DNA of 64,000 nt. Source: Paracoccus methylovorus. Its GTDB lineage: Bacteria; Pseudomonadota; Alphaproteobacteria; Rhodobacterales; Rhodobacteraceae. The notes beneath the pieces are model-generated. The model made no database searches and was not told the DNA's origin. It worked only from the letters and a program-made list of their open reading frames with translations. Position numbers and translations under genes: made by a program. The DNA is taken from positions 1,116,001 through 1,180,000 of the forward strand of contig NZ_CP070368.1 in assembly GCF_016919705.1 (NCBI RefSeq). The letters are read 5' to 3'. Below are positions 1 to 64,000 of the stretch, piece after piece (positions within the stretch are counted from its first letter, which is position 1; the number at the start of each line of letters is the position of its first letter).

Positions 1-461
1 AACGCACGCCGGTTGTGCCCGTGGTCGAGGACATCCTGTTGGTGCTTGGCGGTCCGATCCGCGATTCGGGCCTGCAGGTCGATATCCGGGCGGACAGCGA
101 TACCGCCTTTGCCGGCGAGCGGCAGGACCTTGAAGAAATGATCGGAAATCTGCTGGAAAATGCGGTGAAATGGACCTCGACTCGTGTCCGGATCACCGCC
201 TTGCGCGAAGCCGACCAACTGCGCATCATGATCGAGGACGACGGCCCCGGCATGCCGGACGAAGATCACGCGCTTGCCCTGACGCGCGGTGCGCGGCTTG
301 ATGAGACGGGTCCCCCGGGCACCGGACTTGGCCTTGCCATCGTCGCCGATCTTGCCGCGCTGCATGGCGGAGAACTGACGCTGGAAAGCTCGGATTTGGG
401 CGGGCTCAAGGCCGGTCTTCGTCTGCCTGCCGTGGTCCGGATCACCGCGCCGCGGGGCTAA
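1..461 (+). CDS. Sensor histidine kinase, C-terminal part
   Basis: The reading frame is already open at the window edge, so only the C-terminal ATPase part of a two-component sensor kinase is present. The HATPase_c motifs appear in order: an N box (NLLENAVKW), a G1 box (DDGPGMP) and a G2 box (GTGLGLAIV), followed by a normal C-terminus. This domain binds ATP and phosphorylates the histidine of the dimerisation domain, which lies outside the window. The spacing and the NLLENAVKW box resemble the PhoQ/EnvZ class. The signal sensed and the partner regulator cannot be seen. The tRNA-Ser follows 46 bases downstream. Confidence 0.9.
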   Translation, partial: RTPVVPVVEDILLVLGGPIRDSGLQVDIRADSDTAFAGERQDLEEMIGNLLENAVKWTSTRVRITALREADQLRIMIEDDGPGMPDEDHALALTRGARLDETGPPGTGLGLAIVADLAALHGGELTLESSDLGGLKAGLRLPAVVRITAPRG

Positions 462-507
462 ATTCCTCTTGCCTAGCGCCCGATGCCGGCCTATCCCCTG
501 CGGGCTT

Positions 508-597
508 GGAAGCGTGGCCGAGTGGTTTAAGGCTCTGGTCTTGAAAACCAGCGTGGGGGAGACTCCACCGTGGGTTCGAATCCCACCGCTTCCGCCA
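508..597 (+). tRNA. tRNA-Ser (anticodon UGA)
   Basis: A full class II tRNA can be folded. The acceptor stem GGAAGCG pairs with CGCTTCC, followed by discriminator G and an encoded CCA. The anticodon stem CTGGT/ACCAG carries the loop CTTGAAA, giving anticodon TGA. A long variable arm typical of serine tRNA follows, then the T loop GGTTCGAATCC. Phage and IS debris begins immediately downstream, which fits the 3' end having served as an integration site, although no second copy of the 3' end is seen in this window. Confidence 0.97.
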
Positions 598-694
598 GCT
601 ATCATTTTTTTATCAATAAAATCAGTAACTTAGAAGTCGATCGGTGGATTGCTTATCATCCCGCCTATCCAACCAGATTCAATGCGTCCCGATA

Positions 695-785
695 CGCCCG
701 GCTACAGAATCATTGACACCATTGCAGGAACAAAATAGGAACAAATAGCGCCCGGCTCTCCCCTCCATCCCTCTGTAGCCGGGCG
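695..785. repeat. 14-bp perfect inverted repeat, 63-bp spacer
   Basis: The arm CGCCCGGCTACAGA (695-708) is exactly complemented by TCTGTAGCCGGGCG (772-785). The spacer is AT-rich and contains two AGGAACAAA copies about 10 bases apart. No gene is seen between the tRNA and position 813. The repeat may be a relic of a mobile element end, a phage regulatory site or a terminator-like hairpin; its role is unknown. Confidence 0.6.
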
Positions 786-995
786 CGTTCCCCCGAACAG
801 ATCACGGCAAACATGGTCAGGCGCAGCACCCCCCAGCACAAGATAGATGACCCGGCGTTCCCGGTACGAATCTTCCTGCTTGTTCCACCGTACGGGTACG
901 GCACAATGCTGGATGATGTGCACAGATGGCTAGACGAACAGCTTGGCCGGGATAACTATGCCATCCACAGCGGCGGGACGCTATCAAGCTGCCTA

Positions 996-1846
996 GGGCG
1001 TGTTGACAAAAGGGATTCACCGGGCGCGGTGATCGTGATTCAAGCTGGTATCTGCAATGGAGACCAGCGTGGCACGAAACCTGATGTCGAACGACGAGTG
1101 GGCGTTCTTTGAACGCTTCATCCTGGCTGTCCGTTCTCCGAACGGCCGCAAGCCCACGAACCATCGGCTTGTTCTGGATGGGATTTTCTGGATCGCCCGA
1201 ACGGGGTCGCCCTGGCGCGACCTGCCGGAAGAGTTCGGCAAATGGTCGTCTGTCTATCGGCAGTTCCGGCGCTGGACGTTGGCGGGGCTGTGGGAACAGA
1301 TCCTGGAGGCGCTGAACGAGAGCCGGATCGTGCCGGATGCGCTGCAGATGATCGACAGCACCGTGGTTCGCGCTCATCATCAGGCAGCGGGCGCAAAAGG
1401 GGGACTCCGCGCCAAGGTTTCGGCCGCTCGCGAGGTGGCTTCACGACCAAGATCCATCTGCGGGTCAATGCGGCAGGCCTGCCCATGAGAACCGAGATCA
1501 CGGCCGGGCAGACATCGGACTACCTCGGCTTCGATCTGGTCATGGCTGACAACCTGCCCGAGCCAAGCGTTCTGCTCGCAGACCGCGGCTACGACTCCGA
1601 CAACATCCGCAAGACCATGGAGGTGCGCGACGTGGTGCCGGTCATCCCCATGCGCAAAACCCGGAAGCTACGGGTCGCCGTTGACCGCAGGCTCTACCGC
1701 CTGCGCAATCTCGTTGAGCGGTGCTTCAACAAGCTCAAGAATGCCCGTCGCGTCGCCACCCGCTACGACAAGACCGCCGAAAGCTTCCTGGGCTTCATCG
1801 ACATCACGTCGATCCGCCTCTGGCTCCGCCATTTGTCAACATGACC
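996..1846 (+). mobile_element. IS5-family (IS427 group) insertion sequence, complete
   Basis: The element is 851 bp with imperfect 15-bp terminal inverted repeats (GGGCGTGTTGACAAA and GGTCATGTTGACAAA). It is flanked by a TA duplication (994-995 and 1847-1848) within a CTAG context on both sides, the target preferred by IS427-group elements. Length, ends and the two-frame transposase agree with that group. It splits a small reading frame (see the entry at 813). Confidence 0.92.
1057..1844 (+). CDS. IS5-family transposase, orfA/orfB joined by -1 frameshift
   Basis: The transposase is encoded in two overlapping frames. orfA (from 1057, or a GTG at 1069) carries the N-terminal domain with WRDLPEEFGKW and the first catalytic aspartate in MIDSTVVRAH. 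orfB continues one frame back after the slippery run AAAAGGGGG (1395-1403) and carries GGFTTKIHL, LADRGYDSD with the second aspartate, and the Y-(2)-R-(3)-E signature in RLRNLVERCFNKLK. It ends at the TGA at 1842-1844, almost inside the right inverted repeat. All DDE residues are present, so the element could still be active if frameshifting works. Confidence 0.9.
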
Positions 1847-1993
1847 TAGATTCAATGGCTGTTTATTTCCGGCACCCTCGGCACGGCGCGGCGTTTCTCG
1901 ACGCCTTTCCAAAGTTGGAACTTGCTGACGGCACCGCGCAGCCCGGTTACTCGTCGCCGGGCTTGCCGTTCGGAAGGGGCTGAATGCGCCGGA

Positions 1994-2245
1994 TCAACCC
2001 GCCAGCCGTTCGGGTTCCTCGGCCTCAATCTGGTCCAAGACGTGTTGGCGAACAGCGCGCCAGTCGATTCCGACGATAGAACAAACCGTCTGCATGTCCC
2101 TGTCAGCGCCACGAAACCACGCCCGCGCCGTCTTTCGGATCATGCCGTCACGATCCGAACCGGGCGGAATCCAGCAGTCACGATAGGCTTGCAGTAACAC
2201 CGCCGCCCATAGGTCACGGCACCCATAATTATCGGCTTCAACCAT
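1994..2245 (-). CDS. Hypothetical phage-associated protein
   Basis: This is an 83-residue hydrophilic protein from the ATG at 2245 (MVEADNYGCRDLW...), rich in charged residues and tryptophan, without membrane segments. The frame extends further upstream, but those residues look non-coding. It lies just downstream of a tape-measure remnant on the same strand, so it is probably a phage tail-region gene. I do not recognise the family. The ribosome binding site is weak, and the gene may be a relic. Confidence 0.5.
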   Translation of the reverse strand: MVEADNYGCRDLWAAVLLQAYRDCWIPPGSDRDGMIRKTARAWFRGADRDMQTVCSIVGIDWRAVRQHVLDQIEAEEPERLAG

Positions 2246-2303
2246 GAATTTAACCAATTTCTTAAATGAACCGCCCCGCCCGGTTACAGGCGGGGCGTGG
2301 GGT

Positions 2304-2722
2304 TTACCGGGCGTGGGGGTCGCGGTTGATTTCGGCAACACGCGCGGGCAGTTGGTCATTCATCTGGTCAATGGCTTGCGTCGTGACCTGAACAGCCATG
2401 TCCTTCGCCTCGGCACGAACCACAGGGCGGAACATATCACCTTCCTCGGCATAGACGGTTAGCGCCACTTCCACCTTGCCACCATCAGCCGAACCGCTGC
2501 GGCTAGCACGTTCGCCGTACATTTGGACGCCCAAGGAACCGTCAGGGCCGCGTTTCAACGGCATGACCGCCTCGGGACCAGCTTCGCCCATGACGCCCAA
2601 GCCAAAGCCGCCACCGTCCGCAAACTTGAAGGGCGTAGGGCTGTTCACGATGCTATTGGTAAACGCTGCACCCTTGGCGAACGGTTGAACGCCAGCCATC
2701 CCGACAACGCCACCGTTGGCTA
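2304..2722 (-). pseudogene. Phage tail tape-measure protein, C-terminal remnant
   Basis: The reading frame runs from the IS boundary at 2722 to a stop at 2304. It shows the glycine/alanine-rich tape-measure end: LANGGVVG, FAKGAAF, then FADGGGFGLGVMGEAGPEAV and MPLKRG, which is the hallmark tail of lambda/lactococcal-type tape-measure proteins. The bulk of the gene, which sets phage tail length, is missing. The IS at 2723-3575 cuts it, and the DNA on the far side of that IS is IS66, not tape-measure sequence, so a deletion accompanied or followed the insertion. Confidence 0.85.
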
Positions 2723-3575
2723 GGGTCAGGACCCATTGATTTCAGCCGCGCGGCATGATTCAGGCTCCGCAAGGAGACTGGATCATGAGCAACCTTTTCT
2801 GGCTGACGGATGCGCAGATGGCCCGCCTTCAGCCGTTTTTCCCGAAGAGCCACGGCAAGCCGCGCGTCGATGACCGGCGTGTTCTCAGCGGCATTATCTT
2901 CATCAATCGCAATGGCTTGCGGTGGTGCGATGCGCCCAAGGAGTATGGTCCACCGAAGACCCTCTATAATCGTTGGAAGCGCTGGGGCGAGAAAGGCGTC
3001 TTCGCCCGGATGATGGAAGGCCTGGCCTCCGAGGCGGCCGTTCCGAAGACGGTGATGATAGACGCGACCTATCTGAAGGCGCATCGCACGGCCTCCAGCC
3101 TGCGGGCGAAAAAAGGGGGCCCGGCGACCAGAGGGGCCGCCTGATCGGCCGCACCAAAGGCGGCATGAACACCAAACTGCACGCCGTCACCGACGCTGAT
3201 GGGCGGCCGATCCGGTTCTTCATGACTGCAGGTCAGGTGAGCGACTACAGCGGTGCTGCGGCCCTGTTGGGCAGCTTGCCGGCGGCAGAATGGCTGCTGG
3301 GCGACCGTGGCTATGATGCCGATTGGTTCAGAGATGCGTTGAAAGACAAGGGGATTAAGCCCTGCATACCGGGACGGAAGTCCCGTGGAAAACCCGTCAA
3401 GTATGACAAGCGCCGCTACAAACGCCGCAACCGGATCGAGATCATGTTCGGGCGGCTGAAGGACTGGCGACGGGTCGCAACCCGTTACGACAGATGCCCG
3501 AAGGTCTTCCTCTCAGCCATCGCCCTCGCCGCAACCGTCATGTTCTGGCTATGAATCGAGAACGAGTCCTGACCC
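2723..3575 (+). mobile_element. IS1248-like IS5-family (IS427 group) insertion sequence, complete
   Basis: The element is 853 bp, with ends GGGTCAGGAC at both termini (the right one as reverse complement). It is flanked by TA (2721-2722 and 3576-3577) in a CTAG context on both sides. The transposase resembles IS1248 of Paracoccus denitrificans in what I remember of that family. The left flank is a phage tape-measure gene and the right flank an IS66 end, so the two flanks were not originally contiguous, or were already joined before insertion. Confidence 0.9.
2785..3554 (+). CDS. IS1248-like transposase, orfA/orfB joined by -1 frameshift
   Basis: Translation starts at the ATG at 2785 behind AAGGAG. 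orfA contains the N-terminal DUF4096-like domain (LTDAQMARLQPFFP, WCDAPKEYGPPKTLYNRW) and the first aspartate in MIDATYLKAH. A run of six A and five G (3109-3119) precedes the switch to the -1 frame. orfB then carries GRTKGGMNTKLHAV, LLGDRGYDADWF with the second aspartate, and the glutamate in RRNRIEIMFGRLKDW. All catalytic residues are intact. Its homopolymer run is longer than in the element at 996, which favours efficient frameshifting. Confidence 0.92.
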
Positions 3576-3911
3576 TAGGCGAGGCGCTGGCCTATATCGC
3601 CAAATACCGCGACGGTCTCGGCCGCTTCTTGGCCGATGGCCGCGTCGAACTCGATAGCAACACCGTCGAGCGCACGATCCGCCCCATCGCGCTCAATCGC
3701 AAGAACGCCCTCTTCGCTGGCCACGACGCCGGAGCTGAAAGCTGGGCCGTCATCGCCTCGCTCATCGAGACCTGCAAAATGAACGGCGTCGATCCCCACG
3801 CTTGGCTGACAACCGCGCTCACTGCCATCGTCAAAGGTCACAAACAGAGCAACATCCAAGATCTGCTCCCGTGGAACTACGCCGCCACCCTGTGATCGGA
3901 ACACCGCTTAC
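3576..3911 (+). pseudogene. IS66-family transposase TnpC, C-terminal remnant with right IS end
   Basis: The frame from the IS boundary to the TGA at 3893-3895 encodes the last about 106 residues of IS66 TnpC: LGEALAYIAKYRDGL, GRVELDSNTVERTIRPIAL, NRKNALFAGHDAGAESWAV and the typical end LLPWNY. The sequence after the stop ends in CGCTTAC (3905-3911), which matches the terminal repeat expected for IS66 (GTAAGCG inverted). The rest of the element, including tnpA/tnpB, is absent here. It was inserted into an IS3-type fragment that starts at 3912. Confidence 0.88.
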
Positions 3912-3985
3912 GGGCTTCCTCTATCTGGTCGCCGTCATGGACTGGTTCACCCGCAAGGTTCTGGCCTGGCGCTCGAGCGCGGCCG
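3912..3985 (+). pseudogene. IS3-family transposase (orfB) scrap
   Basis: Just after the IS66 end the frame reads GFLYLVAVMDWFTRKVLAWR, the first-aspartate segment of an IS3-group integrase core. Similarity stops after about 23 residues. The following SSAAVIVDLMAIGRW and stop at 4020 may be the C-terminus of a different, phage-type gene. Only a nonfunctional scrap remains. Confidence 0.75.
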
Positions 3986-4030
3986 TAATTGTCGACCTGA
4001 TGGCTATCGGCCGCTGGTAGTGAGGTATCA

Positions 4031-4250
4031 AATGATAATCACCCTATCCCCGCAACTGAGAGCCGCCCCATCGTAGTGTCAGTGACCGGCGATGTGATCG
4101 AGATCGGCGGCACCGCCTACTACTTCGGCCCGTTGCCAGAGGGCGCAGTCCTGCCGCATGAGGCAGTGGACTGCCCTTGGCTGGCGTCAGGCGTGACCCA
4201 GGCCGAGCAGATATGCCTGACGCTGATCCCGCCGCACCCCCATCAAGAAA
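4031..4250 (+). pseudogene. Phage-type hypothetical protein, frameshifted and truncated
   Basis: An ATG at 4031 opens MIITLSPQLRAAPS and meets a stop at once. A second frame resumes with VTGDVIEIGGTAYYFGPLPE, GAVLPHEAVDCPWLASG and CLTLIPPHPHQ before running into AT-rich, unrelated sequence. Together they resemble the start of a short tail-region protein common in prophages of Rhodobacteraceae (from memory). It is broken by a small indel near 4073 and cut at about 4250, where the AT-rich flagellar fragment begins. Confidence 0.6.
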
Positions 4251-4277
4251 TGGAGACGAGACAACGCATACAAAGAT

Positions 4278-5072
4278 TTACCTGTGCCACGAGCTCAACA
4301 ATGTTAACGCATTGGCATATCGAGATCCGATAGAAGATACGCGAATTTGGTCGCGCAAAAGGAACATTCTAAGAATAGAATCCAAATTACCCTGCACTTT
4401 AAACTGACTCACACTATCATCACCAAGGAACCTTCCAGTTCTATCCTTCAATTCAAAAAGCTGTCGATCTATGGGAAGCGATGCAAATCTGTCCCCAAGC
4501 CCAAAAGCCACCTCAAATATCCGTCGCAAAGGCTTGGAAGCGAGTATCTGGTACCACTTCGCATTCTCACTTAAATCGGACTCCGAAACATCCTTAAGCT
4601 CTCGTTGTGCATTTAACGCCAACTCAATTTCAGAATATCTTTCCCCAATATTCTTCTCGAATGATCTGGTTTCGTATTTCTCGATAATTTCAGAAATATT
4701 CAGCGCCTCCCGCGACCTTTCACCTGAAGCATTCAACAACATGGCTTGATTCATTCTTAGATAGCGCTTATCCGTCAATCTATTTACCAAGCTTGCCTTA
4801 TCGTCCGGGTCAGACTCTAAAATCTTCCTTATAAAGAATTTATTATTTGCATCAGAATCCAAGCCAAACGCGCGCAAAGTAACCGTCAATAACCTATGAT
4901 CACCAACGAGCTGCTCTGCCGTTTTCACACCAGGCATCTTGTACGAAAAATAGTCCTTCGATGATTTTATCTCCAAACCCTGTAGAAATACGTCCCGCTG
5001 CCTCGGCATAGTACGTTCGAGAATTTTCCAACCTGTATAACCACCGAACCCAACTTGAACATTGTAGCTCAT
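4278..5072 (-). CDS. DUF1217 family flagellar-associated protein
   Basis: The 264-residue protein begins MSYNVQVGFGGYTGWKILER and has a mostly helical, charged sequence with FLQGLEIKSSKDYF, LLTVTLRAFGLD and KFFIRKILESDP, the pattern of DUF1217 proteins. These are encoded in alphaproteobacterial flagellar loci, and their exact role in assembly is unknown. Its ATG overlaps the flbT stop (ATGA), so it is translationally coupled as the last gene of flagellin-flaF-flbT-DUF1217. Length fits the family, so it seems whole, although it ends right at the junction with phage debris. Codon use is AT-rich, unlike most of the window. Confidence 0.8.
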   Translation of the reverse strand: MSYNVQVGFGGYTGWKILERTMPRQRDVFLQGLEIKSSKDYFSYKMPGVKTAEQLVGDHRLLTVTLRAFGLDSDANNKFFIRKILESDPDDKASLVNRLTDKRYLRMNQAMLLNASGERSREALNISEIIEKYETRSFEKNIGERYSEIELALNAQRELKDVSESDLSENAKWYQILASKPLRRIFEVAFGLGDRFASLPIDRQLFELKDRTGRFLGDDSVSQFKVQGNLDSILRMFLLRDQIRVSSIGSRYANALTLLSSWHR

Positions 5073-5475
5073 ACATCACCTATAGTTGCTAATTTAACCT
5101 CTCTTGGAAGAAGTGTCTTGAGCTTTATAAATGCCTTATAATAATAATCTCTAATTACCGCGGCATATGCTTGGGCAAGAATATCTTGACTATCGATATC
5201 ACAAAAAACCTGAGATAGTTGTTCAGTACCTATAAGGGCCTGCCGACTGCCCTCATCGTCGTCAGCATCCCCAGTAATCAGCGCTGACAGATATAGCAGA
5301 TTCGCAAAACTGGCGAGTTAATATCGGCGAGGTGAATAGCATCCCTCAACCGAAGGATGCGGGTATTTGGTGTAAGAATGGCTATTTTTGATCGCTCATC
5401 CCCATTTTCTAAAATGGAGTCATTGATTAACACCCGTTCTTTGGGAGCAAGCTTAAGCAGAAGTCCCGCCATCAA
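5069..5475 (-). pseudogene. flbT: Flagellin translational regulator FlbT, frameshifted
   Basis: FlbT binds flagellin mRNA and represses or times its translation in alphaproteobacteria. The N-terminal part (MMAGLLLKLAPKERVLINDS, RILRLRDAIHLADIN, LRICYICQ) is clearly FlbT but stops at 5278. The rest of the protein (LITGDADDDEG, RQALIGTEQLSQVF, YAAVIRDYYYKAF, LKTLLPREV) follows in another frame up to a TGA at 5071-5069. One missing or two extra bases near 5278-5287 would repair it. The start overlaps the flaF stop (ATGA), and the end overlaps the next gene start. It is either a real null mutation or a sequencing error. Confidence 0.85.
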
Positions 5476-5837
5476 CCCATATCCCCACGCAAGCCCTTCA
5501 TAATACTAATATTAATTTCCACAAGCGGATCAGCAGAAACCTTATCGGACAAAATTTTTCGCCCAAGCTTGAGCGAAAAAAATGCTAACGACAATAGACC
5601 TGCCTTTACATCCGCAGGCAGGTTATTTTCTGAGTGAGTAAGATCCGTGATGATGATTGTCCAAAGCTGACTGTTTGCATTCACAGCCTCAATCATAGCA
5701 AATCGACCCGAATCCCCAATCGCAGCTGTCAATTCTTTAGTTATTTTTGAGAATACAAAATATTCGTTGTCCCGGGAAGTTCTAATATACTGCGATCCGT
5801 ATCCACTGATAGTTTCTTTAGTAGATGCAAGTTTCAC
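5472..5837 (-). CDS. flaF: Flagellar biosynthesis regulator FlaF
   Basis: The 121-residue protein has the length and helical pattern of FlaF, including an N-terminal region ending GYGSQYIRTSRDNEYFVF, then LTAAIGDSGRFAMIEAVNAN, LWTIIITDLTHSENNLP and LKAGLLSLAFFSL-like segments. FlaF acts with FlbT to control flagellin synthesis and secretion. It sits directly downstream of a flagellin gene and overlaps flbT by four bases (ATGA). An attenuator-like hairpin separates it from the flagellin gene. Confidence 0.88.
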   Translation of the reverse strand: MKLASTKETISGYGSQYIRTSRDNEYFVFSKITKELTAAIGDSGRFAMIEAVNANSQLWTIIITDLTHSENNLPADVKAGLLSLAFFSLKLGRKILSDKVSADPLVEINISIMKGLRGDMG

Positions 5838-5870
5838 GGCAAAGGACCTATTCTAGACCTTATGCAAGAT

Positions 5871-5896
5871 AAGGGCGCCCATTATAGGGCGCCCTT
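5871..5896 (-). terminator. Hairpin after flagellin gene
   Basis: A perfect 10-bp stem (AAGGGCGCCC/GGGCGCCCTT) with a 6-base loop lies between the flagellin stop and flaF. The T-run after it on the minus strand is poor, so it probably attenuates rather than fully stops transcription. It would give more flagellin mRNA than flaF-flbT mRNA. Confidence 0.7.
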
Positions 5897-5902
5897 CCTT
5901 CG

Positions 5903-6745
5903 TTAGCGGAATAGCGCCAAGATTGTCTGCGGAGCCTGGTTGGCAATCGACAATGCCTGTACGCCCAGCTGCTGTTGTGTCTGCAGCGCCTGCAGACGAG
6001 CCGAAGCTTCTTCCATATCAGCATCTACAAGCGCGCCCACCCCTACCATCAGTGAGTCAGCCAATTTGGACACAAAGTTCGACTGATCGTTGATCCGCTT
6101 TGCCGCCGTACCAAGCGCAGTCCCGCCCTTCGTGGCAACGTCGATCAGCGCCTCGATTTCACCGATGGCCGTCAAGGCAGTAGCGCTATCCGTGATAGTC
6201 GTGATCGTGGCGCCCTCAATATCTCCTTCAAAGTCAACAGAGTCTACTGTGATTTTCTGAGCCGTGGTAGCAACAGTTCCCGAGGTCCGGTCCAGAGAAG
6301 CCAATACGGTAAAAGAGGTAGCAGCCCCAATCGGGTTGGTTTTGAGAAGATTCACTCCATTCATCTGAGTTCCAGAAATGATGGAATCAATCTGATTCTT
6401 CAGCTCAGCGATTTGAGCATCAACAATGTCGAAAGGATTTGCATCGCTACCTGCGCTGATAGCGAGATCTTTCATGTCAATGAGAAGTTTTTGAATTTGC
6501 TCAGCACCCGAGCGAGCAGTTGCAACAACAGCTTCCGCAAGATTCAAGTTGCTTTGAAGCGCCTTGAACGCGGACTGATCAGATTCCATGACCTTAGAGA
6601 TAGCCCAGACAGCTGCGTTATCTTGCGCATTTGCAACTTTTTTCCCAGTCGAGATATCATTCTGGGCCTTTGTCAGGTTCGCGTTGATCCCCTTCAGGGT
6701 TTGCAGCGCGACCATCGCACCATTATTAGTCAGAATGCTGGACAT
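5903..6745 (-). CDS. fliC: Flagellin
   Basis: A 280-residue flagellin. The conserved N-terminal D0/D1 helices (SILTNNGAMVALQTLKGIN, ISTGKKVANAQDNAAVWAIS, LKALQSNLNLAEA-like) and the C-terminal helix (ARLQALQTQQQLGVQALSIA, NQAPQTILALFR) frame a short variable centre rich in Thr and Ala (about residues 130-215). The shortness is normal for Rhodobacteraceae flagellins. The start has GGAG seven bases upstream. It heads the flaF-flbT-DUF1217 gene set. Codon use is less AT-rich than the flanking flagellar genes, as expected for a highly expressed gene. Confidence 0.95.
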   Translation of the reverse strand: MSSILTNNGAMVALQTLKGINANLTKAQNDISTGKKVANAQDNAAVWAISKVMESDQSAFKALQSNLNLAEAVVATARSGAEQIQKLLIDMKDLAISAGSDANPFDIVDAQIAELKNQIDSIISGTQMNGVNLLKTNPIGAATSFTVLASLDRTSGTVATTAQKITVDSVDFEGDIEGATITTITDSATALTAIGEIEALIDVATKGGTALGTAAKRINDQSNFVSKLADSLMVGVGALVDADMEEASARLQALQTQQQLGVQALSIANQAPQTILALFR

Positions 6746-6910
6746 TTTTAATCTCCATTATGGGGCAATTTTACCCATTTCAAATATAATCGGCCTTCTG
6801 GCCTGCGGGGCGAACCCGATGACCTTCGTCACGTCATCGGTCTATCCGCCTTTCATGAATAAACCCCTGACAAAGATCCGGAAGCAATCAAAGAGTGTGC
6901 ACAAATTTAT

Positions 6911-7225
6911 TTAAAATCTTTGCTCGTGTTGGCATGAAATGCGGTTGCCGATCTTCCTGCCTTCTCGGTCGTAAGTATCCAGACTACGTGATAAAGTCAT
7001 AATTTCAGTAAGTTGCTGCTGTACAGCCGCGACACCATCGCGGGCGGCGGCGGCGAGAGTCTGAATATCGCGCAGTGCGATCTTGTATTCCTCGAGACAC
7101 TCTTTACTTACCCGCCCTGAAACCAGATGCCTCTCAAACTCTTCAAGTTTTGTTAAAGCCTGCTCCGGCTGAAACATGAGAAGATCATTTCGTGCCTGCT
7201 CAATAAGATGCATGGTCTTGATCAT
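6911..7225 (-). CDS. FlgN-like flagellar protein
   Basis: A 104-residue, almost entirely helical protein (LIEQARNDLLMFQPEQALTK, YKIALRDIQTLAAAARDGV, QLTEIMTLSRSLDTYDREG) with heptad-like spacing. This pattern resembles FlgN-type export chaperones for hook-filament junction proteins, which fits its position next to the FlgJ-like gene. Its ATG overlaps the stop of that gene (ATGA). The assignment rests on pattern and context, not on strong motifs. Confidence 0.55.
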   Translation of the reverse strand: MIKTMHLIEQARNDLLMFQPEQALTKLEEFERHLVSGRVSKECLEEYKIALRDIQTLAAAARDGVAAVQQQLTEIMTLSRSLDTYDREGRKIGNRISCQHEQRF

Positions 7226-7461
7226 CTGGTCATCTCCGTCCGGGTGTGAAGGCGCATGTCAATCCGCTGGGCAATTGCATCTGCATAAAAATCGTTCAAC
7301 ATGCTTGAGAATTGCGATTCGCCAACACCGCCGGAAAACTCTCCGGACGATTCCTGTGGGCCTGCATATTTTAATGCTTCAGCAAGGAATGCCTGCTCAA
7401 GGCCGTTTGCAAGGCGCTGATTCTGCGCGCGCACAATCCTCATCACGCCGGTTACCGCCAT
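7222..7461 (-). CDS. FlgJ-like rod-binding protein
   Basis: The core reads LEQAFLAEALKYAGPQESSG, then FSGGVGESQFSSMLNDFYAD and AIAQRI, the signature of the short rod-binding domain found in FlgJ N-termini. In alphaproteobacteria it often exists alone without the muramidase domain. It caps rod assembly in the periplasm. I chose the ATG at 7461 (79 residues); the frame is open to 7509, so a longer N-terminus is possible. It is divergent from fliK and overlaps the FlgN-like gene. Confidence 0.7.
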   Translation of the reverse strand: MAVTGVMRIVRAQNQRLANGLEQAFLAEALKYAGPQESSGEFSGGVGESQFSSMLNDFYADAIAQRIDMRLHTRTEMTR

Positions 7462-7595
7462 CGTATCCAAATCGATTCTCCATGTTGCAAAATGTTCAGC
7501 AAGACACAAATTTAGATGTGATAGGTAAATATTTGGTAATCTTAATGTGCCAAAGTACAGACGGCTTTGTCAGGATTGAGGGTGCGCGAGTGGAG

Positions 7596-8573
7596 ATGTA
7601 TTTTGTGTATCATAAACTGCCCGCAGCACAAAAAAGTGCGTTAAATTTCAACCAAGAATGTCCCGAGGGACCGGAAGCCGTCGGGTTCGGGGCATTGATC
7701 GAAACGGCAGTTTCTGGTGAAACTTCAGAGAAGTACGAATTCTTCGAGGATGAGACGAACCCAAACCACGATGACACAGATAATGCGGTGTCCTCGTACC
7801 CTGCAGGAAACTTGGTTAACAAGGAACGTCTGACGCTCTCCCATGATCCGGAACGTTCAGGTTTAATCAAGGAATCTGGTCAGCTCGAAATTAAAGAGAC
7901 TGAGGAGGAGCACCCAAGAACGAAATCTGATTTGACAGACGTCGGCGATCATGACATTGGGAAATTATCCAGCGGAGCTGAATCCGTTAATCATAGCCCA
8001 GCAGATAATTCAGATTCACTAAACATAGAGCCGCTTACAAGTGAAATAATTTGGAAAAGTGAACTACCTGATCCTTTCGATCAAATGGCTGCGCATGTCA
8101 ATATGCATGGCATGAAGAGCTTTGTTCATTCAAAAAACCCATGCGTTACAAACGCCGATAAATCGATAAATATTGAACCTCCACATGTTATACGCCAGAT
8201 ATTCGAAAAGCTAACGAACGTGCAAAGTGGATTTATTGAGATTGTGCTGGATCCAGAAGAATTAGGCAAGGTCAGGATGTTGATTACTTCCGGGGACAAC
8301 CCATCCTTGACGGTACTTGCGGATAGGCAGGAAACATTTGATCTCTTAAGGAGAAATTCGACCTTGCTAGAAAAAGAACTTCGCGATGCCGGGATGGGCG
8401 GAATCGACATTTCCTTTTCAAATGAAAAAGAAAAACAGCACTCGCAAAGCCACCCTACCACAGACATGCCTAAACTGACGGAGCATCAACATCTGCAAGT
8501 GCTCACGGGAAAATCCAGTTTGGCAGGCACCTCTGCAGATTCAAGAAATTGCGGTATTGATATTCGACTTTAG
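7596..8573 (+). CDS. fliK: Flagellar hook-length control protein FliK
   Basis: The C-terminal part holds the conserved FliK domain: EKLTNVQSGFIEIVLDPEEL, GKVRMLITSGD, LTVLADRQETFDLLRRN, LEKELRDAGM and DISF. The first two-thirds is low-complexity, acidic and Ser/Asn-rich, as usual for FliK, which measures hook length and switches export to filament subunits. The start is uncertain: ATG at 7596 is used here, with in-frame ATGs at 7545 and 7482. It precedes flgD by ten bases. The gene is strongly AT-rich compared with the island that follows. Confidence 0.85.
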   Translation: MYFVYHKLPAAQKSALNFNQECPEGPEAVGFGALIETAVSGETSEKYEFFEDETNPNHDDTDNAVSSYPAGNLVNKERLTLSHDPERSGLIKESGQLEIKETEEEHPRTKSDLTDVGDHDIGKLSSGAESVNHSPADNSDSLNIEPLTSEIIWKSELPDPFDQMAAHVNMHGMKSFVHSKNPCVTNADKSINIEPPHVIRQIFEKLTNVQSGFIEIVLDPEELGKVRMLITSGDNPSLTVLADRQETFDLLRRNSTLLEKELRDAGMGGIDISFSNEKEKQHSQSHPTTDMPKLTEHQHLQVLTGKSSLAGTSADSRNCGIDIRL

Positions 8574-8583
8574 GAGATTACTC

Positions 8584-9252
8584 ATGGTAGACATTGGCAC
8601 AACATCTTCTATTAACGGAATTAATGAAGGTAGATCTCAGGCTGTTAATACCTTCGGTGACGTGGGGATTGCAAACCAATTCGAAATATTCCTCAAGATG
8701 CTAACAACTCAAGTGAAGAATCAAGATCCGTTAAATCCAATGGAAAGCACGGATTTTGCCGTTCAGCTTGCAACTTTTTCCAGTGTTGAGCAACAGGTGC
8801 AAACCAATCTGCTACTTTCTCAACTTCTTCAGAATGCCGACGGAGGTGATATTAGCCGATTTTCCAGCTGGATCGGCCGAGAGGCTCGGGTGAGCTGTCC
8901 GGTGTTTTTTGATGATTCACCCTTAACCTTGGCAATAGAAAGTAATGCTAACGCTACAAATTTTGACCTCATCACCAAAGACCAACTTGGCAATGAAGTT
9001 CTGCGGCAAAACATAGGACTCACTTCGCGAGAACTGGATTGGCAAGGCAGGAAACCCAACGGAGATCTTCTGCCGCCCGGTTTTTATAGTTTTTACCTGG
9101 AGGTAACGAAAAGCGACGGAACCGTAATTGCTCAGAATGTCGAAGCGTATAGTCGTGTAACCGGGATTGAGTTTACCCAGAACGGTCCAGAACTGGTCCT
9201 TAAGGGTGGCGGCGTGGTACCGGTGAATGAAGTTACTGCTCTGCGGGAGTAG
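8584..9252 (+). CDS. flgD: Flagellar hook capping protein FlgD
   Basis: The protein starts at 8584 behind GGAG and shows the FlgD N-terminal signature FEIFLKMLTTQVKNQDPLNP, ESTDFAVQLATFSSVEQQ, followed by the FLG tudor/Ig-like part (LDWQGRKPNGDLLPPGFYSF). FlgD caps the growing hook so that FlgE can polymerise. Length (222 residues) is normal. The next gene would be expected to be flgE, but only unrelated bases and an IS481-type element follow, so the cluster is cut here. Confidence 0.93.
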   Translation: MVDIGTTSSINGINEGRSQAVNTFGDVGIANQFEIFLKMLTTQVKNQDPLNPMESTDFAVQLATFSSVEQQVQTNLLLSQLLQNADGGDISRFSSWIGREARVSCPVFFDDSPLTLAIESNANATNFDLITKDQLGNEVLRQNIGLTSRELDWQGRKPNGDLLPPGFYSFYLEVTKSDGTVIAQNVEAYSRVTGIEFTQNGPELVLKGGGVVPVNEVTALRE

Positions 9253-9337
9253 TAAATGGCTTTCAATTCGTAATATTCGTTCGGTCGTCGAAAGGGATAA
9301 TGCTCGCGGGTCTACCCGGTCTGTTCCGGGCGAATAA

Positions 9338-10605
9338 TGTGTGCTCTTAACCTTCTTGGCTAACGAATGACATGATGGTTTCGATCGGTCTGCGACCCAT
9401 GTTGCGGTAGCCGAGATGGGGTCGTTTGGTGTTGTAGTGGACGAGCCAGGCGTCAAGATCGGCCTGCATTGCATCGACGCTGTCGTAGAACATCTCGTGC
9501 ACCCATGATCAGGTGACTGGGCGCAAATGCCTGCGTCACCCCGTCGGTGCAGGTGCGGCAGGCGTATTTCGGGCGCGCGGTGACAATGACGCGCAGCTGC
9601 GCAGGGATGATGTCCAGCCAATCCCTGCGGTCTTCGCCGATCCTGTGCATGACGCCGCAGCCGCAAGGGCAGATCAGGCTAGCGGGTTCGATGACCTCTT
9701 CGATGCGGGGCAACGCAGCTGGCAGGTTGCCGATGCTCCGCTTGGGGGCGGGCCCGGTCGCCCCGTCACCCGCTTTGACCGCCCGCGTTTTCTTCTCCGC
9801 CTCGACCTCGGCCAACGCGATGGACAGGTCCTCGAACGCCAGCTGCCGCTCATCCTCGGTCAGCTTTTCCGACCGCTTGGCATGCAGCGCATGGTTCAGC
9901 TCGGCGATCAGATGCTTCTGACGTTTGGTGATAGGAGCCGTAGGTGTCTCGACCACTGCGTGCAGGTAGACCTTGCCCACGCCCTTCAGGCTGCCGACGA
10001 AGAAGGTGTCGGCCGACAGCAGTTCGCCGGGAGCGGTGCTTCGACGTGGCGCGCGGAAGCAGGGGTTGAGCTTCTCCAGGAAGGCGGCCTGCTCGGGTGT
10101 GATGTCGATGGCACGGCCGGCATTGGCCTCCTCCAGCGCCAGCCAGCGTTCGATCCGTGTGCCCAGGCCGTTCTCGTTCAGCAGCTTCTGGATGGTGATC
10201 GCCGAGACCCGCGTGCCTTCCAGCGACAGGATCGCTTCCAGCCGGTTGCAGCCGGTTGCAGCCGTAGGCCGCATGGTCGAGCGCTAGGGCCCGAATGCGC
10301 TCCATCACCTCCGGTGCCGTCGCCTGCGGGCGTGACTTGTGGATCGGCGGAAGGTCCTTCAGCCCGTCGAAGCCCTGCATCTGGAAACGCCGCTTCCACT
10401 CATAGAAGCTGGTGCGGTCCATGCCGCGCTGGCGGCAGGCCTCAGCGACATTACCCAGTTCGCGGGCCAACTCCAACACGCTCATCCGCTGCTGAGCGAC
10501 CTCGCTGACAGCATCGCGCGGCACTGACTTCCCGACCTTCGATGATACATCCATGAGGCGTTCCTCCTCCCGAAAATAGCACGGAAAGAAGATTAAGAGG
10601 ACACA
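9338..10605 (-). mobile_element. IS481-type element with an IS66 segment replacing its centre
   Basis: The ends are inverted repeats (TGTGTGCTCTTAACCTTCTT at 9338 and, reversed, TGTGTCCTCTTAATCTTCTT ending at 10605). A TAA trinucleotide adjoins both ends and may be part of a short target duplication. The outer parts encode an IS481-type transposase. The part between about 9500 and 9937 encodes the N-terminal coiled-coil and zinc-finger region of IS66 TnpC. The element therefore cannot make a working transposase of either family. Confidence 0.8.
9347..10554 (-). pseudogene. IS481-type transposase, frameshifted and interrupted by IS66 tnpC
   Basis: From 10554 the protein reads VAQQRMSVLELARELGNVAE, DRTSFYEWKRRFQMQGFDGL (helix-turn-helix) up to HAAYGCNR. 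There a tandem 10-bp duplication (GCCGGTTGCA at 10241-10250 and 10251-10260) shifts the frame. It continues as LEAILSLEGTRVSAITIQKL to LLSADTFFVGSLKG, which includes the first catalytic aspartate. The sequence then changes to IS66 TnpC (SEKLTEDERQLAFEDL, PCGCGVMHRIGEDRRDWLDI). The IS481 C-terminus (ADLDAWLVHYNTKRPHLGYR) returns at about 9500 and ends at 9347. The second aspartate and much of the core are lost. Confidence 0.88.
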
Positions 10606-10717
10606 TAATGAAATGGAGCGCCATGGGGATGGCCAGTATTAATGCAAACATCCCGGTAAGCCGGCATATTGATCAGCGTCCGGTCAGGGCATGACTTCCG
10701 CAGGGTGACACAAAACG

Positions 10718-10742
10718 GGAACAACCTTGGCCTGACTGGGTT
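10718..10742 (+). promoter_or_regulatory. EcfG-type general stress promoter for ybdK
   Basis: GGAAC, 17 bases, GTT (10718-10722 and 10740-10742) match the -35 and -10 elements used by the alphaproteobacterial general stress sigma factor EcfG. The ybdK start codon follows 37 bases after the -10. Seven more such sites occur in the next 13 kb. Confidence 0.75.
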
Positions 10743-10778
10743 CGCTCTGAAGCCAAAGCCGACCGGAAAGGGCGCGAC

Positions 10779-11909
10779 ATGAGTTTAGAAGCCGAATTCT
10801 CGCTGGGAATAGAAGAGGAGTATCTGCTGGTCGATGCCCAGACCGGTGATCTCAGCGAGGCTCCCGATGCGCTGATGAAGGCATGCAAGGACGAACTTGC
10901 CGATCAGGTCAGCCCCGAATTCCTGCGTTGCCAGATCGAAATCGGCACACCTGTCTGCACCGATGTTGCCGAGGGCCGCGCATGTCTGGCCCATCTGCGC
11001 GGCAGTATCGCGCGCCATGCGGCCGACTTCGGCTTGGCGCCGATCTCGGTCGCCTGCCATCCCTTTGCTGACTGGCGGGAACAGGACCATACCGACAAAG
11101 ACCGCTATAACCAACTTTCCCAAGAGATGGGTGGCGTCGCGCGACGGATGTTGATTTGCGGCATGCATGTTCATGTGGGCATTCCCGACAGGGCCATGCG
11201 CATCGACCTGATGAATCAGCTATCGTGGTTCCTGCCGCATCTCTTGGCACTTTCCGCATCAAGCCCGTTCTGGCTGGGCGACGATACGCAGCTTGCCTCT
11301 TACCGCACGACGGTTTTCGCCGGCTATCCGCGCACGGGCCTGCCACCTCGCTTGGGCAGTTGGGACGAATTCGACCGATCTGTTACGGCGCTGACCGAAA
11401 CGGGGGTTATCGAGGATGCCAGCAAAATCTGGTGGGATCTGCGCCCCTCCGCACGTTTTCCGACCCTGGAAACCCGGATTTGCGACGCCTGCCCGCGACT
11501 GGACGACACGATCACTCTGGTCGCGCTGGTGCAGGCGACGCTGCGTATGCTGTGGCGACTATCGCGCCGGAACTTGCGCTGGCGGCAATACGATAACTTC
11601 CTGTTAGGCGAAAACCGCTGGCGCGCGACACGTTATGGGCTGACCGAGGGGCTGATCGACTTTGGGACCCGCAGCATCCTTCCCTTCGATCAGATCGCCG
11701 AGGATTGGCTGGCGGCAATTTCCGAGGATGCCGACGCGCTGGATAGCCAGCCTGCGGTGGCTGGATTGCGCAACATGATCACGCGCGGCAACGCGGCCGG
11801 GCAGCAGCGTGCGCTGTTCGCTTCGGCCATCGCTGCGGGCGCTACGCCGGACGAAGCTTTTCGCAGCGTCGTCCAGTGGCTGATCGAGGAATTCCGCCGT
11901 GACCTGTAA
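10779..11909 (+). CDS. ybdK: YbdK family carboxylate-amine ligase
   Basis: A 376-residue member of the glutamate-cysteine ligase 2 (YbdK) family, in which an ATP-grasp-like fold joins a carboxylate to an amine. E. coli YbdK has weak glutamate-cysteine ligase activity; the natural substrate is unsure. Visible motifs are LGIEEEYLLVD at the N-terminus, SPEFLRCQIEIGT, CGMHVHVGIPD and the C-terminal ENRWRATRYGL. It follows an EcfG-type promoter, which suggests a thiol- or redox-related task under stress, and it precedes sodC, which has its own promoter of the same type. Confidence 0.9.
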   Translation: MSLEAEFSLGIEEEYLLVDAQTGDLSEAPDALMKACKDELADQVSPEFLRCQIEIGTPVCTDVAEGRACLAHLRGSIARHAADFGLAPISVACHPFADWREQDHTDKDRYNQLSQEMGGVARRMLICGMHVHVGIPDRAMRIDLMNQLSWFLPHLLALSASSPFWLGDDTQLASYRTTVFAGYPRTGLPPRLGSWDEFDRSVTALTETGVIEDASKIWWDLRPSARFPTLETRICDACPRLDDTITLVALVQATLRMLWRLSRRNLRWRQYDNFLLGENRWRATRYGLTEGLIDFGTRSILPFDQIAEDWLAAISEDADALDSQPAVAGLRNMITRGNAAGQQRALFASAIAAGATPDEAFRSVVQWLIEEFRRDL

Positions 11910-11946
11910 CCCATCCGCTGGGCAAGGGTGGAATGGGGACCATGCG

Positions 11947-11971
11947 GGAACAAAGGTCGTCCGCGCCGGTT
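11947..11971 (+). promoter_or_regulatory. EcfG-type general stress promoter for sodC
   Basis: GGAAC (11947-11951), 17 bases, GTT (11969-11971). The sodC ATG lies 26 bases further down with GGAG in between. It is located in the gap between ybdK and sodC. Confidence 0.72.
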
Positions 11972-11997
11972 CTCCTTCCATCATTTGGAGAAAGAAA

Positions 11998-12495
11998 ATG
12001 CATAGATATCTTCTGGCCCTTGGCCTTGCTGCGCTGCCGGCTACGGCCCATGCGCAAGACGCAAAGGCAGTTTTCATTGACGCCAACGGGCAAGAGGCGG
12101 GCACGGCCGTGCTTACACCCACACCGAGCGGGGTGCTGATCCAGATCGAAGCGACCGGGCTGCCACAAAATCAATGGGTGGCGTTTCACATTCACGAAAC
12201 GGGAAGCTGCGATCACAACACCGGACATGAATCCGCAGGAGGGCATTTCAACCCTTCTGACGCACCGCATGGCATCCTGTCGGACGGCGGCCCCCATGCC
12301 GGCGACATGCCCAACGTCTGGGCAGACGCCGAAGGCACAGCGCGGGCGCAGGTATTCAACCCACTGGTCACGCTGGCGGAGGGGACGAATGCGATCAAGG
12401 GTCGGGCGCTGATGATCCACGCCGGCCCCGACGACTACAGCACCCAGCCCACCGGGGGCGCCGGCGACCGGCTTGCCTGCGCGGTGATCGAATAG
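11998..12495 (+). CDS. sodC: Periplasmic Cu/Zn superoxide dismutase
   Basis: A 165-residue protein with a clear Sec signal peptide (LLALGLAALPATAHAQ, cleaved near residue 20). The copper and zinc ligands sit in FHIHETGSCD, GGHFNP and HAGDMPN, and the C-terminal active-site segment ends GDRLACAVIE with the disulfide cysteine. It dismutates superoxide in the periplasm. The start is fixed by GGAG nine bases upstream. A bidirectional terminator separates it from the convergent kinase gene. Confidence 0.95.
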   Translation: MHRYLLALGLAALPATAHAQDAKAVFIDANGQEAGTAVLTPTPSGVLIQIEATGLPQNQWVAFHIHETGSCDHNTGHESAGGHFNPSDAPHGILSDGGPHAGDMPNVWADAEGTARAQVFNPLVTLAEGTNAIKGRALMIHAGPDDYSTQPTGGAGDRLACAVIE

Positions 12496-12528
12496 GCCGG
12501 CATCCGACGGGAAAAGCGGGATGCCGAC
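12496..12528. terminator. Bidirectional terminator between sodC and the HWE kinase gene
   Basis: The stem GCCGGCATCC/GGATGCCGAC (9 of 10 pairs) with a 13-base loop lies between the two convergent stop codons. Confidence 0.65.
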
Positions 12529-12537
12529 GGCCTGGGA

Positions 12538-13626
12538 TCAGGTCTGCGCGCTCGGCCCGACGCCCAGACAGTTCATCTTGGTGCGTAATTCACAACACAA
12601 CCCTTGTGGCCGATGCGAAATCACGCTTTCGCCCATAAAATCCTGCGCGAGCACATGCTCGATGATGAGCGAGCCGAACCCTTTGCCCGTGCTACACGCC
12701 ACAGGCGGCCCATCGGACTCCGCCCATATCAGGCGAAAGGGGTCGTCGCTATGGGGCCGCCCGCTGGTCCAACTCAGATCGATTGCACCTTGGGGGACCG
12801 ACAGCGCACCATATTTCAGCGCATTGGTTGCCAGTTCGTTGATGGCAAGAGCCAAGGTCAGGGCCTGCTTTGCCGACAACCGGACCGGAGGGCCCGAGAT
12901 GCGAAACCGCCTTTGCCCGGTGCGAAAAGGCGTCAGCGCCTGCTGGATCACCTGCCCTATCTCGGCATCCAGCGCGCTGGAATCGGTCAGTAGCGATTGC
13001 GCCTGCGCCAGTGCGCCGATACGTTGACGCAAGATATCGCGCGCATCCTGACCGGTGTGGCTCTGCAGCGTCTGGTTGACGATGGCCGAGACCACGGTCA
13101 GCGTATTCTTGATCCGATGACCCAGTTCGCCGTTGATAAGGCGCAACTGCCGACTGGCCTGAACCTTGCCGGTCGTCTCGATCACCGTGTCGATCATGCC
13201 CCGCACTACACCGCTCTCGTCACGGATGGGACTATAGCAGAAGGTGAAATGACACTCCTCCGGATAGCCATAGCGATTCACAACCAGCGGAAAGTCCTCG
13301 ATGAAGGTCGCTTCTCCGGCATAGGCTCGCTCGGCGATGGGGCCGATCTCGGGCCAGACCTCGCGCCACACGTCGGAAAACGCGCGGCCAAGCGTGTTGT
13401 CCTTGTCCCCCAGAATCGGACGGAAGGCATCGTTGTGCAGGGCAATCAGCCCCGGCCCCCACACAATGCATTTGGGAAATTTCGAATTCAGCGCCATACC
13501 AAGCGCGATTTTAAGCGCCGAGGGCCAGCCGTCTGGGGGACCGAGTTCATTGCCGGCCCAGTCATGTTCACGGATGGCCTTGCCCATCTCGCCGCCGCCA
13601 TCCAGAAAATGCACCGATCCGCCCAT
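12538..13626 (-). CDS. PAS-domain HWE-family sensor histidine kinase
   Basis: About 362 residues from the ATG at 13626. The N-terminal half is a PAS-like sensor domain (FPKCIVWGPGLIALHNDAF, PVVNRYGYPEECHFTFCYSP-like). The kinase half has the HWE H-box LGHRIKNTLTVVSAIVNQTL and the HWE-type N box LALAINELATNALKYGALS. It also has the WxE motif in RLIWAESDGPP and a C-terminal GFGSLIIEHVL G box. HWE and HisKA_2 kinases commonly feed the PhyR-NepR-EcfG general stress pathway, which fits its position among EcfG-type promoters. It has no membrane segment, so it is cytosolic. An upstream extension to 13731 is possible but less likely. Confidence 0.88.
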   Translation of the reverse strand: MGGSVHFLDGGGEMGKAIREHDWAGNELGPPDGWPSALKIALGMALNSKFPKCIVWGPGLIALHNDAFRPILGDKDNTLGRAFSDVWREVWPEIGPIAERAYAGEATFIEDFPLVVNRYGYPEECHFTFCYSPIRDESGVVRGMIDTVIETTGKVQASRQLRLINGELGHRIKNTLTVVSAIVNQTLQSHTGQDARDILRQRIGALAQAQSLLTDSSALDAEIGQVIQQALTPFRTGQRRFRISGPPVRLSAKQALTLALAINELATNALKYGALSVPQGAIDLSWTSGRPHSDDPFRLIWAESDGPPVACSTGKGFGSLIIEHVLAQDFMGESVISHRPQGLCCELRTKMNCLGVGPSAQT

Positions 13627-13778
13627 TCCCCACCCTCTTGATGCCGTATTTAAAACTGCTTTCACGCAGTCGCCCGCAAGCGCAAAACAGCGCAACGCCG
13701 AAACCGCTCGGCCGGTTTCCCGCATCGTCATCCATAGCGTGGATCTGCGGAAAAGTCCCGTGGGCCCGCGTCAGCACC

Positions 13779-13803
13779 GGAACGATTCCCTCGCCGTGCG
13801 GTT
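13779..13803 (+). promoter_or_regulatory. EcfG-type general stress promoter for the isochorismatase-fold gene
   Basis: GGAAC (13779-13783), 17 bases, GTT (13801-13803), 36 bases before the ATG at 13840. It lies in the divergent gap with the kinase gene. Confidence 0.72.
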
Positions 13804-13839
13804 GGAGGTGAGCAGCCCCATTCATCGCAGCCCCCTGTC

Positions 13840-14451
13840 ATGGCAGAAACACTTAGATTCGGTCCCTTGTCGCCCCAGACGCTGCATCTTTGCGTCGACA
13901 TGCAAAGATTGTTTGCCCCCGGTTCACCTTGGGCCGTGCCTTGGATTGAACGGATCCTGCCCGTCGCACTGACGCTGATCGCGGCGCGGCCTGAACGCAC
14001 ACTCTTTACCCGCTTCATTCCGCCCACCCGGCTGGAGGCCGCGCCGGGTACATGGGCACGTTATTACGCCGAATGGCCCCAGATGCTGCGCGATCGGCTG
14101 GATGGCGATTGGTTGGAACTGTTGCCAGAACTGGCGCGATACACCCCGCCCGCCCGAGTGGTCGACAAGCCGGTTTATTCGCCTTGGCATGACGGCTCGC
14201 TCCATCACCTGCTGCGCGGGGCGGGGGTCACGACGCTGGTGGTCACCGGGGGCGAAACCGACGTCTGTGTGCTCGCGACAGTGCTGGGTGCGGTAGACCT
14301 TGGCTATCGGGTGGTTTTGGTCAGCGATGCCGTCTGCTCTTCGACCGATCAGGGCCACGACGCGGCGATGACCGTCTATCGTTCCCGCTTTTCGCAGCAG
14401 ATCGAGACCGCACCCTTGGAAGAAATCCTCGGTGCATGGCCGACGGCATAA
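13840..14451 (+). CDS. Isochorismatase-family cysteine hydrolase
   Basis: A 203-residue protein of the isochorismatase-like fold. The catalytic triad of the family is visible: aspartate in LHLCVDMQRLF, lysine in RVVDKPVYS and cysteine in VTGGETDVCVLATVLGAVD. Such enzymes hydrolyse amides or nicotinamide-like compounds, but the substrate cannot be read from sequence. Preceded by its own EcfG-type promoter, it is probably stress-induced. Length and C-terminus are normal for the family. Confidence 0.88.
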   Translation: MAETLRFGPLSPQTLHLCVDMQRLFAPGSPWAVPWIERILPVALTLIAARPERTLFTRFIPPTRLEAAPGTWARYYAEWPQMLRDRLDGDWLELLPELARYTPPARVVDKPVYSPWHDGSLHHLLRGAGVTTLVVTGGETDVCVLATVLGAVDLGYRVVLVSDAVCSSTDQGHDAAMTVYRSRFSQQIETAPLEEILGAWPTA

Positions 14452-14473
14452 GCGGCACTTCGGAAAAGAACAG

Positions 14474-14498
14474 GGAACAACCCCGCCGCCGGGCAGTT
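14474..14498 (+). promoter_or_regulatory. EcfG-type general stress promoter
   Basis: GGAAC (14474-14478), 17 bases, GTT (14496-14498), 54 bases before the ATG at 14553. It probably drives the small membrane protein gene and the receiver-like gene that follows. Confidence 0.68.
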
Positions 14499-14552
14499 TT
14501 CTAACAAGGCCGCCGAAATGGGGGCCACCCGACATATCCGCTGGAGGTTCCG

Positions 14553-14798
14553 ATGTCTGCACCACGCACCAATCTGGAAAAGCAAAAGCGCCACCATATC
14601 GTTCCGATCATTGGGATCATCGTGGTGGTGCTAATCGCGCTGGGGGGCTTTTTGTGGTGGTTCAACGATGAAACCACCGACCCGGAAATCCCCGGTGAAG
14701 TGCCCGGACCCGTGGGAGAGATCGCGGAACCTCCGGCAACAGGCGCGGCTCCGGTGGACGGAGCGCCCGCAGCCGAGCCGGCGGAACCGACGCAATAA
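14553..14798 (+). CDS. Small single-span membrane protein, Pro/Ala/Glu-rich tail
   Basis: An 81-residue protein. A short basic N-terminus (NLEKQKRHH) precedes one hydrophobic helix (IVPIIGIIVVVLIALGGFLW), giving a likely N-in topology. It is followed by a periplasmic tail rich in Pro, Ala, Gly and Glu with no fixed fold. The family is not recognised. A ribosome binding site (GGAGG) lies just before the ATG. It is located between an EcfG-type promoter and the receiver-like gene, so it is probably a stress-envelope protein. Confidence 0.65.
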   Translation: MSAPRTNLEKQKRHHIVPIIGIIVVVLIALGGFLWWFNDETTDPEIPGEVPGPVGEIAEPPATGAAPVDGAPAAEPAEPTQ

Positions 14799-14845
14799 GC
14801 ATCGCACCGGCCGTATTCCCGCTTGACCAGCCCAAGGATCAAACG

Positions 14846-15601
14846 ATGCCGAACCGGAAAAACCCCTCATGCATCTCTCCGGCCGGGGTCCGGCATTTTT
14901 ACCGCAACGCCGATCTGCACGGGTTGCGGCTGGCGTTGTGGGAGGACGACCTGCCCGACACCTGCTCGGTCGCGGATTACCTGCGCGAAGCGGGCGCATC
15001 GGTCGAGGTCCTGATCAAAGGTTCGGATTCTGCCCAACCCGTGGCCTTGCCTGCGATGATGGCCCGCTATCGCCTGACGCCTTTTTGGTCGGGGGACGAA
15101 GCGGCTGACATTCACCTGCCCGGCCGTGGCATCGCCGGGGCGATGGTCGATCCTCGTGATCTGGTTCAGGTCGATGTGGCCGTGCTGAACCTGCGCGATC
15201 CTGCGCCAGTGGCGGACAGCCTGCAAGCGGCGGGCATTCCCTTTGTCATGTTCACCACGGATCCGGCGCATCCCGCGCATCACTACGCGCATGCCTGCGT
15301 CGTTTCCAGCCACGACGGACCCGAGGCCCTGGCCACGGCCGTGCTGCTGCACACTGCCCTCTATGGTGCGGGACTGCATTGCACGCCGGACATGACGGTG
15401 ATGGAAATGATCCCGCGACTTCGGGCCATGGCGCGGTTCATCGTTCATGACAGGGTGCTGGCCGATGATCTGGTCGCGGATGCATTGAAAGAGGCGCTGG
15501 CCCTTTTACCCCATCTGGATTCGGATCAGAAAATCGGCTCGCTGCTGATCGCGCTTATCGAAGGGATCTGGCAACGGCAAAAGCTGTCGCGGCCCAATTG
15601 A
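14846..15601 (+). CDS. Pseudo-receiver domain fused to a sigma2-like C-terminal segment
   Basis: This is a 251-residue protein. Residues about 28-165 resemble a response-regulator receiver: the acidic pair in LRLALWEDDLPD, then VDVAVLNLRDP where the phospho-acceptor aspartate would be replaced by asparagine, then IPFVMFTTDP with the conserved threonine. About 50 extra residues separate the first two strands. The C-terminal part (IPRLRAMARFIVHDRVLADD, LVADALKEALALL) resembles sigma-70 region 2 of ECF factors. PhyR, the anti-anti-sigma of the general stress response, has the opposite order (sigma-like then receiver). Function is therefore inferred only as a possible partner-switch protein. A plain receiver-like regulator is the alternative. 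Confidence 0.55.
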   Translation: MPNRKNPSCISPAGVRHFYRNADLHGLRLALWEDDLPDTCSVADYLREAGASVEVLIKGSDSAQPVALPAMMARYRLTPFWSGDEAADIHLPGRGIAGAMVDPRDLVQVDVAVLNLRDPAPVADSLQAAGIPFVMFTTDPAHPAHHYAHACVVSSHDGPEALATAVLLHTALYGAGLHCTPDMTVMEMIPRLRAMARFIVHDRVLADDLVADALKEALALLPHLDSDQKIGSLLIALIEGIWQRQKLSRPN

Positions 15602-15736
15602 CCGGACGAAGCAGCGAAGGATGGCCTCAAAATCGTGATCTTTCAGCACCATTGCAATATCCCGATTGGAAAGGAGTCGCCAACCGCCGCCGTTCGATTA
15701 AAATATGTAAAGTTGCATGGAAGCAGGGAGTTCCTG

Positions 15737-15919
15737 ATGGCCGACCGCGAAAGTGGCCCGATTGTCGATCCCGACCTCGACAAAGCCCTGTCCGAACTGC
15801 TGGCGCAGACGGAAAAGGAACCGATTTCGCCACGCCTGCGCGATCTGGCTAAGCGGCTGGAGGCCGCGCTTGAGGACGCCCGCCATCGCCGTCACGGCCG
15901 CGCTAAGGACGGCCGCTAG
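15737..15919 (+). CDS. Small helical protein, candidate NepR-like
   Basis: A 60-residue charged, helical protein starting at 15737 behind GGGAG. The segment DKALSELLAQTEKEPISPRL then RDLAKRLEAALE resembles the core of NepR anti-sigma factors (a helix, then E-P-x-P-x-R-x-x-x-L-x-x-x-L). The tail is basic (RHRRHGRAK). It follows the pseudo-receiver gene and lies inside a group of EcfG-type promoters, which makes a regulatory role plausible. The similarity is short, and it could be an unrelated small protein. Confidence 0.4.
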   Translation: MADRESGPIVDPDLDKALSELLAQTEKEPISPRLRDLAKRLEAALEDARHRRHGRAKDGR

Positions 15920-16082
15920 ACGCAAATACTGGCGCCTGACCTAGCAGGGTTGGCGACCACCTCTCTTGCGAAACTCACCATAGCCCTTTTGCTGTCCGGC
16001 TTTTCACTGAGAACCGGCGCCTGACGGGGATTTCTCTCCGACGCGATGGCCTGCCCAGTGCCGGCACAGCAGAACGTGGCTG

Positions 16083-16108
16083 GGAACAAACCAGCCCGCC
16101 CAAAGGTT
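16083..16108 (+). promoter_or_regulatory. EcfG-type general stress promoter for the membrane protein-SDR operon
   Basis: GGAAC (16083-16087), 18 bases, GTTCC (from 16106), or 17 bases and GGTT. The ATG at 16137 follows with AGGAGG in front. Confidence 0.65.
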
Positions 16109-16136
16109 CCGATCCATATGCGAAAAGGAGGAACCG

Positions 16137-16853
16137 ATGACCCGTCCGATTGCGATGGCCCGTTTCGACCTGGCGTGGCCCTTGGCCGGAGCTTTCGCAG
16201 CCGTGCTCTCGGCATTAGCACTTGGGGTGTCGTCCGCGTTGCGCGGCCTGCCGGTCTGGATGCCGCTGAACGCCACCACCCATGCGCTGCACGGGCCGGC
16301 CGCTGCTACGACGACCGCGTTCGATCTGACCCATACCGGGCTGGGCGCGGCCATTCATGTCGTCTCTTGCTTCTTTTGGGCGGCGGTGGCCGTGCTGCTG
16401 ATCCGCAAGGCGGCACGCGGAGGCGCCGCAGTGGCCTGGCTTACGGGCTTGGCCACCGCCACGATTGCGGGGCTGATCGACTATGGCTTGATGCCGGCGC
16501 GCCTGCGGCCGGGATGGGAACTGGTGCTGTCGCCTCTGGGCGTCATAGCCGGGCTGGTGGCGCTGGGGGTCGGGCTGTCGCTGGGGCTGATCGCCGCGCA
16601 AGCCATGGCAAGCCGCGCGCCGGGAACATCGACCGGGCTTGATCGTTACCCCCCGGTCCGCAACCCAACCAAGACCTCGCAGGTCATACCGGATTCGGCA
16701 CTGGACCGCCTGCGGCAACCTGCGCCGGATGTGCTTGATCAGCGACAGCAACGCGTGGACCCGGCTGGCGCCGTCACCGACGACCCGAACCGGCACGGTA
16801 ACGGCAACAAGCAGCCCGGCCAGCCCGCCCCCCAAGAAAGGCCCGACAGATGA
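16137..16853 (+). CDS. Integral membrane protein, unknown function
   Basis: A 238-residue protein with a strong AGGAGG ribosome binding site. Four hydrophobic helices are visible (about residues 12-35, 70-88, 97-118 and 127-152), with a conserved-looking stretch NATTHALHGPAAATTTAFDL between the first two. The last 80 residues are hydrophilic and basic/proline-rich (NPTKTSQVIPDSALDRL, then PNRHGNGNKQPGQPAPQERP). The family is not recognised. Its stop overlaps the next ATG (ATGA), so it is coupled to the SDR gene and shares an EcfG-type promoter. Confidence 0.7.
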   Translation: MTRPIAMARFDLAWPLAGAFAAVLSALALGVSSALRGLPVWMPLNATTHALHGPAAATTTAFDLTHTGLGAAIHVVSCFFWAAVAVLLIRKAARGGAAVAWLTGLATATIAGLIDYGLMPARLRPGWELVLSPLGVIAGLVALGVGLSLGLIAAQAMASRAPGTSTGLDRYPPVRNPTKTSQVIPDSALDRLRQPAPDVLDQRQQRVDPAGAVTDDPNRHGNGNKQPGQPAPQERPDR

Positions 16854-17707
16854 CCGACTATCCCAAGCCCCCCTTTCCTGAGCAGCAGCAATCCCTGCCC
16901 GGCAGCTTTCAGCAGATGGATCCCCGTCCCGATCATGGTGAGAGCAGTTGGAAAGGCGCCGGACGGCTGGAGGGCAAGGTCGCGCTTATCACTGGCGGCG
17001 ACAGCGGCATCGGTCGCGCGGTCGCGATTGCCTATGCCCGCGAAGGCGCCGACGTGGCGCTGTCCTGGTTGAACGAGACCGAGGATGCGGCCAGCACCGC
17101 CGATCTTGTGCGCGAAGCGGGGCGCGACTGCCTGTCGATCCCCGGCGACATCGCCCAGCCCGACCATTGCCGCCAGATCGTCAGGCAGGTGGTTGAACGC
17201 TTTGGCCGGATCGACATTCTGGTCAACAACGCCGCCCATCAAACCCTGTTCGACGGCATCGAAGATATTCCGGACGAAGAGTGGCGCCACACTTTTGCCG
17301 TGAATATCGACGCGATCTTTTACCTGACCAAGGCGGCGGTGCCGCACATGCCCAAGGGCTCGGCGATCATCAACACCGCCTCGATCAATGCCGACAAACC
17401 CAATCCCAAGCTGTTGGCCTATGCCACGACCAAGGGCGCCATCCAAAACTTTACCACCGGCCTCGCGCAGATGCTGGCGGAACGCGGCATCCGGGTGAAC
17501 GCGGTGGCCCCCGGCCCGGTCTGGACGCCGCTGATCCCAGCCAGCATGTCACCCGAGCAAGTGGCCAAGTTCGGTGAAAATTACCCCATGAAGCGCCCGG
17601 CCCAGCCAGTCGAGCTGGCCTCGGCCTATGTGATGCTGGCCGAACCGATGTCCAGCTATGTCTCGGGCGCGACCATCGCCGTCACCGGCGGCATGCCGAT
17701 GATCTGA
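16850..17707 (+). CDS. Stress-type short-chain dehydrogenase (YghA/GSP39-like)
   Basis: A 285-residue SDR with the long N-terminal extension typical of the YghA/general stress protein 39 group (PKPPFPEQQQSLPGSFQQMD). The NAD(P) site is TGGDSGIGRAVA, the structural motif is NNAAHQT, and the active site has Ser in NTASINA and Tyr-x3-Lys in YATTKGA. Substrates in this group are poorly defined. It is coupled to the upstream membrane protein gene by a 4-base overlap and followed by a small stress-type gene 14 bases later. Confidence 0.9.
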   Translation: MTDYPKPPFPEQQQSLPGSFQQMDPRPDHGESSWKGAGRLEGKVALITGGDSGIGRAVAIAYAREGADVALSWLNETEDAASTADLVREAGRDCLSIPGDIAQPDHCRQIVRQVVERFGRIDILVNNAAHQTLFDGIEDIPDEEWRHTFAVNIDAIFYLTKAAVPHMPKGSAIINTASINADKPNPKLLAYATTKGAIQNFTTGLAQMLAERGIRVNAVAPGPVWTPLIPASMSPEQVAKFGENYPMKRPAQPVELASAYVMLAEPMSSYVSGATIAVTGGMPMI

Positions 17708-17721
17708 CCAAGGAGCTTATC

Positions 17722-17943
17722 ATGAACAACCGCAATCTTGTGTTCTTCTGCGGCCTTGCGGCCGGCTTCGCGTTGAAAACTGTCTGCGATACCATGGCAC
17801 AGCCGGCCGGATCGCATTCTCCGCAACGGAAAATCCGCCCTGCCGGGCGCCGTGAAATGGATAACCCGCCCCGCGACTGGGATATCGTTGACGAACAAAG
17901 CGACGAATCCTTTCCGGCAAGCGATCCGCCGGGGAATTACTGA
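17722..17943 (+). CDS. Small hypothetical stress protein
   Basis: A 73-residue protein with a hydrophobic N-terminal stretch (LVFFCGLAAGFALKTVCD) and an acidic tail ending SDESFPASDPPGNY. The SFPASDPP end recurs in small stress-island proteins of alphaproteobacteria (from memory), with unknown function. It ends the operon of the membrane protein and SDR. AAGGAG precedes the ATG, and a strong hairpin follows the stop. Confidence 0.65.
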   Translation: MNNRNLVFFCGLAAGFALKTVCDTMAQPAGSHSPQRKIRPAGRREMDNPPRDWDIVDEQSDESFPASDPPGNY

Positions 17944-17952
17944 CAAGCAAAA

Positions 17953-17978
17953 GGGGCAGAGGCCGCAGCCTCTACCCC
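17953..17978. terminator. Bidirectional terminator
   Basis: The 11-base arms GGGGCAGAGGC and GCCTCTACCCC (one mismatch) enclose a 4-base loop between the convergent genes ending at 17943 and 18005. Confidence 0.7.
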
Positions 17979-18004
17979 TGCCCCAAACCTCAGCCCCCAA
18001 CACT

Positions 18005-18187
18005 TCAATCCTTGTGTTCGGGCTTTCCCTTGTGCTTGGTGCTGGCAAGCTCTTCAAGCTCGCTCTCGCTCATGGATTTATACATCTTTTTCGAGGGCTC
18101 GTGCAGGTCGCTTTTACTGGTCTCACCGCGTTTGGCGGCCAGTGCCGCTCCAGCGGCTTTTTGCTGCGCTTTGGATTTGGCTGGCAT
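18005..18187 (-). CDS. DUF3008 family small basic protein
   Basis: A 60-residue lysine-rich protein: MPAKSKAQQKAAGAALAAKR, then SKKMYKSMSESELEELAST and a basic end. This is the full DUF3008 pattern. The start at 18187 is preferred over the ATG at 18196 because GAAGG lies nine bases in front. The family is linked to stress loci, and its function is unknown. It is last in a minus-strand set of three genes behind an EcfG-type promoter. Confidence 0.82.
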   Translation of the reverse strand: MPAKSKAQQKAAGAALAAKRGETSKSDLHEPSKKMYKSMSESELEELASTKHKGKPEHKD

Positions 18188-18244
18188 TAACTTCATCCTT
18201 CAATTTTTGCCGTGGGACAGCAAGTCCGGCCGGGTCGTCCGGCC

Positions 18245-18451
18245 CTATTCGCCACCATTTGTCGCACGGTCGTTCTGCCGGGCCTTGCCGTCGCCCGCCT
18301 CGCGGTTCTGGCCACCGGCGTTGGGTTCGTTCGAGCGGGGCATCTGCCTGGGGTTCAGCACCGGATCGGCATTGCCCATCTTCTGCGCCTGCGCCCGTTC
18401 GCGCTCATTGAACTTTTCATTTTCCGCTTTCGGGTCAAACTTTTCGCCCAT
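18245..18451 (-). CDS. Hydrophilic, likely disordered stress protein
   Basis: A 68-residue protein composed almost only of polar residues (EKFDPKAENEKFNERERAQA, then ANAGGQNREAGDGKARQN-like). There are no hydrophobic segments. GGAGG lies eight bases before the ATG at 18451. The composition resembles hydrophilins that protect during desiccation or osmotic stress, but no family is recognised. It is probably cotranscribed with the PRC-barrel gene. Confidence 0.6.
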   Translation of the reverse strand: MGEKFDPKAENEKFNERERAQAQKMGNADPVLNPRQMPRSNEPNAGGQNREAGDGKARQNDRATNGGE

Positions 18452-18508
18452 CACGAAATCCTCCTTTGCAGGGGTGTGCCGACCCGGGACCGGGCCGACA
18501 TGGCCGTG

Positions 18509-18805
18509 TTATTCGACGTATTGGGGCATTTCTTTCAGTTCATCCTTGGTCCAGCGGGTCAAGGCATGCACGCTGTTGCTGCCGTCCCGCATGAAATCCA
18601 GATCGCGGGCGGGAACCGCGACCGGTTTCGATCCGATCCCCAGAAAACCGCCGACATCGATCACGACGTGAATATCGGTGCCGCCGCCATATACCCGGGA
18701 AACGTGCCCGATCCTTTCGTTACCAGGGCCAAAGACGGTGGCGCCGGTCAGCACGGCCTCGGTCAACTCATCCTCGTTCAGACGGATGTGGGTGCTGTGG
18801 TCCAT
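18509..18805 (-). CDS. PRC-barrel domain protein
   Basis: A 98-residue protein from the ATG at 18805 (MDHSTHIRLNEDELTEAVLT). The middle part GATVFGPGNERIGHVSRVYG, then DIHVVIDVGGFLGIGSKPVA forms the PRC-barrel beta pattern known from photosynthetic reaction centre H subunits and from stress proteins. It ends TKDELKEMPQYVE. It is the first gene of the minus-strand set and has an EcfG-type promoter 38 bases upstream. Confidence 0.82.
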   Translation of the reverse strand: MDHSTHIRLNEDELTEAVLTGATVFGPGNERIGHVSRVYGGGTDIHVVIDVGGFLGIGSKPVAVPARDLDFMRDGSNSVHALTRWTKDELKEMPQYVE

Positions 18806-18842
18806 TGCGGGTCCTCCTGTGATTGTCTGGTTAAGGCCTCCT

Positions 18843-18867
18843 AACAGTCCCACGCCCGGTCTGTTCC
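18843..18867 (-). promoter_or_regulatory. EcfG-type general stress promoter for the PRC-barrel gene set
   Basis: Read on the minus strand: GGAAC (18867-18863), 17 bases, GTT (18845-18843). The gene starts 38 bases downstream at 18805. It is back to back with the ku promoter. Confidence 0.75.
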
Positions 18868-18953
18868 ATAACGGTGGCGTGATGGTAGGGCCGCCATACC
18901 TGCAAATGACGCAGCGCCCGAAAGCGCCACCAACCACCGAGAAAGCCGGCGCA

Positions 18954-18978
18954 GGAACCACCCCCAGTCCGGGGCGTT
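18954..18978 (+). promoter_or_regulatory. EcfG-type general stress promoter for ku-ligD
   Basis: GGAAC (18954-18958), 17 bases, GTT (18976-18978), 41 bases before the GTG start at 19020. Confidence 0.75.
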
Positions 18979-19019
18979 AAGCGTGGACCCGGTCATCCAA
19001 CCCATGAAGGATTCAGGAC

Positions 19020-19850
19020 GTGGCACCACGGGCGATCTGGAAAGGACTGCTGAAGATAGCCGAGGTCAGTTGCCCGGTCGCCCTGCATGCCGCAGCCTCC
19101 ACCTCCGAGCGGATTGCGTTTCACACGCTGAACCGGGCGACCGGAAACCGGGTGCGGCGGCAGTTCACCGACAGCGACACCGGAAAGCCGGTCGAAAAGG
19201 ATGATCAGGTCAAGGGATACGAGGTCAGCGACGGCGATTATGTCATTCTGGAGCCCGAGGAAATCGCGGGTGCCGTGCCCGACAGCGACAAGACGCTGAC
19301 GGTCGCCTGTTTCATCACCTGCAAGGATATCGACGATGTTTATTTCGACCGGCCCTATTACTTGACCCCGGCAGACCGGACGGCCGAGGAAGCCTTTGCC
19401 CTGATCCGCGAAGGCATGCGCCGCAAAAAGATGGCAGCACTGGCGCGGGCGGTTCTGTTTCGGCGCGTACGCACGGTGCTTGTCCGTCCACATGGCCCCG
19501 GCATGATCGCCACCACGCTGAATTTCGATTACGAGGTGCGCCCGGCCAGCGAGGCGTTTCGCGACATCTCCAACCTCAAGATCAAGGGCGAAATGCTGGA
19601 TCTGGCCAAGCATATCATCGACACCAAGATGGGTGAATTCGACATCACCGCCTTTGACGACCGTTACGAGGCGGCACTGGCCGATCTGGTCAAAGCCAAG
19701 CAGGAAGGTCGCAAGATCGCGCCGAAAAAGCCCGAAAAACGCGAAAATGTCGTGGATCTGATGGCTGCGCTGCGCGAAAGCGCAGGTCTGGCGACCAAGA
19801 AAGCGGCTCCTCGCAAAAAGACGCCGGCGGCGCGACGGAAAAGCGGCTGA
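19020..19850 (+). CDS. ku: Non-homologous end joining protein Ku (copy 1)
   Basis: A 276-residue bacterial Ku that forms a ring on double-strand break ends and recruits LigD. It begins MAPRAIWKGLLKIAEVSCPV from a GTG codon with GAAGG upstream. The core has RIAFHTLNRATGNRV, TGKPVEKDDQVKGYEV, LEPEEI and MLDLAKHIIDTK. The C-terminus is lysine-rich (ATKKAAPRKKTPAARRKSG), which usually aids DNA threading and ligase recruitment. It lies three bases upstream of ligD, in one operon behind an EcfG-type promoter. A second, divergent copy lies after ligD. Confidence 0.95.
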   Translation: MAPRAIWKGLLKIAEVSCPVALHAAASTSERIAFHTLNRATGNRVRRQFTDSDTGKPVEKDDQVKGYEVSDGDYVILEPEEIAGAVPDSDKTLTVACFITCKDIDDVYFDRPYYLTPADRTAEEAFALIREGMRRKKMAALARAVLFRRVRTVLVRPHGPGMIATTLNFDYEVRPASEAFRDISNLKIKGEMLDLAKHIIDTKMGEFDITAFDDRYEAALADLVKAKQEGRKIAPKKPEKRENVVDLMAALRESAGLATKKAAPRKKTPAARRKSG

Positions 19851-19853
19851 GCC

Positions 19854-22394
19854 ATGGCGCTGGAAACCTATCGCAAGAAGCGCGACTTTTCCTCGACCCC
19901 GGAACCCAAGGGCGGGCGGGCCCGCAAGCGCGGCAACAGCTTCGTCATCCAGAAACATGCGGCAACGCGGCTGCACTACGATTTCCGGCTGGAGCTGGAT
20001 GGGGTGTTGAAAAGCTGGGCCGTCGCCAAAGGGCCAAGTCTGGTGCCGGGCGAAAAGCGGCTGGCCGTGCATGTCGAGGATCACCCGCTGGAATATGGCG
20101 ATTTCGAAGGCACGATCCCGAAAGGCGAATATGGCGGCGGCACGGTCATCCTGTGGGACCGCGGCACCTGGACCCCGGTGGGTGATGCACATCAAGGCTA
20201 TGCCAAGGGGCATCTGGAATTCACGCTTCAGGGTGAAAAGCTGGGTGGGCGCTGGCATCTGGTCCGCATGCGCGGCAAGCCCCGCGAAAAGCGTGAAAAC
20301 TGGCTGCTGATCAAGGGTGAGGACGAATTCGCCCGAACCGAAGACGCGCCCGACATCCTTGAGGAACGGCCGGATTCGGTCAAGACCGGCCGGGCCATCG
20401 CAGATGTCGCGGGCGAGACACCGGGCTGGTCCTCGAAAACCGGGCGCATCCGCAAATCGGCCGCCCCGGCGAAAAAGCCGTCCGCGCCAAAGCCGGACCC
20501 GCAACCGCCCGAACCCGCGGCCGTCAAGGGCGCACGCAAGGCCGCGATGCCGGATTTCATCGAACCCATGCTGGCCACGCTGGTCTCGGCCCCGCCGCAG
20601 GGCAAACGCTGGCTGCATGAAATCAAGTTCGACGGCTACCGGCTTCAGGCCCGGATCGAGGCCGGGCGGGTCAAGCTGTTGACACGCAGCGGGCTGGACT
20701 GGACCACCCGCTTTGGCAAGGCCGTGCCTTTGGCGCTGCGCGACCTGCCAGTCGGCGCGGCGATACTTGATGGCGAACTGGTGGTCGAAACAGATGCCGG
20801 GGCCTCGGATTTCTCGGCGCTTCAGGCGGATCTGAGCGCGGGCCGGTCCGACCGTTTCGTGTTCTATGCCTTCGATCTGCTTTATCTTGACGGATACGAT
20901 CTGCGGACGGTGGCACTGGTGCAGCGCAAGGCATTGCTTGCGCAGCTTTTGGATAAGGGCGCCGGCATCCTGCGCCTGAGCGGCCATCTTGAGGAAAGCG
21001 GCGCGCTGGTCCTGCGCCACGCCTGCCGGCTTAGCCTTGAAGGGATCGTCTCGAAACTGCGCGACGGCCCTTATCGGGCGGGTCGGGGCAAAAGCTGGGT
21101 CAAGTCGAAATGCTCGGCCCGGCAAGAATTCGTGGTCGCCGGATATGTGCCATCATCGGTGTCGCGCAAGGCCGTGGGCTCGCTGATCCTGGGCGTTTAC
21201 GAAGATGGCAATTTGCAGCATGTGGGCCGGGTCGGAACCGGATTCTCCCGCACGGTAGCCGAGGATCTGTTCCAGCGGCTGGAGCGGATGCGCATTCCCG
21301 ACAGCCCCTTTGCCGAACATCTGACCGCCGAGGAGGCGCGGCAAGCCCGCTATGTGCGCCCCGAACTGGTGGCCGAAGTCGAATTCCGCGCATGGACGGC
21401 CGACGGCCATCTGCGCCACGCCTCGTTTCGCGGCCTGCGCGAGGACAAACCCGCAGCCGAGATCGTGCGCGAGACCACGAAAGCCCGCGCCAAGGCCCCA
21501 GCCCCGCAAAAACGCCGTGTCCATCTGACCCATCCCGACCGGCTGTATTGGCCCGGCGAGGGCGTGACGAAAGAGGGGCTGGCCGATTACTATGCCGAGG
21601 TCTGGCACCATATCGCGCCATGGGTCACCGGCCGGCCGCTGGCCCTTTTGCGTTGTCCGAACGGCATCACCGGCCAGAAGTTCTTTCAAAAGCACGCCTG
21701 GAAAGGGCTGAACCCCAACATCGCGCTGATTCAGGATCCCAAGGCCCCCAAGGACGAACCGCTCATCAGCATCAACGATCTGGACGGGCTTATGGGATTG
21801 GTCCAATCCGCCGCGCTGGAAATCCATCCTTGGGGCTCGACCGTCGCCGATTGGGAACGGCCCGACATGATCGTCATGGACCTCGATCCCGGGGAAGACG
21901 TGGTCTGGCCCGCCGTCATCGACGCCGCCGAAGAGGTGCGCCGGCGTCTTGAGGACCATGGCATTGCCAGTTTCGTCAAGACCTCGGGTGGTAAGGGGCT
22001 GCATGTCGTGGCGCCGCTGGTGCCGCAGGCGGAATGGTCCGCAGTCAAGGCCTTCACCAAGGCGATGGCCGAGGCGATGGCCGCCGACAGCCCCGACCGT
22101 TACGTCGCGACGATCAGCAAGGCGAAACGGCACGGAAAGATCCTGATCGACTATCTGCGCAACCAGCGCGGTGCCACCGCCGTCGCGGCCTATTCCACCC
22201 GCGCCCGGCCCGGTGCCGCCGTATCCGCCCCGCTGCGCTGGGACGAGCTCGACGCCAGCATCGGGTCCGCGTGGTTCACCGTCCAGAACATGCCGACGCG
22301 GCTGGCAACCTTGACCAACGATCCCTGGGACGGCTTTCGCGCCGCCGCAGTGCCGTTGGAGACGCCGCGCAAAGGACGGAAAAAGCCAGGTTAA
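19854..22394 (+). CDS. ligD: ATP-dependent DNA ligase LigD (PE-Lig-Pol)
   Basis: An 846-residue three-domain repair enzyme. Residues about 30-150 are the 3'-phosphoesterase domain (HAATRLHYDFRLELDGVLKS). Residues about 235-530 are the ligase, with the AMP-lysine in LHEIKFDGYRLQ and ILDGELVV as motif III. Residues about 550-840 are the primase-like polymerase (HLTHPDRLYWPGEGVTKEGL, MVMDLDPGEDVVW with catalytic aspartates, SGGKGLHVVAPL). Linkers are Ala/Pro/Lys-rich. It trims, fills and seals ends held by Ku. It is the full Pseudomonas-type length. It overlaps the convergent second Ku gene by four bases at the end. Confidence 0.96.
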   Translation: MALETYRKKRDFSSTPEPKGGRARKRGNSFVIQKHAATRLHYDFRLELDGVLKSWAVAKGPSLVPGEKRLAVHVEDHPLEYGDFEGTIPKGEYGGGTVILWDRGTWTPVGDAHQGYAKGHLEFTLQGEKLGGRWHLVRMRGKPREKRENWLLIKGEDEFARTEDAPDILEERPDSVKTGRAIADVAGETPGWSSKTGRIRKSAAPAKKPSAPKPDPQPPEPAAVKGARKAAMPDFIEPMLATLVSAPPQGKRWLHEIKFDGYRLQARIEAGRVKLLTRSGLDWTTRFGKAVPLALRDLPVGAAILDGELVVETDAGASDFSALQADLSAGRSDRFVFYAFDLLYLDGYDLRTVALVQRKALLAQLLDKGAGILRLSGHLEESGALVLRHACRLSLEGIVSKLRDGPYRAGRGKSWVKSKCSARQEFVVAGYVPSSVSRKAVGSLILGVYEDGNLQHVGRVGTGFSRTVAEDLFQRLERMRIPDSPFAEHLTAEEARQARYVRPELVAEVEFRAWTADGHLRHASFRGLREDKPAAEIVRETTKARAKAPAPQKRRVHLTHPDRLYWPGEGVTKEGLADYYAEVWHHIAPWVTGRPLALLRCPNGITGQKFFQKHAWKGLNPNIALIQDPKAPKDEPLISINDLDGLMGLVQSAALEIHPWGSTVADWERPDMIVMDLDPGEDVVWPAVIDAAEEVRRRLEDHGIASFVKTSGGKGLHVVAPLVPQAEWSAVKAFTKAMAEAMAADSPDRYVATISKAKRHGKILIDYLRNQRGATAVAAYSTRARPGAAVSAPLRWDELDASIGSAWFTVQNMPTRLATLTNDPWDGFRAAAVPLETPRKGRKKPG

Positions 22395-23197
22395 CGCCGC
22401 TTTGCCTTGCTTTCCGAAGCAATGCTTTTCTTCAGCGCGTCCATGATGTTGACGACATTGCCCGATGCCGCGGGTTTGTCGGGTTGTGCCTTGGCTGCGC
22501 GCTTGCGGCCCCGGGTCTTGGCTGAGATGATGTCCAGCAGCTTGTCCTGCACCGGATCGGCAACCATCGCCGGGTCCCATTTCATGCTGCGCTCGTCGAT
22601 CAGCCGGGTCACCAGCTTCATTAACCCGGCATCGACCGGCTCTTCACCGATCTGGCTGAAATAATCCGCCTCGGGCCGCACCTCGTCGCCATAGCGCAGG
22701 GTCCACAAGACGATGCCCTTGTCGCGCGGCTCCAGCATCACCGCCCGTTCGCGACGATAAAGCACCAGCCGAGAGATGCCGACCGTTCCGGTCGAGCCCA
22801 TGGCATCGCGGATCACGCCAAAGGCTTCTTCGCCGATAGGGTCGTCCGGGACCAGATAATGCGGCTTGTCATACCAAAGCCAGCCGATGGAATCCGCAGG
22901 CACGAACATGTCGATATCAATGGTGCGGGTGCTTTCCAGCGCCACCGAATCGATCTCGTCATCCTCAAGCAGGACATATTCATCCTCGCCCTTGGGATAA
23001 CCCTTGACCTCGTCATCCTCGGCCACGGGCTTGCCGGTTCCGGCATCGACATACTGGCTGACCACGCGGTTGCCCGTCCTGGCGTTCAGCGTGTGAAAAC
23101 GCAGTTTTTCGCCCTCGCTTGTGGCCGGCATCATCGACACCGGACAAGTGACCAGCGAGAGCTTCAGATAGCCTTTCCAGAAAGAGCGCGGCGCCAT
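22391..23197 (-). CDS. ku: Non-homologous end joining protein Ku (copy 2)
   Basis: A 268-residue Ku with MAPRSFWKGYLKLSLVTCPV at the start and LRFHTLNARTGNRVVSQYVD, GKPVAEDDEVKGYPKGEDEY and RLIDERSMKWDPAMVADPVQ in the core. It is clearly diverged from copy 1. The tail is shorter and less basic. Two Ku genes around one ligD is common in alphaproteobacteria, where hetero- and homodimers can differ in use. The start overlaps the stop of the upstream small gene (TGATG), so both share the EcfG-type promoter at 23512-23536. Confidence 0.95.
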   Translation of the reverse strand: MAPRSFWKGYLKLSLVTCPVSMMPATSEGEKLRFHTLNARTGNRVVSQYVDAGTGKPVAEDDEVKGYPKGEDEYVLLEDDEIDSVALESTRTIDIDMFVPADSIGWLWYDKPHYLVPDDPIGEEAFGVIRDAMGSTGTVGISRLVLYRRERAVMLEPRDKGIVLWTLRYGDEVRPEADYFSQIGEEPVDAGLMKLVTRLIDERSMKWDPAMVADPVQDKLLDIISAKTRGRKRAAKAQPDKPAASGNVVNIMDALKKSIASESKAKRR

Positions 23198-23475
23198 CAG
23201 GGTTCGTCGCGTTCGGTCGCGTCCCGGGGGCGCGTGTCGGGCAGATCGTCCGCATCCGTATCCGAACGGCTGGCGACATGATCCTGATGTTGCTGGTTCT
23301 GCACATGGCGTCCGTCCAGCCCGCGCTGGTCGGAATGGCGAGAGGTATCGCGATTGGACAGAACCATGTTGTCGGGCAGGTTATCGACCAAATCCGGGGT
23401 CATGCCACCCGAGGCATCCCCCTTGCCCTGATCCTGCTGCCCTGCCCCGAACTTCTTGCGGCTTGCATGGGCCAT
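23197..23475 (-). CDS. Small hydrophilic protein upstream of ku copy 2
   Basis: A 92-residue protein from the ATG at 23475 behind GGAGG (MAHASRKKFGAGQQDQGKGD). It is polar throughout, rich in Asp, Arg, Gln and His, with one slightly hydrophobic stretch (LVDNLPDNMVLSNRD). No known family. It is translationally coupled to ku copy 2 by a one-base overlap and led by an EcfG-type promoter. It may be a disordered stress protein. Confidence 0.65.
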   Translation of the reverse strand: MAHASRKKFGAGQQDQGKGDASGGMTPDLVDNLPDNMVLSNRDTSRHSDQRGLDGRHVQNQQHQDHVASRSDTDADDLPDTRPRDATERDEP

Positions 23476-23511
23476 GGTGGCTCCTCCTGTTTTCATGGGT
23501 CGTGCCCGCTC

Positions 23512-23536
23512 AACCCTTGGTCCGGCGCAATGTTCC
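23512..23536 (-). promoter_or_regulatory. EcfG-type general stress promoter for the small gene-ku2 operon
   Basis: Minus strand: GGAAC (23536-23532), 17 bases, GTT (23514-23512), 37 bases before the ATG at 23475. Confidence 0.74.
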
Positions 23537-23703
23537 CGCGGAAGGCCGGAGTTACCTTTCCGGGCGGCGGGAACGCCCTGTGCTTGCCTTCACGAACCCG
23601 TGCGTTCGGACGCAAAAAACATCCCCAAGGAACAAAAATCAAATCGCGGACTTGTGTAGGGGACGCCGGGTAACGGCGAACTTCATTACTGAGGACCTTA
23701 ACG

Positions 23704-24192
23704 ATGAAAACCCTGCAAGAAGCTTTCGAACACACCCTGCACGACATCTATTGGGCGGAAAACGCCTTGGTAAAGGCGCTGCCCAAAGTCTCGAAGGCGG
23801 TCGGAAACGCTGAACTGAAAACCGCGATCGACGAGCACCTCAAGGAAACCAAGGGACACGTCAAGACATTGGATCAGGTCTTTCAGTCTCTTGGCCTGAA
23901 ACCCGAAGGCGAAAAATGCGACGCGATGGAAGGGCTGCTGAAAGAGGCCGATGGTCTGATGGAAGAGGCGTCAGGCACGGCCTTGGACGTCGCCTTGATC
24001 GGTGCTGCACAGGCCGTGGAACACTACGAGATCGCGCGTTACGGTACCCTTCGCGAATGGGCGAAAGTTCTGGATCACGAAGAGGCCCATAACCTGCTCT
24101 CCTCGATCCTGGATGAAGAAAAGGCGGCCAATAACAAGCTGACGGCCTTGGCGGTGACCGCTGTCAACAAGGCAGGCAAATCCGGCAAGTAA
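23704..24192 (+). CDS. DUF892 (YciE/YciF-like) ferritin-like protein
   Basis: A 162-residue four-helix-bundle protein. The repeated pattern (LHDIYWAENALVKALPKVSK, IDEHLKETKGHVKTLDQVF, GAAQAVEHYEIARYGTLREW, LLSSILDEEKAANNKLT) gives the E...ExxH metal-ligand spacing of the ferritin-like DUF892 family. These proteins are induced by stress, and their metal chemistry is not settled. The promoter is less clear than its neighbours': GGAAC at 23629-23633 is followed after 17 bases by CTT instead of GTT. A hairpin separates it from the catalase gene. Confidence 0.9.
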   Translation: MKTLQEAFEHTLHDIYWAENALVKALPKVSKAVGNAELKTAIDEHLKETKGHVKTLDQVFQSLGLKPEGEKCDAMEGLLKEADGLMEEASGTALDVALIGAAQAVEHYEIARYGTLREWAKVLDHEEAHNLLSSILDEEKAANNKLTALAVTAVNKAGKSGK

Positions 24193-24208
24193 ACCGGAAA
24201 CACCCTCA

Positions 24209-24237
24209 GCGGCCGGGACGGCATGATGCCCGGCCGC
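24209..24237 (+). terminator. Hairpin after the DUF892 gene
   Basis: A perfect 9-bp GC-rich stem (GCGGCCGGG/CCCGGCCGC) with an 11-base loop and a short TCT after it. It is probably a partial terminator before the catalase gene. Confidence 0.6.
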
Positions 24238-24278
24238 TCTTCCGGCTCCATCCCAACCCCATTTCGGAAGGCAGGACG

Positions 24279-26339
24279 ATGGCTGACGAAAAACTCTATG
24301 AAACAAAGCAAGGCAACGGCGGCGAGCGCCAGCAAATTGCGCGTGGCGACACATCCGCGATGACCACGAATTTCGGCGCCCCGCTCTCGGACAACGAAAA
24401 CAGCCTCAAGGCGGGTGATCGGGGACCGACGCTGCTGGAAGATTTCATCCTGCGCGAAAAAATCTTCCATTTCGACCACGAGCGCATCCCGGAGCGCATC
24501 GTCCATGCCCGCGGCTCGGCCGCGCATGGCTATTTCGAATGCACCGACCCGATCCCCGAACTCAGCCGCGCCAGCCTATTTGCCGAAAAAGGCAAAAAGA
24601 CCCCGGTGTTTACGCGCTTTTCGACGGTGGCGGGCGGGGCCGGATCGGTCGACACCCCGCGCGACGTGCGGGGCTTTGCCGTGAAGTTCTATACCGACGA
24701 AGGCAACTGGGATCTGGTCAGCAACAACATCCCGGTCTTTTTCATTCAGGATGCGATCAAATTTCCCGACCTGATCCATGCGGTCAAGATGGAGGCCGAC
24801 CGGGCCTATCCTCAGGCGGCCTCGGCCCATGACACCTTCTGGGATTTCATCTCGCTGATGCCGGAAACGCTGCACACGCTGATCTGGGCCATGTCCGACC
24901 GCGGCATTCCCCGCAGCCTGCGCATGATGGAAGGGTTCGGCGTCCATACCTTCAAGCTGGTCAACGCCGAGGGCAAGGAGAGCTTCGTCAAATTTCATTG
25001 GCGGCCCAAGCTGGGGATGCAGTCGCTGATCTGGGACGAGTCGGCAAAACTTCAGGGCGCGGACAACGACTATCACCGCCGCGATCTGTGGGAGGCGATC
25101 ACCCGAGGAGATTTCCCGGAATGGGATTTCGCGGTGCAGGTCTTCGATCAGGAACTGGCCGACAGCCTGCCCTATGACGTGCTGGATGCGACCAAGCTGA
25201 TCCCCGAAGAGGTGGTGCCGTTGCGGGTCATTGGCCGCATGGTTCTGGACCGCAACCCGGACAACTTCTTCGCCGAGACCGAACAGGCCGCCTTCCTGCC
25301 CTCGAACATCGTGCCGGGCATCGACTTTACCGACGACCCGCTGTTGCAGGGGCGGTTGTTTTCCTATCTCGACACACAGAAATCGCGGCTGGGGACCGCG
25401 AATTTCCACCAGATCCCGATCAATGCCGCCAAATGTCCCTTTGCCAACATGCAGCGCGACGGGATGATGCAGACGCATGTCCCCCGGGGCCGTGCGAACT
25501 ATGAACCCAACAGCTTGGACGAAGCGGGCGAAGACCCGGGCCCTCGCCCCCTTAGCACGGGTTTCGTCACCCGTCCCCAAGAGGTAAGCGGCCCCAAGCT
25601 GCGGGTCCGCGCGGAAAGCTTTGGTGATTTTTACAGCCAGCCGCGCATGTACTGGAATTCGATGACGGCCAGCGAGCAGGCCCATATCGCCTCGGCCATG
25701 GTCTTCGAACTGTCCAAGGTTTCGCTTGAGCATGTGCGCAAGCGAATGCTCTCGCAGCTTCATGTGCTGCACGAGGATCTGGCCAAGCGCGTTGCGACCG
25801 GGCTGGCGATGGAACTGCCTGACCCGGTGGCGCCCTTCCAGCAGCCGATTGATCTGGAGCCCTCAGACGCATTGTCGATCCAGAAGAAATGGCGAGAGAC
25901 CCTTGAAGGTCGTCAGGTCGCAATTCTCTTCGCCGAGGGCTCGGATCAGGCCCGGATCGAGGCGTTGAAACGGGCAATCGAGGCAGAGAGGGGCACGGTC
26001 TTTACCATTGCACCAAAAGTTGGCGGTATCCCGGTCTCAGGTGGCATGATGAAGGCGGACGGGCAACTTGCCGGATCGCCCTCGGTCCTGTTCGATGCGA
26101 TAGCCTTGGTGCTGACAGCCGAAGCCGCAACCAAGCTGGCGCAGGACGCCGCCGCCGTGAGCTTTGTTGCGGATGCCTTTGCCCATCTGAAAGCGATCGG
26201 GACGACTGAGGAAGCCAAGGCACTTTTGGACAAGGCAGGCGTCCAGCCGGATCAGGGTGTCACCGATCTTGACGGGCTGCCCGATGCGGCCAAGCTGCGC
26301 TATTGGGATCGCGAGCCCAAGGTGCGGGATTTGGCCTGA
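24279..26339 (+). CDS. katE: Large-subunit monofunctional catalase (HPII/KatE-like)
   Basis: A 686-residue clade 2 heme catalase that splits hydrogen peroxide. The distal histidine lies in [13 protein letters not shown] (about residue 76) and the distal asparagine in [20 protein letters not shown] (about 149). The heme-ligand tyrosine is in [14 protein letters not shown] (about 362). After the core, residues about 540-686 form the extra flavodoxin-like domain of large catalases ([36 protein letters not shown]). It follows the DUF892 gene, and large catalases are standard general-stress members. No own EcfG-type site was found in the short upstream gap. Confidence 0.95.
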
Positions 26340-26360
26340 AAAGGCCCCAGAAGGACCCAA

Positions 26361-26392
26361 CTCGCGGCAGGGCGTTAATTCCCTGTCGCGAG
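26361..26392 (+). terminator. Terminator-like hairpin after katE
   Basis: CTCGCGGCAGGG pairs with CCCTGTCGCGAG (one mismatch) around an 8-base loop shortly after the catalase stop. Confidence 0.65.
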
Positions 26393-26559
26393 ACGTTGTC
26401 AGAGAAGGGGACGGACCCTTTCGCTCGGCGCGAAAACGGGCGTTCCAGCCGAGGCCGGCCCTAGGTTAAAGCTCAGCGCCCGAGCGTGGCCATGGACCAA
26501 GATGCCAAGGCCCCGCAGCAGTTCGTCGGTAAGCGACAGAAGCCGCTGTCGAGACCCCG

Positions 26560-27474
26560 TCAGACGCCTTCCCCAACCAAGGTCGCGCCTTCCTGCAAAG
26601 CAGTTTCGCGCCGGGCTACAGCAGCGCGAGGCTGGTCCACGATTTCGGGGTCACTGACGCCAAGTGCCATTGCGCAGGCTTCCGCCTCCTCAATCGCGGG
26701 CGTGCGGTTCAGCAGCGGGCAGGTCGCGCGCAGCAGATCCAAGTCGATCTTGATTGGTCGGTCATCGAAATGGAACTCGCGCAGCAGGCGCTGCTCGGTC
26801 CAATACGGGGTCTTGATGTCAAGATCGGCAGGTGCGCGGCACTTATCGACAGAGATCAGGTAATCCCAGAACTTGTATTCCTTGCCGGCACCTGTATCGG
26901 CGATCAGCCAGGCATTTGGGATATTGTAAGCGTCGGCGATGATCAGCCCGTGGAGCGATGTCGTAATGATCTTCTCGCAAGACAGGAAGGCATCGATGGT
27001 GTCTTCGATCTTGTCGGTCAGCAGGTCGATGACCTTGATGCCGCGTTTGCGAAGCTCTCTCTTGCGCGCATGCTCCGACCAGCGCAGCACCACGCCCAGC
27101 CTGTGTTTCTTTCGGACGTCGGGCAGGTAGTAATCCGGAGTCAGCAATGCCGGATCGCCATACACCCGCGGGCATTCGATATCATGCATGACCAGTTTGG
27201 AACGGGTCAACGGGCCCCGCACGGCAAGGTATTTCGGCTGCCGCTGCAGGATCTTGGGCCCCTCGGTCCCAAAAGCGCCCGGCCCCCAGACGACCGAGGG
27301 CGGACTGACCTTCTTTATGATAGACCCGATGATCATATAATGGGGCTCGTTCTGCTGCGCCCAGAAGACCTCCTTGCCGGTCATTTTTTCGGCAAGCCAA
27401 GGGCCGAGCAAATCGCCGAAATTCTTCTTGTGGTCCCACCAGCGCAGGGGAATCTTTCCGTTCTTCTCGATCAT
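26560..27474 (-). CDS. Polysaccharide pyruvyl transferase family protein
   Basis: About 304 residues from the ATG at 27474, chosen because GGAAGAG lies in front; the frame is open to 27588. Motifs are IPLRWWDHKKNFGDLLGPWL at the N-terminus, VVWGPGAFGTEGP, YLAVRGPLTRS, VYGDPALLTPDYY and IITTSLHGLIIADAYNIPNA, all typical of the PF04230 family. These transfer pyruvate ketals to cell-surface sugars, or are related glycan enzymes. It stands alone without other glycan genes, so the target is unknown. The C-terminal 60 residues are low in conservation. Confidence 0.82.
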   Translation of the reverse strand: MIEKNGKIPLRWWDHKKNFGDLLGPWLAEKMTGKEVFWAQQNEPHYMIIGSIIKKVSPPSVVWGPGAFGTEGPKILQRQPKYLAVRGPLTRSKLVMHDIECPRVYGDPALLTPDYYLPDVRKKHRLGVVLRWSEHARKRELRKRGIKVIDLLTDKIEDTIDAFLSCEKIITTSLHGLIIADAYNIPNAWLIADTGAGKEYKFWDYLISVDKCRAPADLDIKTPYWTEQRLLREFHFDDRPIKIDLDLLRATCPLLNRTPAIEEAEACAMALGVSDPEIVDQPRAAVARRETALQEGATLVGEGV

Positions 27475-27875
27475 CGCGGTCTCTTCCGTGTGGCCCGAGC
27501 CATATTGCCTGTGATATTTCGGACTGCCCGCCCCAGTAGATATCTCGACTAACGGCAGCGCAGATCGATTGTGTACATGAGCTATCACCGTCCAAGAGAT
27601 GACGCCCAGTGTAGCGGCAATTCAGCCGCCACACCCATCCGATAAGATTATTCCATTCGGATAAGTATCAAACCTGTGAACTCAACACAATGCCGAACCC
27701 AGAGTAAAAACAACTTGGTTTATCAATGCACTAAAAAAGATCTGGCGACCCCAGCAGGGGCGAAAGACCCGCATGTAATCAGTGAGATGCGCCGTATCAC
27801 CCGCCAGATTCGGCCCACAGGAATTCAATGGCTTGCTTGGCCTTTTGTATCACCCATCCACAGAGAAATGACAGC
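27475..27875. other. Intergenic, no gene seen
   Basis: The region upstream of the pyruvyl-transferase-family gene is AT-rich around 27640-27740 (AAGATTATTCCATTCGG). It contains no reading frame with a plausible start and ribosome site. It probably holds the promoter of that gene and the boundary to a phage-like gene group. Confidence 0.5.
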
Positions 27876-28112
27876 ATGAGCCGCGTGTCGCGAGAAGATC
27901 TCGACGAAAGCAATCGCATTGACGCGATGATGCGTCGGATGGGCGAGATCGAGGCGATGGCTGGACGGGAGATGCCACACCGAGAGGTGATCCGGCTGCT
28001 TATTGAGCACGGGCAGCTAACTATAGCGATCCCCGCCGCCGAAAGCCGGAGGCTGCGGATCAAGGCGGCGCAGATGGAGGCAGAGGAAAGGAAGCGCCAA
28101 TGCGCGCAATGA
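27876..28112 (+). CDS. Small helical protein, phage-like
   Basis: A 78-residue charged helical protein (MSRVSREDLDESNRIDAMMR, then EIEAMAGREMPHREVIRLLI) from the ATG at 27876 behind GAGAAA. No family is recognised. It overlaps the next gene by 13 bases, and such tight packing of very small genes is typical of phage or element early regions. Confidence 0.5.
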   Translation: MSRVSREDLDESNRIDAMMRRMGEIEAMAGREMPHREVIRLLIEHGQLTIAIPAAESRRLRIKAAQMEAEERKRQCAQ

Positions 28113-28375
28113 GTGTCCGTGAGGCGATGATCGAGGCGGCAGAGCGAGAGCGTAAGGCTGCATCTGCGCCGGAGCGTTATCGCTGGATCGCCGTCTGGTG
28201 GCGATTATCGGCGCTCGAATCGCAATTCCCCAAACAGCACCGGCAATATGCCCGCGGCCAGATGGCCCTAGCGGCAGACATAGAACGTCGCCCACAACAC
28301 TACAAGACAAAGCCTGCCGGTAAGACTGACTGGCTGCGCAGCACCCACCCCCGCGACCAGAAGGAGAGGATATGA
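28100..28375 (+). CDS. Small hypothetical protein, phage-like
   Basis: A 91-residue protein with an N-terminal helix (SVREAMIEAAERERKAA), a tryptophan-rich part (YRWIAVWWRLSALESQF) and a basic end. It overlaps both neighbours (13 and 4 bases), giving a three-gene cassette. The function is not recognised. The frame and AAGGAG before the next start support it being real. Confidence 0.5.
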   Translation: MRAMSVREAMIEAAERERKAASAPERYRWIAVWWRLSALESQFPKQHRQYARGQMALAADIERRPQHYKTKPAGKTDWLRSTHPRDQKERI

Positions 28376-28452
28376 GCGACCTGTGGACACGCTGGCAGAT
28401 GGGCGAGACCATCGAGGCGCCGGCGAAAGAGCACGGCGTGACGCGCGATTGA
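28372..28452 (+). pseudogene. Truncated start of a GcrA-like/helix-turn-helix gene
   Basis: From the ATG at 28372 (overlapping the previous stop, GGAGAGG in front), 26 residues are read: MSDLWTRWQMGETIEAPAKE, then HGVTRD and a stop. The pattern of an aromatic W-x-x-W start, then E-x-x-x-x-A-x-E-x-G-V-T-R resembles the first helix-turn-helix of short phage regulators. The rest is missing. The identification is weak. Confidence 0.35.
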
Positions 28453-28937
28453 ATGCGATATCGGCTGAACCTTTCGGCTGGGCAAAGACCATCGGCGGCA
28501 TGGCACAGACCATGTATCGCGGTATAGAGCGTGTGCGAGCCCGCTTCACCATGGCGATAGTGGCCTGCAACTTGGCCAGTTTGCCAAAACTGCTCGCCGC
28601 TTGAGGCAGAAGGTTGCCTTTCCCCTGCGCAAAACGCCACCTCAAGCCGGAGGTGCGGGGAAACCGTTCTCCGCAGCGACCTTTTTCAGCGCCTTGCTAG
28701 ACGCAAAAAAGGCCCCGCGCCGGGATGACCGGGACAGAGCCATTTCCTGAAAGTCGGCGCCAGTAGGTGCTGCGAGGTGGAAGCGATGCCAAAGATTGCA
28801 TCCCCTGTGCCGGAGATTGTTTAGCTGGCCTGTCGCAGCTCGAAGGTTAGCTGAGTTGCTCGACACTGAAACCTGCGTATAGCATCAGGTCAAATCAAGG
28901 CGGTAGGCCGCGAACGGCAGGATTGGGAAACCGGAAT
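28453..28937. other. Non-coding stretch after the phage-like cassette
   Basis: No convincing gene is seen. The text around 28480-28600 keeps some coding-like periodicity on the plus strand (PFGWAKTIGGMAQTMYRGIE), which may be the broken continuation of the truncated gene before it. The last 100 bases precede the FAD oxidoreductase gene. Confidence 0.4.
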
Positions 28938-30233
28938 ATGAAACAGGTGGTTATCATCGGCGCGGGCATCATCGGTGGGGCGATTGCCTATGAGATGGCA
29001 AAATCGGGCTGGCGCGTGACCGTCGTCGATAAGGCTCCAGAGGCGGGTTATGGCTCGACATCGAACTCCTCCGCCGTGATCCGCATCAATTATTCGGTGA
29101 TGGAGACCTGTGCCATGGCGTTGGAAGGCTGGACATATTGGAAGGATTGGGCGGGTTACGTTGATCTTCCTGCCGATCGTCCGATTGCTGCCTATAAAGA
29201 GACCGGCACGCTGGTGATTTATCGCGGCGAGGGGCAGGCGATGCAGAAAATCACCGAGATAATGGATCAGATCGGTGGCGTTTACGAACGCCTGCCGCCC
29301 GAGGGCATCCATCACTATCTTCCCAAAGCAGACCTTCATTCCTATGGCCCAGCCAAGCTGATGGACCATCCCGATTTCGGTGAACCGAATGATGAACTGG
29401 TTGGCGGCGCTGTATTCTTCCCGCAGGCGGGCTATGTGAATGATCCGAAACTCGCCGCGCAAAACCTGCAATGGGCCGCCGAGCGCGAGGGTGTGACTTT
29501 CCGTTTCCGCACGACGGTCGAAGGATTCGAGGTTGTAAATGGACATGTCTCGGGAGTTCGGCTGGCGAATGGCGAGCTGCTGGCAGCGGATGTCGTCGTA
29601 AACGCAGGCGGGCCATGGTCAGCGGGACTGAATCGAATGGCAGGCGTGACGGGCGACATGACCATCACCACTCGTCCCAACCGTCAGGAAGTAGCTTATA
29701 TCCCTGGCCCGGTGAACATGGATTATCGGCATGACGGTGTGGTGGTGGCCGATCTGGATTCCGAATTCTACGCTCGTCCCGATCCGGTGGGGATCTGCCT
29801 TGGCTCTACCGATCCGGCTTGCGACAGCCATGAATGGGTAGATGATCCCGATGCGGTGGATACTCGTTTCACCGATCAATGGACAACCATCGTCATGCGT
29901 GGTGCCATGCGCCTTCCTGAATTGCACATTCCTGGTCAGGCCAGTGGCTTAGTTGCGTTGTACGATACATCGGATGATTGGCTGCCGATCTACGATAAGA
30001 CCAGCTTACCGGGCTTTTATATGGCGTGCGGCACTTCCGGCAACCAATTCAAAATGGCGCCGGTCGTGGGTAAGCTGATGACCCATCTCATCACCCATAC
30101 CGAAGAAGGGCATGATCACGACGCTGACCCATTGCGGTTTACACTTGAGAAAACCGGACGGCAGATCAATCTGGCAACCTATAGCCGAAAGCGACACATC
30201 AACGCCGAATCCAGTCATTCCGTCATGGGGTGA
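28938..30233 (+). CDS. FAD-dependent oxidoreductase (DAO/sarcosine oxidase type)
   Basis: A 431-residue flavoenzyme of the DAO family, which oxidises the C-N bond of amino acids or N-methyl amines. The dinucleotide motif is VVIIGAGIIGGAIAYEMAKS with the adenine-binding acid in VTVVDKAPEAGYGSTSNSS. The C-terminal part has GFYMACGTSGNQFKMAPVVG, which closes over the flavin. The substrate cannot be deduced. The start at 28938 is chosen as the nearest to the Rossmann motif. No partner subunit genes are adjacent, so it is probably a monomeric oxidase or dehydrogenase. Confidence 0.87.
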   Translation: MKQVVIIGAGIIGGAIAYEMAKSGWRVTVVDKAPEAGYGSTSNSSAVIRINYSVMETCAMALEGWTYWKDWAGYVDLPADRPIAAYKETGTLVIYRGEGQAMQKITEIMDQIGGVYERLPPEGIHHYLPKADLHSYGPAKLMDHPDFGEPNDELVGGAVFFPQAGYVNDPKLAAQNLQWAAEREGVTFRFRTTVEGFEVVNGHVSGVRLANGELLAADVVVNAGGPWSAGLNRMAGVTGDMTITTRPNRQEVAYIPGPVNMDYRHDGVVVADLDSEFYARPDPVGICLGSTDPACDSHEWVDDPDAVDTRFTDQWTTIVMRGAMRLPELHIPGQASGLVALYDTSDDWLPIYDKTSLPGFYMACGTSGNQFKMAPVVGKLMTHLITHTEEGHDHDADPLRFTLEKTGRQINLATYSRKRHINAESSHSVMG

Positions 30234-30339
30234 GGTGGATTTTAACTAAGACACATGGCCCGCAATCAACAAGAACCGCAGCGTATCTGAGCACCTCCCC
30301 GAGAATCGGACAGTGACGGAAGCTACGATCTGACGTCTG

Positions 30340-30790
30340 CTGGTCTCCAAGGACGAGGAGATCAGAACATGTCGAAACACAGCTCTCGTCCTGCAGGACT
30401 TGCTGATGGCCGTCTGGCGGCGCAAAGGTGCTGATTCACTCGGATCAGGGCAGCCAGTCACCAGCATGGACTGGGCGTTCGCGGGCTCTCTCGGACCAAT
30501 GGCGTTCACCCGCTCACTCCTGCGCGCCCACAACCTTGAGCATTCGATGAGCCGCGGCGGCAACTGCCATGACAATGCCGTGGCCGAGAGCTTCTTCAAC
30601 CTGCTCAAGCGCGAAAGGATAAGACGCAGAACCTACCGGACGCACGAAGAGGCAAGGCAGGACGTGTTCGATTACATCGAGATGTTCTACAATCCGAAAC
30701 GCAAGCATGCGAGGAACGCAATGCTGTCACCCGCCGAGTTCGAACGGCAGCAGATGATGAGTCGCGAACGCGTCTGAGAAACTCGGGGCT
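30340..30790 (+). pseudogene. IS3-family transposase remnant
   Basis: Degraded orfB C-terminus of an IS3-family element. LLMAVWRRK, then a shifted Asp segment, LRAHNLEHSMSRGGNCHDNA, VAESFFNLLKRERIRRRTYR and DVFDYIEMFYNPKRKHARN are readable. Several frameshifts and an internal rearrangement (around 30470-30520) interrupt the core. The sequence after the stop (CTCGGGGCTATTCA at 30781-30795) resembles an IS end. The N-terminal half and orfA are absent. Confidence 0.85.
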
Positions 30791-30792
30791 AT

Positions 30793-31794
30793 TCAGTGTG
30801 CCGGAACTCCGTCCTTCCACGCCTCCCAGCCGGTCACGATCCGGTCGACTAAAGGCGCACCCACCAGCGCGATATTCTGGACAGTTTCTGCGAACCCCCC
30901 GGCCGTTTCGCCCGGCGCAGGATCGAGGTGCTGAAGCGTGGTCTCATTCGGGTTGCCCTGATCGAAGTTCACCGACCCGCGGATCGCCGCAATGCGGTCC
31001 GTGCCATAAAGCCGGTTGATGACCTGTGCGATGGCGTTGTCCTCCATCTCGGTGACAAGATAATCGTCGGCCCCGTAGAGCTTGGCGATGTATTGCGCCT
31101 CTGCAGAGAGGCCCGGTCCGTGGAAGAAGGTGTCGCCAGTCATATGGGTGCCGACCTTAACGGAAGGCGCGGCTTGCGCTGCCGCATCGGGATAACGCAT
31201 CCGATAGGTCTGAGCTTCATCGGAATCCGTGAGCGCCACGTCCGAAGACAGCTCAACACCCCATGCCACGAGATCGGGGTTCAACTCATGAACGCGATAT
31301 TCCTCATAACCTTTTCGCGGTATGAATACGGGTTCACCGGGCTCGCCTTCCTCGGGCGCCCATCTGTGGCCAAGATCATAGTCGATCAGCCAATTCGCCC
31401 AGACCACATCGCCGATGGTCCCGCGGGATGGCGGCGTGCCGGCGACGCCGGTGATCAGGTAGTATGCGTTGGAAAAATCATAATCCGGGTTCAGCAGGAT
31501 GGCCTGCATCGAGGCGGCCGCATTGACCTTGCCCATGCCAAGCACGGATCCGCAGACGCCATCGTCATTGCAGTGCACTGGCGCGATTGCACCTGGAATT
31601 TCCCGCGGCACCGCGTCCTGCCAGTATCGTTCATACCAATGCTGGTACTCTCCTGCCCGGTCGCCGCTGTTTTCACCGATCTCGAACATGGCGCCGATGA
31701 AGACCTTTACCTTGACTGGATCTGCCGAGGCGCCTCCTGCGAGTCCAACCATGATCGCCGATGTTGCCCATAGGGTTTTCGCACAGATCTGCAT
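30793..31794 (-). CDS. Purine nucleoside permease (NUP) family protein
   Basis: A 333-residue protein from the ATG at 31794 behind AGGAGAG. It has a signal peptide (LWATSAIMVGLAGGASADPV) and then the NUP-family body: VKVFIGAMFEIGENSGDRAG, YWQDAVPREIPGA, YYLITGVAGTPPSRGTIGDV, YLVTEMEDNAIAQVINRLYG and GSVNFDQGNP. NUP proteins were described as nucleoside uptake components but resemble nucleoside phosphorylases, so a periplasmic nucleoside-binding or cleaving role is likely. It ends beside an IS3 remnant. Choline-sulfatase follows upstream on the same strand. Confidence 0.88.
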   Translation of the reverse strand: MQICAKTLWATSAIMVGLAGGASADPVKVKVFIGAMFEIGENSGDRAGEYQHWYERYWQDAVPREIPGAIAPVHCNDDGVCGSVLGMGKVNAAASMQAILLNPDYDFSNAYYLITGVAGTPPSRGTIGDVVWANWLIDYDLGHRWAPEEGEPGEPVFIPRKGYEEYRVHELNPDLVAWGVELSSDVALTDSDEAQTYRMRYPDAAAQAAPSVKVGTHMTGDTFFHGPGLSAEAQYIAKLYGADDYLVTEMEDNAIAQVINRLYGTDRIAAIRGSVNFDQGNPNETTLQHLDPAPGETAGGFAETVQNIALVGAPLVDRIVTGWEAWKDGVPAH

Positions 31795-31913
31795 CTGTCT
31801 CTCCTGTTCGCTGGACATGAAGCACGTCTGGGAAGTTTAAGCGCAACTCCAAGCTGGAGAACAGCAAGAACTCCATGACCTGCACTTCACAGTTTATAAG
31901 GCCGGACCGATGG

Positions 31914-33437
31914 TCATTCCCCGCGTGGATAGCGCTTGCTTTCTTCCAGCACATTCAGATCCATGTGGTTGCGCATATAGCGTTCGGATGCCTTTTGCAG
32001 AGGCTGATGATCCCAAGGATAATAGGCGCCATTGCGCAAGGCTTCATAAACCACCCGGCGCCGCGCCTGGCTTTCCCGAACCTCGATATCGAAGGCACCA
32101 AGATCCCATCGCGCCTCGGCCAGCGCGCGCAGTCTGACAAGCACATCGGCGTAAGCGGGATCCGTTGCGAGGTTCGTCAACTCGTGGGGATCATCGGCCA
32201 GATTATAAAGCAGGGGTGCGTCGCTCCGGCAAAGCGAAAGCTTGTAATCGCCGTCCCGCAAGGCGACCATGGGCGCGACGGTGCCTTCGGCAGCATATTC
32301 CATGGGAACCGGGCCGCGCCCGCCCTGCCCCCGTGCAAGGGGCGTCAAATCCTCGCCATCCGTCCAGCGCGCAAGCGACGTTATGTCCAATCCGGCAAGG
32401 GCAGCGACAGTCGGCACCACATCAAGCGTCGAGGTCGGGATCGCAATCCTTTGGGGTTCCCAACCGGGCGCAGCAATCATCAGCGGGACTCGGGCGGAGC
32501 CTTCAAAAAAGCTCATCTTGAACCACAGCCCGCGCTCGCCCAGCATATCGCCATGGTCCGAGACGAACAGGATAACGGTGTTGTCGTCCATGCGGCCGCG
32601 CCGCAGCACGTCCAGGATTTCGCCGATCTTCTCGTCGACATAGCTGATATTGGCGAAATAGCCCTGCCGCGCCCGGCGGACGTGATTGGGCTGGATATCG
32701 AAGGCCCGGAAGTCGCAGGCCTCCATCAATCTTTGCGAATGGCTGTCCTGGTCATCGAACGAAATCGGTGCAATTTCGGGCGCAAGCGCCGGGCAATCCT
32801 CATACAGGTCCCGGAACCGCCGACGCGCCACATAGGGATCGTGCGGATGGGTGAAGCTTACCGTCAGGCACCATGGCCGGTCGTCCTGGCGGCGCGAGAG
32901 GTCGTAAAGCTTTTGCGTCGCGTTGAACGCCACCTCGTCATCATATTCCATCTGGTTGGTGATCTCCGCCACGCCCGCGCCGGTGACCGAACCGAGATTG
33001 TGATACCACCAGTCGATACGTTCGCCCGGCTTGGTGTAATCCGGCGTCCAGCCGAAATCGGCGGGATAGATGTCGGTGGTCAGGCGATCCTCGAAGCCGT
33101 GCAACTGGTCGGGACCGACGAAATGCATCTTGCCCGACAGCGCGGTATAGTAGCCCGCCCGGCGCAGATGATGGGCATAGGTCGGGATATCCGAGCAGAA
33201 CTCGGCCGCATTGTCATAGACCCGAGTCCGGCGGGGAAGCTGCCCCGACATGAAGCTGGCGCGGCCGGGCGCGCAAAGCGGGCTGGCGGTATAGGTGTTG
33301 GCAAAACGCACGGAACGCTTCGCCAAGGCCTTCAGGTGGGGCGCATGCAGAAACTCTGCGGGGCCATCTGGAAACAACGTCCCATTGAACTGGTCCACCA
33401 TCAGGATAAGGATATTCGGACGTTTCATGTCGTTCAT
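31914..33437 (-). CDS. betC: Choline-sulfatase
   Basis: About 507 residues from the ATG at 33437. The type I sulfatase signature with the formylglycine cysteine is LCAPGRASFMSGQLPRRTRV, and metal ligands are in NILILMVDQFNG and FVSDHGDMLGERGLWFK. The C-terminal NGAYYPWDHQPLQKASERYM is the choline-sulfatase specificity end. It releases choline from choline-O-sulfate for use as osmolyte or carbon/sulfur source. No formylglycine-generating enzyme is adjacent. Unlike the usual bet operon, betIBA and the choline transporter are not beside it. Confidence 0.92.
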   Translation of the reverse strand: MNDMKRPNILILMVDQFNGTLFPDGPAEFLHAPHLKALAKRSVRFANTYTASPLCAPGRASFMSGQLPRRTRVYDNAAEFCSDIPTYAHHLRRAGYYTALSGKMHFVGPDQLHGFEDRLTTDIYPADFGWTPDYTKPGERIDWWYHNLGSVTGAGVAEITNQMEYDDEVAFNATQKLYDLSRRQDDRPWCLTVSFTHPHDPYVARRRFRDLYEDCPALAPEIAPISFDDQDSHSQRLMEACDFRAFDIQPNHVRRARQGYFANISYVDEKIGEILDVLRRGRMDDNTVILFVSDHGDMLGERGLWFKMSFFEGSARVPLMIAAPGWEPQRIAIPTSTLDVVPTVAALAGLDITSLARWTDGEDLTPLARGQGGRGPVPMEYAAEGTVAPMVALRDGDYKLSLCRSDAPLLYNLADDPHELTNLATDPAYADVLVRLRALAEARWDLGAFDIEVRESQARRRVVYEALRNGAYYPWDHQPLQKASERYMRNHMDLNVLEESKRYPRGE

Positions 33438-33608
33438 CGTTTCAGTCCTGGATGCCAAACGCAACCTGCACCGCAGGCACGGCGGGTAGCAGTCCTTCGG
33501 GATTGGCCTTGAGCCAAGCCCGTGCCGCATCCACCCGATAGAAACGGTTGTTGCCCGCCGACATAGCCGGCTGCTGTTCCCAGCTTCTCAGCAGAACCAG
33601 CCGGGGCG
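33438..33608 (-). other. Gap with a possible gene remnant
   Basis: Between betC and the Lrp gene the minus strand stays open in one frame (SWEQQPAMSAGNNRFYRVDA, then ARAWLKANPEGLLPAVPA) up to a TGA just before the betC start. It may be the C-terminus of a lost gene or a 40-residue small protein starting at 33563. I do not recognise it. Confidence 0.35.
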
Positions 33609-34121
33609 CTACAGGTAGGCCGTTGGCACGGCAGTCGTGAATTTCAACTCTTCCATCGCGATCGAGGCGCTGATTTGTGAAAAGTCCAGCCGCTCAATCA
33701 TGGATTTATATACTTCGTCATAAGCTTGGATGTCGGGGACCAGAACCTTGAGGATGTAATCCGTCGAACCGGTCAAGCGATAGGCCTCGACCACCTCCGG
33801 TATGCTTTCGATGAGTTCGCGGAACCGGGTCAACCATGAGATTTCATGCCGGGGAGCCGTCACCGCGATAAAGACGGTCAGCCCGACCCCCGCCTCGATC
33901 GGATCGACCAGGGTGACACGTCCGCGGATGACGCCGGCCTCTTCGAGTTTGCGGATGCGGCGCCAGCAAGGGGTCTGGGACAGGCCGATTTCTTCCGCAA
34001 GCGTCGCAACAGGCCGGTCGCTTTCCTGTAGAAGATCAAGGATCTGGCGATCTATCTCGTCGAAATTTCCACCGTCTGCGCCGCGGCGCGTCGAGACTGA
34101 TTTACGGGTCGCTTGCTTCAC
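33609..34121 (-). CDS. Lrp/AsnC family transcriptional regulator
   Basis: A 170-residue regulator. The N-terminal winged helix-turn-helix is IDRQILDLLQESDRPVATLA, EEIGLSQTPCWRRIRKLEEA, followed by the RAM ligand-binding domain (EVVEAYRLTGSTDYILKVLV). Such proteins sense amino acids or related compounds. It is the middle of a minus-strand set (betC, Lrp, VOC, SDR) that is divergent from the ABC importer operon at 35946, which it may control. The basic N-terminal tail (KQATRKSVSTRRGADG) is longer than usual. Confidence 0.92.
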   Translation of the reverse strand: MKQATRKSVSTRRGADGGNFDEIDRQILDLLQESDRPVATLAEEIGLSQTPCWRRIRKLEEAGVIRGRVTLVDPIEAGVGLTVFIAVTAPRHEISWLTRFRELIESIPEVVEAYRLTGSTDYILKVLVPDIQAYDEVYKSMIERLDFSQISASIAMEELKFTTAVPTAYL

Positions 34122-34139
34122 GGCCTTGTCCTTTCAGCC

Positions 34140-35003
34140 TCACTCCGGAACGAACTCGAGGATCATGCCGCAGGCCAGGCTGGGCTCGACCCAAATACCG
34201 GCAGGGCTGTCATGGAAGGGGATATTATTGGCACCCAACGCGGCGCGGGCATGATCGAGATCGTCAACCGCGACTTGCAGTGCCGCAAAGCCCGTTTGCG
34301 GCGTGGCCGCAATCGCATCAGACGAATATCGTGCAGCGGCGGCCTGCGGCGTCATGCAATAAATCGAGGCAGAATGCGCCCCGGTCGCCGTAACGAAAAC
34401 GCCATGCTCGCTTTGCGTCACCGCACCAGCCGCGTAAAGCCGGGCAAATCGTCGTGCCATCGCCTCTGGTTCGTCTGACACAGCGACGATTCCTGCCAGC
34501 GCGCGAGCGCCATTGGCATGGGACTGCAGTTCGGGACGCCAGACCATGTCCCTGGTCTTTTGCTGGCACATGAAGACAAGGCCGGCCGGTGTCTCCGAGG
34601 CAGCAAACTCGCTGACGGCGAAGGCTGCCGTGCCGGCGCTGCCATCGGGCAAAGGCAGCGGGCGCGAGAACTCTCCGACTGGACTTGCCTTGATTCCCAA
34701 TGCGGCCAACGCTTTGCGTGCGGCATGGGCATCGTCGATACGGCAGGCCACGGCGCGCAATCCCTCGCCATCACGCTCGACCATCGCGGTCTTTTCGCGG
34801 CTGGACGGGGTGTCCGCGATTACGCCCAGAAGTTCGGCGTAATCCTCTTGGAAGACGAAAGTGTAATTCGCGGTCCCCTTATCGGCACTATGGGTCCCGC
34901 GCGGCGACAGAGTAAAGCCAAGGCGGCGATAAGCCTCGGCGCTTGCGTCCAGATCCTTGACCAGCAGAAAGATATGATCGACGCCTTTTACGGGATGGGG
35001 CAT
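34140..35003 (-). CDS. VOC-family protein (Glyoxalase_3-like)
   Basis: A 287-residue protein with two vicinal-oxygen-chelate modules. The first starts GVDHIFLLVKDLDASAEAYR, RLGFTLSPRGTHSADKGTAN and contains YTFVFQEDYAELLGV. The second ends GFAALQVAVDDLDHARAALG and GIWVEPSLACGMILEFVPE. The metal ligands look like H in VDHIF and E in DYAELLGV. The reaction is unknown (isomerase, dioxygenase or lyase). The gene lies 12 bases from the SDR gene in the same direction, suggesting a joint catabolic task. Confidence 0.83.
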   Translation of the reverse strand: MPHPVKGVDHIFLLVKDLDASAEAYRRLGFTLSPRGTHSADKGTANYTFVFQEDYAELLGVIADTPSSREKTAMVERDGEGLRAVACRIDDAHAARKALAALGIKASPVGEFSRPLPLPDGSAGTAAFAVSEFAASETPAGLVFMCQQKTRDMVWRPELQSHANGARALAGIVAVSDEPEAMARRFARLYAAGAVTQSEHGVFVTATGAHSASIYCMTPQAAAARYSSDAIAATPQTGFAALQVAVDDLDHARAALGANNIPFHDSPAGIWVEPSLACGMILEFVPE

Positions 35004-35015
35004 GAGGCAGCCTTT

Positions 35016-35756
35016 TCAGTTGGTTGCGCGCCGCACGGGCGCCAGTGTGATCTCGTGAATGGCGATATTGGGGTTCATGCGTGCGACGCTTAGCGCCAGA
35101 TCCGCCATATCTTCGGGTTGGATCATCATCGCGGCCAGCGCAGGATCAAAACCGGGTCGCTTGAGCAACAGGGGCGTTGCCACCTCACCCGGATGCAGCG
35201 CGGTTGAGCGTATCCCGTTCTTCCCCTCCTCGGCGTTCAAGCTTGCGCTCAGATCGCTAAGCGCATGTTTCGAGGCACCATAGGGAACGCCCGCTGCTGG
35301 CGCATTGAACCTTCCCGCCCAACTTGAGGTGTGGATCATGACGCCCCCTCCTGCGGCCCGCATGACGGGCAGAGTCGCAGCAATGACATTGATCGCACCC
35401 TTGATATTGGTGTCGATGATCGCGTCCCATTCGGCAAAGTCAATGTCATCCCAACGTCGATGCGGGGTGTTCAGCCCGGCATTATTGCACAAAACAGAGA
35501 TTCCATTCCGCCACCCGGCTATTTTCCTGGCAGATTCCTCTACAAATTCCCGATCATTCACATCCAGCGCAAAAGCCTTAGCCTGCCCGCCGTCCGCGTT
35601 GATTTGTGCCGCAATTTTCGCGATCTGATCATGGCCGCGCGCCGAAAGTGCGACTGCGTACCCCGCCTGCGCAAAGCGCCGCGCCATGGCTGCCCCGATA
35701 CCCGAACCGGCGCCCGTGATCCAAACTGTTCCCGATTCTTCCAATGTATTGGACAA
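35016..35756 (-). CDS. Short-chain dehydrogenase/reductase
   Basis: A 246-residue classical SDR. The coenzyme site is VWITGAGSGIGAAMARRFAQ, the structural motif is LCNNAGLNT, and the active site has Ser in IHTSSWAGR and Tyr-x3-Lys in YGASKHALS. The arginine in ALSARGHDQ after strand 2 suggests NADPH. It is first in the minus-strand set upstream of the VOC and Lrp genes. The substrate is unknown. Confidence 0.9.
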   Translation of the reverse strand: MSNTLEESGTVWITGAGSGIGAAMARRFAQAGYAVALSARGHDQIAKIAAQINADGGQAKAFALDVNDREFVEESARKIAGWRNGISVLCNNAGLNTPHRRWDDIDFAEWDAIIDTNIKGAINVIAATLPVMRAAGGGVMIHTSSWAGRFNAPAAGVPYGASKHALSDLSASLNAEEGKNGIRSTALHPGEVATPLLLKRPGFDPALAAMMIQPEDMADLALSVARMNPNIAIHEITLAPVRRATN

Positions 35757-35945
35757 GTGTCCCGCCTACCCTAAATGAACGCACAGATTATTCTCATTTG
35801 ATCGTATTATATAGGATATAGTACACAGATTCATCATGATGGGTAGTATTTTCTTATTGACTTTCATTAAAGTGGCGCGAAACCTTCTCAGCAATCGCTG
35901 CAACGAGTATGAACCCTTGGAATAGATGACATAGAGGTCAGAACG

Positions 35946-37529
35946 ATGGGCAATGTCCTAAACCGGTTAATGTTAGCAGCCTGCGTGGCAGCCTTGGCCC
36001 CACCCGCGATGTCGCAAGAGGTCAAGCGCGGCGGCACCGCGTTCGTTCACATGAACGCCGAACAGGGTGTGCTGAATCCGGCGCTGCGCGCATCGACGGG
36101 TGTTTATCAGATCACCGGCAAGTTCATGGAGCCGCTGATCGACAAGACCTATGACGGCTATGAAGGCGTCCTTGCGACCGAATGGTCTGCGTCGCCGGAC
36201 GGGCTGGCCATTACCTTCAAGCTTCGCGACGGCGTCCGCTGGCATGACGGCCAGCCATTCAGCTGCGATGATGTTGCCTTCTCGGCAATGGAATTGTGGA
36301 AGCCGCTGCTGAACTATTCCTCGACCCTGCAGGCCAATCTGGAATCGGTCGACTGCCCGGATCCGCTGACCGCAGTATTCAACTATTCCAAACCCATGCC
36401 GCTTGAGCTGCTGGTCGCCGCCATGCCGGATCTGGGTCATCCGGTGCCCAAACACCTTTACGAAGGCACCGATATCCTGAAGAATCCGCACAATCAGGCG
36501 CCCGTCGGCACCGGTCCTTTCAAGTTCCAGGAATACGAGCGTGGCCAGTATATCATCGGCGTCCGCAACGAGGATTACTGGCGCGGACCGGAGTATCCCT
36601 ATCTCGACCGGGTGATCTGGCGCTTCATCCCCGACAAGGCCGCCGCGGCCGCCGCGCTTGAAGCGGGCGAATTGCAGGAATCCGGCTTTATCGGAATCTC
36701 GATGGCCGACATGGACCGTCTTGGTCAGGACCCGCGTTTCGACATGGGTTCGGAAGGTTTTGAAAACAACGTCGCCCACTCGACGGTCGAATTCAACCTG
36801 CGCAATCCGATCCTTGCAGATCTGCGCGTGCGTCAGGCGATCTACCATGCGCTGGACCTTGATTTCGCTATCCGCAACATCATGCGCGGCCATGCAAAAC
36901 CGGGCCGTGGACCAGTGCCTTCGGTCGGCGATGCAAACTATACCGACGATGTGCAGACCTATGCCTATGACGTCGAAAAAGCCAAGGCGCTGCTGGACGA
37001 AGCCGGCTATCCCGCCGGCGCAAATGGTATGCGTTTCAAGCTGCGCCATCGCCCAGCGCCCTGGGGGGAATACACCCAGCTCTGGGGGGAATACTTTGCG
37101 CAGGCGATGAAAGAAGTCGGCATCGAGGTCGAGCTTTTGACCAACGATGCACCCGGCTTTCTGAACGGCGTCTATCGCGACCACGACTTCGACACGGCCA
37201 ATGGCTGGCATCAGTTCCGATCGGACCCGGCAGTTTCCACGACGGTCTGGCTGCGCTCGGGGGCGCCTGCGGGCACCGCATGGTCAAACCAGTTCGGCTA
37301 TGAATCCGCAGAGATGGACAAGTTGATCGACGACGCGGCCATCGAGCTGGATCCAGCCAAGCGCGCTGATCTTTATCATCAGATCCAGCAGCTTGCGATG
37401 AAGGATCTGCCGGTCATCTTCGCGATTGAACATCCCTTTCTTGGCATCACCAACAAGAAGCTGATGAACCATCACAACACCCCGCGTTGGGACAGTTCCA
37501 GCTGGTACGATCTGTGGCTCGACGAGTAA
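35946..37529 (+). CDS. Extracytoplasmic solute-binding protein, oligopeptide/opine type
   Basis: A 527-residue family 5 binding protein with a Sec signal peptide (MLAACVAALAPPAMSQEVKR). The family marks are GVLNPALRASTGVYQITGKF, EPLIDKTYDGYEGVLATEWS, FKLRDGVRWHDGQPFSCDDV and NPHNQAPVGTGPFKFQEYER. It delivers peptides, opines or similar compounds to the permease pair encoded next. It begins an operon of seven genes, all on the plus strand, 189 bases from the divergent SDR gene. That gap is AT-rich and must hold both promoters. Confidence 0.93.
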   Translation: MGNVLNRLMLAACVAALAPPAMSQEVKRGGTAFVHMNAEQGVLNPALRASTGVYQITGKFMEPLIDKTYDGYEGVLATEWSASPDGLAITFKLRDGVRWHDGQPFSCDDVAFSAMELWKPLLNYSSTLQANLESVDCPDPLTAVFNYSKPMPLELLVAAMPDLGHPVPKHLYEGTDILKNPHNQAPVGTGPFKFQEYERGQYIIGVRNEDYWRGPEYPYLDRVIWRFIPDKAAAAAALEAGELQESGFIGISMADMDRLGQDPRFDMGSEGFENNVAHSTVEFNLRNPILADLRVRQAIYHALDLDFAIRNIMRGHAKPGRGPVPSVGDANYTDDVQTYAYDVEKAKALLDEAGYPAGANGMRFKLRHRPAPWGEYTQLWGEYFAQAMKEVGIEVELLTNDAPGFLNGVYRDHDFDTANGWHQFRSDPAVSTTVWLRSGAPAGTAWSNQFGYESAEMDKLIDDAAIELDPAKRADLYHQIQQLAMKDLPVIFAIEHPFLGITNKKLMNHHNTPRWDSSSWYDLWLDE

Positions 37530-37629
37530 ACGAACAGGCTGGGCAGGCCGGGACACCCCCGGTCCGCCCAGACAGTCCCTCTTGCCCGTGTTCCGCCGCA
37601 CGGCATGAAACACCTTCAGAGGCAGAGGC

Positions 37630-38607
37630 ATGATGCCCCCGATCCTTCTTTTCCTGTTCCGCCGCATCTTGCAGGCCTTGCCTGTGGTGCTGCTGATCAT
37701 CGTCAGCAGCTTCCTGCTGATCAAACTGGCCCCCGGCGACACCGTTGATGCGCTTGTCGGCGATATGGGTGGGGCTGATCCCAACTTCGTGGCGCGGCTT
37801 CGTCAGGAATATGGATTGGATCAACCTGTCTGGGTTCAGTTGTGGCGCTATCTCGTCAAACTGAGCCAATTCGATCTGGGCTGGTCTTATGTTTATGAAC
37901 AGTCGGTCACTCAAGTGCTGCTGTCGCGGCTGTGGGTCACGCTGCTGCTGATGGTCGGTTCGCTGTCGGCCGCCTTTGTTTTTGGCGTGGCGCTTGGGGC
38001 ATTTGCCGCCCGCCGTGCCTATTCGTTGACCGATAATGTGATCTCGACGCTGGGCTTGGTGTTCTATGCCATGCCGTCGTTCTTTCTCAGCCTGCTGATG
38101 ATCCTGCTGTTCTCGGTCAAGCTGGGCTGGTTGCCGGTTGGCGGGATCAAGGATATCGGCGCATTTCACACCGGGTGGAGGCTGTGGCTGGACATCGCCA
38201 CCCATCTGGTGATGCCGACGCTGGCGCTGTCGCTGATCTATCTGGCGTTCTACATGCGGCTGATGCGGACCAGCGTACTGGAAGTGATGGATCTTGATTT
38301 CGTGCGCACCGCCCGGGCCAAGGGCGCCAGCGGTTCACGTCTGATGTTCCATCACATCATGCGCAATGCCCTGTTGCCGGTGGTGACGCTGCTGGGGCTG
38401 CAATTCTCAACCATGCTGGGTGGATCGGTGGTGATCGAAACCATCTTCTCGCTGCCCGGGCTTGGACAGCTGGCCTATACATCGGTCGTCAAGCGCGACC
38501 TGAACACGCTGATGGGTATCATCTTCCTGTGCTCGATCATCGTCGTCGTGGTGAACATCCTGACCGACCTGATCTACGCATGGCTGGACCCAAGGATCGA
38601 GCTGTAA
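37630..38607 (+). CDS. ABC transporter permease (DppB/OppB type)
   Basis: A 325-residue inner-membrane permease. The first helix is ILQALPVVLLIIVSSFLLIK, followed by APGDTVDALVGDMGG and the large periplasmic loop, then five further helices. The EAA loop is FVRTARAKGASGSRLMFHHI, which contacts the ATPase. The ribosome site GAGGCAGAGG precedes the ATG. Its stop overlaps the next ATG (TAATG), so the two permeases are made together. Confidence 0.93.
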   Translation: MMPPILLFLFRRILQALPVVLLIIVSSFLLIKLAPGDTVDALVGDMGGADPNFVARLRQEYGLDQPVWVQLWRYLVKLSQFDLGWSYVYEQSVTQVLLSRLWVTLLLMVGSLSAAFVFGVALGAFAARRAYSLTDNVISTLGLVFYAMPSFFLSLLMILLFSVKLGWLPVGGIKDIGAFHTGWRLWLDIATHLVMPTLALSLIYLAFYMRLMRTSVLEVMDLDFVRTARAKGASGSRLMFHHIMRNALLPVVTLLGLQFSTMLGGSVVIETIFSLPGLGQLAYTSVVKRDLNTLMGIIFLCSIIVVVVNILTDLIYAWLDPRIEL

Positions 38608-39482
38608 TGACCGTGCCAGACAGCAACCTCCCCCGACCCGCAGCGCCGCGCGCGCTGGTCATGTGGCGCCGCTTCACGCGCAACAAAGCCGCTATTCTGG
38701 GCTTTGTGCTTTTCGCTCTGGTCGTGATTTCCGCAGTGTTTGCGGATATCATCGCCCCCGGCGATCCGTTGCGCCGCGTCGTCGATCCGCTGACTTTCCC
38801 GCTGACTGATCCCGCCGTTCCGCTGGGCAGCGATCAACTTGGCCGCAGCATCCTTGCCGGCATCGTGCATGGAAGCCGCATCTCGCTGATGATCGGGGTG
38901 GTCGCCACGCTGATCTCGATCAGCATCGGGGTGCTTATCGGCGCGGTCTCGGGCTATTTCGGGGGATGGGTCGATGACGCGCTGATGCGTGTGACCGAGG
39001 CGTTCCAGACCATCCCAAGCTTTGTCCTGCTGCTGACGCTGGTCGCGATCTTCGGCTCCAGCATCGAAAACATTGTCATCGCAATCGGTGTGGTGTCATG
39101 GACAGCACCCGCACGTATGGTCCGGGCCGAGTTCATGTCGCTGCGCAAGCGGGAATTCGTCGATGCCGCGCGCAACCTGGGCGTCAGCACGCCCGCGATC
39201 ATCTTTCGCGAGATCCTGCCCAACGCCCTGCCGCCGGTGATCGTCTTTGCCTCGGTAGTGATGGCGACGGCGATCCTGATGGAAAGTGCGCTGGCGTTTC
39301 TGGGCCTGGGTGATCCCAACTATGCCAGTTGGGGCAACATGATCGGTCAAGGCCGCGCGGTTCTGCGCACCGACTGGTACTGCACGGTCATTCCCGGTGT
39401 GGCAATCCTGCTGACCGTGCTGTCCTTCAGCCTGATGGGCGAGGGCCTCAACGACGCGCTGAACCCGAGGCAGAAGAAATGA
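38607..39482 (+). CDS. ABC transporter permease (DppC/OppC type)
   Basis: A 291-residue partner permease starting at the ATG that overlaps the previous stop. The N-terminal OppC_N segment FTRNKAAILGFVLFALVVIS is followed by the permease core with PLGSDQLGRSILAGIVHGSR and the EAA loop FVDAARNLGVSTPAIIFREI. It ends [16 protein letters not shown], the standard DppC end. It overlaps the ATPase gene by four bases (ATGA). Confidence 0.94.
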   Translation: MTVPDSNLPRPAAPRALVMWRRFTRNKAAILGFVLFALVVISAVFADIIAPGDPLRRVVDPLTFPLTDPAVPLGSDQLGRSILAGIVHGSRISLMIGVVATLISISIGVLIGAVSGYFGGWVDDALMRVTEAFQTIPSFVLLLTLVAIFGSSIENIVIAIGVVSWTAPARMVRAEFMSLRKREFVDAARNLGVSTPAIIFREILPNALPPVIVFASVVMATAILMESALAFLGLGDPNYASWGNMIGQGRAVLRTDWYCTVIPGVAILLTVLSFSLMGEGLNDALNPRQKK

Positions 39483-41116
39483 CCGCAACCCCCATCCTGC
39501 AAATCGAGGATCTGCGTATCTCTCTGCCCACGGGGTCGGACCGTCCTTATGCACTTGAACGTTTCAACCTTGTGGTCAACCCCGGCGAGATCGTCTGCCT
39601 GGTCGGTGAATCCGGATCAGGCAAGTCGCTGGCAGCCAATGCCGTGATGCGGCTTCTGCCCGAGCCGCATGTGCGGGTCACGGGCGGACGCATCCTGCTG
39701 GACGGCATCGACATCGTCACCAAATCCGAGGCCGAGATGCAGGCCCTGCGCGGCGATCGTTTGTCGATGATCTTTCAGGAACCGATGACGGCGCTGAATC
39801 CGCAAAAGACCGTGGGCTGGCAGATCGACGAGGTTTTGCGCCTGCATACCGACCTGGACCGCAAGGCGCGCAAGGCCAAGGTGCTTGAAATCCTGGGCGA
39901 CGTGCATATTCCGGAACCGGAATCGGCCTATAACGCCTATCCGCACCAGATTTCCGGCGGCCAGCGGCAGCGGGTGATGATCGCAATGGCGCTGGTGATG
40001 AACCCGCGCCTGTTGATTGCGGACGAGCCGACGACCGCACTGGACGTGACCACGCAAAAGCAGATCCTTCATCTGATCAAGGAATTGCAGCGCAAGCACG
40101 GGACCGGCATTCTTTTCATCACGCATGATTTCGGCGTGGTGGCGGAAATTGCGGATCGCATCGCGGTCTTGCGCCTTGGCGATCTGGTCGAAAGTGGCCC
40201 GGCAGAGCAGATCCTGAACCGCCCGCAGCATCCCTATACCCGGGCGCTGATCGCCGCCGTGCCCGCCCTTGCGCCGCCGCCCGAAAAACCACTGTCGAAC
40301 GCGCCGGTCGTTCTGCAATCGCGGCATCTGAAAAAGACCTTTGCAGCGCGTGGTGGGCTATTGTTGGGACGGCGCAAAGCGGTGACCGCCGTCAGGGATC
40401 TCAGCTTCGAACTGCGCCGGGGCGAGACATTGGGTGTGGTGGGCGAATCCGGATCGGGCAAGACCACGGTATCGCGCATCGTGACACGGCTTTTGCAGGC
40501 CGATTCCGGCGAGGTACTGATCGACGGCAAGGACCTGATCCACGCGTCCAAAGCAGAACTGCGCGCACTGCGCAAAGATATCCAGATGGTGTTCCAGGAC
40601 CCGATGGCGTCGCTGAACCCGCGCAAGCGGGTGGTCGATCTGATCGCACAGGGCCCCATCGTCCACGGCACGCCCAAGGCTGAGGCCCGCGCCCGCGCCC
40701 GCGAACTGCTGGAACTGGTCGAGTTGTCGCCCGCGGCGGCAGAACGCTATCCCCACGAATTCTCGGGCGGGCAGCGCCAGCGCATCGGTATCGCCCGCGC
40801 TCTGGCCATGCAGCCACGGGTTATCGTTGCGGATGAGCCCGTCTCGGCGCTGGATGTATCGGTCCAGGCGCAGGTGTTGCGGTTGCTGGCCGACCTGCGC
40901 GACCGCTTGAACCTGTCCTTGCTGTTTGTGACGCATGACCTGCGGGTCGCAGCGCAGCTTTGCGACAAGGTGATCGTCATGCAAAAGGGCGAAATCGTGG
41001 AATCCGGACCAACCGCCCGCGTTTTTGCCAATCCCGCCCACCCCTATACGCAGGCGCTGCTCGGCTCGATCCCCGGGCGGAACTGGCAGCCGCCCCGCCT
41101 TGACGAACCAGCCTGA
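39479..41116 (+). CDS. Fused double ATPase of an oligopeptide-type ABC importer
   Basis: A 545-residue protein with two complete ATP-binding cassettes, equal to DppD plus DppF in one chain. Cassette 1 (residues about 8-260) has [14 protein letters not shown], then [14 protein letters not shown] and [12 protein letters not shown]. Cassette 2 (about 285-535) has [28 protein letters not shown] and [12 protein letters not shown]. Each is followed by the oligopeptide-transport end ([32 protein letters not shown]). It powers the two permeases encoded upstream. Confidence 0.95.
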
Positions 41117-41124
41117 GGCCCGCC

Positions 41125-42432
41125 ATGACCGAAATTGTTTTTCCGCAATCCATCTGGACATTGACAGCGCCGGGCCGTGTCCCTGCCCCGACGCTGGCTG
41201 CCGATGCAGATGCCGACAGCGTCATCATTGGCGGCGGCTTTACCGGGCTTTCGGCGGCGTTGGAGCTGGCCCGTGCGGGGCAAAGCGTCGTCCTGCTGGA
41301 AGGACAGGCCGTCGGCTGGGGTGCCTCGGGGCGCAACAACGGGCAGGTGATCCCGACCATGACCGCGGCCGAGCCTGATGCCATCGCCGCGCGCTATGGT
41401 GCGGCAGGCGAACGCTTTGCCCGGCTGATCGGCAACAGCGCCTCGGTGCTGTTCGATACGTTGCGGCGCGAGGATGTTTTTGATTTTTCTGCCGCCGAGC
41501 AGACCGGCTGGTTCCAGCCCGCCCACTCCCCGGGCCGCGTCGCGCTTTCGAAACGTCGGGTCGAGGCATGGCAGCGCTTTGGCTTTCCGGCCGAGTTTCT
41601 GAACCGCGAACAGACAACCGCGCTGCTGGGCTCGGATTTCTGGTATGGCGGCATGCTGAACCCCACCGGGGGCCATATCAACCCGCTGGCCACGGCGCGC
41701 GGATTGGCCCACGCGGCCGAAGCGCATGGCGCCGTGATCCACGAGACAACTCCAGTTGCCGGATGGGTCCGCGATGGCGGGCAATGGGTAGTCAGCGCAC
41801 AAAACGGCTGCAAGGTGCGCGCGCGCCACCTGATCCTTGCCACCAATGCCTATACGGGTGAACAGGTCCCGGGTCTTGCCCGACGTCTGGCACGTTCCAT
41901 CGTGCCGGTCCTGTCTTGGCAAATGTCCACGCCACCCGTGCCCGAACCGTTGCGCGCCCGAATCCTGCCCGGACGGCAGGCCGTATCGGACACGCGCGGC
42001 GATCTGCGCTTTTTCCGCTATGACGCACAGAGCCGCCTGATTACCGGCGGCGTGGTCATCGGCAGTCACGACGTGGCGCGGCGCGTAGCGGAAAAGGCGG
42101 GCCGCAATCTGGCAGAGGCATTCCCGGCCCTTGGCGCGCAGCAGATGAGCCATGTCTGGTCCGGCTATATCGGCATGACATGGGACCGCTTTCCGCGTGT
42201 CCATAATCTGGGCCCCGATGCGTGGACCTGGATCGGCTGCAACGGGCGTGGTGTTGCGTTGGGTGTGTCGATGGGCCGTGAAATGGCCCGCGCCGTCAAC
42301 GGCACCCCGGTCGAGACGCTGGCCTTACCGGTCTCGGACCCGCACCCCCTGCCCTTCCACACCATCGCCCGCAGGATCGCCCCCGGCTATCTGGCCTGGC
42401 TGCGGCGCAAGGACCTGCAGGAAATCAAATGA
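41125..42432 (+). CDS. FAD-dependent amine/amino-acid oxidoreductase
   Basis: A 435-residue DAO-family flavoprotein (OrdL/PuuB-like). The FAD motif is DSVIIGGGFTGLSAALELAR with VVLLEGQAVGWGASGRNNGQ. The C-terminal part WSGYIGMTWDRFPRVHNLGP and GCNGRGVALGVSMGREMARA is typical of gamma-glutamylputrescine oxidase relatives. It lies eight bases after the importer ATPase gene, so it should act on the imported compound, oxidising a C-N bond. The substrate is inferred only from the next two genes. Confidence 0.88.
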   Translation: MTEIVFPQSIWTLTAPGRVPAPTLAADADADSVIIGGGFTGLSAALELARAGQSVVLLEGQAVGWGASGRNNGQVIPTMTAAEPDAIAARYGAAGERFARLIGNSASVLFDTLRREDVFDFSAAEQTGWFQPAHSPGRVALSKRRVEAWQRFGFPAEFLNREQTTALLGSDFWYGGMLNPTGGHINPLATARGLAHAAEAHGAVIHETTPVAGWVRDGGQWVVSAQNGCKVRARHLILATNAYTGEQVPGLARRLARSIVPVLSWQMSTPPVPEPLRARILPGRQAVSDTRGDLRFFRYDAQSRLITGGVVIGSHDVARRVAEKAGRNLAEAFPALGAQQMSHVWSGYIGMTWDRFPRVHNLGPDAWTWIGCNGRGVALGVSMGREMARAVNGTPVETLALPVSDPHPLPFHTIARRIAPGYLAWLRRKDLQEIK

Positions 42433-42474
42433 ACCGCCCCCGACATCCCCACAGTATAGCCGAAAGCCATTGCT

Positions 42475-42945
42475 ATGACCGACCTTCCCATCATTGAACG
42501 CCGCCGGATCGAGGCGCAGATCCTGAAAAACGTCCATGAGGTCATCGAGGCCCGCTCGGGTCAGCCCGAGGCGGATGCCATCATCGGCGAGGCGGTGACG
42601 CAATCGGCCATCGAACAGGGCAAGGAATTCGCTGCGCGGCTGGATCACGCCCCCGACCTACAGGATTTCGCCGATATCCTGCCGAACTGGACCAAAGGCG
42701 GCTCGCTTGAAATCGACATGCTGCATACCTCGGCCGAACGGCTGGAGTTCAACGTCACTCGGTGCCGCTACGCCGAAATGTATCGCGAGATGGGTCTTGG
42801 CCGAATTGGCCACCTGCTGTCGTGCAACCGCGATGGAGATTTCTGCATCGGCTACAACCCGCAGATGGAGCTGACTCGCACCCAGACCATCATGAAGGGC
42901 GCCAGCCATTGCGATTTTCGCTACCGCATTAAGACCGAAGCCTGA
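42475..42945 (+). CDS. L-2-amino-thiazoline-4-carboxylate (ATC) hydrolase family protein
   Basis: A 156-residue protein matching the ATC hydrolase family (PF14196) by the helical N-terminus RRRIEAQILKNVHEVIEARS and the C-terminal part LEFNVTRCRYAEMYREMGLG, LLSCNRDGDFCIGYNPQMEL and RTQTIMKGASHCDFRY, including three conserved cysteines. The namesake enzyme opens the thiazoline ring of ATC to N-carbamoyl-cysteine in Pseudomonas. The adjacent M20 amidohydrolase would be the natural next enzyme. Many family members have other, unknown substrates. Confidence 0.8.
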   Translation: MTDLPIIERRRIEAQILKNVHEVIEARSGQPEADAIIGEAVTQSAIEQGKEFAARLDHAPDLQDFADILPNWTKGGSLEIDMLHTSAERLEFNVTRCRYAEMYREMGLGRIGHLLSCNRDGDFCIGYNPQMELTRTQTIMKGASHCDFRYRIKTEA

Positions 42946-42955
42946 GGAGAGAGCC

Positions 42956-44128
42956 ATGGCCGTCGAAAACTGGATCTCGCAGCGGATAGACGAGTTGGTC
43001 GAATTCCGCCACGACCTGCATCGCAACCCCGAACTGCTGTATGATCTGCCGCGCACCGCTGCACAGGTCGCCGCCGCATTGCGGGCCGCCGGCGTGGACG
43101 AGGTCCATGAGGGCCTTGGCAAGACAGGTATCGTCGCCGAGATCCGTGGCAGGACCAACATCTCGGGGCGGACCATCGGGCTGCGTTCGGACATGGACGC
43201 GCTGCCCATTCTTGAGGCGACCGGCAAGCAATGGGCATCCCAGACCCCCGGCAAGATGCATGCCTGCGGCCATGACGGCCATGCCACCATGCTGCTGGGC
43301 GCGGCGATCGGCCTTGCCGAGACCCGCAACTTCGATGGCACCGTCGTGCTGATTTTCCAGCCCGCCGAAGAAGGCGGCGCAGGGGCGCGCGCCATGATCG
43401 AGGACGGGCTGTTCAAGCGTTTTCCTTGCGACGAGGTCTACGGCATGCATAACCGCCCCGGTCTGCCGGTCGGCGAGTTCACCATCGCGCAGGGGCCGAT
43501 CATGGGCTCGGTAGATATCTTCGAGATCGAGATCGAGGGCGTCGGCGGCCATGCCGCGCAACCCGACCGCGCAATTGACCCCATGCCGGTAATGGCCGCG
43601 TTGATCCAGGCGCTGCAGACCATTCATTCGCGCAACATGGATCCGATCGAGGGGGCCGTCATTTCGGTCACCACCGTACATGGAGGGGATGCACATAACG
43701 TCATTCCGACCTCTGTCCGGCTGACCGGCACTGTGCGGACCCTGCGCGAATCCGTGCGCGACCTGATCGAAACCCGCATGGGACAGATGGTCGAAGGAAT
43801 CGCGCTGGCCTTCAATGCCAAGGGCAGGCTGGATTACAATCGCCACTATCCGGTGACGGTCAACCACGCCGCCCATACTGAATATGCCGCGCAGGCAGCC
43901 GAATCGGTGGCCGGTGTCGGCCGGGTCAGTCGCGACATGCCCCAGACGATGGGCGGTGAGGATTTTTCCTTCATGCTCAACGAGGTGCCGGGCGCCATGA
44001 TCAACATCGGCAACGGCGACAGCGCAAACCTGCATAACCCGGGCTATGACTTCGACGATGATGTCATCGCCTGGGGCGTATCATACTGGGGGGCCTTGGT
44101 GCGCAGCCGTTTGCCGTTGCAGGCCTGA
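42956..44128 (+). CDS. M20-family amidohydrolase (hippurate hydrolase/carbamoylase-like)
   Basis: A 390-residue zinc amidohydrolase. Metal ligands and active residues are visible in SDMDALPI, MHACGHDGHATMLLGAA, FQPAEEGGAGARAMIEDGLF and MGGEDFSFML. The dimerisation domain carries IEGVGGHAAQPDRAIDPMPV. It removes an acyl or carbamoyl group from an amino acid. Ten bases after the ATC hydrolase gene, it could cleave N-carbamoyl-cysteine-like products. It is the last gene of the importer operon. Confidence 0.9.
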   Translation: MAVENWISQRIDELVEFRHDLHRNPELLYDLPRTAAQVAAALRAAGVDEVHEGLGKTGIVAEIRGRTNISGRTIGLRSDMDALPILEATGKQWASQTPGKMHACGHDGHATMLLGAAIGLAETRNFDGTVVLIFQPAEEGGAGARAMIEDGLFKRFPCDEVYGMHNRPGLPVGEFTIAQGPIMGSVDIFEIEIEGVGGHAAQPDRAIDPMPVMAALIQALQTIHSRNMDPIEGAVISVTTVHGGDAHNVIPTSVRLTGTVRTLRESVRDLIETRMGQMVEGIALAFNAKGRLDYNRHYPVTVNHAAHTEYAAQAAESVAGVGRVSRDMPQTMGGEDFSFMLNEVPGAMINIGNGDSANLHNPGYDFDDDVIAWGVSYWGALVRSRLPLQA

Positions 44129-44850
44129 TGGCACTGTCCTGAATATGGCGGCGGACTTGCCGGTCCTGCCGCCTTTCCCGGCGATACCGCCAACTCGGAT
44201 GGGTACGATATGCCATCCGCATAAGTGCCCGAATGCTCAATTGCCCGTCCGATCTTTTGTCTACTGCGATCTGGCCTGCACCGAAACGACTATAAGGATC
44301 AGCTTCACGACGGATCAGGGCATGATGGCATCGGGAAGTTTCACGGACTGAGCCATGCTCGCCTCTTCAAGCTGCATAAGTGACAATATCCCACCCCATA
44401 AATCAGCTTCAAGGCATGGGCCGGCACTCTGGCACGCATTCCTGAGCGGGCAGAAAGGTGCCGGCGTCTGCTATCGTCTCCAATCCGAGGGGCTGGTGAA
44501 ACGCCCATCTTCTCCGGCCTGCGCTCCAGTTCCTCTCAGCCAAGTCCGATCACCCCAAGCCTGCAGGAACTGACGACTTTTCATAAGGCTGCGACTTGAT
44601 CCGAGACATGAATGATTGGGTCCTTCCGCCCTTGCCGCCGCTCGATCCGGGCAGGTGCTTTACTCCGACGCAGGAAGCGCGGGATTTCGCTATATCCGTT
44701 GCATCTTGCTAGGAAGGCCGGCCCAACTTGCCCACCCATATCGCAGCCGCTCGCAGAAACGTCGGCTGGTGGCCGATGGCCGGGATCAACGAGCAGAATT
44801 CGCGCCCGACCTTTTCACAAGAGAAATACCCTGATAAACTACTGAAAATG
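44129..44850. other. Long gap, no gene seen
   Basis: About 720 bases follow the amidohydrolase without a credible reading frame on either strand. Base composition stays GC-rich up to about 44780 and becomes AT-rich near 44815-44880. The middle may be decayed coding sequence, but nothing is recognisable. The right end holds the operator-like repeats described next. Confidence 0.5.
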
Positions 44851-44857
44851 CGATGAA

Positions 44858-44895
44858 TTGCAAACGAACTTCCTATAAATTGCGAAGATTGCGAA
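44858..44895 (+). promoter_or_regulatory. TTGCAAA/TTGCGAA repeats upstream of the ScfR-type regulator gene
   Basis: TTGCAAA at 44858-44864 and TTGCGAA at 44880-44886 and 44889-44895 lie directly before the ATG at 44902. Regulators of the PccR/MccR/RamB group bind TTTGCAAA-like pairs, so these are likely autoregulatory sites. The two nearest copies overlap the ribosome-binding region, which would suit repression. Confidence 0.6.
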
Positions 44896-44901
44896 GACAC
44901 G

Positions 44902-46281
44902 ATGAGCAAGACCTATCTCGGCGTTCGCCTGCGTCGGCTGCGGGAAGAACGCGGTCTGACACAGGCAGCGCTGGCCCGTGCGCTGGAAATCAGCCCCAGC
45001 TATCTCAACCAGATCGAGCAGAACACGCGCCCCCTGACCGTGCCGGTTTTGCTAAAGCTGAACGCCGCTTTCGGGCTGGACGTCCAGCTTTTCTCGGATG
45101 CTGACGAGGCGCGGTTGATCACCGAACTGCGCGCGGCGCTGGCCGATCAGGGGGCGGGGATTTCGCTGGCAGAGGTGCGGGAACTGGCCTCGAACATGCC
45201 GGAGGTGGCGCGCTCGATCATCGCCATGCAACAGCGACTGCGCGAGACGGCGGATCGGGCCGATCTGCTGGCCGGGCATATCACGCAACCCCCGGGCCAT
45301 TCCCCCGCCGCATTCGAGGCCGTGCGCGACTGGTTCTATGAGCGGCGCAACCATGTGCTGGAACTGGACACGACGGCAGAGGCGATCGGGGATACGCTGC
45401 CGCCCGGCCGGATGGCGGCAGGGCTGATCGACAGGCTGGCCGGCCGCCATGGCATACGGATCGCCCAAGGAGGCCAGTCACTGCGCCGCTATGACCCGGG
45501 CGAGCGTATCCTGCATCTTGCCGCGCATTTGAACCCCGGCCAGATGGCCTTCCAGATCGCCACCCAACTGGCTTTTCTTGAACAGGGCGAGACAATCACA
45601 CGGCTCTCGGAGGATCCCAACCTGACAACCGACGCGCGGACGTTGCTGCGGATTGGGCTGGCGAACTATTTTGCCGGTGCGCTGATCCTGCCCTATCGCG
45701 CCTTTCTGGCGGCCGCCGAGGCCGCACATTATGACATCGAGCTGTTGGCACGCCGCTTCGGCGTCGGTTTCGAGACGACCTGCCACCGCCTCTCGACCCT
45801 GCAACGCGCGGAAGCGCGGGGCGTGCCGTTCTTTTTCATCCGGGTCGATCGGGCCGGGAACATCTCGAAGCGGCAATCGGCGACCGATTTCCATTTCAGC
45901 CGCATCGGCGGTTCCTGCCCGCTTTGGAACATCTATGAGGCCTTCGCCCGGCCCGGCGAGATCCTGCGACAAATCGCGCAGATGCCGGACGGGCGCAGCT
46001 ATCTGTGGATTGCGCGCATGGTGCAAAGCGGTCAGGGCGGCTTTGGCGCCCCGGTCAAGACCTTTGCGGTCGCGCTTGGCTGCGATCTGGCCCACGCGGA
46101 CCGGCTGGTCTATGGCCGCGGACTTGATCTGAAAAACCCCGGGATCGCCACAAGGATCGGCCCGGGCTGCAAGGTCTGCGAGCGCCCCGCCTGCCCGCAG
46201 CGCGCCTTTCCGATGGTGGGACGGCCCTTGGCCGCCAGCACCGCAGAGGCGCGTTTCGCCCCCTATTCCGGCGCAGGCTAA
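44902..46281 (+). CDS. ScfR-type (short-chain fatty acyl) transcriptional regulator
   Basis: A 459-residue regulator. Residues 5-65 form an XRE helix-turn-helix (LRRLREERGLTQAALARALE, SPSYLNQIEQNTRPLTVPVL). The centre is an IrrE/ImmA-like domain, here with FQIATQLAFLEQGETI in place of a clear HExxH. The C-terminal DUF2083 part has DFHFSRIGGSCPLWNIYEAF and a cysteine cluster GCKVCERPACPQRAFP. Relatives (PccR, MccR, RamB) control propionyl-CoA carboxylase, methylcitrate or glyoxylate genes in response to acyl-CoA. Its targets here are not adjacent, apart from the fatty-acid genes downstream. A ribosome site is barely visible. Confidence 0.88.
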   Translation: MSKTYLGVRLRRLREERGLTQAALARALEISPSYLNQIEQNTRPLTVPVLLKLNAAFGLDVQLFSDADEARLITELRAALADQGAGISLAEVRELASNMPEVARSIIAMQQRLRETADRADLLAGHITQPPGHSPAAFEAVRDWFYERRNHVLELDTTAEAIGDTLPPGRMAAGLIDRLAGRHGIRIAQGGQSLRRYDPGERILHLAAHLNPGQMAFQIATQLAFLEQGETITRLSEDPNLTTDARTLLRIGLANYFAGALILPYRAFLAAAEAAHYDIELLARRFGVGFETTCHRLSTLQRAEARGVPFFFIRVDRAGNISKRQSATDFHFSRIGGSCPLWNIYEAFARPGEILRQIAQMPDGRSYLWIARMVQSGQGGFGAPVKTFAVALGCDLAHADRLVYGRGLDLKNPGIATRIGPGCKVCERPACPQRAFPMVGRPLAASTAEARFAPYSGAG

Positions 46282-46622
46282 GCCCGACCTGCAAGGACGA
46301 GGACAGGAAACCCGTAGTATAATCCTGCCGTCCTCATCCGGGGGCGCACCAATATACCGTCCCTGTCCCCTCCACTTGGCCGACGGCAACCGGAGTTAAG
46401 GGCCCTTCAAGCCCAAAGGGACATCCTTAAAGTACACCGAAATGCCCCCAAGATTTTCGCCTTCAGCGGGATTGCGGGCAATCGGATGTAACGACCGGCA
46501 AAACCTGCGCCCTTGCGCCCTGCCGCGACGGAATGATAGACCCGAAGGCAAGTTTGGCGCGGGTATCTCCCGCGCTCGCCATCACAGATAACACAATGTC
46601 GGACCAAGGGGAAAATACGCGC
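46282..46622. other. Gap before fabA
   Basis: No gene is seen. Imperfect arms GAGGACAGG and CCTGCCGTCCTC (about 46298-46337) may end the regulator transcript. The region just upstream of fabA must carry its promoter. No Irr-type regulator gene is present, although one often precedes fabA in alphaproteobacteria. Confidence 0.45.
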
Positions 46623-47132
46623 ATGACCATGACACGGACCAGCTTTGACAAGGAAGATTTGCTGGCCTGCGCCCGTGGCGAGCTGTTCGGCCCCGGAAAC
46701 GCCCAACTGCCCGAGCCCCCCATGCTGATGATGGACCGCATTACCGAGATTTCGGGCGATGCCGGCCCGCATGGCAAGGGCCATGTGGTTGCCGAGTTCG
46801 ACATCCAACCCGACCTGTGGTTCTTTTCCTGCCACTTCCCCGGCAATCCGATCATGCCCGGCTGCTTGGGCCTGGACGGGCTGTGGCAACTGACCGGCTT
46901 CAATCTGGGCTGGCGCGGCTGGCAGGGGCGCGGCTATGCGCTTGGCGTCGGCGAGGTCAAGCTGACCGGCATGGTGCGCCCCGATCGCAAGATGCTGCGT
47001 TATTTCGTTGATTTCACAAAAGCGATACAAACCCGCCGCCTGACCATGGGCGTCGCCGACGGCCGTGTCGAGGCCGATGGCGAAACCATCTACGAGGTCA
47101 AGGATATGAAAGTGGCTTTGTCGGCCGCCTGA
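46623..47132 (+). CDS. fabA: 3-hydroxydecanoyl-ACP dehydratase/isomerase
   Basis: A 169-residue FabA from the ATG at 46623 behind AAGGGG. The active histidine is in [20 protein letters not shown] and the catalytic aspartate in the same stretch (LGLDG). It dehydrates 3-hydroxydecanoyl-ACP and isomerises the double bond, the branch point for anaerobic unsaturated fatty acids. It stands 21 bases before fabB with fabI next, a standard operon in this group. Confidence 0.95.
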
Positions 47133-47153
47133 CACATGAACAAGGAGCACGCC

Positions 47154-48383
47154 ATGCGCCGTGTCGTCATCACCGGGCTGGGCATCGTCTCTCCCATCGG
47201 CAACAATGCCGCAGAAGTCACCGATAGCCTGCGCGCAGGCCGTTCAGGTATCGTCTTCGCCCCCGAATATGCCGAACACGGCTTTCGCAGTCGGGTCCAC
47301 GGCATGCCGCAGATCGTGCTCGAAGACCATATCGACAAGCGCAACCTGCGCTTCATGGGTACGGGCGCGGCCTATAACTTCATCGCCATGCAGCAGGCGA
47401 TCGAGGATGCGGGATTGACACCCGACGAGGTCTCGAACGAACGCTCCGGCCTGGTCATGGGATCGGGCGGGCCATCGACGGCGAACCTGTTCGAGGCGCA
47501 TCGCATCGTGATCGAGAAGGGTGCGCCCAAGCGGATGGGTCCCTTCATGGTCACGCGCTGCATGTCCTCGACCAATTCGGCCTGTCTGGCCACGCCTTTC
47601 AAGATCAAGGGCGTGAATTATTCGATCACCTCGGCTTGCTCGACCTCGGCGCATTGCATCGGCAACGGCACCGAGTTGATCCAGATGGGCAAACAGGACA
47701 TCGTCTTCGCCGGCGGCGGCGAGGAGCTGGACTGGACGTTGTCCTGCCTGTTCGATGCGATGGGCGCCATGTCGTCTAAATACAATGACACACCCCAAAC
47801 CGCATCCCGCCCCTTTGATGCGACCCGCGACGGTTTTGTCATCGCCGGCGGCGGCGGCGTGGTGGTTCTTGAAGAACTGAACCACGCGCTGGCGCGCGGC
47901 GCCCGGATTTATGCCGAGGTCACCGGCTATGGCGCGACCAGCGATGGTTACGACATGGTTGCCCCCTCGGGCGAGGGCGGAGAACGCTCCATGCGTCTGG
48001 CGCTTTCCACGCTGCCCGAAAACCGCCGCGTCAGCTATGTCAATGCGCATGGCACCTCGACCCCGGTGGGCGATGTGGGCGAGATCAAGGCCCTGCGGCG
48101 GGTCTTTGGCGAGGGTGCGGTGCCGCCCGTCTCCTCGACCAAATCGCTGACCGGTCATTCACTGGGTGCGACCGGCGCGCATGAGGCGATCTATTCGCTG
48201 TTGATGATGCAGAATGGCTTCATCGCCGCCTCGGCCAATGTCACCGAACTCGACCCCGAGATCCGGCCCGAAGAGATTGCACTTTCACGTGTGGATAATG
48301 TCGATTTCGATAGCATCCTTTCCAACAGTTTCGGGTTTGGCGGAACCAACGCCACGCTGCTTCTGTCGAAATACCGCGAATAA
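47154..48383 (+). CDS. fabB: 3-oxoacyl-ACP synthase I
   Basis: A 409-residue condensing enzyme from the ATG at 47154 behind AAGGAG. The Cys-His-His triad is visible in [27 protein letters not shown] and [12 protein letters not shown]. FabB extends the cis-unsaturated acyl-ACP made by FabA. The glycine-rich end [11 protein letters not shown] is normal. Length and context leave little doubt. Confidence 0.95.
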
Positions 48384-48402
48384 ACCAAGAAAAGGTTAAG
48401 CC

Positions 48403-49191
48403 ATGGGCGAATTGATGAAAGGCAAGCGTGGCCTGGTAATGGGGGTCGCGAATGACCGTTCTATCGCTTGGGGTATCGCCCGGGCGCTGGCTGGCGAAGG
48501 GGCGGAACTGGCCTTTACCTATCAGGGCGAGGCTTTCGGAAAACGCGTCGAGCCGCTGGCGCAGTCATTGGGATCCGACTTCCTGATGGACGTCGATGTG
48601 CTCGACGACAAGTCGCTTGATCGCGCCTTTGCGGATATCGAATCGCGCTGGGGGGGGCTGGATTTTCTGGTCCATGCCGTCGCGTTTTCTGACAAATCCG
48701 AGCTGACTGGACGTTTTATCAATACGACCCGCGATAACTTTAAGAACTCCTTGACGATTTCGTGCTACTCGCTGATCGACTTGGCCCGGCGGGCGCAGCC
48801 TTTGATGATGAATGGCGGCTCGATCATCACGCTGACATATGGCGGCTCCAACCGGGTCACACCGTTCTATAACGTCATGGGGGTGGCAAAAGCTGCATTG
48901 GAATCATCTGTCCGCTATCTGGCGAACGACCTTGGACCCGAGAAAATTCGCGTCAACGCCATCAGCCCCGGCCCGATGAAAACCCTTGCTGGGGCAGCCA
49001 TCGGCGGGGCCCGCAAGACCTATCGCCACACCGAGGCGAACGCGCCGCTGCGCGAGAACGCCACGCTGGAGGCAATCGGTGGCACGGCTGTCTGGCTGTG
49101 CTCGGACTGGGGCGCCTGCACCACAGGCGAAATCGTGCTTGTCGATGGCGGCTATCACGTATTGGGCATGCCGCAGCCGGAAAACCTCTGA
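48403..49191 (+). CDS. fabI: Enoyl-ACP reductase FabI
   Basis: A 262-residue SDR-like reductase. The atypical NAD site is GVANDRSIAWGIARALAGEG, and the active site Tyr-x6-Lys lies in FYNVMGVAKAALE. AISPGPMKTLAGAAIGG is the substrate-loop signature. It reduces trans-2-enoyl-ACP, the last step of each elongation cycle. It is third in the fabA-fabB-fabI operon. Its stop overlaps the next ATG (TGATG). Confidence 0.94.
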   Translation: MGELMKGKRGLVMGVANDRSIAWGIARALAGEGAELAFTYQGEAFGKRVEPLAQSLGSDFLMDVDVLDDKSLDRAFADIESRWGGLDFLVHAVAFSDKSELTGRFINTTRDNFKNSLTISCYSLIDLARRAQPLMMNGGSIITLTYGGSNRVTPFYNVMGVAKAALESSVRYLANDLGPEKIRVNAISPGPMKTLAGAAIGGARKTYRHTEANAPLRENATLEAIGGTAVWLCSDWGACTTGEIVLVDGGYHVLGMPQPENL

Positions 49192-50018
49192 TGTCGCTTG
49201 GCTTTTTCCAAGCCGAGGATGGAAGCCGGCTGGCCTATCGCGACGAAGGTGAAGGGCTGCCCATCCTTGCCCTGCCGGGGCTGACCCGGACCGGTCAAGA
49301 TTTCGATTATCTGGCGCCGCATCTGCCGAACCTGCGCCTCATCCGGCCGGATTATCGCGGTCGTGGCAATTCGGACTGGACCGGCGCTGACAGCTATACG
49401 GTTCCGCAGGAAGCGCGGGATGTGCTGGCGCTTCTGGATCATCTGGGCATCTCACAAGCAGCGGTCTTGGGCACGTCGCGCGGTGGAATCATCGGCATGT
49501 TGCTGGCCGCGACGGCACGCGACAGGATGCTGGGCCTGTGCCTGAACGACGTCGGCCCGGCATTGCAGCGCAGTGGGCTGGAACGGATCTTTGATTACGT
49601 TGGCCGAAACCCGGCCGCAAAAAGCCATGAGCAACTGGCACAGCGCCTGCCCGCCGCGATGCCTGGTTTTGCCAATGTGCCTGCAAGTCGCTGGCTGGAA
49701 GAGGCGCGCCATCATTATATCGAATCGGCTGAGGGTCTGCGCATCAACTATGACCCCGCCCTGCGCGAAGCGTTCCTCGCAGCCTTCGACGGGCCCGAGG
49801 TCGATCTGTGGCCATTGTTCGACACCGCGCATGAACTGCCATTGGCGTTGATACGCGGGGCAAATTCCGACCTGTTGTCGCATCAAACCGCAACAGAGAT
49901 GCAGCGCCGACGCCCGGATATGATCCTGGCCGAGGTTCCGGATCGCGCGCATGTTCCCTTTCTGGACGAACCCGAATCTCTGGCGGCAATTCACGCCTGG
50001 CTGGCGATGATGCGATAG
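49191..50018 (+). CDS. Alpha/beta hydrolase
   Basis: A 275-residue alpha/beta-fold hydrolase starting inside the fabI stop (TGATG). The HG-type oxyanion region is ILALPGLTRTGQDFDYLAPH, the nucleophile elbow is VLGTSRGGIIGMLLA with the serine, and the histidine is in VPDRAHVPFLDEPESLAAIH. The substrate is unknown. The overlap with fabI suggests cotranscription and perhaps a thioesterase-like or ester-cleaving role. Confidence 0.87.
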   Translation: MSLGFFQAEDGSRLAYRDEGEGLPILALPGLTRTGQDFDYLAPHLPNLRLIRPDYRGRGNSDWTGADSYTVPQEARDVLALLDHLGISQAAVLGTSRGGIIGMLLAATARDRMLGLCLNDVGPALQRSGLERIFDYVGRNPAAKSHEQLAQRLPAAMPGFANVPASRWLEEARHHYIESAEGLRINYDPALREAFLAAFDGPEVDLWPLFDTAHELPLALIRGANSDLLSHQTATEMQRRRPDMILAEVPDRAHVPFLDEPESLAAIHAWLAMMR

Positions 50019-50391
50019 TTGCCCCTGCCGGCTCTATACCGACAGTAGGGGTTCGATCCACGCATCATGACGGTGCCGCTAACTTGCCGCCCAAGCAGAG
50101 GACGGATTTTCCAGCGGGGTCGCGCCCGGATGCCCCAATCCCCAAAGCTTCTGCATAAGACATCACCCAGCCCAGCAGGTCTTCGGCAACCGCAATAAGA
50201 GCTATTTGCGATAGCCCCACCTATGCGGAGGGCATTGGGGCGCAACCGCCGGACCACGCCACGCGGCAGCATAAAGTCCGCGACTGGCACCGAACCCAGA
50301 ACAGAGTTGCGGCGAAATGCGGGGCGACCCGCCCCGGACTGGCAGGCAGCGACCCATGCCGCCCGGGGTGCCCGGGGTGCCGGAACCGGCT
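50019..50391. other. Gap between convergent hydrolase and putA genes
   Basis: No intact gene is seen. On the minus strand short open stretches exist in two frames (VPVADFMLPRGVVRRLRPNA; LLGWVMSYAEALGIGASGRD) but do not join and are not recognised; they may be decayed coding DNA. Next to putA there is a tandem GGTGCCCGG repeat (50367-50388), and a CCGGCT/AGCCGG hairpin overlaps the putA stop. Confidence 0.45.
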
Positions 50392-53300
50392 TCAGCCGGC
50401 CAGCAATGCCGCATTGCCGCCTGCAGCAGTTGTATCCACGCAAAGGTGCCGCTCATGCGCGATATGGGCCAGATCGGGATGCGCGCAGATCAGCGGCACA
50501 ATCGGCCCCTGCCGAGCCGCCAGAACCCGCGCATAGGCCCTGCCCCGCGACGCATCGCCCCACCACAGCACCGCCGAGAACCCTGACAGCGATTCCAGTG
50601 CCTCGGGGGAAAGTTGCCCTTCCACCCCGACAGCCTTGCCCCCCATGGCCTCGACTACTGAGATCTGGGCGCGCGTGGCCTCAACGCCCGGTCCAAGGCA
50701 AAGAAGCGGTGGGCGGGAACGCAGGCTCAACCGGTTCAGTTCACCCGTAGGACCGGGCATCAGCCGGTCGTCGAGGCTGGTTTCGGTGGCACCGCGCAGA
50801 GCAGCGGTCAACCCGCGCAGGTCAACCTCACCGTCACTTCCCTCGCCCGCAGATACCGGCTCGGGTGCGAAAAAGCGCGGCAGATAAAGCGGCCCACCCG
50901 CCTTCGGTCCGGTGCCCGACAGCCCCTCGCCGCCGAAGGGTTGCGAGCCGACCACCGCGCCGATCTGGTTGCGGTTGACGTAAATATTGCCGGCGTGAAT
51001 AGCGTCCGTCACCTCTTGCACCCGCGAATCGATGCGAGTGTGCAGGCCGAAGGTCAGGCCAAAACCGCGCGCGTTGATATTGTCGATCACACGGTTCAGT
51101 TCGCCCGCGCGGAAGGTCGCGACATGCAGAACCGGGCCAAAGACCTCGCGTTCCAGATCGTCGATTCCGTCCACGCGCAACAGGACGGGCGGGACGAAAT
51201 GACCCTGCTTTGGTGCCCAGACCCGGTGCAGGATATGGTTTGCCTTGGTCTCCAGATAGGTGTCGATGCCCTGTTGCGCCTCGGCATCGATCACTGGACC
51301 GACATCGGTCGAAAGCTGCCAGGGGTCGCCCACGCGCAACTCGTCCATCGCGCCCTTGATCATGGCGATCAGGTGCGGCGCGATATCCTCTTGCACGTAA
51401 AGGCAGCGCAAGGCCGAACAACGCTGCCCCGCCGAGCGGAAGCTGGAGGCCATGATATCGCGCACCGCCTGTTCCGGCAGCGCGGTCGAATCGACGATCA
51501 TCGCATTCAACCCACCGGTTTCGGCGATCAGAGGCGTTCCGGGCGCCATATGCTCGGCCATGGCGCGGGCGATGGTCTGCGCGGTTTCGGTCGAGCCGGT
51601 AAAGACCACGCCCTTGATCCGCGCGTCAGTGGTCAGGGCCGCGCCAACAGTGCCGCCCTGCCCCGGCAGCAGTTGCAGCGCCGCAGCCGGCACACCTGCC
51701 TCATGCAGCAGCCGAACGGCAATGGCGGCGATCAGCGGCGTCTGCTCGGCCGGTTTCGCCAGCACGGCATTACCCGCCATCAGCGCGGCCGCGATCTGGC
51801 CGGTAAAGATCGCCAGCGGAAAGTTCCACGGGCTGATGGCTGCGATCAGACCGCGTGGCTTGCCGGTCGCGCCGTCACCCTCAGCCGCGTAATAGCGCAG
51901 GAAATCAACTGCCTCGCGCAACTCACCCACGCAATCGGGCAGGGTCTTTCCGCCCTCGCGGGCCAGCGTCGCGAAGATCACGCCGAAATGCGCCTCGTAA
52001 AGATCGGCAGCGCGGCGCAATACGGCGGCGCGTTCGGCGGCGGGCGCATCCCAGTTGCGGGCGTCGTCCATGGCGCGGGCGACTGTTTCGGCATCCGCCT
52101 CGGTCACATGGGCGACAATCTCTGCGGTCGCGGGGTTCCTGACCGGCACGCGCTGCCCCGAGGGAGGCGAGACGGTCAGCGGCACCGCATCCGGCACCTC
52201 GACGCCGCGGGCAGCCTCGATACGCGAAAGCGTTGCCTCATCGCTCAGGTCGAAGCCCTGCGAATTGCGCCGACCCTCGCCGAAAACGGCATCCGGCGTG
52301 GCCAGACCGGCGGGGGGCCGTGCCTCGGCCAACGCCTCGAAGGGATCGCGGGCAACCTCTTCGGGGCTGACGCCCTCGTCCACGATCTGATGCACGAAGG
52401 ACGAATTCGCGCCGTTCTCAAGCAGACGGCGGACCAGATAGGCCAGCAGGTCGCGATGCGCGCCGACGGGCGCATAGATGCGGCAACGGCTGTTGTGATC
52501 GCGCAGCACGATATCATGCAGGCGCTCGCCCATGCCATGCAGGCGCTGGAATTCGAATTCAATGCCGCCCACCATCTCCAGAATGGCCGAGACGGTCTGG
52601 GCGTTATGGGTGGCGAATTGCGGATAGATCCGGTCGGCATAGCCGATCAGCTTGCGGGCATGAGCGATATAGCTGACATCGGTGGCCACCTTGGCGGTGA
52701 ACAGCGGAAAACCGGGGAAACCCTCGACCTGCGCGCGCTTGATCTCGGTATCCCAATAAGCGCCCTTGACCAGCCGTACCATGATCTTGCGGTCAAGGCG
52801 GCTTGCCAGTTCATAAAGCCAGTCGATGACCGGCCCGGCGCGCTTGCCATAGGCCTGCACGACCACGCCGAACCCATCCCAACCGGCAAGCGAGGGATCT
52901 GCCAGCACCGCCTCGATCACCTTCAGCGAGATGACCAGCCGGTCCTGCTCTTCGGCATCGATATTCATGCCCATGCCGGCAGCCTTGGCCTGCCGTGCCA
53001 GCGACAGGACCACGGGCACCAGTTCGGCCATGACGCGGGTTTCCTGCGCCACCTCATAGCGGGGGTGCAGCGCCGAAAGCTTGATCGAGATCCCGGGGTT
53101 CATTTGCACCGAGCCCTTGTCGCAGGCTTTCGCGATCGCCGCGATGGCATCGGAATAGTCGCGGGCATAGCGCGCGGCATCCGCCCCGGTCATCGCTGCC
53201 TCGCCCAGCATATCATAGCTGTAGGTAAAGCCCTGCGCCTCGCGGACCTTCGCGCGCTCCAGCGCCTTCTGGATCGTCTCGCCCAGCACGAACTGCCGGC

Positions 53301-53796
53301 CCATCTCTTTCATCGCGCGTCCCACGGCGGCACGGATCACCGGCTCGCCCAACCGCTTGATGGCACCGCGCAGGGTGCCGGCAACGCCGCCCTGATCGTC
53401 GTCCAGCACCTTGCCGGTCAGCATCAAGGCCCAGGTCGAGGCGTTGACCAGGGACGAGGACGCCTCGCCCAGATGCTTACCCCAGTCCGAGGGGGCGATC
53501 TTGTCCTCGATCAGCGCGTCGATGGTCTGCCGGTCGGGCACGCGCAGCATCGCCTCGGCCAGACACATCAGCGCCACGCCTTCGCGGGTCGAAAGACCGT
53601 ATTCCGACAGGAAATGTTCCATCAGGGTGGGCTTGGCCTCGGCCCGGATGCGGCGCACCAGATCGGCAGCGCGGGCAGTGATGGCGGCCCGGGCTTGTGG
53701 GGTCAGCGCGGCCTGGGCGATCAGGCGCTCCAGCAGCGGGCCTTCGGGCTGAAATTTGGCATCCAGATCAAGGGCGGAAAGGGGCGTGACGGGCAT
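50392..53796 (-). CDS. putA: Bifunctional proline dehydrogenase/P5C dehydrogenase
   Basis: A 1134-residue enzyme that oxidises proline to glutamate in two steps. Residues about 100-470 form the FAD proline dehydrogenase barrel (GISIKLSALHPRYEVAQ, MRVRLVKGAYWDTEIKRAQ-like). Residues about 530-1000 form the NAD aldehyde dehydrogenase with ETGGLNAMIVDSTALPEQAV and the catalytic cysteine in FRSAGQRCSALRCLYV. A C-terminal extra domain follows. There is no N-terminal ribbon-helix-helix, so unlike E. coli PutA it is not a repressor. The divergent Lrp gene fills that role. The start at 53796 follows AGGAG; longer frames are non-coding. Confidence 0.95.
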   Translation of the reverse strand: MPVTPLSALDLDAKFQPEGPLLERLIAQAALTPQARAAITARAADLVRRIRAEAKPTLMEHFLSEYGLSTREGVALMCLAEAMLRVPDRQTIDALIEDKIAPSDWGKHLGEASSSLVNASTWALMLTGKVLDDDQGGVAGTLRGAIKRLGEPVIRAAVGRAMKEMGRQFVLGETIQKALERAKVREAQGFTYSYDMLGEAAMTGADAARYARDYSDAIAAIAKACDKGSVQMNPGISIKLSALHPRYEVAQETRVMAELVPVVLSLARQAKAAGMGMNIDAEEQDRLVISLKVIEAVLADPSLAGWDGFGVVVQAYGKRAGPVIDWLYELASRLDRKIMVRLVKGAYWDTEIKRAQVEGFPGFPLFTAKVATDVSYIAHARKLIGYADRIYPQFATHNAQTVSAILEMVGGIEFEFQRLHGMGERLHDIVLRDHNSRCRIYAPVGAHRDLLAYLVRRLLENGANSSFVHQIVDEGVSPEEVARDPFEALAEARPPAGLATPDAVFGEGRRNSQGFDLSDEATLSRIEAARGVEVPDAVPLTVSPPSGQRVPVRNPATAEIVAHVTEADAETVARAMDDARNWDAPAAERAAVLRRAADLYEAHFGVIFATLAREGGKTLPDCVGELREAVDFLRYYAAEGDGATGKPRGLIAAISPWNFPLAIFTGQIAAALMAGNAVLAKPAEQTPLIAAIAVRLLHEAGVPAAALQLLPGQGGTVGAALTTDARIKGVVFTGSTETAQTIARAMAEHMAPGTPLIAETGGLNAMIVDSTALPEQAVRDIMASSFRSAGQRCSALRCLYVQEDIAPHLIAMIKGAMDELRVGDPWQLSTDVGPVIDAEAQQGIDTYLETKANHILHRVWAPKQGHFVPPVLLRVDGIDDLEREVFGPVLHVATFRAGELNRVIDNINARGFGLTFGLHTRIDSRVQEVTDAIHAGNIYVNRNQIGAVVGSQPFGGEGLSGTGPKAGGPLYLPRFFAPEPVSAGEGSDGEVDLRGLTAALRGATETSLDDRLMPGPTGELNRLSLRSRPPLLCLGPGVEATRAQISVVEAMGGKAVGVEGQLSPEALESLSGFSAVLWWGDASRGRAYARVLAARQGPIVPLICAHPDLAHIAHERHLCVDTTAAGGNAALLAG

Positions 53797-53906
53797 GGCG
53801 TTCTCCTGCGAAGCAGAGCCGTGATAGCGGGAATTGAATAGACCATGTGACCATAATATGGCAGAAGCCCAGACGATCATCACGAAATTCAGCCCAGATT
53901 TGGACC

Positions 53907-54368
53907 ATGGAAGAGCTGGACGCCACAAACCGCAAAATCCTGCACGAACTGGTGGCCAATGCGCGGATTCCGATCACGGAACTGGCACGCAAGGTCGGCT
54001 TGTCCAAGACCCCGGTCGCCCTGCGCATCAAGCAGATGGAGGAGATGGGGCTGATCACCGGCTATCGCGCGATCCTGTCGCCCGTCAGGTTGGGGCTGAC
54101 GCATGTGACCTATGTCGAGGTACGGCTGTCGGATACCCGGCAAAAGGCGCTGGAGCAGTTCAACGCCGCCGTGCGCGCCATCGCCGAGGTCGAGGAATGC
54201 TATATGATCGCCGGCGGTTTCGACTATCTTCTCAAGGTGCGCTCACATGACATGGCGGACTATCGCCGCATCATGGCCGAACGCATCTCGGCCCTGCCGA
54301 ATATTCACGCCACCACCAGCTATGTCTCGATGGAGGCGGTGGTCGAGCAGAACTGGACCCCGATCTAA
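53907..54368 (+). CDS. putR: Lrp-family regulator of proline catabolism
   Basis: A 153-residue Lrp/AsnC protein. The helix-turn-helix is TNRKILHELVANARIPITEL, ARKVGLSKTPVALRIKQMEE, and the RAM domain contains VEECYMIAGGFDYLLKVRSH. Its position divergent from putA matches PutR of Rhodobacter and Agrobacterium, which activates putA with proline as inducer. The 110-base shared gap contains the likely binding sites (AGACCATGTGACCATAATATGG). It overlaps the convergent dehydrogenase gene by four bases. Confidence 0.9.
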   Translation: MEELDATNRKILHELVANARIPITELARKVGLSKTPVALRIKQMEEMGLITGYRAILSPVRLGLTHVTYVEVRLSDTRQKALEQFNAAVRAIAEVEECYMIAGGFDYLLKVRSHDMADYRRIMAERISALPNIHATTSYVSMEAVVEQNWTPI

Positions 54369-55399
54369 CCCAGCGCCGCCAGCCCCTCGCGCTGGAAACG
54401 GTCAAGCAGCGCCAGCTCATCGGCGTCCAGCGCGATGCCCTCGGCCTCGGATCGCGCGCGGGCGGCAAAGCGGCGTTGGCCGGGCAGACGCGCGCCCTGC
54501 CCCAAAATGGCCTCGAACAGCACCTCAGCCCGCGCCAGCGGATCGCCCGGCCGACCGGCAGCAAAACGCGAGGGCGAAAAGGCCAGGATCAACTCGCCAT
54601 GTTTCGGGGCAAGGCTCAGCGTGCCCAACTCATCCAGCGCATCCCGACTGGTCAGGTCGCCGATCATCACACCGGCCAGCAGTTCGATCATCGTCGAGAT
54701 GGCCGAGCCCTTGTGCCCGCCAAATGGCAGCAGGGCACCGGAAAGCCCCGCCTCAGCATCTGTCGTGGCGCGGCCATCGGCATCCAGCGCCCAGCCCTCG
54801 GGCAGCGGCTCATTGGCGCGTGCCAGCAGTTCGATCTCGCCACGCGCAACTGCCGAAGTGGCGAAGTCAAAGACATAGGCCGCACCCTCAGCCCTCGGCC
54901 AGCCAAAGGCCAGGGGGTTGGTGCCCAACAGCGGCTGCGCGCCGCCCGCCGGGGCCACGGTGGCATAGCTGGGGCACATCGCCAGACCGGCAAGACCACG
55001 CGCCGTCAGCGCCTCGACCTCGGGCCAAAGCGCGGAATAATGCACGCAGTCATTGATGACCAAGGCCGCCAACCCCAGCTTTTCGGCCCGCGCGGCCAGT
55101 GCCGGCAATCCAAGATCAAAGGCGGCGGGGGAAAAGCCGCCGTCCGCGGCAACGCGGATTACGGCGCTGCCTTCGTCGATCAGTTCGGGCCGCGCATCGG
55201 GCGACACCTTGCCGGCCGCCAAGGTGCGCAGGCACCCCTCGATCCGGTAAACACCATGGGATTTTGCGCCGTCGCGTTCGGCCGCGGTGATGATGCGGGT
55301 GATTGCGTCGGCCTGCTGGGCGTTGAACCCGGCGCGCATGAAAATCGATTCGACCATCCGGCCCAGTTCGGCCACCGACACCATCGTCTTTTCACCCAT
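54365..55399 (-). CDS. Ldh_2 family NAD(P)-dependent dehydrogenase
   Basis: A 344-residue member of the malate/L-lactate/ureidoglycolate dehydrogenase family, which also contains delta1-pyrroline-2-carboxylate/piperideine-2-carboxylate reductase (DpkA). Motifs: ERDGAKSHGVYRIEGCLRTL with the catalytic histidine, LALVINDCVHYSALWPEVEA-like, LGTNPLAFGWPRAEGAAYVF and LLPFGGHKGSAISTMIELLA. The location beside putA/putR favours a cyclic-imine (proline-related) reductase, but family resemblance alone does not settle this. The start at 55399 is chosen for the AAAGGA in front. Confidence 0.82.
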   Translation of the reverse strand: MGEKTMVSVAELGRMVESIFMRAGFNAQQADAITRIITAAERDGAKSHGVYRIEGCLRTLAAGKVSPDARPELIDEGSAVIRVAADGGFSPAAFDLGLPALAARAEKLGLAALVINDCVHYSALWPEVEALTARGLAGLAMCPSYATVAPAGGAQPLLGTNPLAFGWPRAEGAAYVFDFATSAVARGEIELLARANEPLPEGWALDADGRATTDAEAGLSGALLPFGGHKGSAISTMIELLAGVMIGDLTSRDALDELGTLSLAPKHGELILAFSPSRFAAGRPGDPLARAEVLFEAILGQGARLPGQRRFAARARSEAEGIALDADELALLDRFQREGLAALG

Positions 55400-55709
55400 G
55401 TGCCCATCCTTTTCTGATGCGGGGCAGAAAACCGGATTTTCCGCGCCGCGGCAAGCGTTCAGACCCGGACTCAGCATATTCACCATCGGACGCCACCCAA
55501 GTTTCGGGTGCATCAAAAGGCTTGCAGATCGTCCAGAGGCACGGTGCGCCGTTTACACATGCCGGCTGTGAAAATTATAACTAAGGAATTAACATATTGA
55601 TAAATAATAATATTAAAAACGATGGGAGAACACGCCTTTTTTCTTGAAATAAACGATAAACTCTGTCGTAATTACGGACATGAGAAAGCCGCAAGGAGGA
55701 CAAGGCATC

Positions 55710-56852
55710 ATGATCCGCACCATTCGCGTGACCGACAGCCAACTGGCCCATGGCCGCGTGGTTCGCCGCCATTCCGGCGGTCGCATCACGGTCGAGGATG
55801 GCACCAAGCGCATGACCGGATATCCGCTGAACCCCAACTTCTGGGATCGCTGCATGGGCTTTTCGGTGCGGCGCGCCGTGGCGATGATGGTCACTGTGGC
55901 CGGGCTGGGCATGGCTGGTCAGGTCCATGCCGAAAACACGCTGCTGAACGTCAGCTATGACCCGACGCGAGAGCTTTACCGGGACGTCAACGCCGCCTTC
56001 GCCGCGAAATGGCAAGCCGACGGACATGCGGCCCCGACCATCGAGGCCTCGCACGGCGGCTCGGGTGCGCAGGCACGCTCGGTGATCGATGGGCTCAGGG
56101 CGCAGGTGGTGACGCTGGCGCTGGCTTCGGACATAGACGAGATCGCCGCCAAGGGTCTTTTGCCCGAGGATTGGCAGTCCCGCCTGCCGCACAACAGTTC
56201 GCCTTATACCTCGACCATCGTCTTCCTGGTGCGCGAGGGCAATCCCAAGGGCATTCAGGACTGGGGCGATCTGGTCAAGGAAGGGGTCGAGGTGATCACG
56301 CCTAACCCCAAGACCTCGGGCGGGGCGCGCTGGAACTATCTTGCCGCATGGGCATGGGCGCAAAAGAACGATCAGGACCCCAAGACCTTTGTGACCGAAT
56401 TGTTCAAACACGTTCCGGTTCTTGACAGCGGCGCGCGCGGCTCGACCACCACTTTCACCCAGCGCGGAATCGGCGATGTGCTGCTCGCTTGGGAAAACGA
56501 AGCCTATCTGGCGCTGAACGAATTGGGAGAGGATCAGTTCGACATCGTCGTGCCCTCGGTTTCGATCCTGGCCGAACCGCCGGTCGCGGTGGTGGACAAG
56601 AACATCGCCGATGAAGAGCAAAAGGCACTGGCCGATGGCTATCTGGCCTTCCTCTATTCGCCCGAAGGGCAGGCACTGGCCTTCAAACACTTCTACCGCG
56701 CCTGGGATACCAGTGCCGCCAATCCCGACGACGTTGCGCGCTTCCCCGAGCTGGATCTGGTCACCATCGCTGATTTCGGCGGCTGGAAGCAGGCTCAGCC
56801 CGAGCATTTCGGCAACGGCGGCACATTCGACCAGATCTATTCGGGGAACTAA
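55710..56852 (+). CDS. sbp: Sulfate-binding protein with an unusual N-terminal extension
   Basis: From the ATG at 55710, behind a strong AAGGAGG, the protein has 380 residues. The first 48 ([20 protein letters not shown], then [20 protein letters not shown]) are hydrophilic and precede a normal signal peptide ([20 protein letters not shown], cleavage near HAEN). The mature part is a sulfate/thiosulfate-binding protein: [53 protein letters not shown] and [19 protein letters not shown]. It feeds the CysTWA importer. Translation may instead start at 55854, which has a weak ribosome site. The extension could be a fused leader peptide. Confidence 0.88.
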
Positions 56853-56855
56853 TCG

Positions 56856-57695
56856 ATGGCGCTTGCGCTTCGCTTGCAGAAATCCCCCATGCCGGGCTTT
56901 GCGCTCGGCATGGGAATTACGCTGACCATGCTGTCGCTGATCGTCATCCTGCCGGTCGGCGCGCTTCTCGCCCGGGGCATCAGCTATGGCCCCGAGGCGG
57001 TCTGGACCACCATCAACACGCCCCGCGTCTGGGCGGCGCTGTACCTGTCCTTCCGGCTGTCGCTTTTCGCGGCGCTGTTCAACCTGGTCTTCGGCACGCT
57101 GCTGGCCTGGGTGCTGGCGCGCTATGAGTTTCCGGGCCGGCGTCTGGTCGATGCGCTGGTCGATCTGCCCTTTGCCTTGCCGACGGCCGTGGCGGGGATC
57201 GCCCTGACCGCGCTTTACGCGCCAAACGGGCTTTTTGGCAGCATCGCCAAGGATTTCGGCGGCAAGATCGCCTATACGCAATGGGGCATCCTGATCGCGC
57301 TGATCTTTGTCGGCCTGCCCTTTGTCACCCGCACCGTGCAACCCGTGATCGCCGAGATCGAGCAGGAGGTCGAGGAAGCCTCGGCCACGCTTGGCGCCGG
57401 CCGGTTCTATACCCTGTACCGGGTGATCCTGCCCATGCTGATGCCCGCCGCGCTGACGGGTTTCGCGCTGTCGCTGGCGCGCGCAGTCGGCGAATACGGC
57501 TCGGTCATCTTCATCGCCGGCAACCTGCCGCTCAAGACCGAGATCGCGCCGCTGCTGATCGTCATCAAGCTTGAGGAATTCGACTATGACGGCGCGGCGG
57601 CCATCGGCATCGCCATGCTGCTGATCTCATTCAGCATGCTTCTGGTGATCAACCTGATCCAGATCTGGAGTCGGCGGAGGATCGGCCATGTTTGA
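56856..57695 (+). CDS. cysT: Sulfate ABC transporter permease CysT
   Basis: A 279-residue permease with six hydrophobic helices; the first is GMGITLTMLSLIVILPVGAL. The CysT marks are LVDLPFALPTAVAGIALTAL and the EAA loop EIEQEVEEASATLGAGRFYT. It pairs with CysW to move sulfate or thiosulfate inward. It starts four bases after the binding-protein stop, and its end overlaps cysW by eight bases. Confidence 0.95.
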   Translation: MALALRLQKSPMPGFALGMGITLTMLSLIVILPVGALLARGISYGPEAVWTTINTPRVWAALYLSFRLSLFAALFNLVFGTLLAWVLARYEFPGRRLVDALVDLPFALPTAVAGIALTALYAPNGLFGSIAKDFGGKIAYTQWGILIALIFVGLPFVTRTVQPVIAEIEQEVEEASATLGAGRFYTLYRVILPMLMPAALTGFALSLARAVGEYGSVIFIAGNLPLKTEIAPLLIVIKLEEFDYDGAAAIGIAMLLISFSMLLVINLIQIWSRRRIGHV

Positions 57696-58584
57696 CACTT
57701 CATTGCAGGAACCGTTGCTTTCCCCCGCCGACAAGCCCCCGACATGGCGTCCGGTGACCGAGGAAAGCCGGCTCACCCGCCTCCTCCTGATCGCCCTGGC
57801 GATGTTCGGACTTGCCATTCTGGTCGTCGCTCCGCTGGCCGTGGTCTTTACAGAGGCCCTGGCGCGCGGCGCGGCCTACGCCGTCGCCTCGCTGGCCAAG
57901 CCCGAGGCGACCTCGGCGATCCGCCTGACGCTGCTGGTCGCGGCGATCACCGTCCCACTGAACGCCATCTTCGGCATCGCCGCCGCCTGGACGATCACCA
58001 AGTTCGATTTCCGCGGCAAGGCGTTCCTGATCACGCTGATCGACCTGCCCTTTTCCATCTCGCCGGTGGTGGCGGGTCTGGCGCTGGTGCTGTTGTTCGG
58101 CACCAACAGCCTGCTTGGCGGCTGGCTGGTGGCCAGCGGCTTTCCGATCATCTTTGCCCTGCCGGGGATCGTGCTTGCCTCGATCTTCGTCACCTTTCCC
58201 TTTGTCGCCCGCGAACTTATCCCGGTGATGATCGAACAGGGCCGCGCCGAGGAAGAGGCGGCCCTGACGCTGGGCGCCTCGGGTTGGCGGGTGTTTCGCA
58301 CCGTGACCCTGCCCAACATCAAATGGGCGCTGCTTTACGGCGTGCTGCTTTGCAACGCCCGCGCCATGGGCGAATTCGGCGCGGTGGCCGTGGTTTCGGG
58401 CAAGATCCGGGGCCAGACCGCCACCATGCCGATCACCATCGAGATGCTCTACAACGAATATCTTTCGGTCGCGGCCTTCAGCCTGGCCGCCGTTCTGGCC
58501 TTGCTGGGGCTGCTGACGCTGGCGCTCAAGTCCGCGCTGGAATGGCGTCACGCCGACCAGCTTGCCGCAACCCGCCGCTATTGA
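57688..58584 (+). CDS. cysW: Sulfate ABC transporter permease CysW
   Basis: A 298-residue permease with the CysW pattern [37 protein letters not shown] and [20 protein letters not shown], then the EAA loop [20 protein letters not shown]. The end [20 protein letters not shown] is normal. It overlaps cysT and precedes cysA by eight bases, all in one operon. Confidence 0.95.
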
Positions 58585-58592
58585 GGTGTCCC

Positions 58593-59312
58593 ATGCATAT
58601 CGAAATTGACGAAATCGCCAAGAGTTTCGGTTCGACCGCCGCACTGCATCCGGTCAGCCTTGCCATCCCCTCGGGCGCGCTGGTGGCGCTTTTGGGTCCT
58701 TCGGGATCGGGCAAGACCACGCTTTTGCGCATTCTCGGGGGGCTTGAGTTCCCAACCTCGGGCCGGGTGCTTTTCGACGGGCAGGACGCGACCGGGCTTT
58801 CCGTGCAAGAGCGCCGCGCCGGCTTTGTCTTCCAAAGCTATGCGCTGTTTCGGCATATGACCGTGTTCGAGAACATCGCCTATGGTCTGCGCGCCCGCGC
58901 CCGCCGCACCCGTCCCAACAGAGCTGAGATCGACCGTCGCGTGACCAAGCTGCTTGAGCTGATCCAACTGCCGCAGATCGCCTCGCGCTTTCCCAGTCAG
59001 CTTTCGGGTGGACAGCGGCAACGCGTGGCGCTGGCCCGAGCCCTGGCGATCGAGCCGCGCATGCTGCTGCTTGACGAACCCTTCGGCGCGCTCGACGCCC
59101 GCGTCCGCAAAGAGCTGCGTCAGGGCCTGCGCGAAATCCACGACACCACCGGGCTGACGACGGTCTTCGTCACTCACGATCAGGACGAGGCGATGGAACT
59201 GGCCGATCTGGTGGTGGTGATGTCCATGGGCCGGATCGAGCAGGTCGGTCGTCCGCAGGACATCCGCGCGCGCCCCGCGACACCCTTCGTGCGCGAATTC
59301 ATCGACGCCTGA
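58593..59312 (+). CDS. cysA: Sulfate ABC transporter ATPase CysA, short form
   Basis: A 239-residue ATPase with all catalytic motifs: Walker [19 protein letters not shown]-loop [20 protein letters not shown], signature [16 protein letters not shown], Walker [13 protein letters not shown] and the H-loop [15 protein letters not shown]. It stops at [10 protein letters not shown], exactly where most CysA proteins (about 350 residues) continue into the C-terminal TOBE-type regulatory domain. The nucleotide-binding core is complete, so activity is likely, but control through the C-terminal domain is lost. A terminator follows at once, so the short form seems settled rather than a recent break. Confidence 0.93.
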
Positions 59313-59351
59313 GGCCGACGGCGGCTTTTATCAATATCGTTTCCGAATATC

Positions 59352-59373
59352 GCCCGCCCTTCATCGGGCGGGC
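59352..59373 (+). terminator. Terminator after the sulfate importer operon
   Basis: A perfect 8-bp stem GCCCGCCC/GGGCGGGC with a 6-base loop, 40 bases after the cysA stop. Confidence 0.7.
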
Positions 59374-59498
59374 CAGCTAATTCGCATCGCCGCCGTGCGT
59401 CCTGGTTGTGCGGTTCGGCAGGTAGGAGGGCTGCCAAACGTAAAACCACAGCGCAGGGCAGTGCAGTGCATCAGTAGCCTTGCCCTGCCTACCGATTT

Positions 59499-59830
59499 TG
59501 GACTGCCTGAAGCCGGAGTTTTTCGACTTTGGTCATGGCGGCGGGCTGGTGACACCGCCAGGAAAGTGCAGCGTCCTCGGGACGTTGTAGCCGATGGCGC
59601 TGTGGGTCATCGTCATTGTAGCGTCTCCGCCAATCCTCCAGCTTTTCGACCGCGTCCGCAAGGCTCATGAACCAGTGGGCGTTCAGGCATTCGGACCTCA
59701 GCTTGCTGTTGAATGCCTCGATAGAGCCGTTGTCTGTCGGCTTTCCCGGGCGTGAGAAGTCCAAGGTGACCTGCCGGCGTAAGCCCAGAGATCCAGGTCG
59801 CGAGAGTTGAATCTGCTGCCATTGTCGCCC
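59499..59830 (-). pseudogene. IS3-family transposase C-terminal remnant
   Basis: The minus strand reads DNGSRFNSRDLDLWAYAG, then in another frame LDFSRPGKPTDNGSIEAFNS, KLRSECLNAHWFMSLADAVE and KLEDWRRRYND, the last third of an IS3-type integrase core with its glutamate segment. A frameshift sits near 59770. The IS end TGGACTGCCTG begins at 59499. The N-terminal part of the transposase is missing. Confidence 0.85.
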
Positions 59831-60280
59831 TGCCTCGCCTTGGGTGTCAGAAGCCGCAGCACTCCGAAGAGAGAAGAGGTCGCAAGGTCCTCGCGGGGAT
59901 TGCGCTTCGCGTCATGGAGAATCTTCTCCATCCTCGCTTTCTTCGCGACCCCGGCATTGAACATAACCACCCACACCAGAACAGGAAATCCACTCGGAGG
60001 CTACGATTGCTTCGCTCCTCCCGCAAGCGGATAGGATCCAGTTTTCGGTTTTCGGGTTTCGTCGATGGGGTCGGCATCGTCGAATGCGGCGTCATCCCAG
60101 TTCGCGCAGAGGCGGAACCGGTCTAGCTATGTCCGCTAACTGCGCTCGCCGCCGCTTGGATGAAGATACCGAGTGGCGGTTATCGCGGATTTCTGCGGAA
60201 ATTGTTCTTCGCAGATTCTTGAAATTGGAGTTTTGTACAGCCTCTGCCGTTTGCGCAGCCTTCATTTCATTTTCACATCA
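59831..60280. other. Gap, no gene seen
   Basis: Upstream of the IS3 remnant the minus strand has open but unrecognised stretches (ARMEKILHDAKRNPREDLAT). They may be rearranged IS or host DNA. From 60120 to 60280 the DNA is less GC-rich and has no reading frame. The MYG1-family gene ends at 60281. Confidence 0.4.
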
Positions 60281-61222
60281 TCACACAGAACCAGCTTCCG
60301 CCAATTCTGCTTCCTTCACGGCGATCCCGGCCATTTCCAGCGCTGCGTCTCGGGTTGCGGCGGTGGCGATGAAGCGGCCGTTGTGGCAGAAAAGGGCCCC
60401 CTTGACGCCAGATGCTTCCTCAAGCGCCATGCCGGTCAGTCCAGCCCATAAGGCTGGCAGGTCGGCGCGTTGTTCGAAGCCTTCCTCGGATTTGCGGATA
60501 CCACCGATTACCCAATCGCTGCCGCGCGGGCTGATGACGAACCACAGGTGATCCGCCCCGGCCTTTACCACGGCAGGGCGGAAGGGCATGCCCATGGGCA
60601 GCTCAAGGATGCGGCTATCGCCCGCTTTGGCAATGGCCTCAAGAACGATGGCTTCCGCGCGCAGCTTAGCGGCACTGCGGGCTATGCGAGCCTCGACGAA
60701 GGCGCGGGCGATGGTCAGGGCGGTCTGGAACGCGCTGTCGTCAGCACCCGACGCGGTATCGTCGAAGACCGGCTTCAGGCTCTCGATCAACTCGGGCAGG
60801 AGCATGCTGGTGAGCAGCGGTCCGGCGCTGGCCGGGCTGAGCGCGCCGTTGTCCAGCAGGTCGATCGGCAGGACGAACCTCGCATCAAACGACGCGTGGA
60901 CCGCTTCGATATGCTCGGACGGGACGCCGGAAGCTATCAGGTAGTCGCGGCCGAAGTGACACCAGATCAGCCCGAAAGAGCTGAAGGGCTGACCATCATC
61001 GCGCAGGGGCGCGCCGCGCTGGTGGTGGTCGAAGATCCCCGCATCGGCATCATAGGCGCCGCCGACGTCATAGATGATGCGGTCGGGACCGGGGGTGATC
61101 CATTCCGCTGCACGGCTGCGGATCAGCTGCGCCTGCGGGAAAAGCCGTGTCAGGATAACGGTTGAAAAGACCTCATCTGCATGAAAGCCGCCGGAATGGG
61201 TGACGAGATAGGCGGGGGTCAT
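60281..61222 (-). CDS. MYG1 family DHH-like protein
   Basis: A 313-residue protein of the MYG1/UPF0160 family. The N-terminal HSGGFHADEVFSTVILTRLF, then IIYDVGGAYDADAGIFDHHQ contains the DHH-type metal-binding acids and histidines of this phosphoesterase-like fold. Eukaryotic MYG1 is an exonuclease that links RNA processing in nucleus and mitochondria; the bacterial role is unknown. The start at 61222 is the first ATG close to the conserved region. It is monocistronic, downstream of the complex I subunit gene. Confidence 0.88.
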   Translation of the reverse strand: MTPAYLVTHSGGFHADEVFSTVILTRLFPQAQLIRSRAAEWITPGPDRIIYDVGGAYDADAGIFDHHQRGAPLRDDGQPFSSFGLIWCHFGRDYLIASGVPSEHIEAVHASFDARFVLPIDLLDNGALSPASAGPLLTSMLLPELIESLKPVFDDTASGADDSAFQTALTIARAFVEARIARSAAKLRAEAIVLEAIAKAGDSRILELPMGMPFRPAVVKAGADHLWFVISPRGSDWVIGGIRKSEEGFEQRADLPALWAGLTGMALEEASGVKGALFCHNGRFIATAATRDAALEMAGIAVKEAELAEAGSV

Positions 61223-61282
61223 GGCTGATATTCCTTGGCGCGGTCGAATCGTGCGGTTAGGCCGATCTGGCAAATAATAAGA

Positions 61283-61304
61283 CGGGGCCGGAAATCCGAC
61301 CCCG
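61283..61304 (-). terminator. Terminator after the NDUFS4-like gene
   Basis: CGGGGTCGGA pairs with TCCGGCCCCG (one mismatch) around a 2-base loop, followed on the minus strand by CTTATTATTT. Good rho-independent form. Confidence 0.75.
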
Positions 61305-61391
61305 GAAAAATCAGCAAGTTGACAAAGCTATGCCCCGAATCCTGCCAAAACTATCCCGAGCTGGCACTAACTTTCGCCCGATTTACAAAGG

Positions 61392-61733
<342 letters not shown>

Positions 61734-61890
61734 TTATCCCCGAACCGGGGCGGGCGATCAAGATGCATGTCGCGCGATTTCTCGCTGTGCAGGCCGTATT
61801 GTCGTCCCTGCATGGCGCATATTCCCTTGCCGGGCTTGCATTGGGGCGCGAATGCGCCAGATTGACCCAGGCAGGAACAAAGGTGAAACC

Positions 61891-64000
61891 ATGGGCCACA
61901 ACAACACCAACGCCCCCGTCGCACGCTTTCCCGAGGTGGCGCGGCCCAAGCTGGAAGGCGGCAGGCGTTTCATCCTGCATTCCGAATTCCAGCCCGCGGG
62001 CGACCAGCCCACCGCCATCACCGAACTGGCCAAGGGGATCGTGGAAGGCGAGCGCGATCAGGTGCTGCTTGGGGCCACCGGCACCGGCAAGACCTTCACC
62101 ATGGCCAAGGTGATCGAGGCGACGCAGCGCCCGGCCATCATCCTTGCGCCGAACAAGACGCTGGCCGCCCAGCTTTACGGCGAGTTCAAGGGCTTCTTTC
62201 CCGAAAACGCCGTCGAATATTTCGTCAGCTATTACGACTACTACCAGCCCGAAGCTTATGTTGCCCGCAGCGATACCTATATCGAAAAGGAATCGCAGAT
62301 CAACGAAGCCATCGACCGGATGCGCCACTCGGCCACCCGGGCCCTGCTGGAACGCGATGACGTGATCATCGTCGCCTCGGTTTCCTGCATCTACGGTATC
62401 GGTTCGGTCGAAACCTATTCGGCCATGACCCAGGACATGGTGGTCGGCCAGCATTATGACCAGCGCGAATTCCTGGCCGAACTGGTGGCGCAGCAATACC
62501 GCCGGCTTGACGCCGCCTTTCAGCGCGGCGGCTTTCGCGTGCGCGGAGATGTGGTCGAGGTCTGGCCCGCGCACCTTGAAGACCGGGCATGGCGCTTTGA
62601 TTTCTTCGGGAATGAGCTTGAATCCATTACCGAATTCGATCCACTGACCGGCGCCAAATCCGACAGTTTCAAGCAGATCCGCATCTATGCGAACAGCCAC
62701 TACGTCACCCCGCGCCCGACTTTGCAGCAGGCAATCAAGGGGATACGCGCTGAACTTCAGGTTCGGCTCAAGCAATTGACCGACGAAGGCAAGCTACTGG
62801 AGGCCCAACGACTTGAACAACGCACGAACTTTGACTTGGAAATGCTTGAAGCTGCTGGGGTTTGCAACGGTATCGAGAACTATTCCCGCTATCTGACCGG
62901 GCGAGCCCCGGGCGAGCCACCCCCGACACTTTTCGAGTTTATCCCGGATAACGCCATTGTTTTCGCGGATGAATCCCACGTATCGGTTCCGCAAATCGGC
63001 GGCATGTATCGCGGCGACTTTCGGCGTAAGTTCACGCTGGCCGAGCACGGTTTCCGCCTGCCCAGTTGCATGGATAACCGTCCGCTGAAGTTCGAGGAAT
63101 GGGACAGCATGCGCCCGCAATCGGTCTTTGTCAGCGCCACCCCCGCGCAATGGGAGATGGACCAGACCGGCGGCGTCTTCACCGAACAGGTGATCCGCCC
63201 CACCGGCCTGCTGGACCCGCAGGTCGAGATCCGGCCGGTCGAGATGCAGGTGGACGACCTGCTGGACGAGGTGCGCAAGGTCTCTGCCGAAGGGTATCGC
63301 ACGCTTGTCACCACCCTGACCAAGCGCATGGCCGAGGACCTGACCGAATACCTGCACGAACAGGGCATCCGCGTGCGCTACATGCACAGTGATATCGACA
63401 CGATTGAGCGCATCGAGATCCTGCGCGACCTTCGGCTGGGCACTTTCGACGTGTTGGTGGGGATCAACCTTTTGCGCGAGGGGCTTGATATTCCTGAATG
63501 CGGGCTGGTGGCGATCCTTGATGCCGACAAAGAGGGGTTCCTGCGCAGCGCGACCTCACTCATCCAGACCATTGGCCGTGCGGCACGCAACGCCGAGGGC
63601 CGGGTGATCATGTATGCCGACCGCATCACCGGCAGCATGGAACGCGCCATGGCCGAAACTGATCGCCGGCGCCTGAAACAGATCGCCTATAACGAGGCGC
63701 ATGGCATCACGCCGCAGACGGTGCGCAAGAATGTCGAGGACGTTCTGGCCGGGCTGTGGCAGGGCGATACGGATCAGGCGCGCATCACCACCAAGGTGGA
63801 CAAACCGCTGGTCGGGGCCAATCTGGCCGCGCATCTGGACGCGCTCAGGACACAGATGCGCAAGGCCGCCGAGAATCTGGAGTTCGAAGAGGCCGCACGC
63901 CTGCGCGACGAGGTCAAACGGCTGGAGGCCGTGGAGCTGGCCATTGCGGACGACCCGCTTGCCCGGCAATCCGCCATCGAAGAAGCGGCGGAAGCGGCAG
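61891..64000 (+). CDS. uvrB: Excinuclease ABC subunit B, runs off the window
   Basis: 703 residues are visible from the ATG at 61891, behind AAGGTG. Walker A is [20 protein letters not shown], the beta-hairpin for DNA is [20 protein letters not shown], helicase motif II is [20 protein letters not shown], and motif VI is [19 protein letters not shown]. The UvrC-binding UVR coiled coil ([20 protein letters not shown]) begins near residue 650. UvrB loads onto damaged DNA in nucleotide excision repair. The gene is incomplete only because the window ends, and the sequence up to there is intact. Confidence 0.97.

Follow-up and report, generated by a model that had tools for sequence, protein, structure and literature searches.

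The window, a stretch of 64,000 nucleotides of the Paracoccus methylovorus genome, probably carries a transferable Paracoccus stress and repair island whose transcription units would be jointly induced by EcfG-type sigma factors, and which in relatives appears to be equipped with a partner switch of its own. Judged from sequence, the prediction of the promoters is made with high confidence and the reading of the island as co-regulated is well supported, and a dedicated second partner switch tied to the island is proposed with moderate confidence.

The gene identities proposed in a preliminary description of this DNA were borne out by Pfam searches, with the refinement that the "SDR operon" begins with an unnamed membrane gene. 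The island consists of the following features:

10779..11909, plus strand: YbdK-type carboxylate-amine ligase (GCS2; Pfam PF04107, E 5.6e-63)
11998..12495, plus strand: sodC, Cu/Zn superoxide dismutase (Pfam PF00080)
12538..13626, minus strand: PAS-HWE histidine kinase (Pfam HWE_HK, E 3.2e-21), the candidate stress sensor of the island
13840..14451, plus strand: isochorismatase-fold hydrolase (Pfam PF00857)
14553..14798, plus strand: 81-aa protein with one hydrophobic stretch, without a Pfam match, conserved in relatives
14846..15601, plus strand: REC-sigma2 protein of 251 residues, with an N-terminal receiver and a C-terminal EcfG/PhyR-type sigma region 2
15737..15919, plus strand: NepR2, a 60-aa NepR-like candidate anti-sigma factor (homologs upstream of ecfG2; hhalign)
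15920..16082, no strand: junction lacking the relatives' ecfG2 and the divergent yciF-like gene that some of them have
16137..16853, plus strand: 238-aa membrane protein, without a Pfam match
16850..17707, plus strand: short-chain dehydrogenase (Pfam PF13561)
17722..17943, plus strand: 73-aa protein, last gene of the SDR operon
18005..18196, minus strand: DUF3008 protein (Pfam PF11450, E 1.1e-30)
18245..18454, minus strand: 69-aa hydrophilic protein
18509..18805, minus strand: PRC-barrel protein (Pfam PF05239)
19020..19850, plus strand: Ku (Pfam PF02735)
19854..22394, plus strand: LigD with phosphoesterase, ligase and primase-polymerase domains (Pfam)
22391..23197, minus strand: second Ku (Pfam PF02735)
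23197..23475, minus strand: 92-aa protein ahead of the second ku
23704..24192, plus strand: YciF-like DUF892 protein (Pfam PF05974)
24279..26339, plus strand: large catalase, katE (Pfam PF00199)

An exact pattern scan of the window returned 13 matches to GGAAC-N16-18-GTT, among which all eight previously claimed GGAAC-N17/18-GTT sites were recovered exactly where they had been placed. These eight, together with two exact matches absent from the earlier list, are as follows:

10718..10742, plus strand: predicted EcfG-type promoter, GGAAC-N17-GTT, before the ybdK-like gene
11947..11971, plus strand: predicted EcfG-type promoter before sodC
13779..13803, plus strand: predicted EcfG-type promoter before the isochorismatase-fold gene
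14474..14498, plus strand: predicted EcfG-type promoter for the 81-aa protein gene and, by spacing only, the REC-sigma2 gene
16083..16108, plus strand: predicted EcfG-type promoter before the membrane gene-SDR operon, the only one of the eight with an N18 spacer
16085..16110, minus strand: exact site on the opposite strand, overlapping the 16083 site (not listed earlier)
16623..16647, plus strand: exact motif inside the membrane-gene coding sequence (not listed earlier)
18843..18867, minus strand: predicted EcfG-type promoter before the PRC-barrel set
18954..18978, plus strand: predicted EcfG-type promoter before ku-ligD
23512..23536, minus strand: predicted EcfG-type promoter before the 92-aa protein-ku2 operon

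The short and similar spacing claimed for the sites also held, the distance from the first GGAAC base to the start codon being 51-79 bases over the eight: on the plus strand 61 for 10718, 51 for 11947, 61 for 13779, 79 for 14474, 54 for 16083 and 66 for 18954, and on the minus strand 62 for 18867 and 61 for 23536. The GTT was preceded by C or G in six of the eight sites and by A or T in the other two. As for the additional matches, the one at 16085..16110 fits a left-over of the divergent promoter that relatives have between the yciF-like gene and the membrane gene. The 16623 motif lies 486 bases from the start of its gene, an offset shared by the copies in G118, G072 (L134) and G026 (L132); it may stem from constraint on the coding sequence or mark an internal promoter ahead of the SDR gene. 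Exact sites were absent before nepR2, the kinase gene and katE in the island; the HWE kinase gene had only a one-mismatch GAAAC-N18-GTT, and yciF (23704) only a one-mismatch GGAAC-N17-CTT, 75 bases upstream.

The genome-wide density check, set beforehand, gave 282 matches in 4,381,421 bases, that is, 1.03 expected per 16 kb against 10 in the island (Poisson P 1.5e-7, uncorrected for the choice of place), and 100 dinucleotide shuffles of the window yielded a mean of 4.04 and a maximum of 9 matches against the real 13. The reversed pattern was the commoner one genome-wide (281 + 294 = 575) and occurred twice in the 16-kb island. Twenty background stretches of the same genome, each of 20 kb and with genes called crudely, held 20 motif matches and 38 reversed ones; in both sets 2 lay upstream of a called gene. 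The same crude caller placed 5 of the 10 island matches upstream of genes, the true number being 8, as it started sodC too early and missed the 81-aa gene and the PRC gene.

Recurrence was assessed in the upstream regions of related genes in other Paracoccus, where the sites stand at a similar distance. With the window counted in, the site was present upstream of ybdK, sodC and PRC in 4/4 cases each, of the isochorismatase gene in 6/7, of ku in 3/4, of the 81-aa protein gene (14553) in 6/7 and of the 238-aa membrane gene (16137) in 9/10; for the 92-aa protein-ku2 operon the sole copy compared was the window's own, and ku2 itself had the site in 1/4. Over all upstream regions, 56/132 contained the site compared with 3/132 for the reversed control, and an opposite-strand site was found in 35/132, in part from overlapping divergent pairs. 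Clustering by chance or base composition, for which the genome-wide excess of the reversed pattern could be cited, is scarcely conceivable in view of the Poisson probability and this recurrence, and was rejected as far as sequence can do so. No exact EcfG promoter was found in the upstream regions of nepR2-ecfG2 (0/22) or of the kinase gene (0/4). The earlier proposal of EcfG-type promoters forming one co-regulated set is well supported by the recurrence in Paracoccus, by the PhyR, NepR and EcfG of the genome and by the exact site before its nepR-ecfG operon, but does not extend to every gene. The promoters agree with the view of the island as an EcfG regulon, but that view had missed the regulatory genes: because the island has its own kinase, REC-sigma2 and NepR-like genes and, in relatives, often a second ecfG, it would not be only a passive EcfG target.

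As to which sigma factor reads the sites, the genome encodes a canonical PhyR-NepR-EcfG locus (EcfG1 with NepR and PhyR), with an exact site before its own nepR-ecfG operon. GGAAC-like -35 boxes are common to many ECF groups, and a search of the genome with E up to 1 gave 34 sigma region-4 matches, of which 8 exceeded the Pfam cut-off (EcfG1, EcfG2 and PhyR included), which leaves room for a reader outside the EcfG group. Such a reader is nevertheless highly improbable: the -10 GTT and spacer fit the EcfG consensus GAAC-N16,17-C/GGTT in six of the eight sites (PMC4814048, available portion), the known targets of EcfG include ku-ligD and catalases, and ecfG2 was the only sigma gene recurring in the relatives' island, as queried with EcfG1 and EcfG2 only.

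No ecfG was found in the window by tblastn. Homology to the relatives ends at about 15911 and starts again at 16120, and the ecfG2 of the window strain lies on another contig, C5, beside a frame-broken nepR2. The EcfG2 encoded there has both sigma regions 2 and 4 and is 39% identical to EcfG1; against NCBIfam, the specific ECF models stayed below cut-off and only the general sigma70-ECF model passed. NepR2 gave no match to the Pfam NepR family (PF18557) up to E 10, and hhalign related it to a broad NepR set with a probability of 72.7 (E 3.2e-5), compared with 17.7 for the NepRs of the genus alone. Its homologs comprise 30 intact proteins, the window's included; in L257 and L258 the likeness is confined to the second half. 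Of 30 fetched ecfG2 loci, 20 have a NepR2 homolog encoded immediately upstream of ecfG2, 7 have no NepR2 match and 3 have it elsewhere.

The REC-sigma2 protein, judging by its domains, is a PhyR with the order reversed and sigma region 4 missing. The receiver fold spans residues about 25-178 and sigma region 2 about 184-247, after which the protein ends, with no region 4 found; the PhyR order of an N-terminal sigma-like domain followed by a C-terminal receiver was not observed. The match to PhyR_sigma2 (E 1.6e-4, 22.1 bits) is under the Pfam cut-off of 27, as were those of the seven REC-sigma2 proteins scanned except P0056 (27.4 vs 27), and the L257 protein had no Pfam match. REC-sigma2 was not among the six matches of NCBIfam NF006623 up to E 1, compared with 358.7 bits for the canonical PhyR. 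By profile, the receiver of the intact clade is nearest to PDB 2lpm, which we take to be Sma0114, and to SdrG (5ieb), both single-domain receivers and, unlike REC-sigma2, without a sigma domain. All 23 rows of the window clade have another residue in place of the phosphoacceptor Asp (N in 21, S in 2), and the Lys is lost as well; distant relatives have D at the phosphoacceptor position in 9/10 rows and E in one. The HWE kinase gene was found in several relatives of the island, and REC-sigma2 co-occurs with EcfG2. However, 34 of 43 EcfG2 genomes had no strong REC-sigma2 match (one of these, G040, has the type with an intact receiver), so the switch either works in the absence of REC-sigma2 or uses PhyR. 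In 3 of the 8 intact-receiver loci read (L189, L190 and L191), an EcfG2 or NepR2 match was absent from the 12-20 kb fetched.

It is possible, if unlikely, that the island is a mere cluster of canonical EcfG1 targets, with NepR2 and REC-sigma2 as decaying left-overs in the window strain. A canonical-type NepR is present in 123/125 genomes of the genus, ecfG2 is gone from the island and the C5 nepR2 is broken, and the pseudo-receiver may be a sign of decay, REC-sigma2 being also broken in G072 (L080) and truncated in P0022. On the other hand, the 30 intact NepR2 homologs speak against decay, and constraint is suggested by the 42-98% identity over 22 REC-sigma2 proteins, in which each domain has invariant and nearly invariant positions.

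From what the sequence shows, namely the promoter sites and how they recur, the genes present, the domain architecture and the losses, we infer transcription, binding and direction of regulation in the island as follows. The transcription units would be co-induced as part of the alphaproteobacterial general stress response, through its EcfG-type sigma factors. In the fuller island of relatives, the PAS-HWE kinase, NepR2, EcfG2 and REC-sigma2 would constitute its own partner switch, in which region 2 of REC-sigma2 mimics EcfG and binds NepR2, so that EcfG2 is freed, as PhyR acts on NepR-EcfG. Against this stands that PhyR holds NepR with the help of sigma region 4, which REC-sigma2 lacks. Where relatives have an intact receiver, phosphorylation would drive the release; in the window clade, which has lost the phosphoacceptor Asp as well as the Lys, release would be set by the level of REC-sigma2 protein or another input. 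By its spacing, the REC-sigma2 gene may be cotranscribed with the 81-aa gene from the EcfG-type promoter, which would create a positive loop. Since ecfG2 lies off the island beside a frame-broken nepR2, the promoters of the window strain would have to be served by EcfG1, or by EcfG2 under NepR2 control in trans. More tentatively, a second transferable general-stress circuit might travel with its regulon, made up of a kinase, the NepR2-EcfG2 pair and, as anti-anti-sigma factor, a reversed PhyR reduced to one sigma domain. The Paracoccus REC-sigma2 might then act as a phosphorylation-free, dose-dependent sponge for NepR2, expressed from the EcfG-driven transcript of the island, with a response that latches and, in the window strain, a circuit split between two replicons.

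Alternatively, NepR2 and REC-sigma2 could act on PhyR, NepR1 and EcfG1 instead of EcfG2, for example as titrators damping or prolonging the response, which we consider unlikely. The sigma2 domain is about equally like EcfG1 and EcfG2, and two further NepR homologues of Methylobacterium extorquens bind PhyR and no tested sigma factor (PMC4814048, available portion); against this, nepR2 directly upstream of ecfG2 is the layout of a cognate pair, and the co-occurrence of REC-sigma2 is with EcfG2.

The island system proposed here resembles PhyR-NepR-EcfG in its EcfG promoters, HWE kinase, NepR-like gene upstream of ecfG (in relatives), and a protein in which receiver and EcfG-like sigma domain are combined, and differs from it in the reversed order of REC-sigma2, the missing region 4, the window-clade receiver without Asp, the location of the module in one island together with its targets, and the absence of ecfG2 from the island of the window strain. 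EcfG control of ku-ligD has already been published for Sphingopyxis granuli, which, in the portion of the report available, likewise has two EcfGs, two NepR-like genes, GGAAC-N16-CGTT promoters, a regulon including ku-ligD, catalases and an HWE kinase gene, and one ecfG without its own EcfG promoter; that portion neither describes the targets as one island nor mentions a reversed PhyR (PMC7083833). According to the accessible part of its report, M. extorquens also has extra small NepR-like proteins, one of which lowers stress resistance when overproduced, and ecfG genes without an EcfG promoter, but 0/6 of its ecfGs lie at the phyR locus (PMC4814048). The PhyR paralogue RT-PhyR' of Rubellimicrobium thermophilum, as far as the available text goes, is not phosphorylated by the kinase RT-HK and its NepR binding is uncoupled from activation, but it has typical sigma-like and receiver folds in the usual PhyR arrangement (PMC12148442).

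The island would bring oxidative defence and end-joining repair together with the stress switch of both in a single movable unit, and the architecture of REC-sigma2 shows that the combination of receiver and sigma mimic also exists in the opposite order. The island may serve as a natural test of what PhyR needs, namely, whether one sigma domain is enough for NepR and whether the switch can work without phosphorylation. Furthermore, the small unnamed proteins (81, 73, 69 and 92 aa, DUF3008 and the 238-aa membrane protein) would gain a testable regulon.

An exact motif search of the window found all eight GGAAC-N17/18-GTT sites where the preliminary description had placed them, and the short, similar distance to a start codon that it had noted was likewise seen, with 51-79 bases separating the first base of GGAAC from the start codon across the eight sites.

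EcfG-type sites of the island (window position of the site, strand, feature, distance to start)
10718, + strand: EcfG-type site before ybdK, 61 bases to start
11947, + strand: EcfG-type site before sodC, 51 bases to start
13779, + strand: EcfG-type site before the isochorismatase-fold gene, 61 bases to start
14474, + strand: EcfG-type site before the 81-aa membrane protein gene, 79 bases to start
16083, + strand: EcfG-type site before the 238-aa membrane protein-SDR operon, 54 bases to start
18954, + strand: EcfG-type site before ku-ligD, 66 bases to start
18867, - strand: EcfG-type site before the PRC-barrel gene, 62 bases to start
23536, - strand: EcfG-type site before the 92-aa protein-ku2 operon, 61 bases to start

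C or G precedes GTT in six of the eight sites, matching the consensus GAAC-N16,17-C/GGTT given in an excerpt of PMC4814048; the Sphingopyxis EcfG promoter form, as it appears in an excerpt of PMC7083833, is GGAAC-N16-CGTT. A one-mismatch site (GGAAC-N17-CTT, window 23629-23704) was also observed 75 bases upstream of the yciF-katE pair. Furthermore, an exact motif lies at 16623-16647 within the coding sequence 16137-16853, 486 bases past the start of this membrane gene, and the offset is identical in three relatives (G118, L132, and L134); it may reflect a constraint on the coding sequence or else a promoter within the gene, 227 bases upstream of the SDR gene.

The window contained 13 motif matches versus 4.04 in shuffled sequences (maximum 9, n=100). 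As the whole genome (4,381,421 bases, 5 contigs) holds 282 matches, 1.03 would be expected per 16 kb, and the density that the preliminary description had proposed to compare with background indeed stood out, with 10 matches in the 16 kb of the island (P 1.5e-7, uncorrected and for a chosen place). The reversed pattern was twice as common genome-wide (575), so that the motif stands out by its concentration in the island and not by any overall enrichment. In 20 stretches of 20 kb from the same genome, used as the background for sites before starts, 2 of the 20 motif matches and 2 of the 38 reversed-control matches were upstream of a called gene; the same gene caller placed 5 of the 10 island matches upstream of a gene, and 8 of 10 were so placed with hand-set starts.

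Recurrence was assessed in 41 loci, namely 12 stretches (one of them the window, and two more from the same genome), 23 of the 30 loci of EcfG2, a second EcfG, and six loci of the intact-receiver proteins described below, counting sites no more than 150 bases upstream of an island-gene homolog on the strand of the gene. A site was present in 56 of 132 upstream regions, as against 3 of 132 for the reversed control; on the opposite strand the count was 35 of 132, partly owing to overlapping divergent pairs. Among 90 box permutations (motif included), the second best reached 20 (same -35 box, with TTG) and the remainder at most 7. With the window included, the site recurred before ybdK, sodC, and PRC (4/4 each), isochorismatase and the 81-aa protein (6/7 each), the membrane protein (9/10), yciF-like (11/13), ku (3/4), and nepR1 (1/1); the single case for the 92-aa protein (1/1) was the window's own copy. 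Recurrence was low for DUF3008 (2/5), SDR (2/10), ku2 (1/4), the 73-aa protein (1/7), and ecfG2 (1/5), and no site was found within 150 bases upstream of ligD (0/3), the 69-aa protein (0/4), katE, phyR, or ecfG1 (0/1 each), REC-sigma2 (0/9) or its intact type (0/1), or the HWE kinase (0/4). Several genes with few or no sites are operon-internal. The yciF-like genes of the relatives, just 43-47% identical to the window gene at 23704, are often divergent from the membrane gene and share an overlapping site pair with it; the window has kept both overlapping sites (16083/16110), and the yciF-like gene and ecfG2 are gone from between nepR2 and the membrane gene. The shuffles, the genome counts, and the recurrence in related loci ruled out chance clustering, and co-regulation of the island by EcfG is predicted with high confidence.

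The genome has one canonical locus (C1:2.163 Mb) encoding PhyR (NF006623, 358.7 bits), NepR (53.1 bits), and EcfG, and the exact motif occurs 65 bases upstream of nepR; canonical-type NepR occurs in 123 of 125 Paracoccus genomes. A reading of the island as passive targets without regulators of its own was rejected on the PhyR_sigma2 match (below cut-off) of the product of 14846-15601 and on the homolog of the 60-aa gene beside EcfG2. EcfG2, located on contig C5 in the window genome, is 39% identical to EcfG1 and has matches of at least 51% identity in 43 of the 125 Paracoccus genomes. EcfG2 loci were read from 30 of the 43 genomes, and in 20 of these 30 the gene immediately preceding ecfG2, in the same orientation, is a homolog of nepR2, the 60-aa gene (15737-15919, + strand). 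This holds for every one of the 15 loci whose EcfG2 reaches 79% identity, among them that of the window genome, where the copy is frame-broken; nepR2 is elsewhere in 3 of the 30 and lacking in 7.

NepR2 has 30 database entries, itself included, all Paracoccus where the name gives an organism. Its profile matched a set of 60 NepRs with probability 72.7, E 3.2e-5, and score 27.1 (40 column shuffles, at most 16.6) and the NepRs of the genus more weakly (probability 17.7). Membership of the Pfam NepR family was rejected, and NepR2 is kept as NepR-like since it has no Pfam NepR match; this designation draws on position and weak profile similarity. NepR2 is probably the anti-sigma factor of EcfG2. 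Self-activation of nepR2-ecfG2 in the manner of nepR-ecfG was rejected, as the exact site occurred in 0 of 22 upstream regions; no site within one mismatch was found in the 200 bases upstream of the window nepR2.

REC-sigma2 (251 residues, 14846-15601, + strand) has a receiver-type N-terminus followed by an EcfG/PhyR-type sigma region 2. It is unlikely to be an active sigma factor, being without region 4 and the -10-reading stretch. With the whole model, Foldseek gave nothing under E 0.001 and mostly unrelated folds at the top, and VIA gave no PhyR among the matches listed; at the sequence level, the window protein by itself drew a single, unrelated match from the PDB (E 0.7). Only VIA-align and the domain-alone search were informative: with the C-terminus, all Foldseek matches had E of at least 0.3, and the top 15 were sigma/PhyR chains or transcription complexes. 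Three weak genus matches were resolved as a broken REC-sigma2 (G072), an intact-receiver version (G040), and EcfG1 (G006). The broken-frame copy (L080, G072:C1:103836-104057) follows the 81-aa gene, and that of P. yeei (P0022) is truncated. In relatives (G013:C4 ~568.2-569.9 kb, L085; equivalents in G074 and G011), an ORF absent from the window lies between REC-sigma2 and nepR2, and by eye encodes a hemerythrin-type domain and then a repeat-rich MPRNSNMPERDERGRFVSDD protein.

Relatives with an intact receiver, gathered from one weak genus match and database searches, retain the phosphoacceptor Asp in 9 of 10 rows and the Lys in 10 of 10. These reversed proteins occur in Paracoccus laeviglucosivorans, Ruixingdingia, and Roseivivax, among others; by profile, the receiver was nearest to 2lpm and SdrG, and the C-terminal part to the EcfG chain of 5uxx. 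Near full-length REC-sigma2 was found in at least 5 of 394 family genomes, the window's own included, and at least 1 of 385 class genomes, whose genus yielded one more by reading frame, these being lower bounds from sampled genomes with 7-8 candidates scored in each.

Gene context was read at eight intact-receiver loci. The gene adjoins an EcfG2-like gene in L192, and lies 5.5 kb from an EcfG2-like gene and 7 kb from an HWE gene in L188. The order in L193 (G040, P. laeviglucosivorans) is HWE kinase, single receiver, SDR, REC-sigma2, nepR2, ecfG2 remnant, membrane gene, SDR, and PRC; the 131-aa single-domain receiver (L193:8356-8751), which separates the HWE kinase from the SDR/REC-sigma2 genes, is possibly a phosphate relay partner. 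In L257 and L258, outside the family, REC-sigma2, a NepR2-like protein (similarity confined to its second half), and a PAS-HWE kinase are consecutive, and a search for the exact site there found none. No EcfG2 or NepR2 match was present within the loci read for L189, L190, and L191; the exact site lies just upstream of the intact-receiver gene in L189 and L190. In the L190 genome (G174), this gene (C4 3029486-3030022) is ~11 kb from the canonical nepR (3041481-3041582). The odds that REC-sigma2 acts as a NepR2 antagonist are roughly even. That the window clade, which has lost the phosphoacceptor Asp, uses it as a dose switch independent of phosphorylation is a more doubtful proposal.

The island is on plasmid IV in P. 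aminovorans, with ecfG2 in place and IS66 genes after the island too, and both P. versutus and P. ferrooxidans have it on large replicons. The window island is on a contig of 2.17 Mb, flanked on one side by flagellar genes and an IS66-type remnant (transposase remnants at 9453-10554, the left border) and on the other by a polysaccharide gene. Outside it, 44902-46281 encodes an ScfRs-type regulator (HTH, IrrE-like peptidase, and short-chain acyl-CoA regulator domain). Contig C5 carries ecfG2 and a nepR2 copy at ~91.5-92.3 kb (L033:1680-1928 and 1201-1689), the latter with a frame change past residue 32 relative to the intact P0039. Each replicon thus keeps half of the pair, and the island and C5 look complementary for nepR2/ecfG2. 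In L193 (10602-10757), a piece from either end is all that is left of ecfG2 in the island, so that its loss seems to have occurred more than once, in G040 apparently independently of the window.

In Sinorhizobium, NHEJ is reportedly linked to RpoE2. EcfG regulation of ku-ligD is already known in Sphingopyxis, as stated in the excerpt of PMC7083833. Among the matches listed from the open-licence literature (titles and abstract openings), none dealt with a reversed PhyR or with the EcfG response of Paracoccus. What appears to be novel is an island carrying its own proposed, reversed switch.
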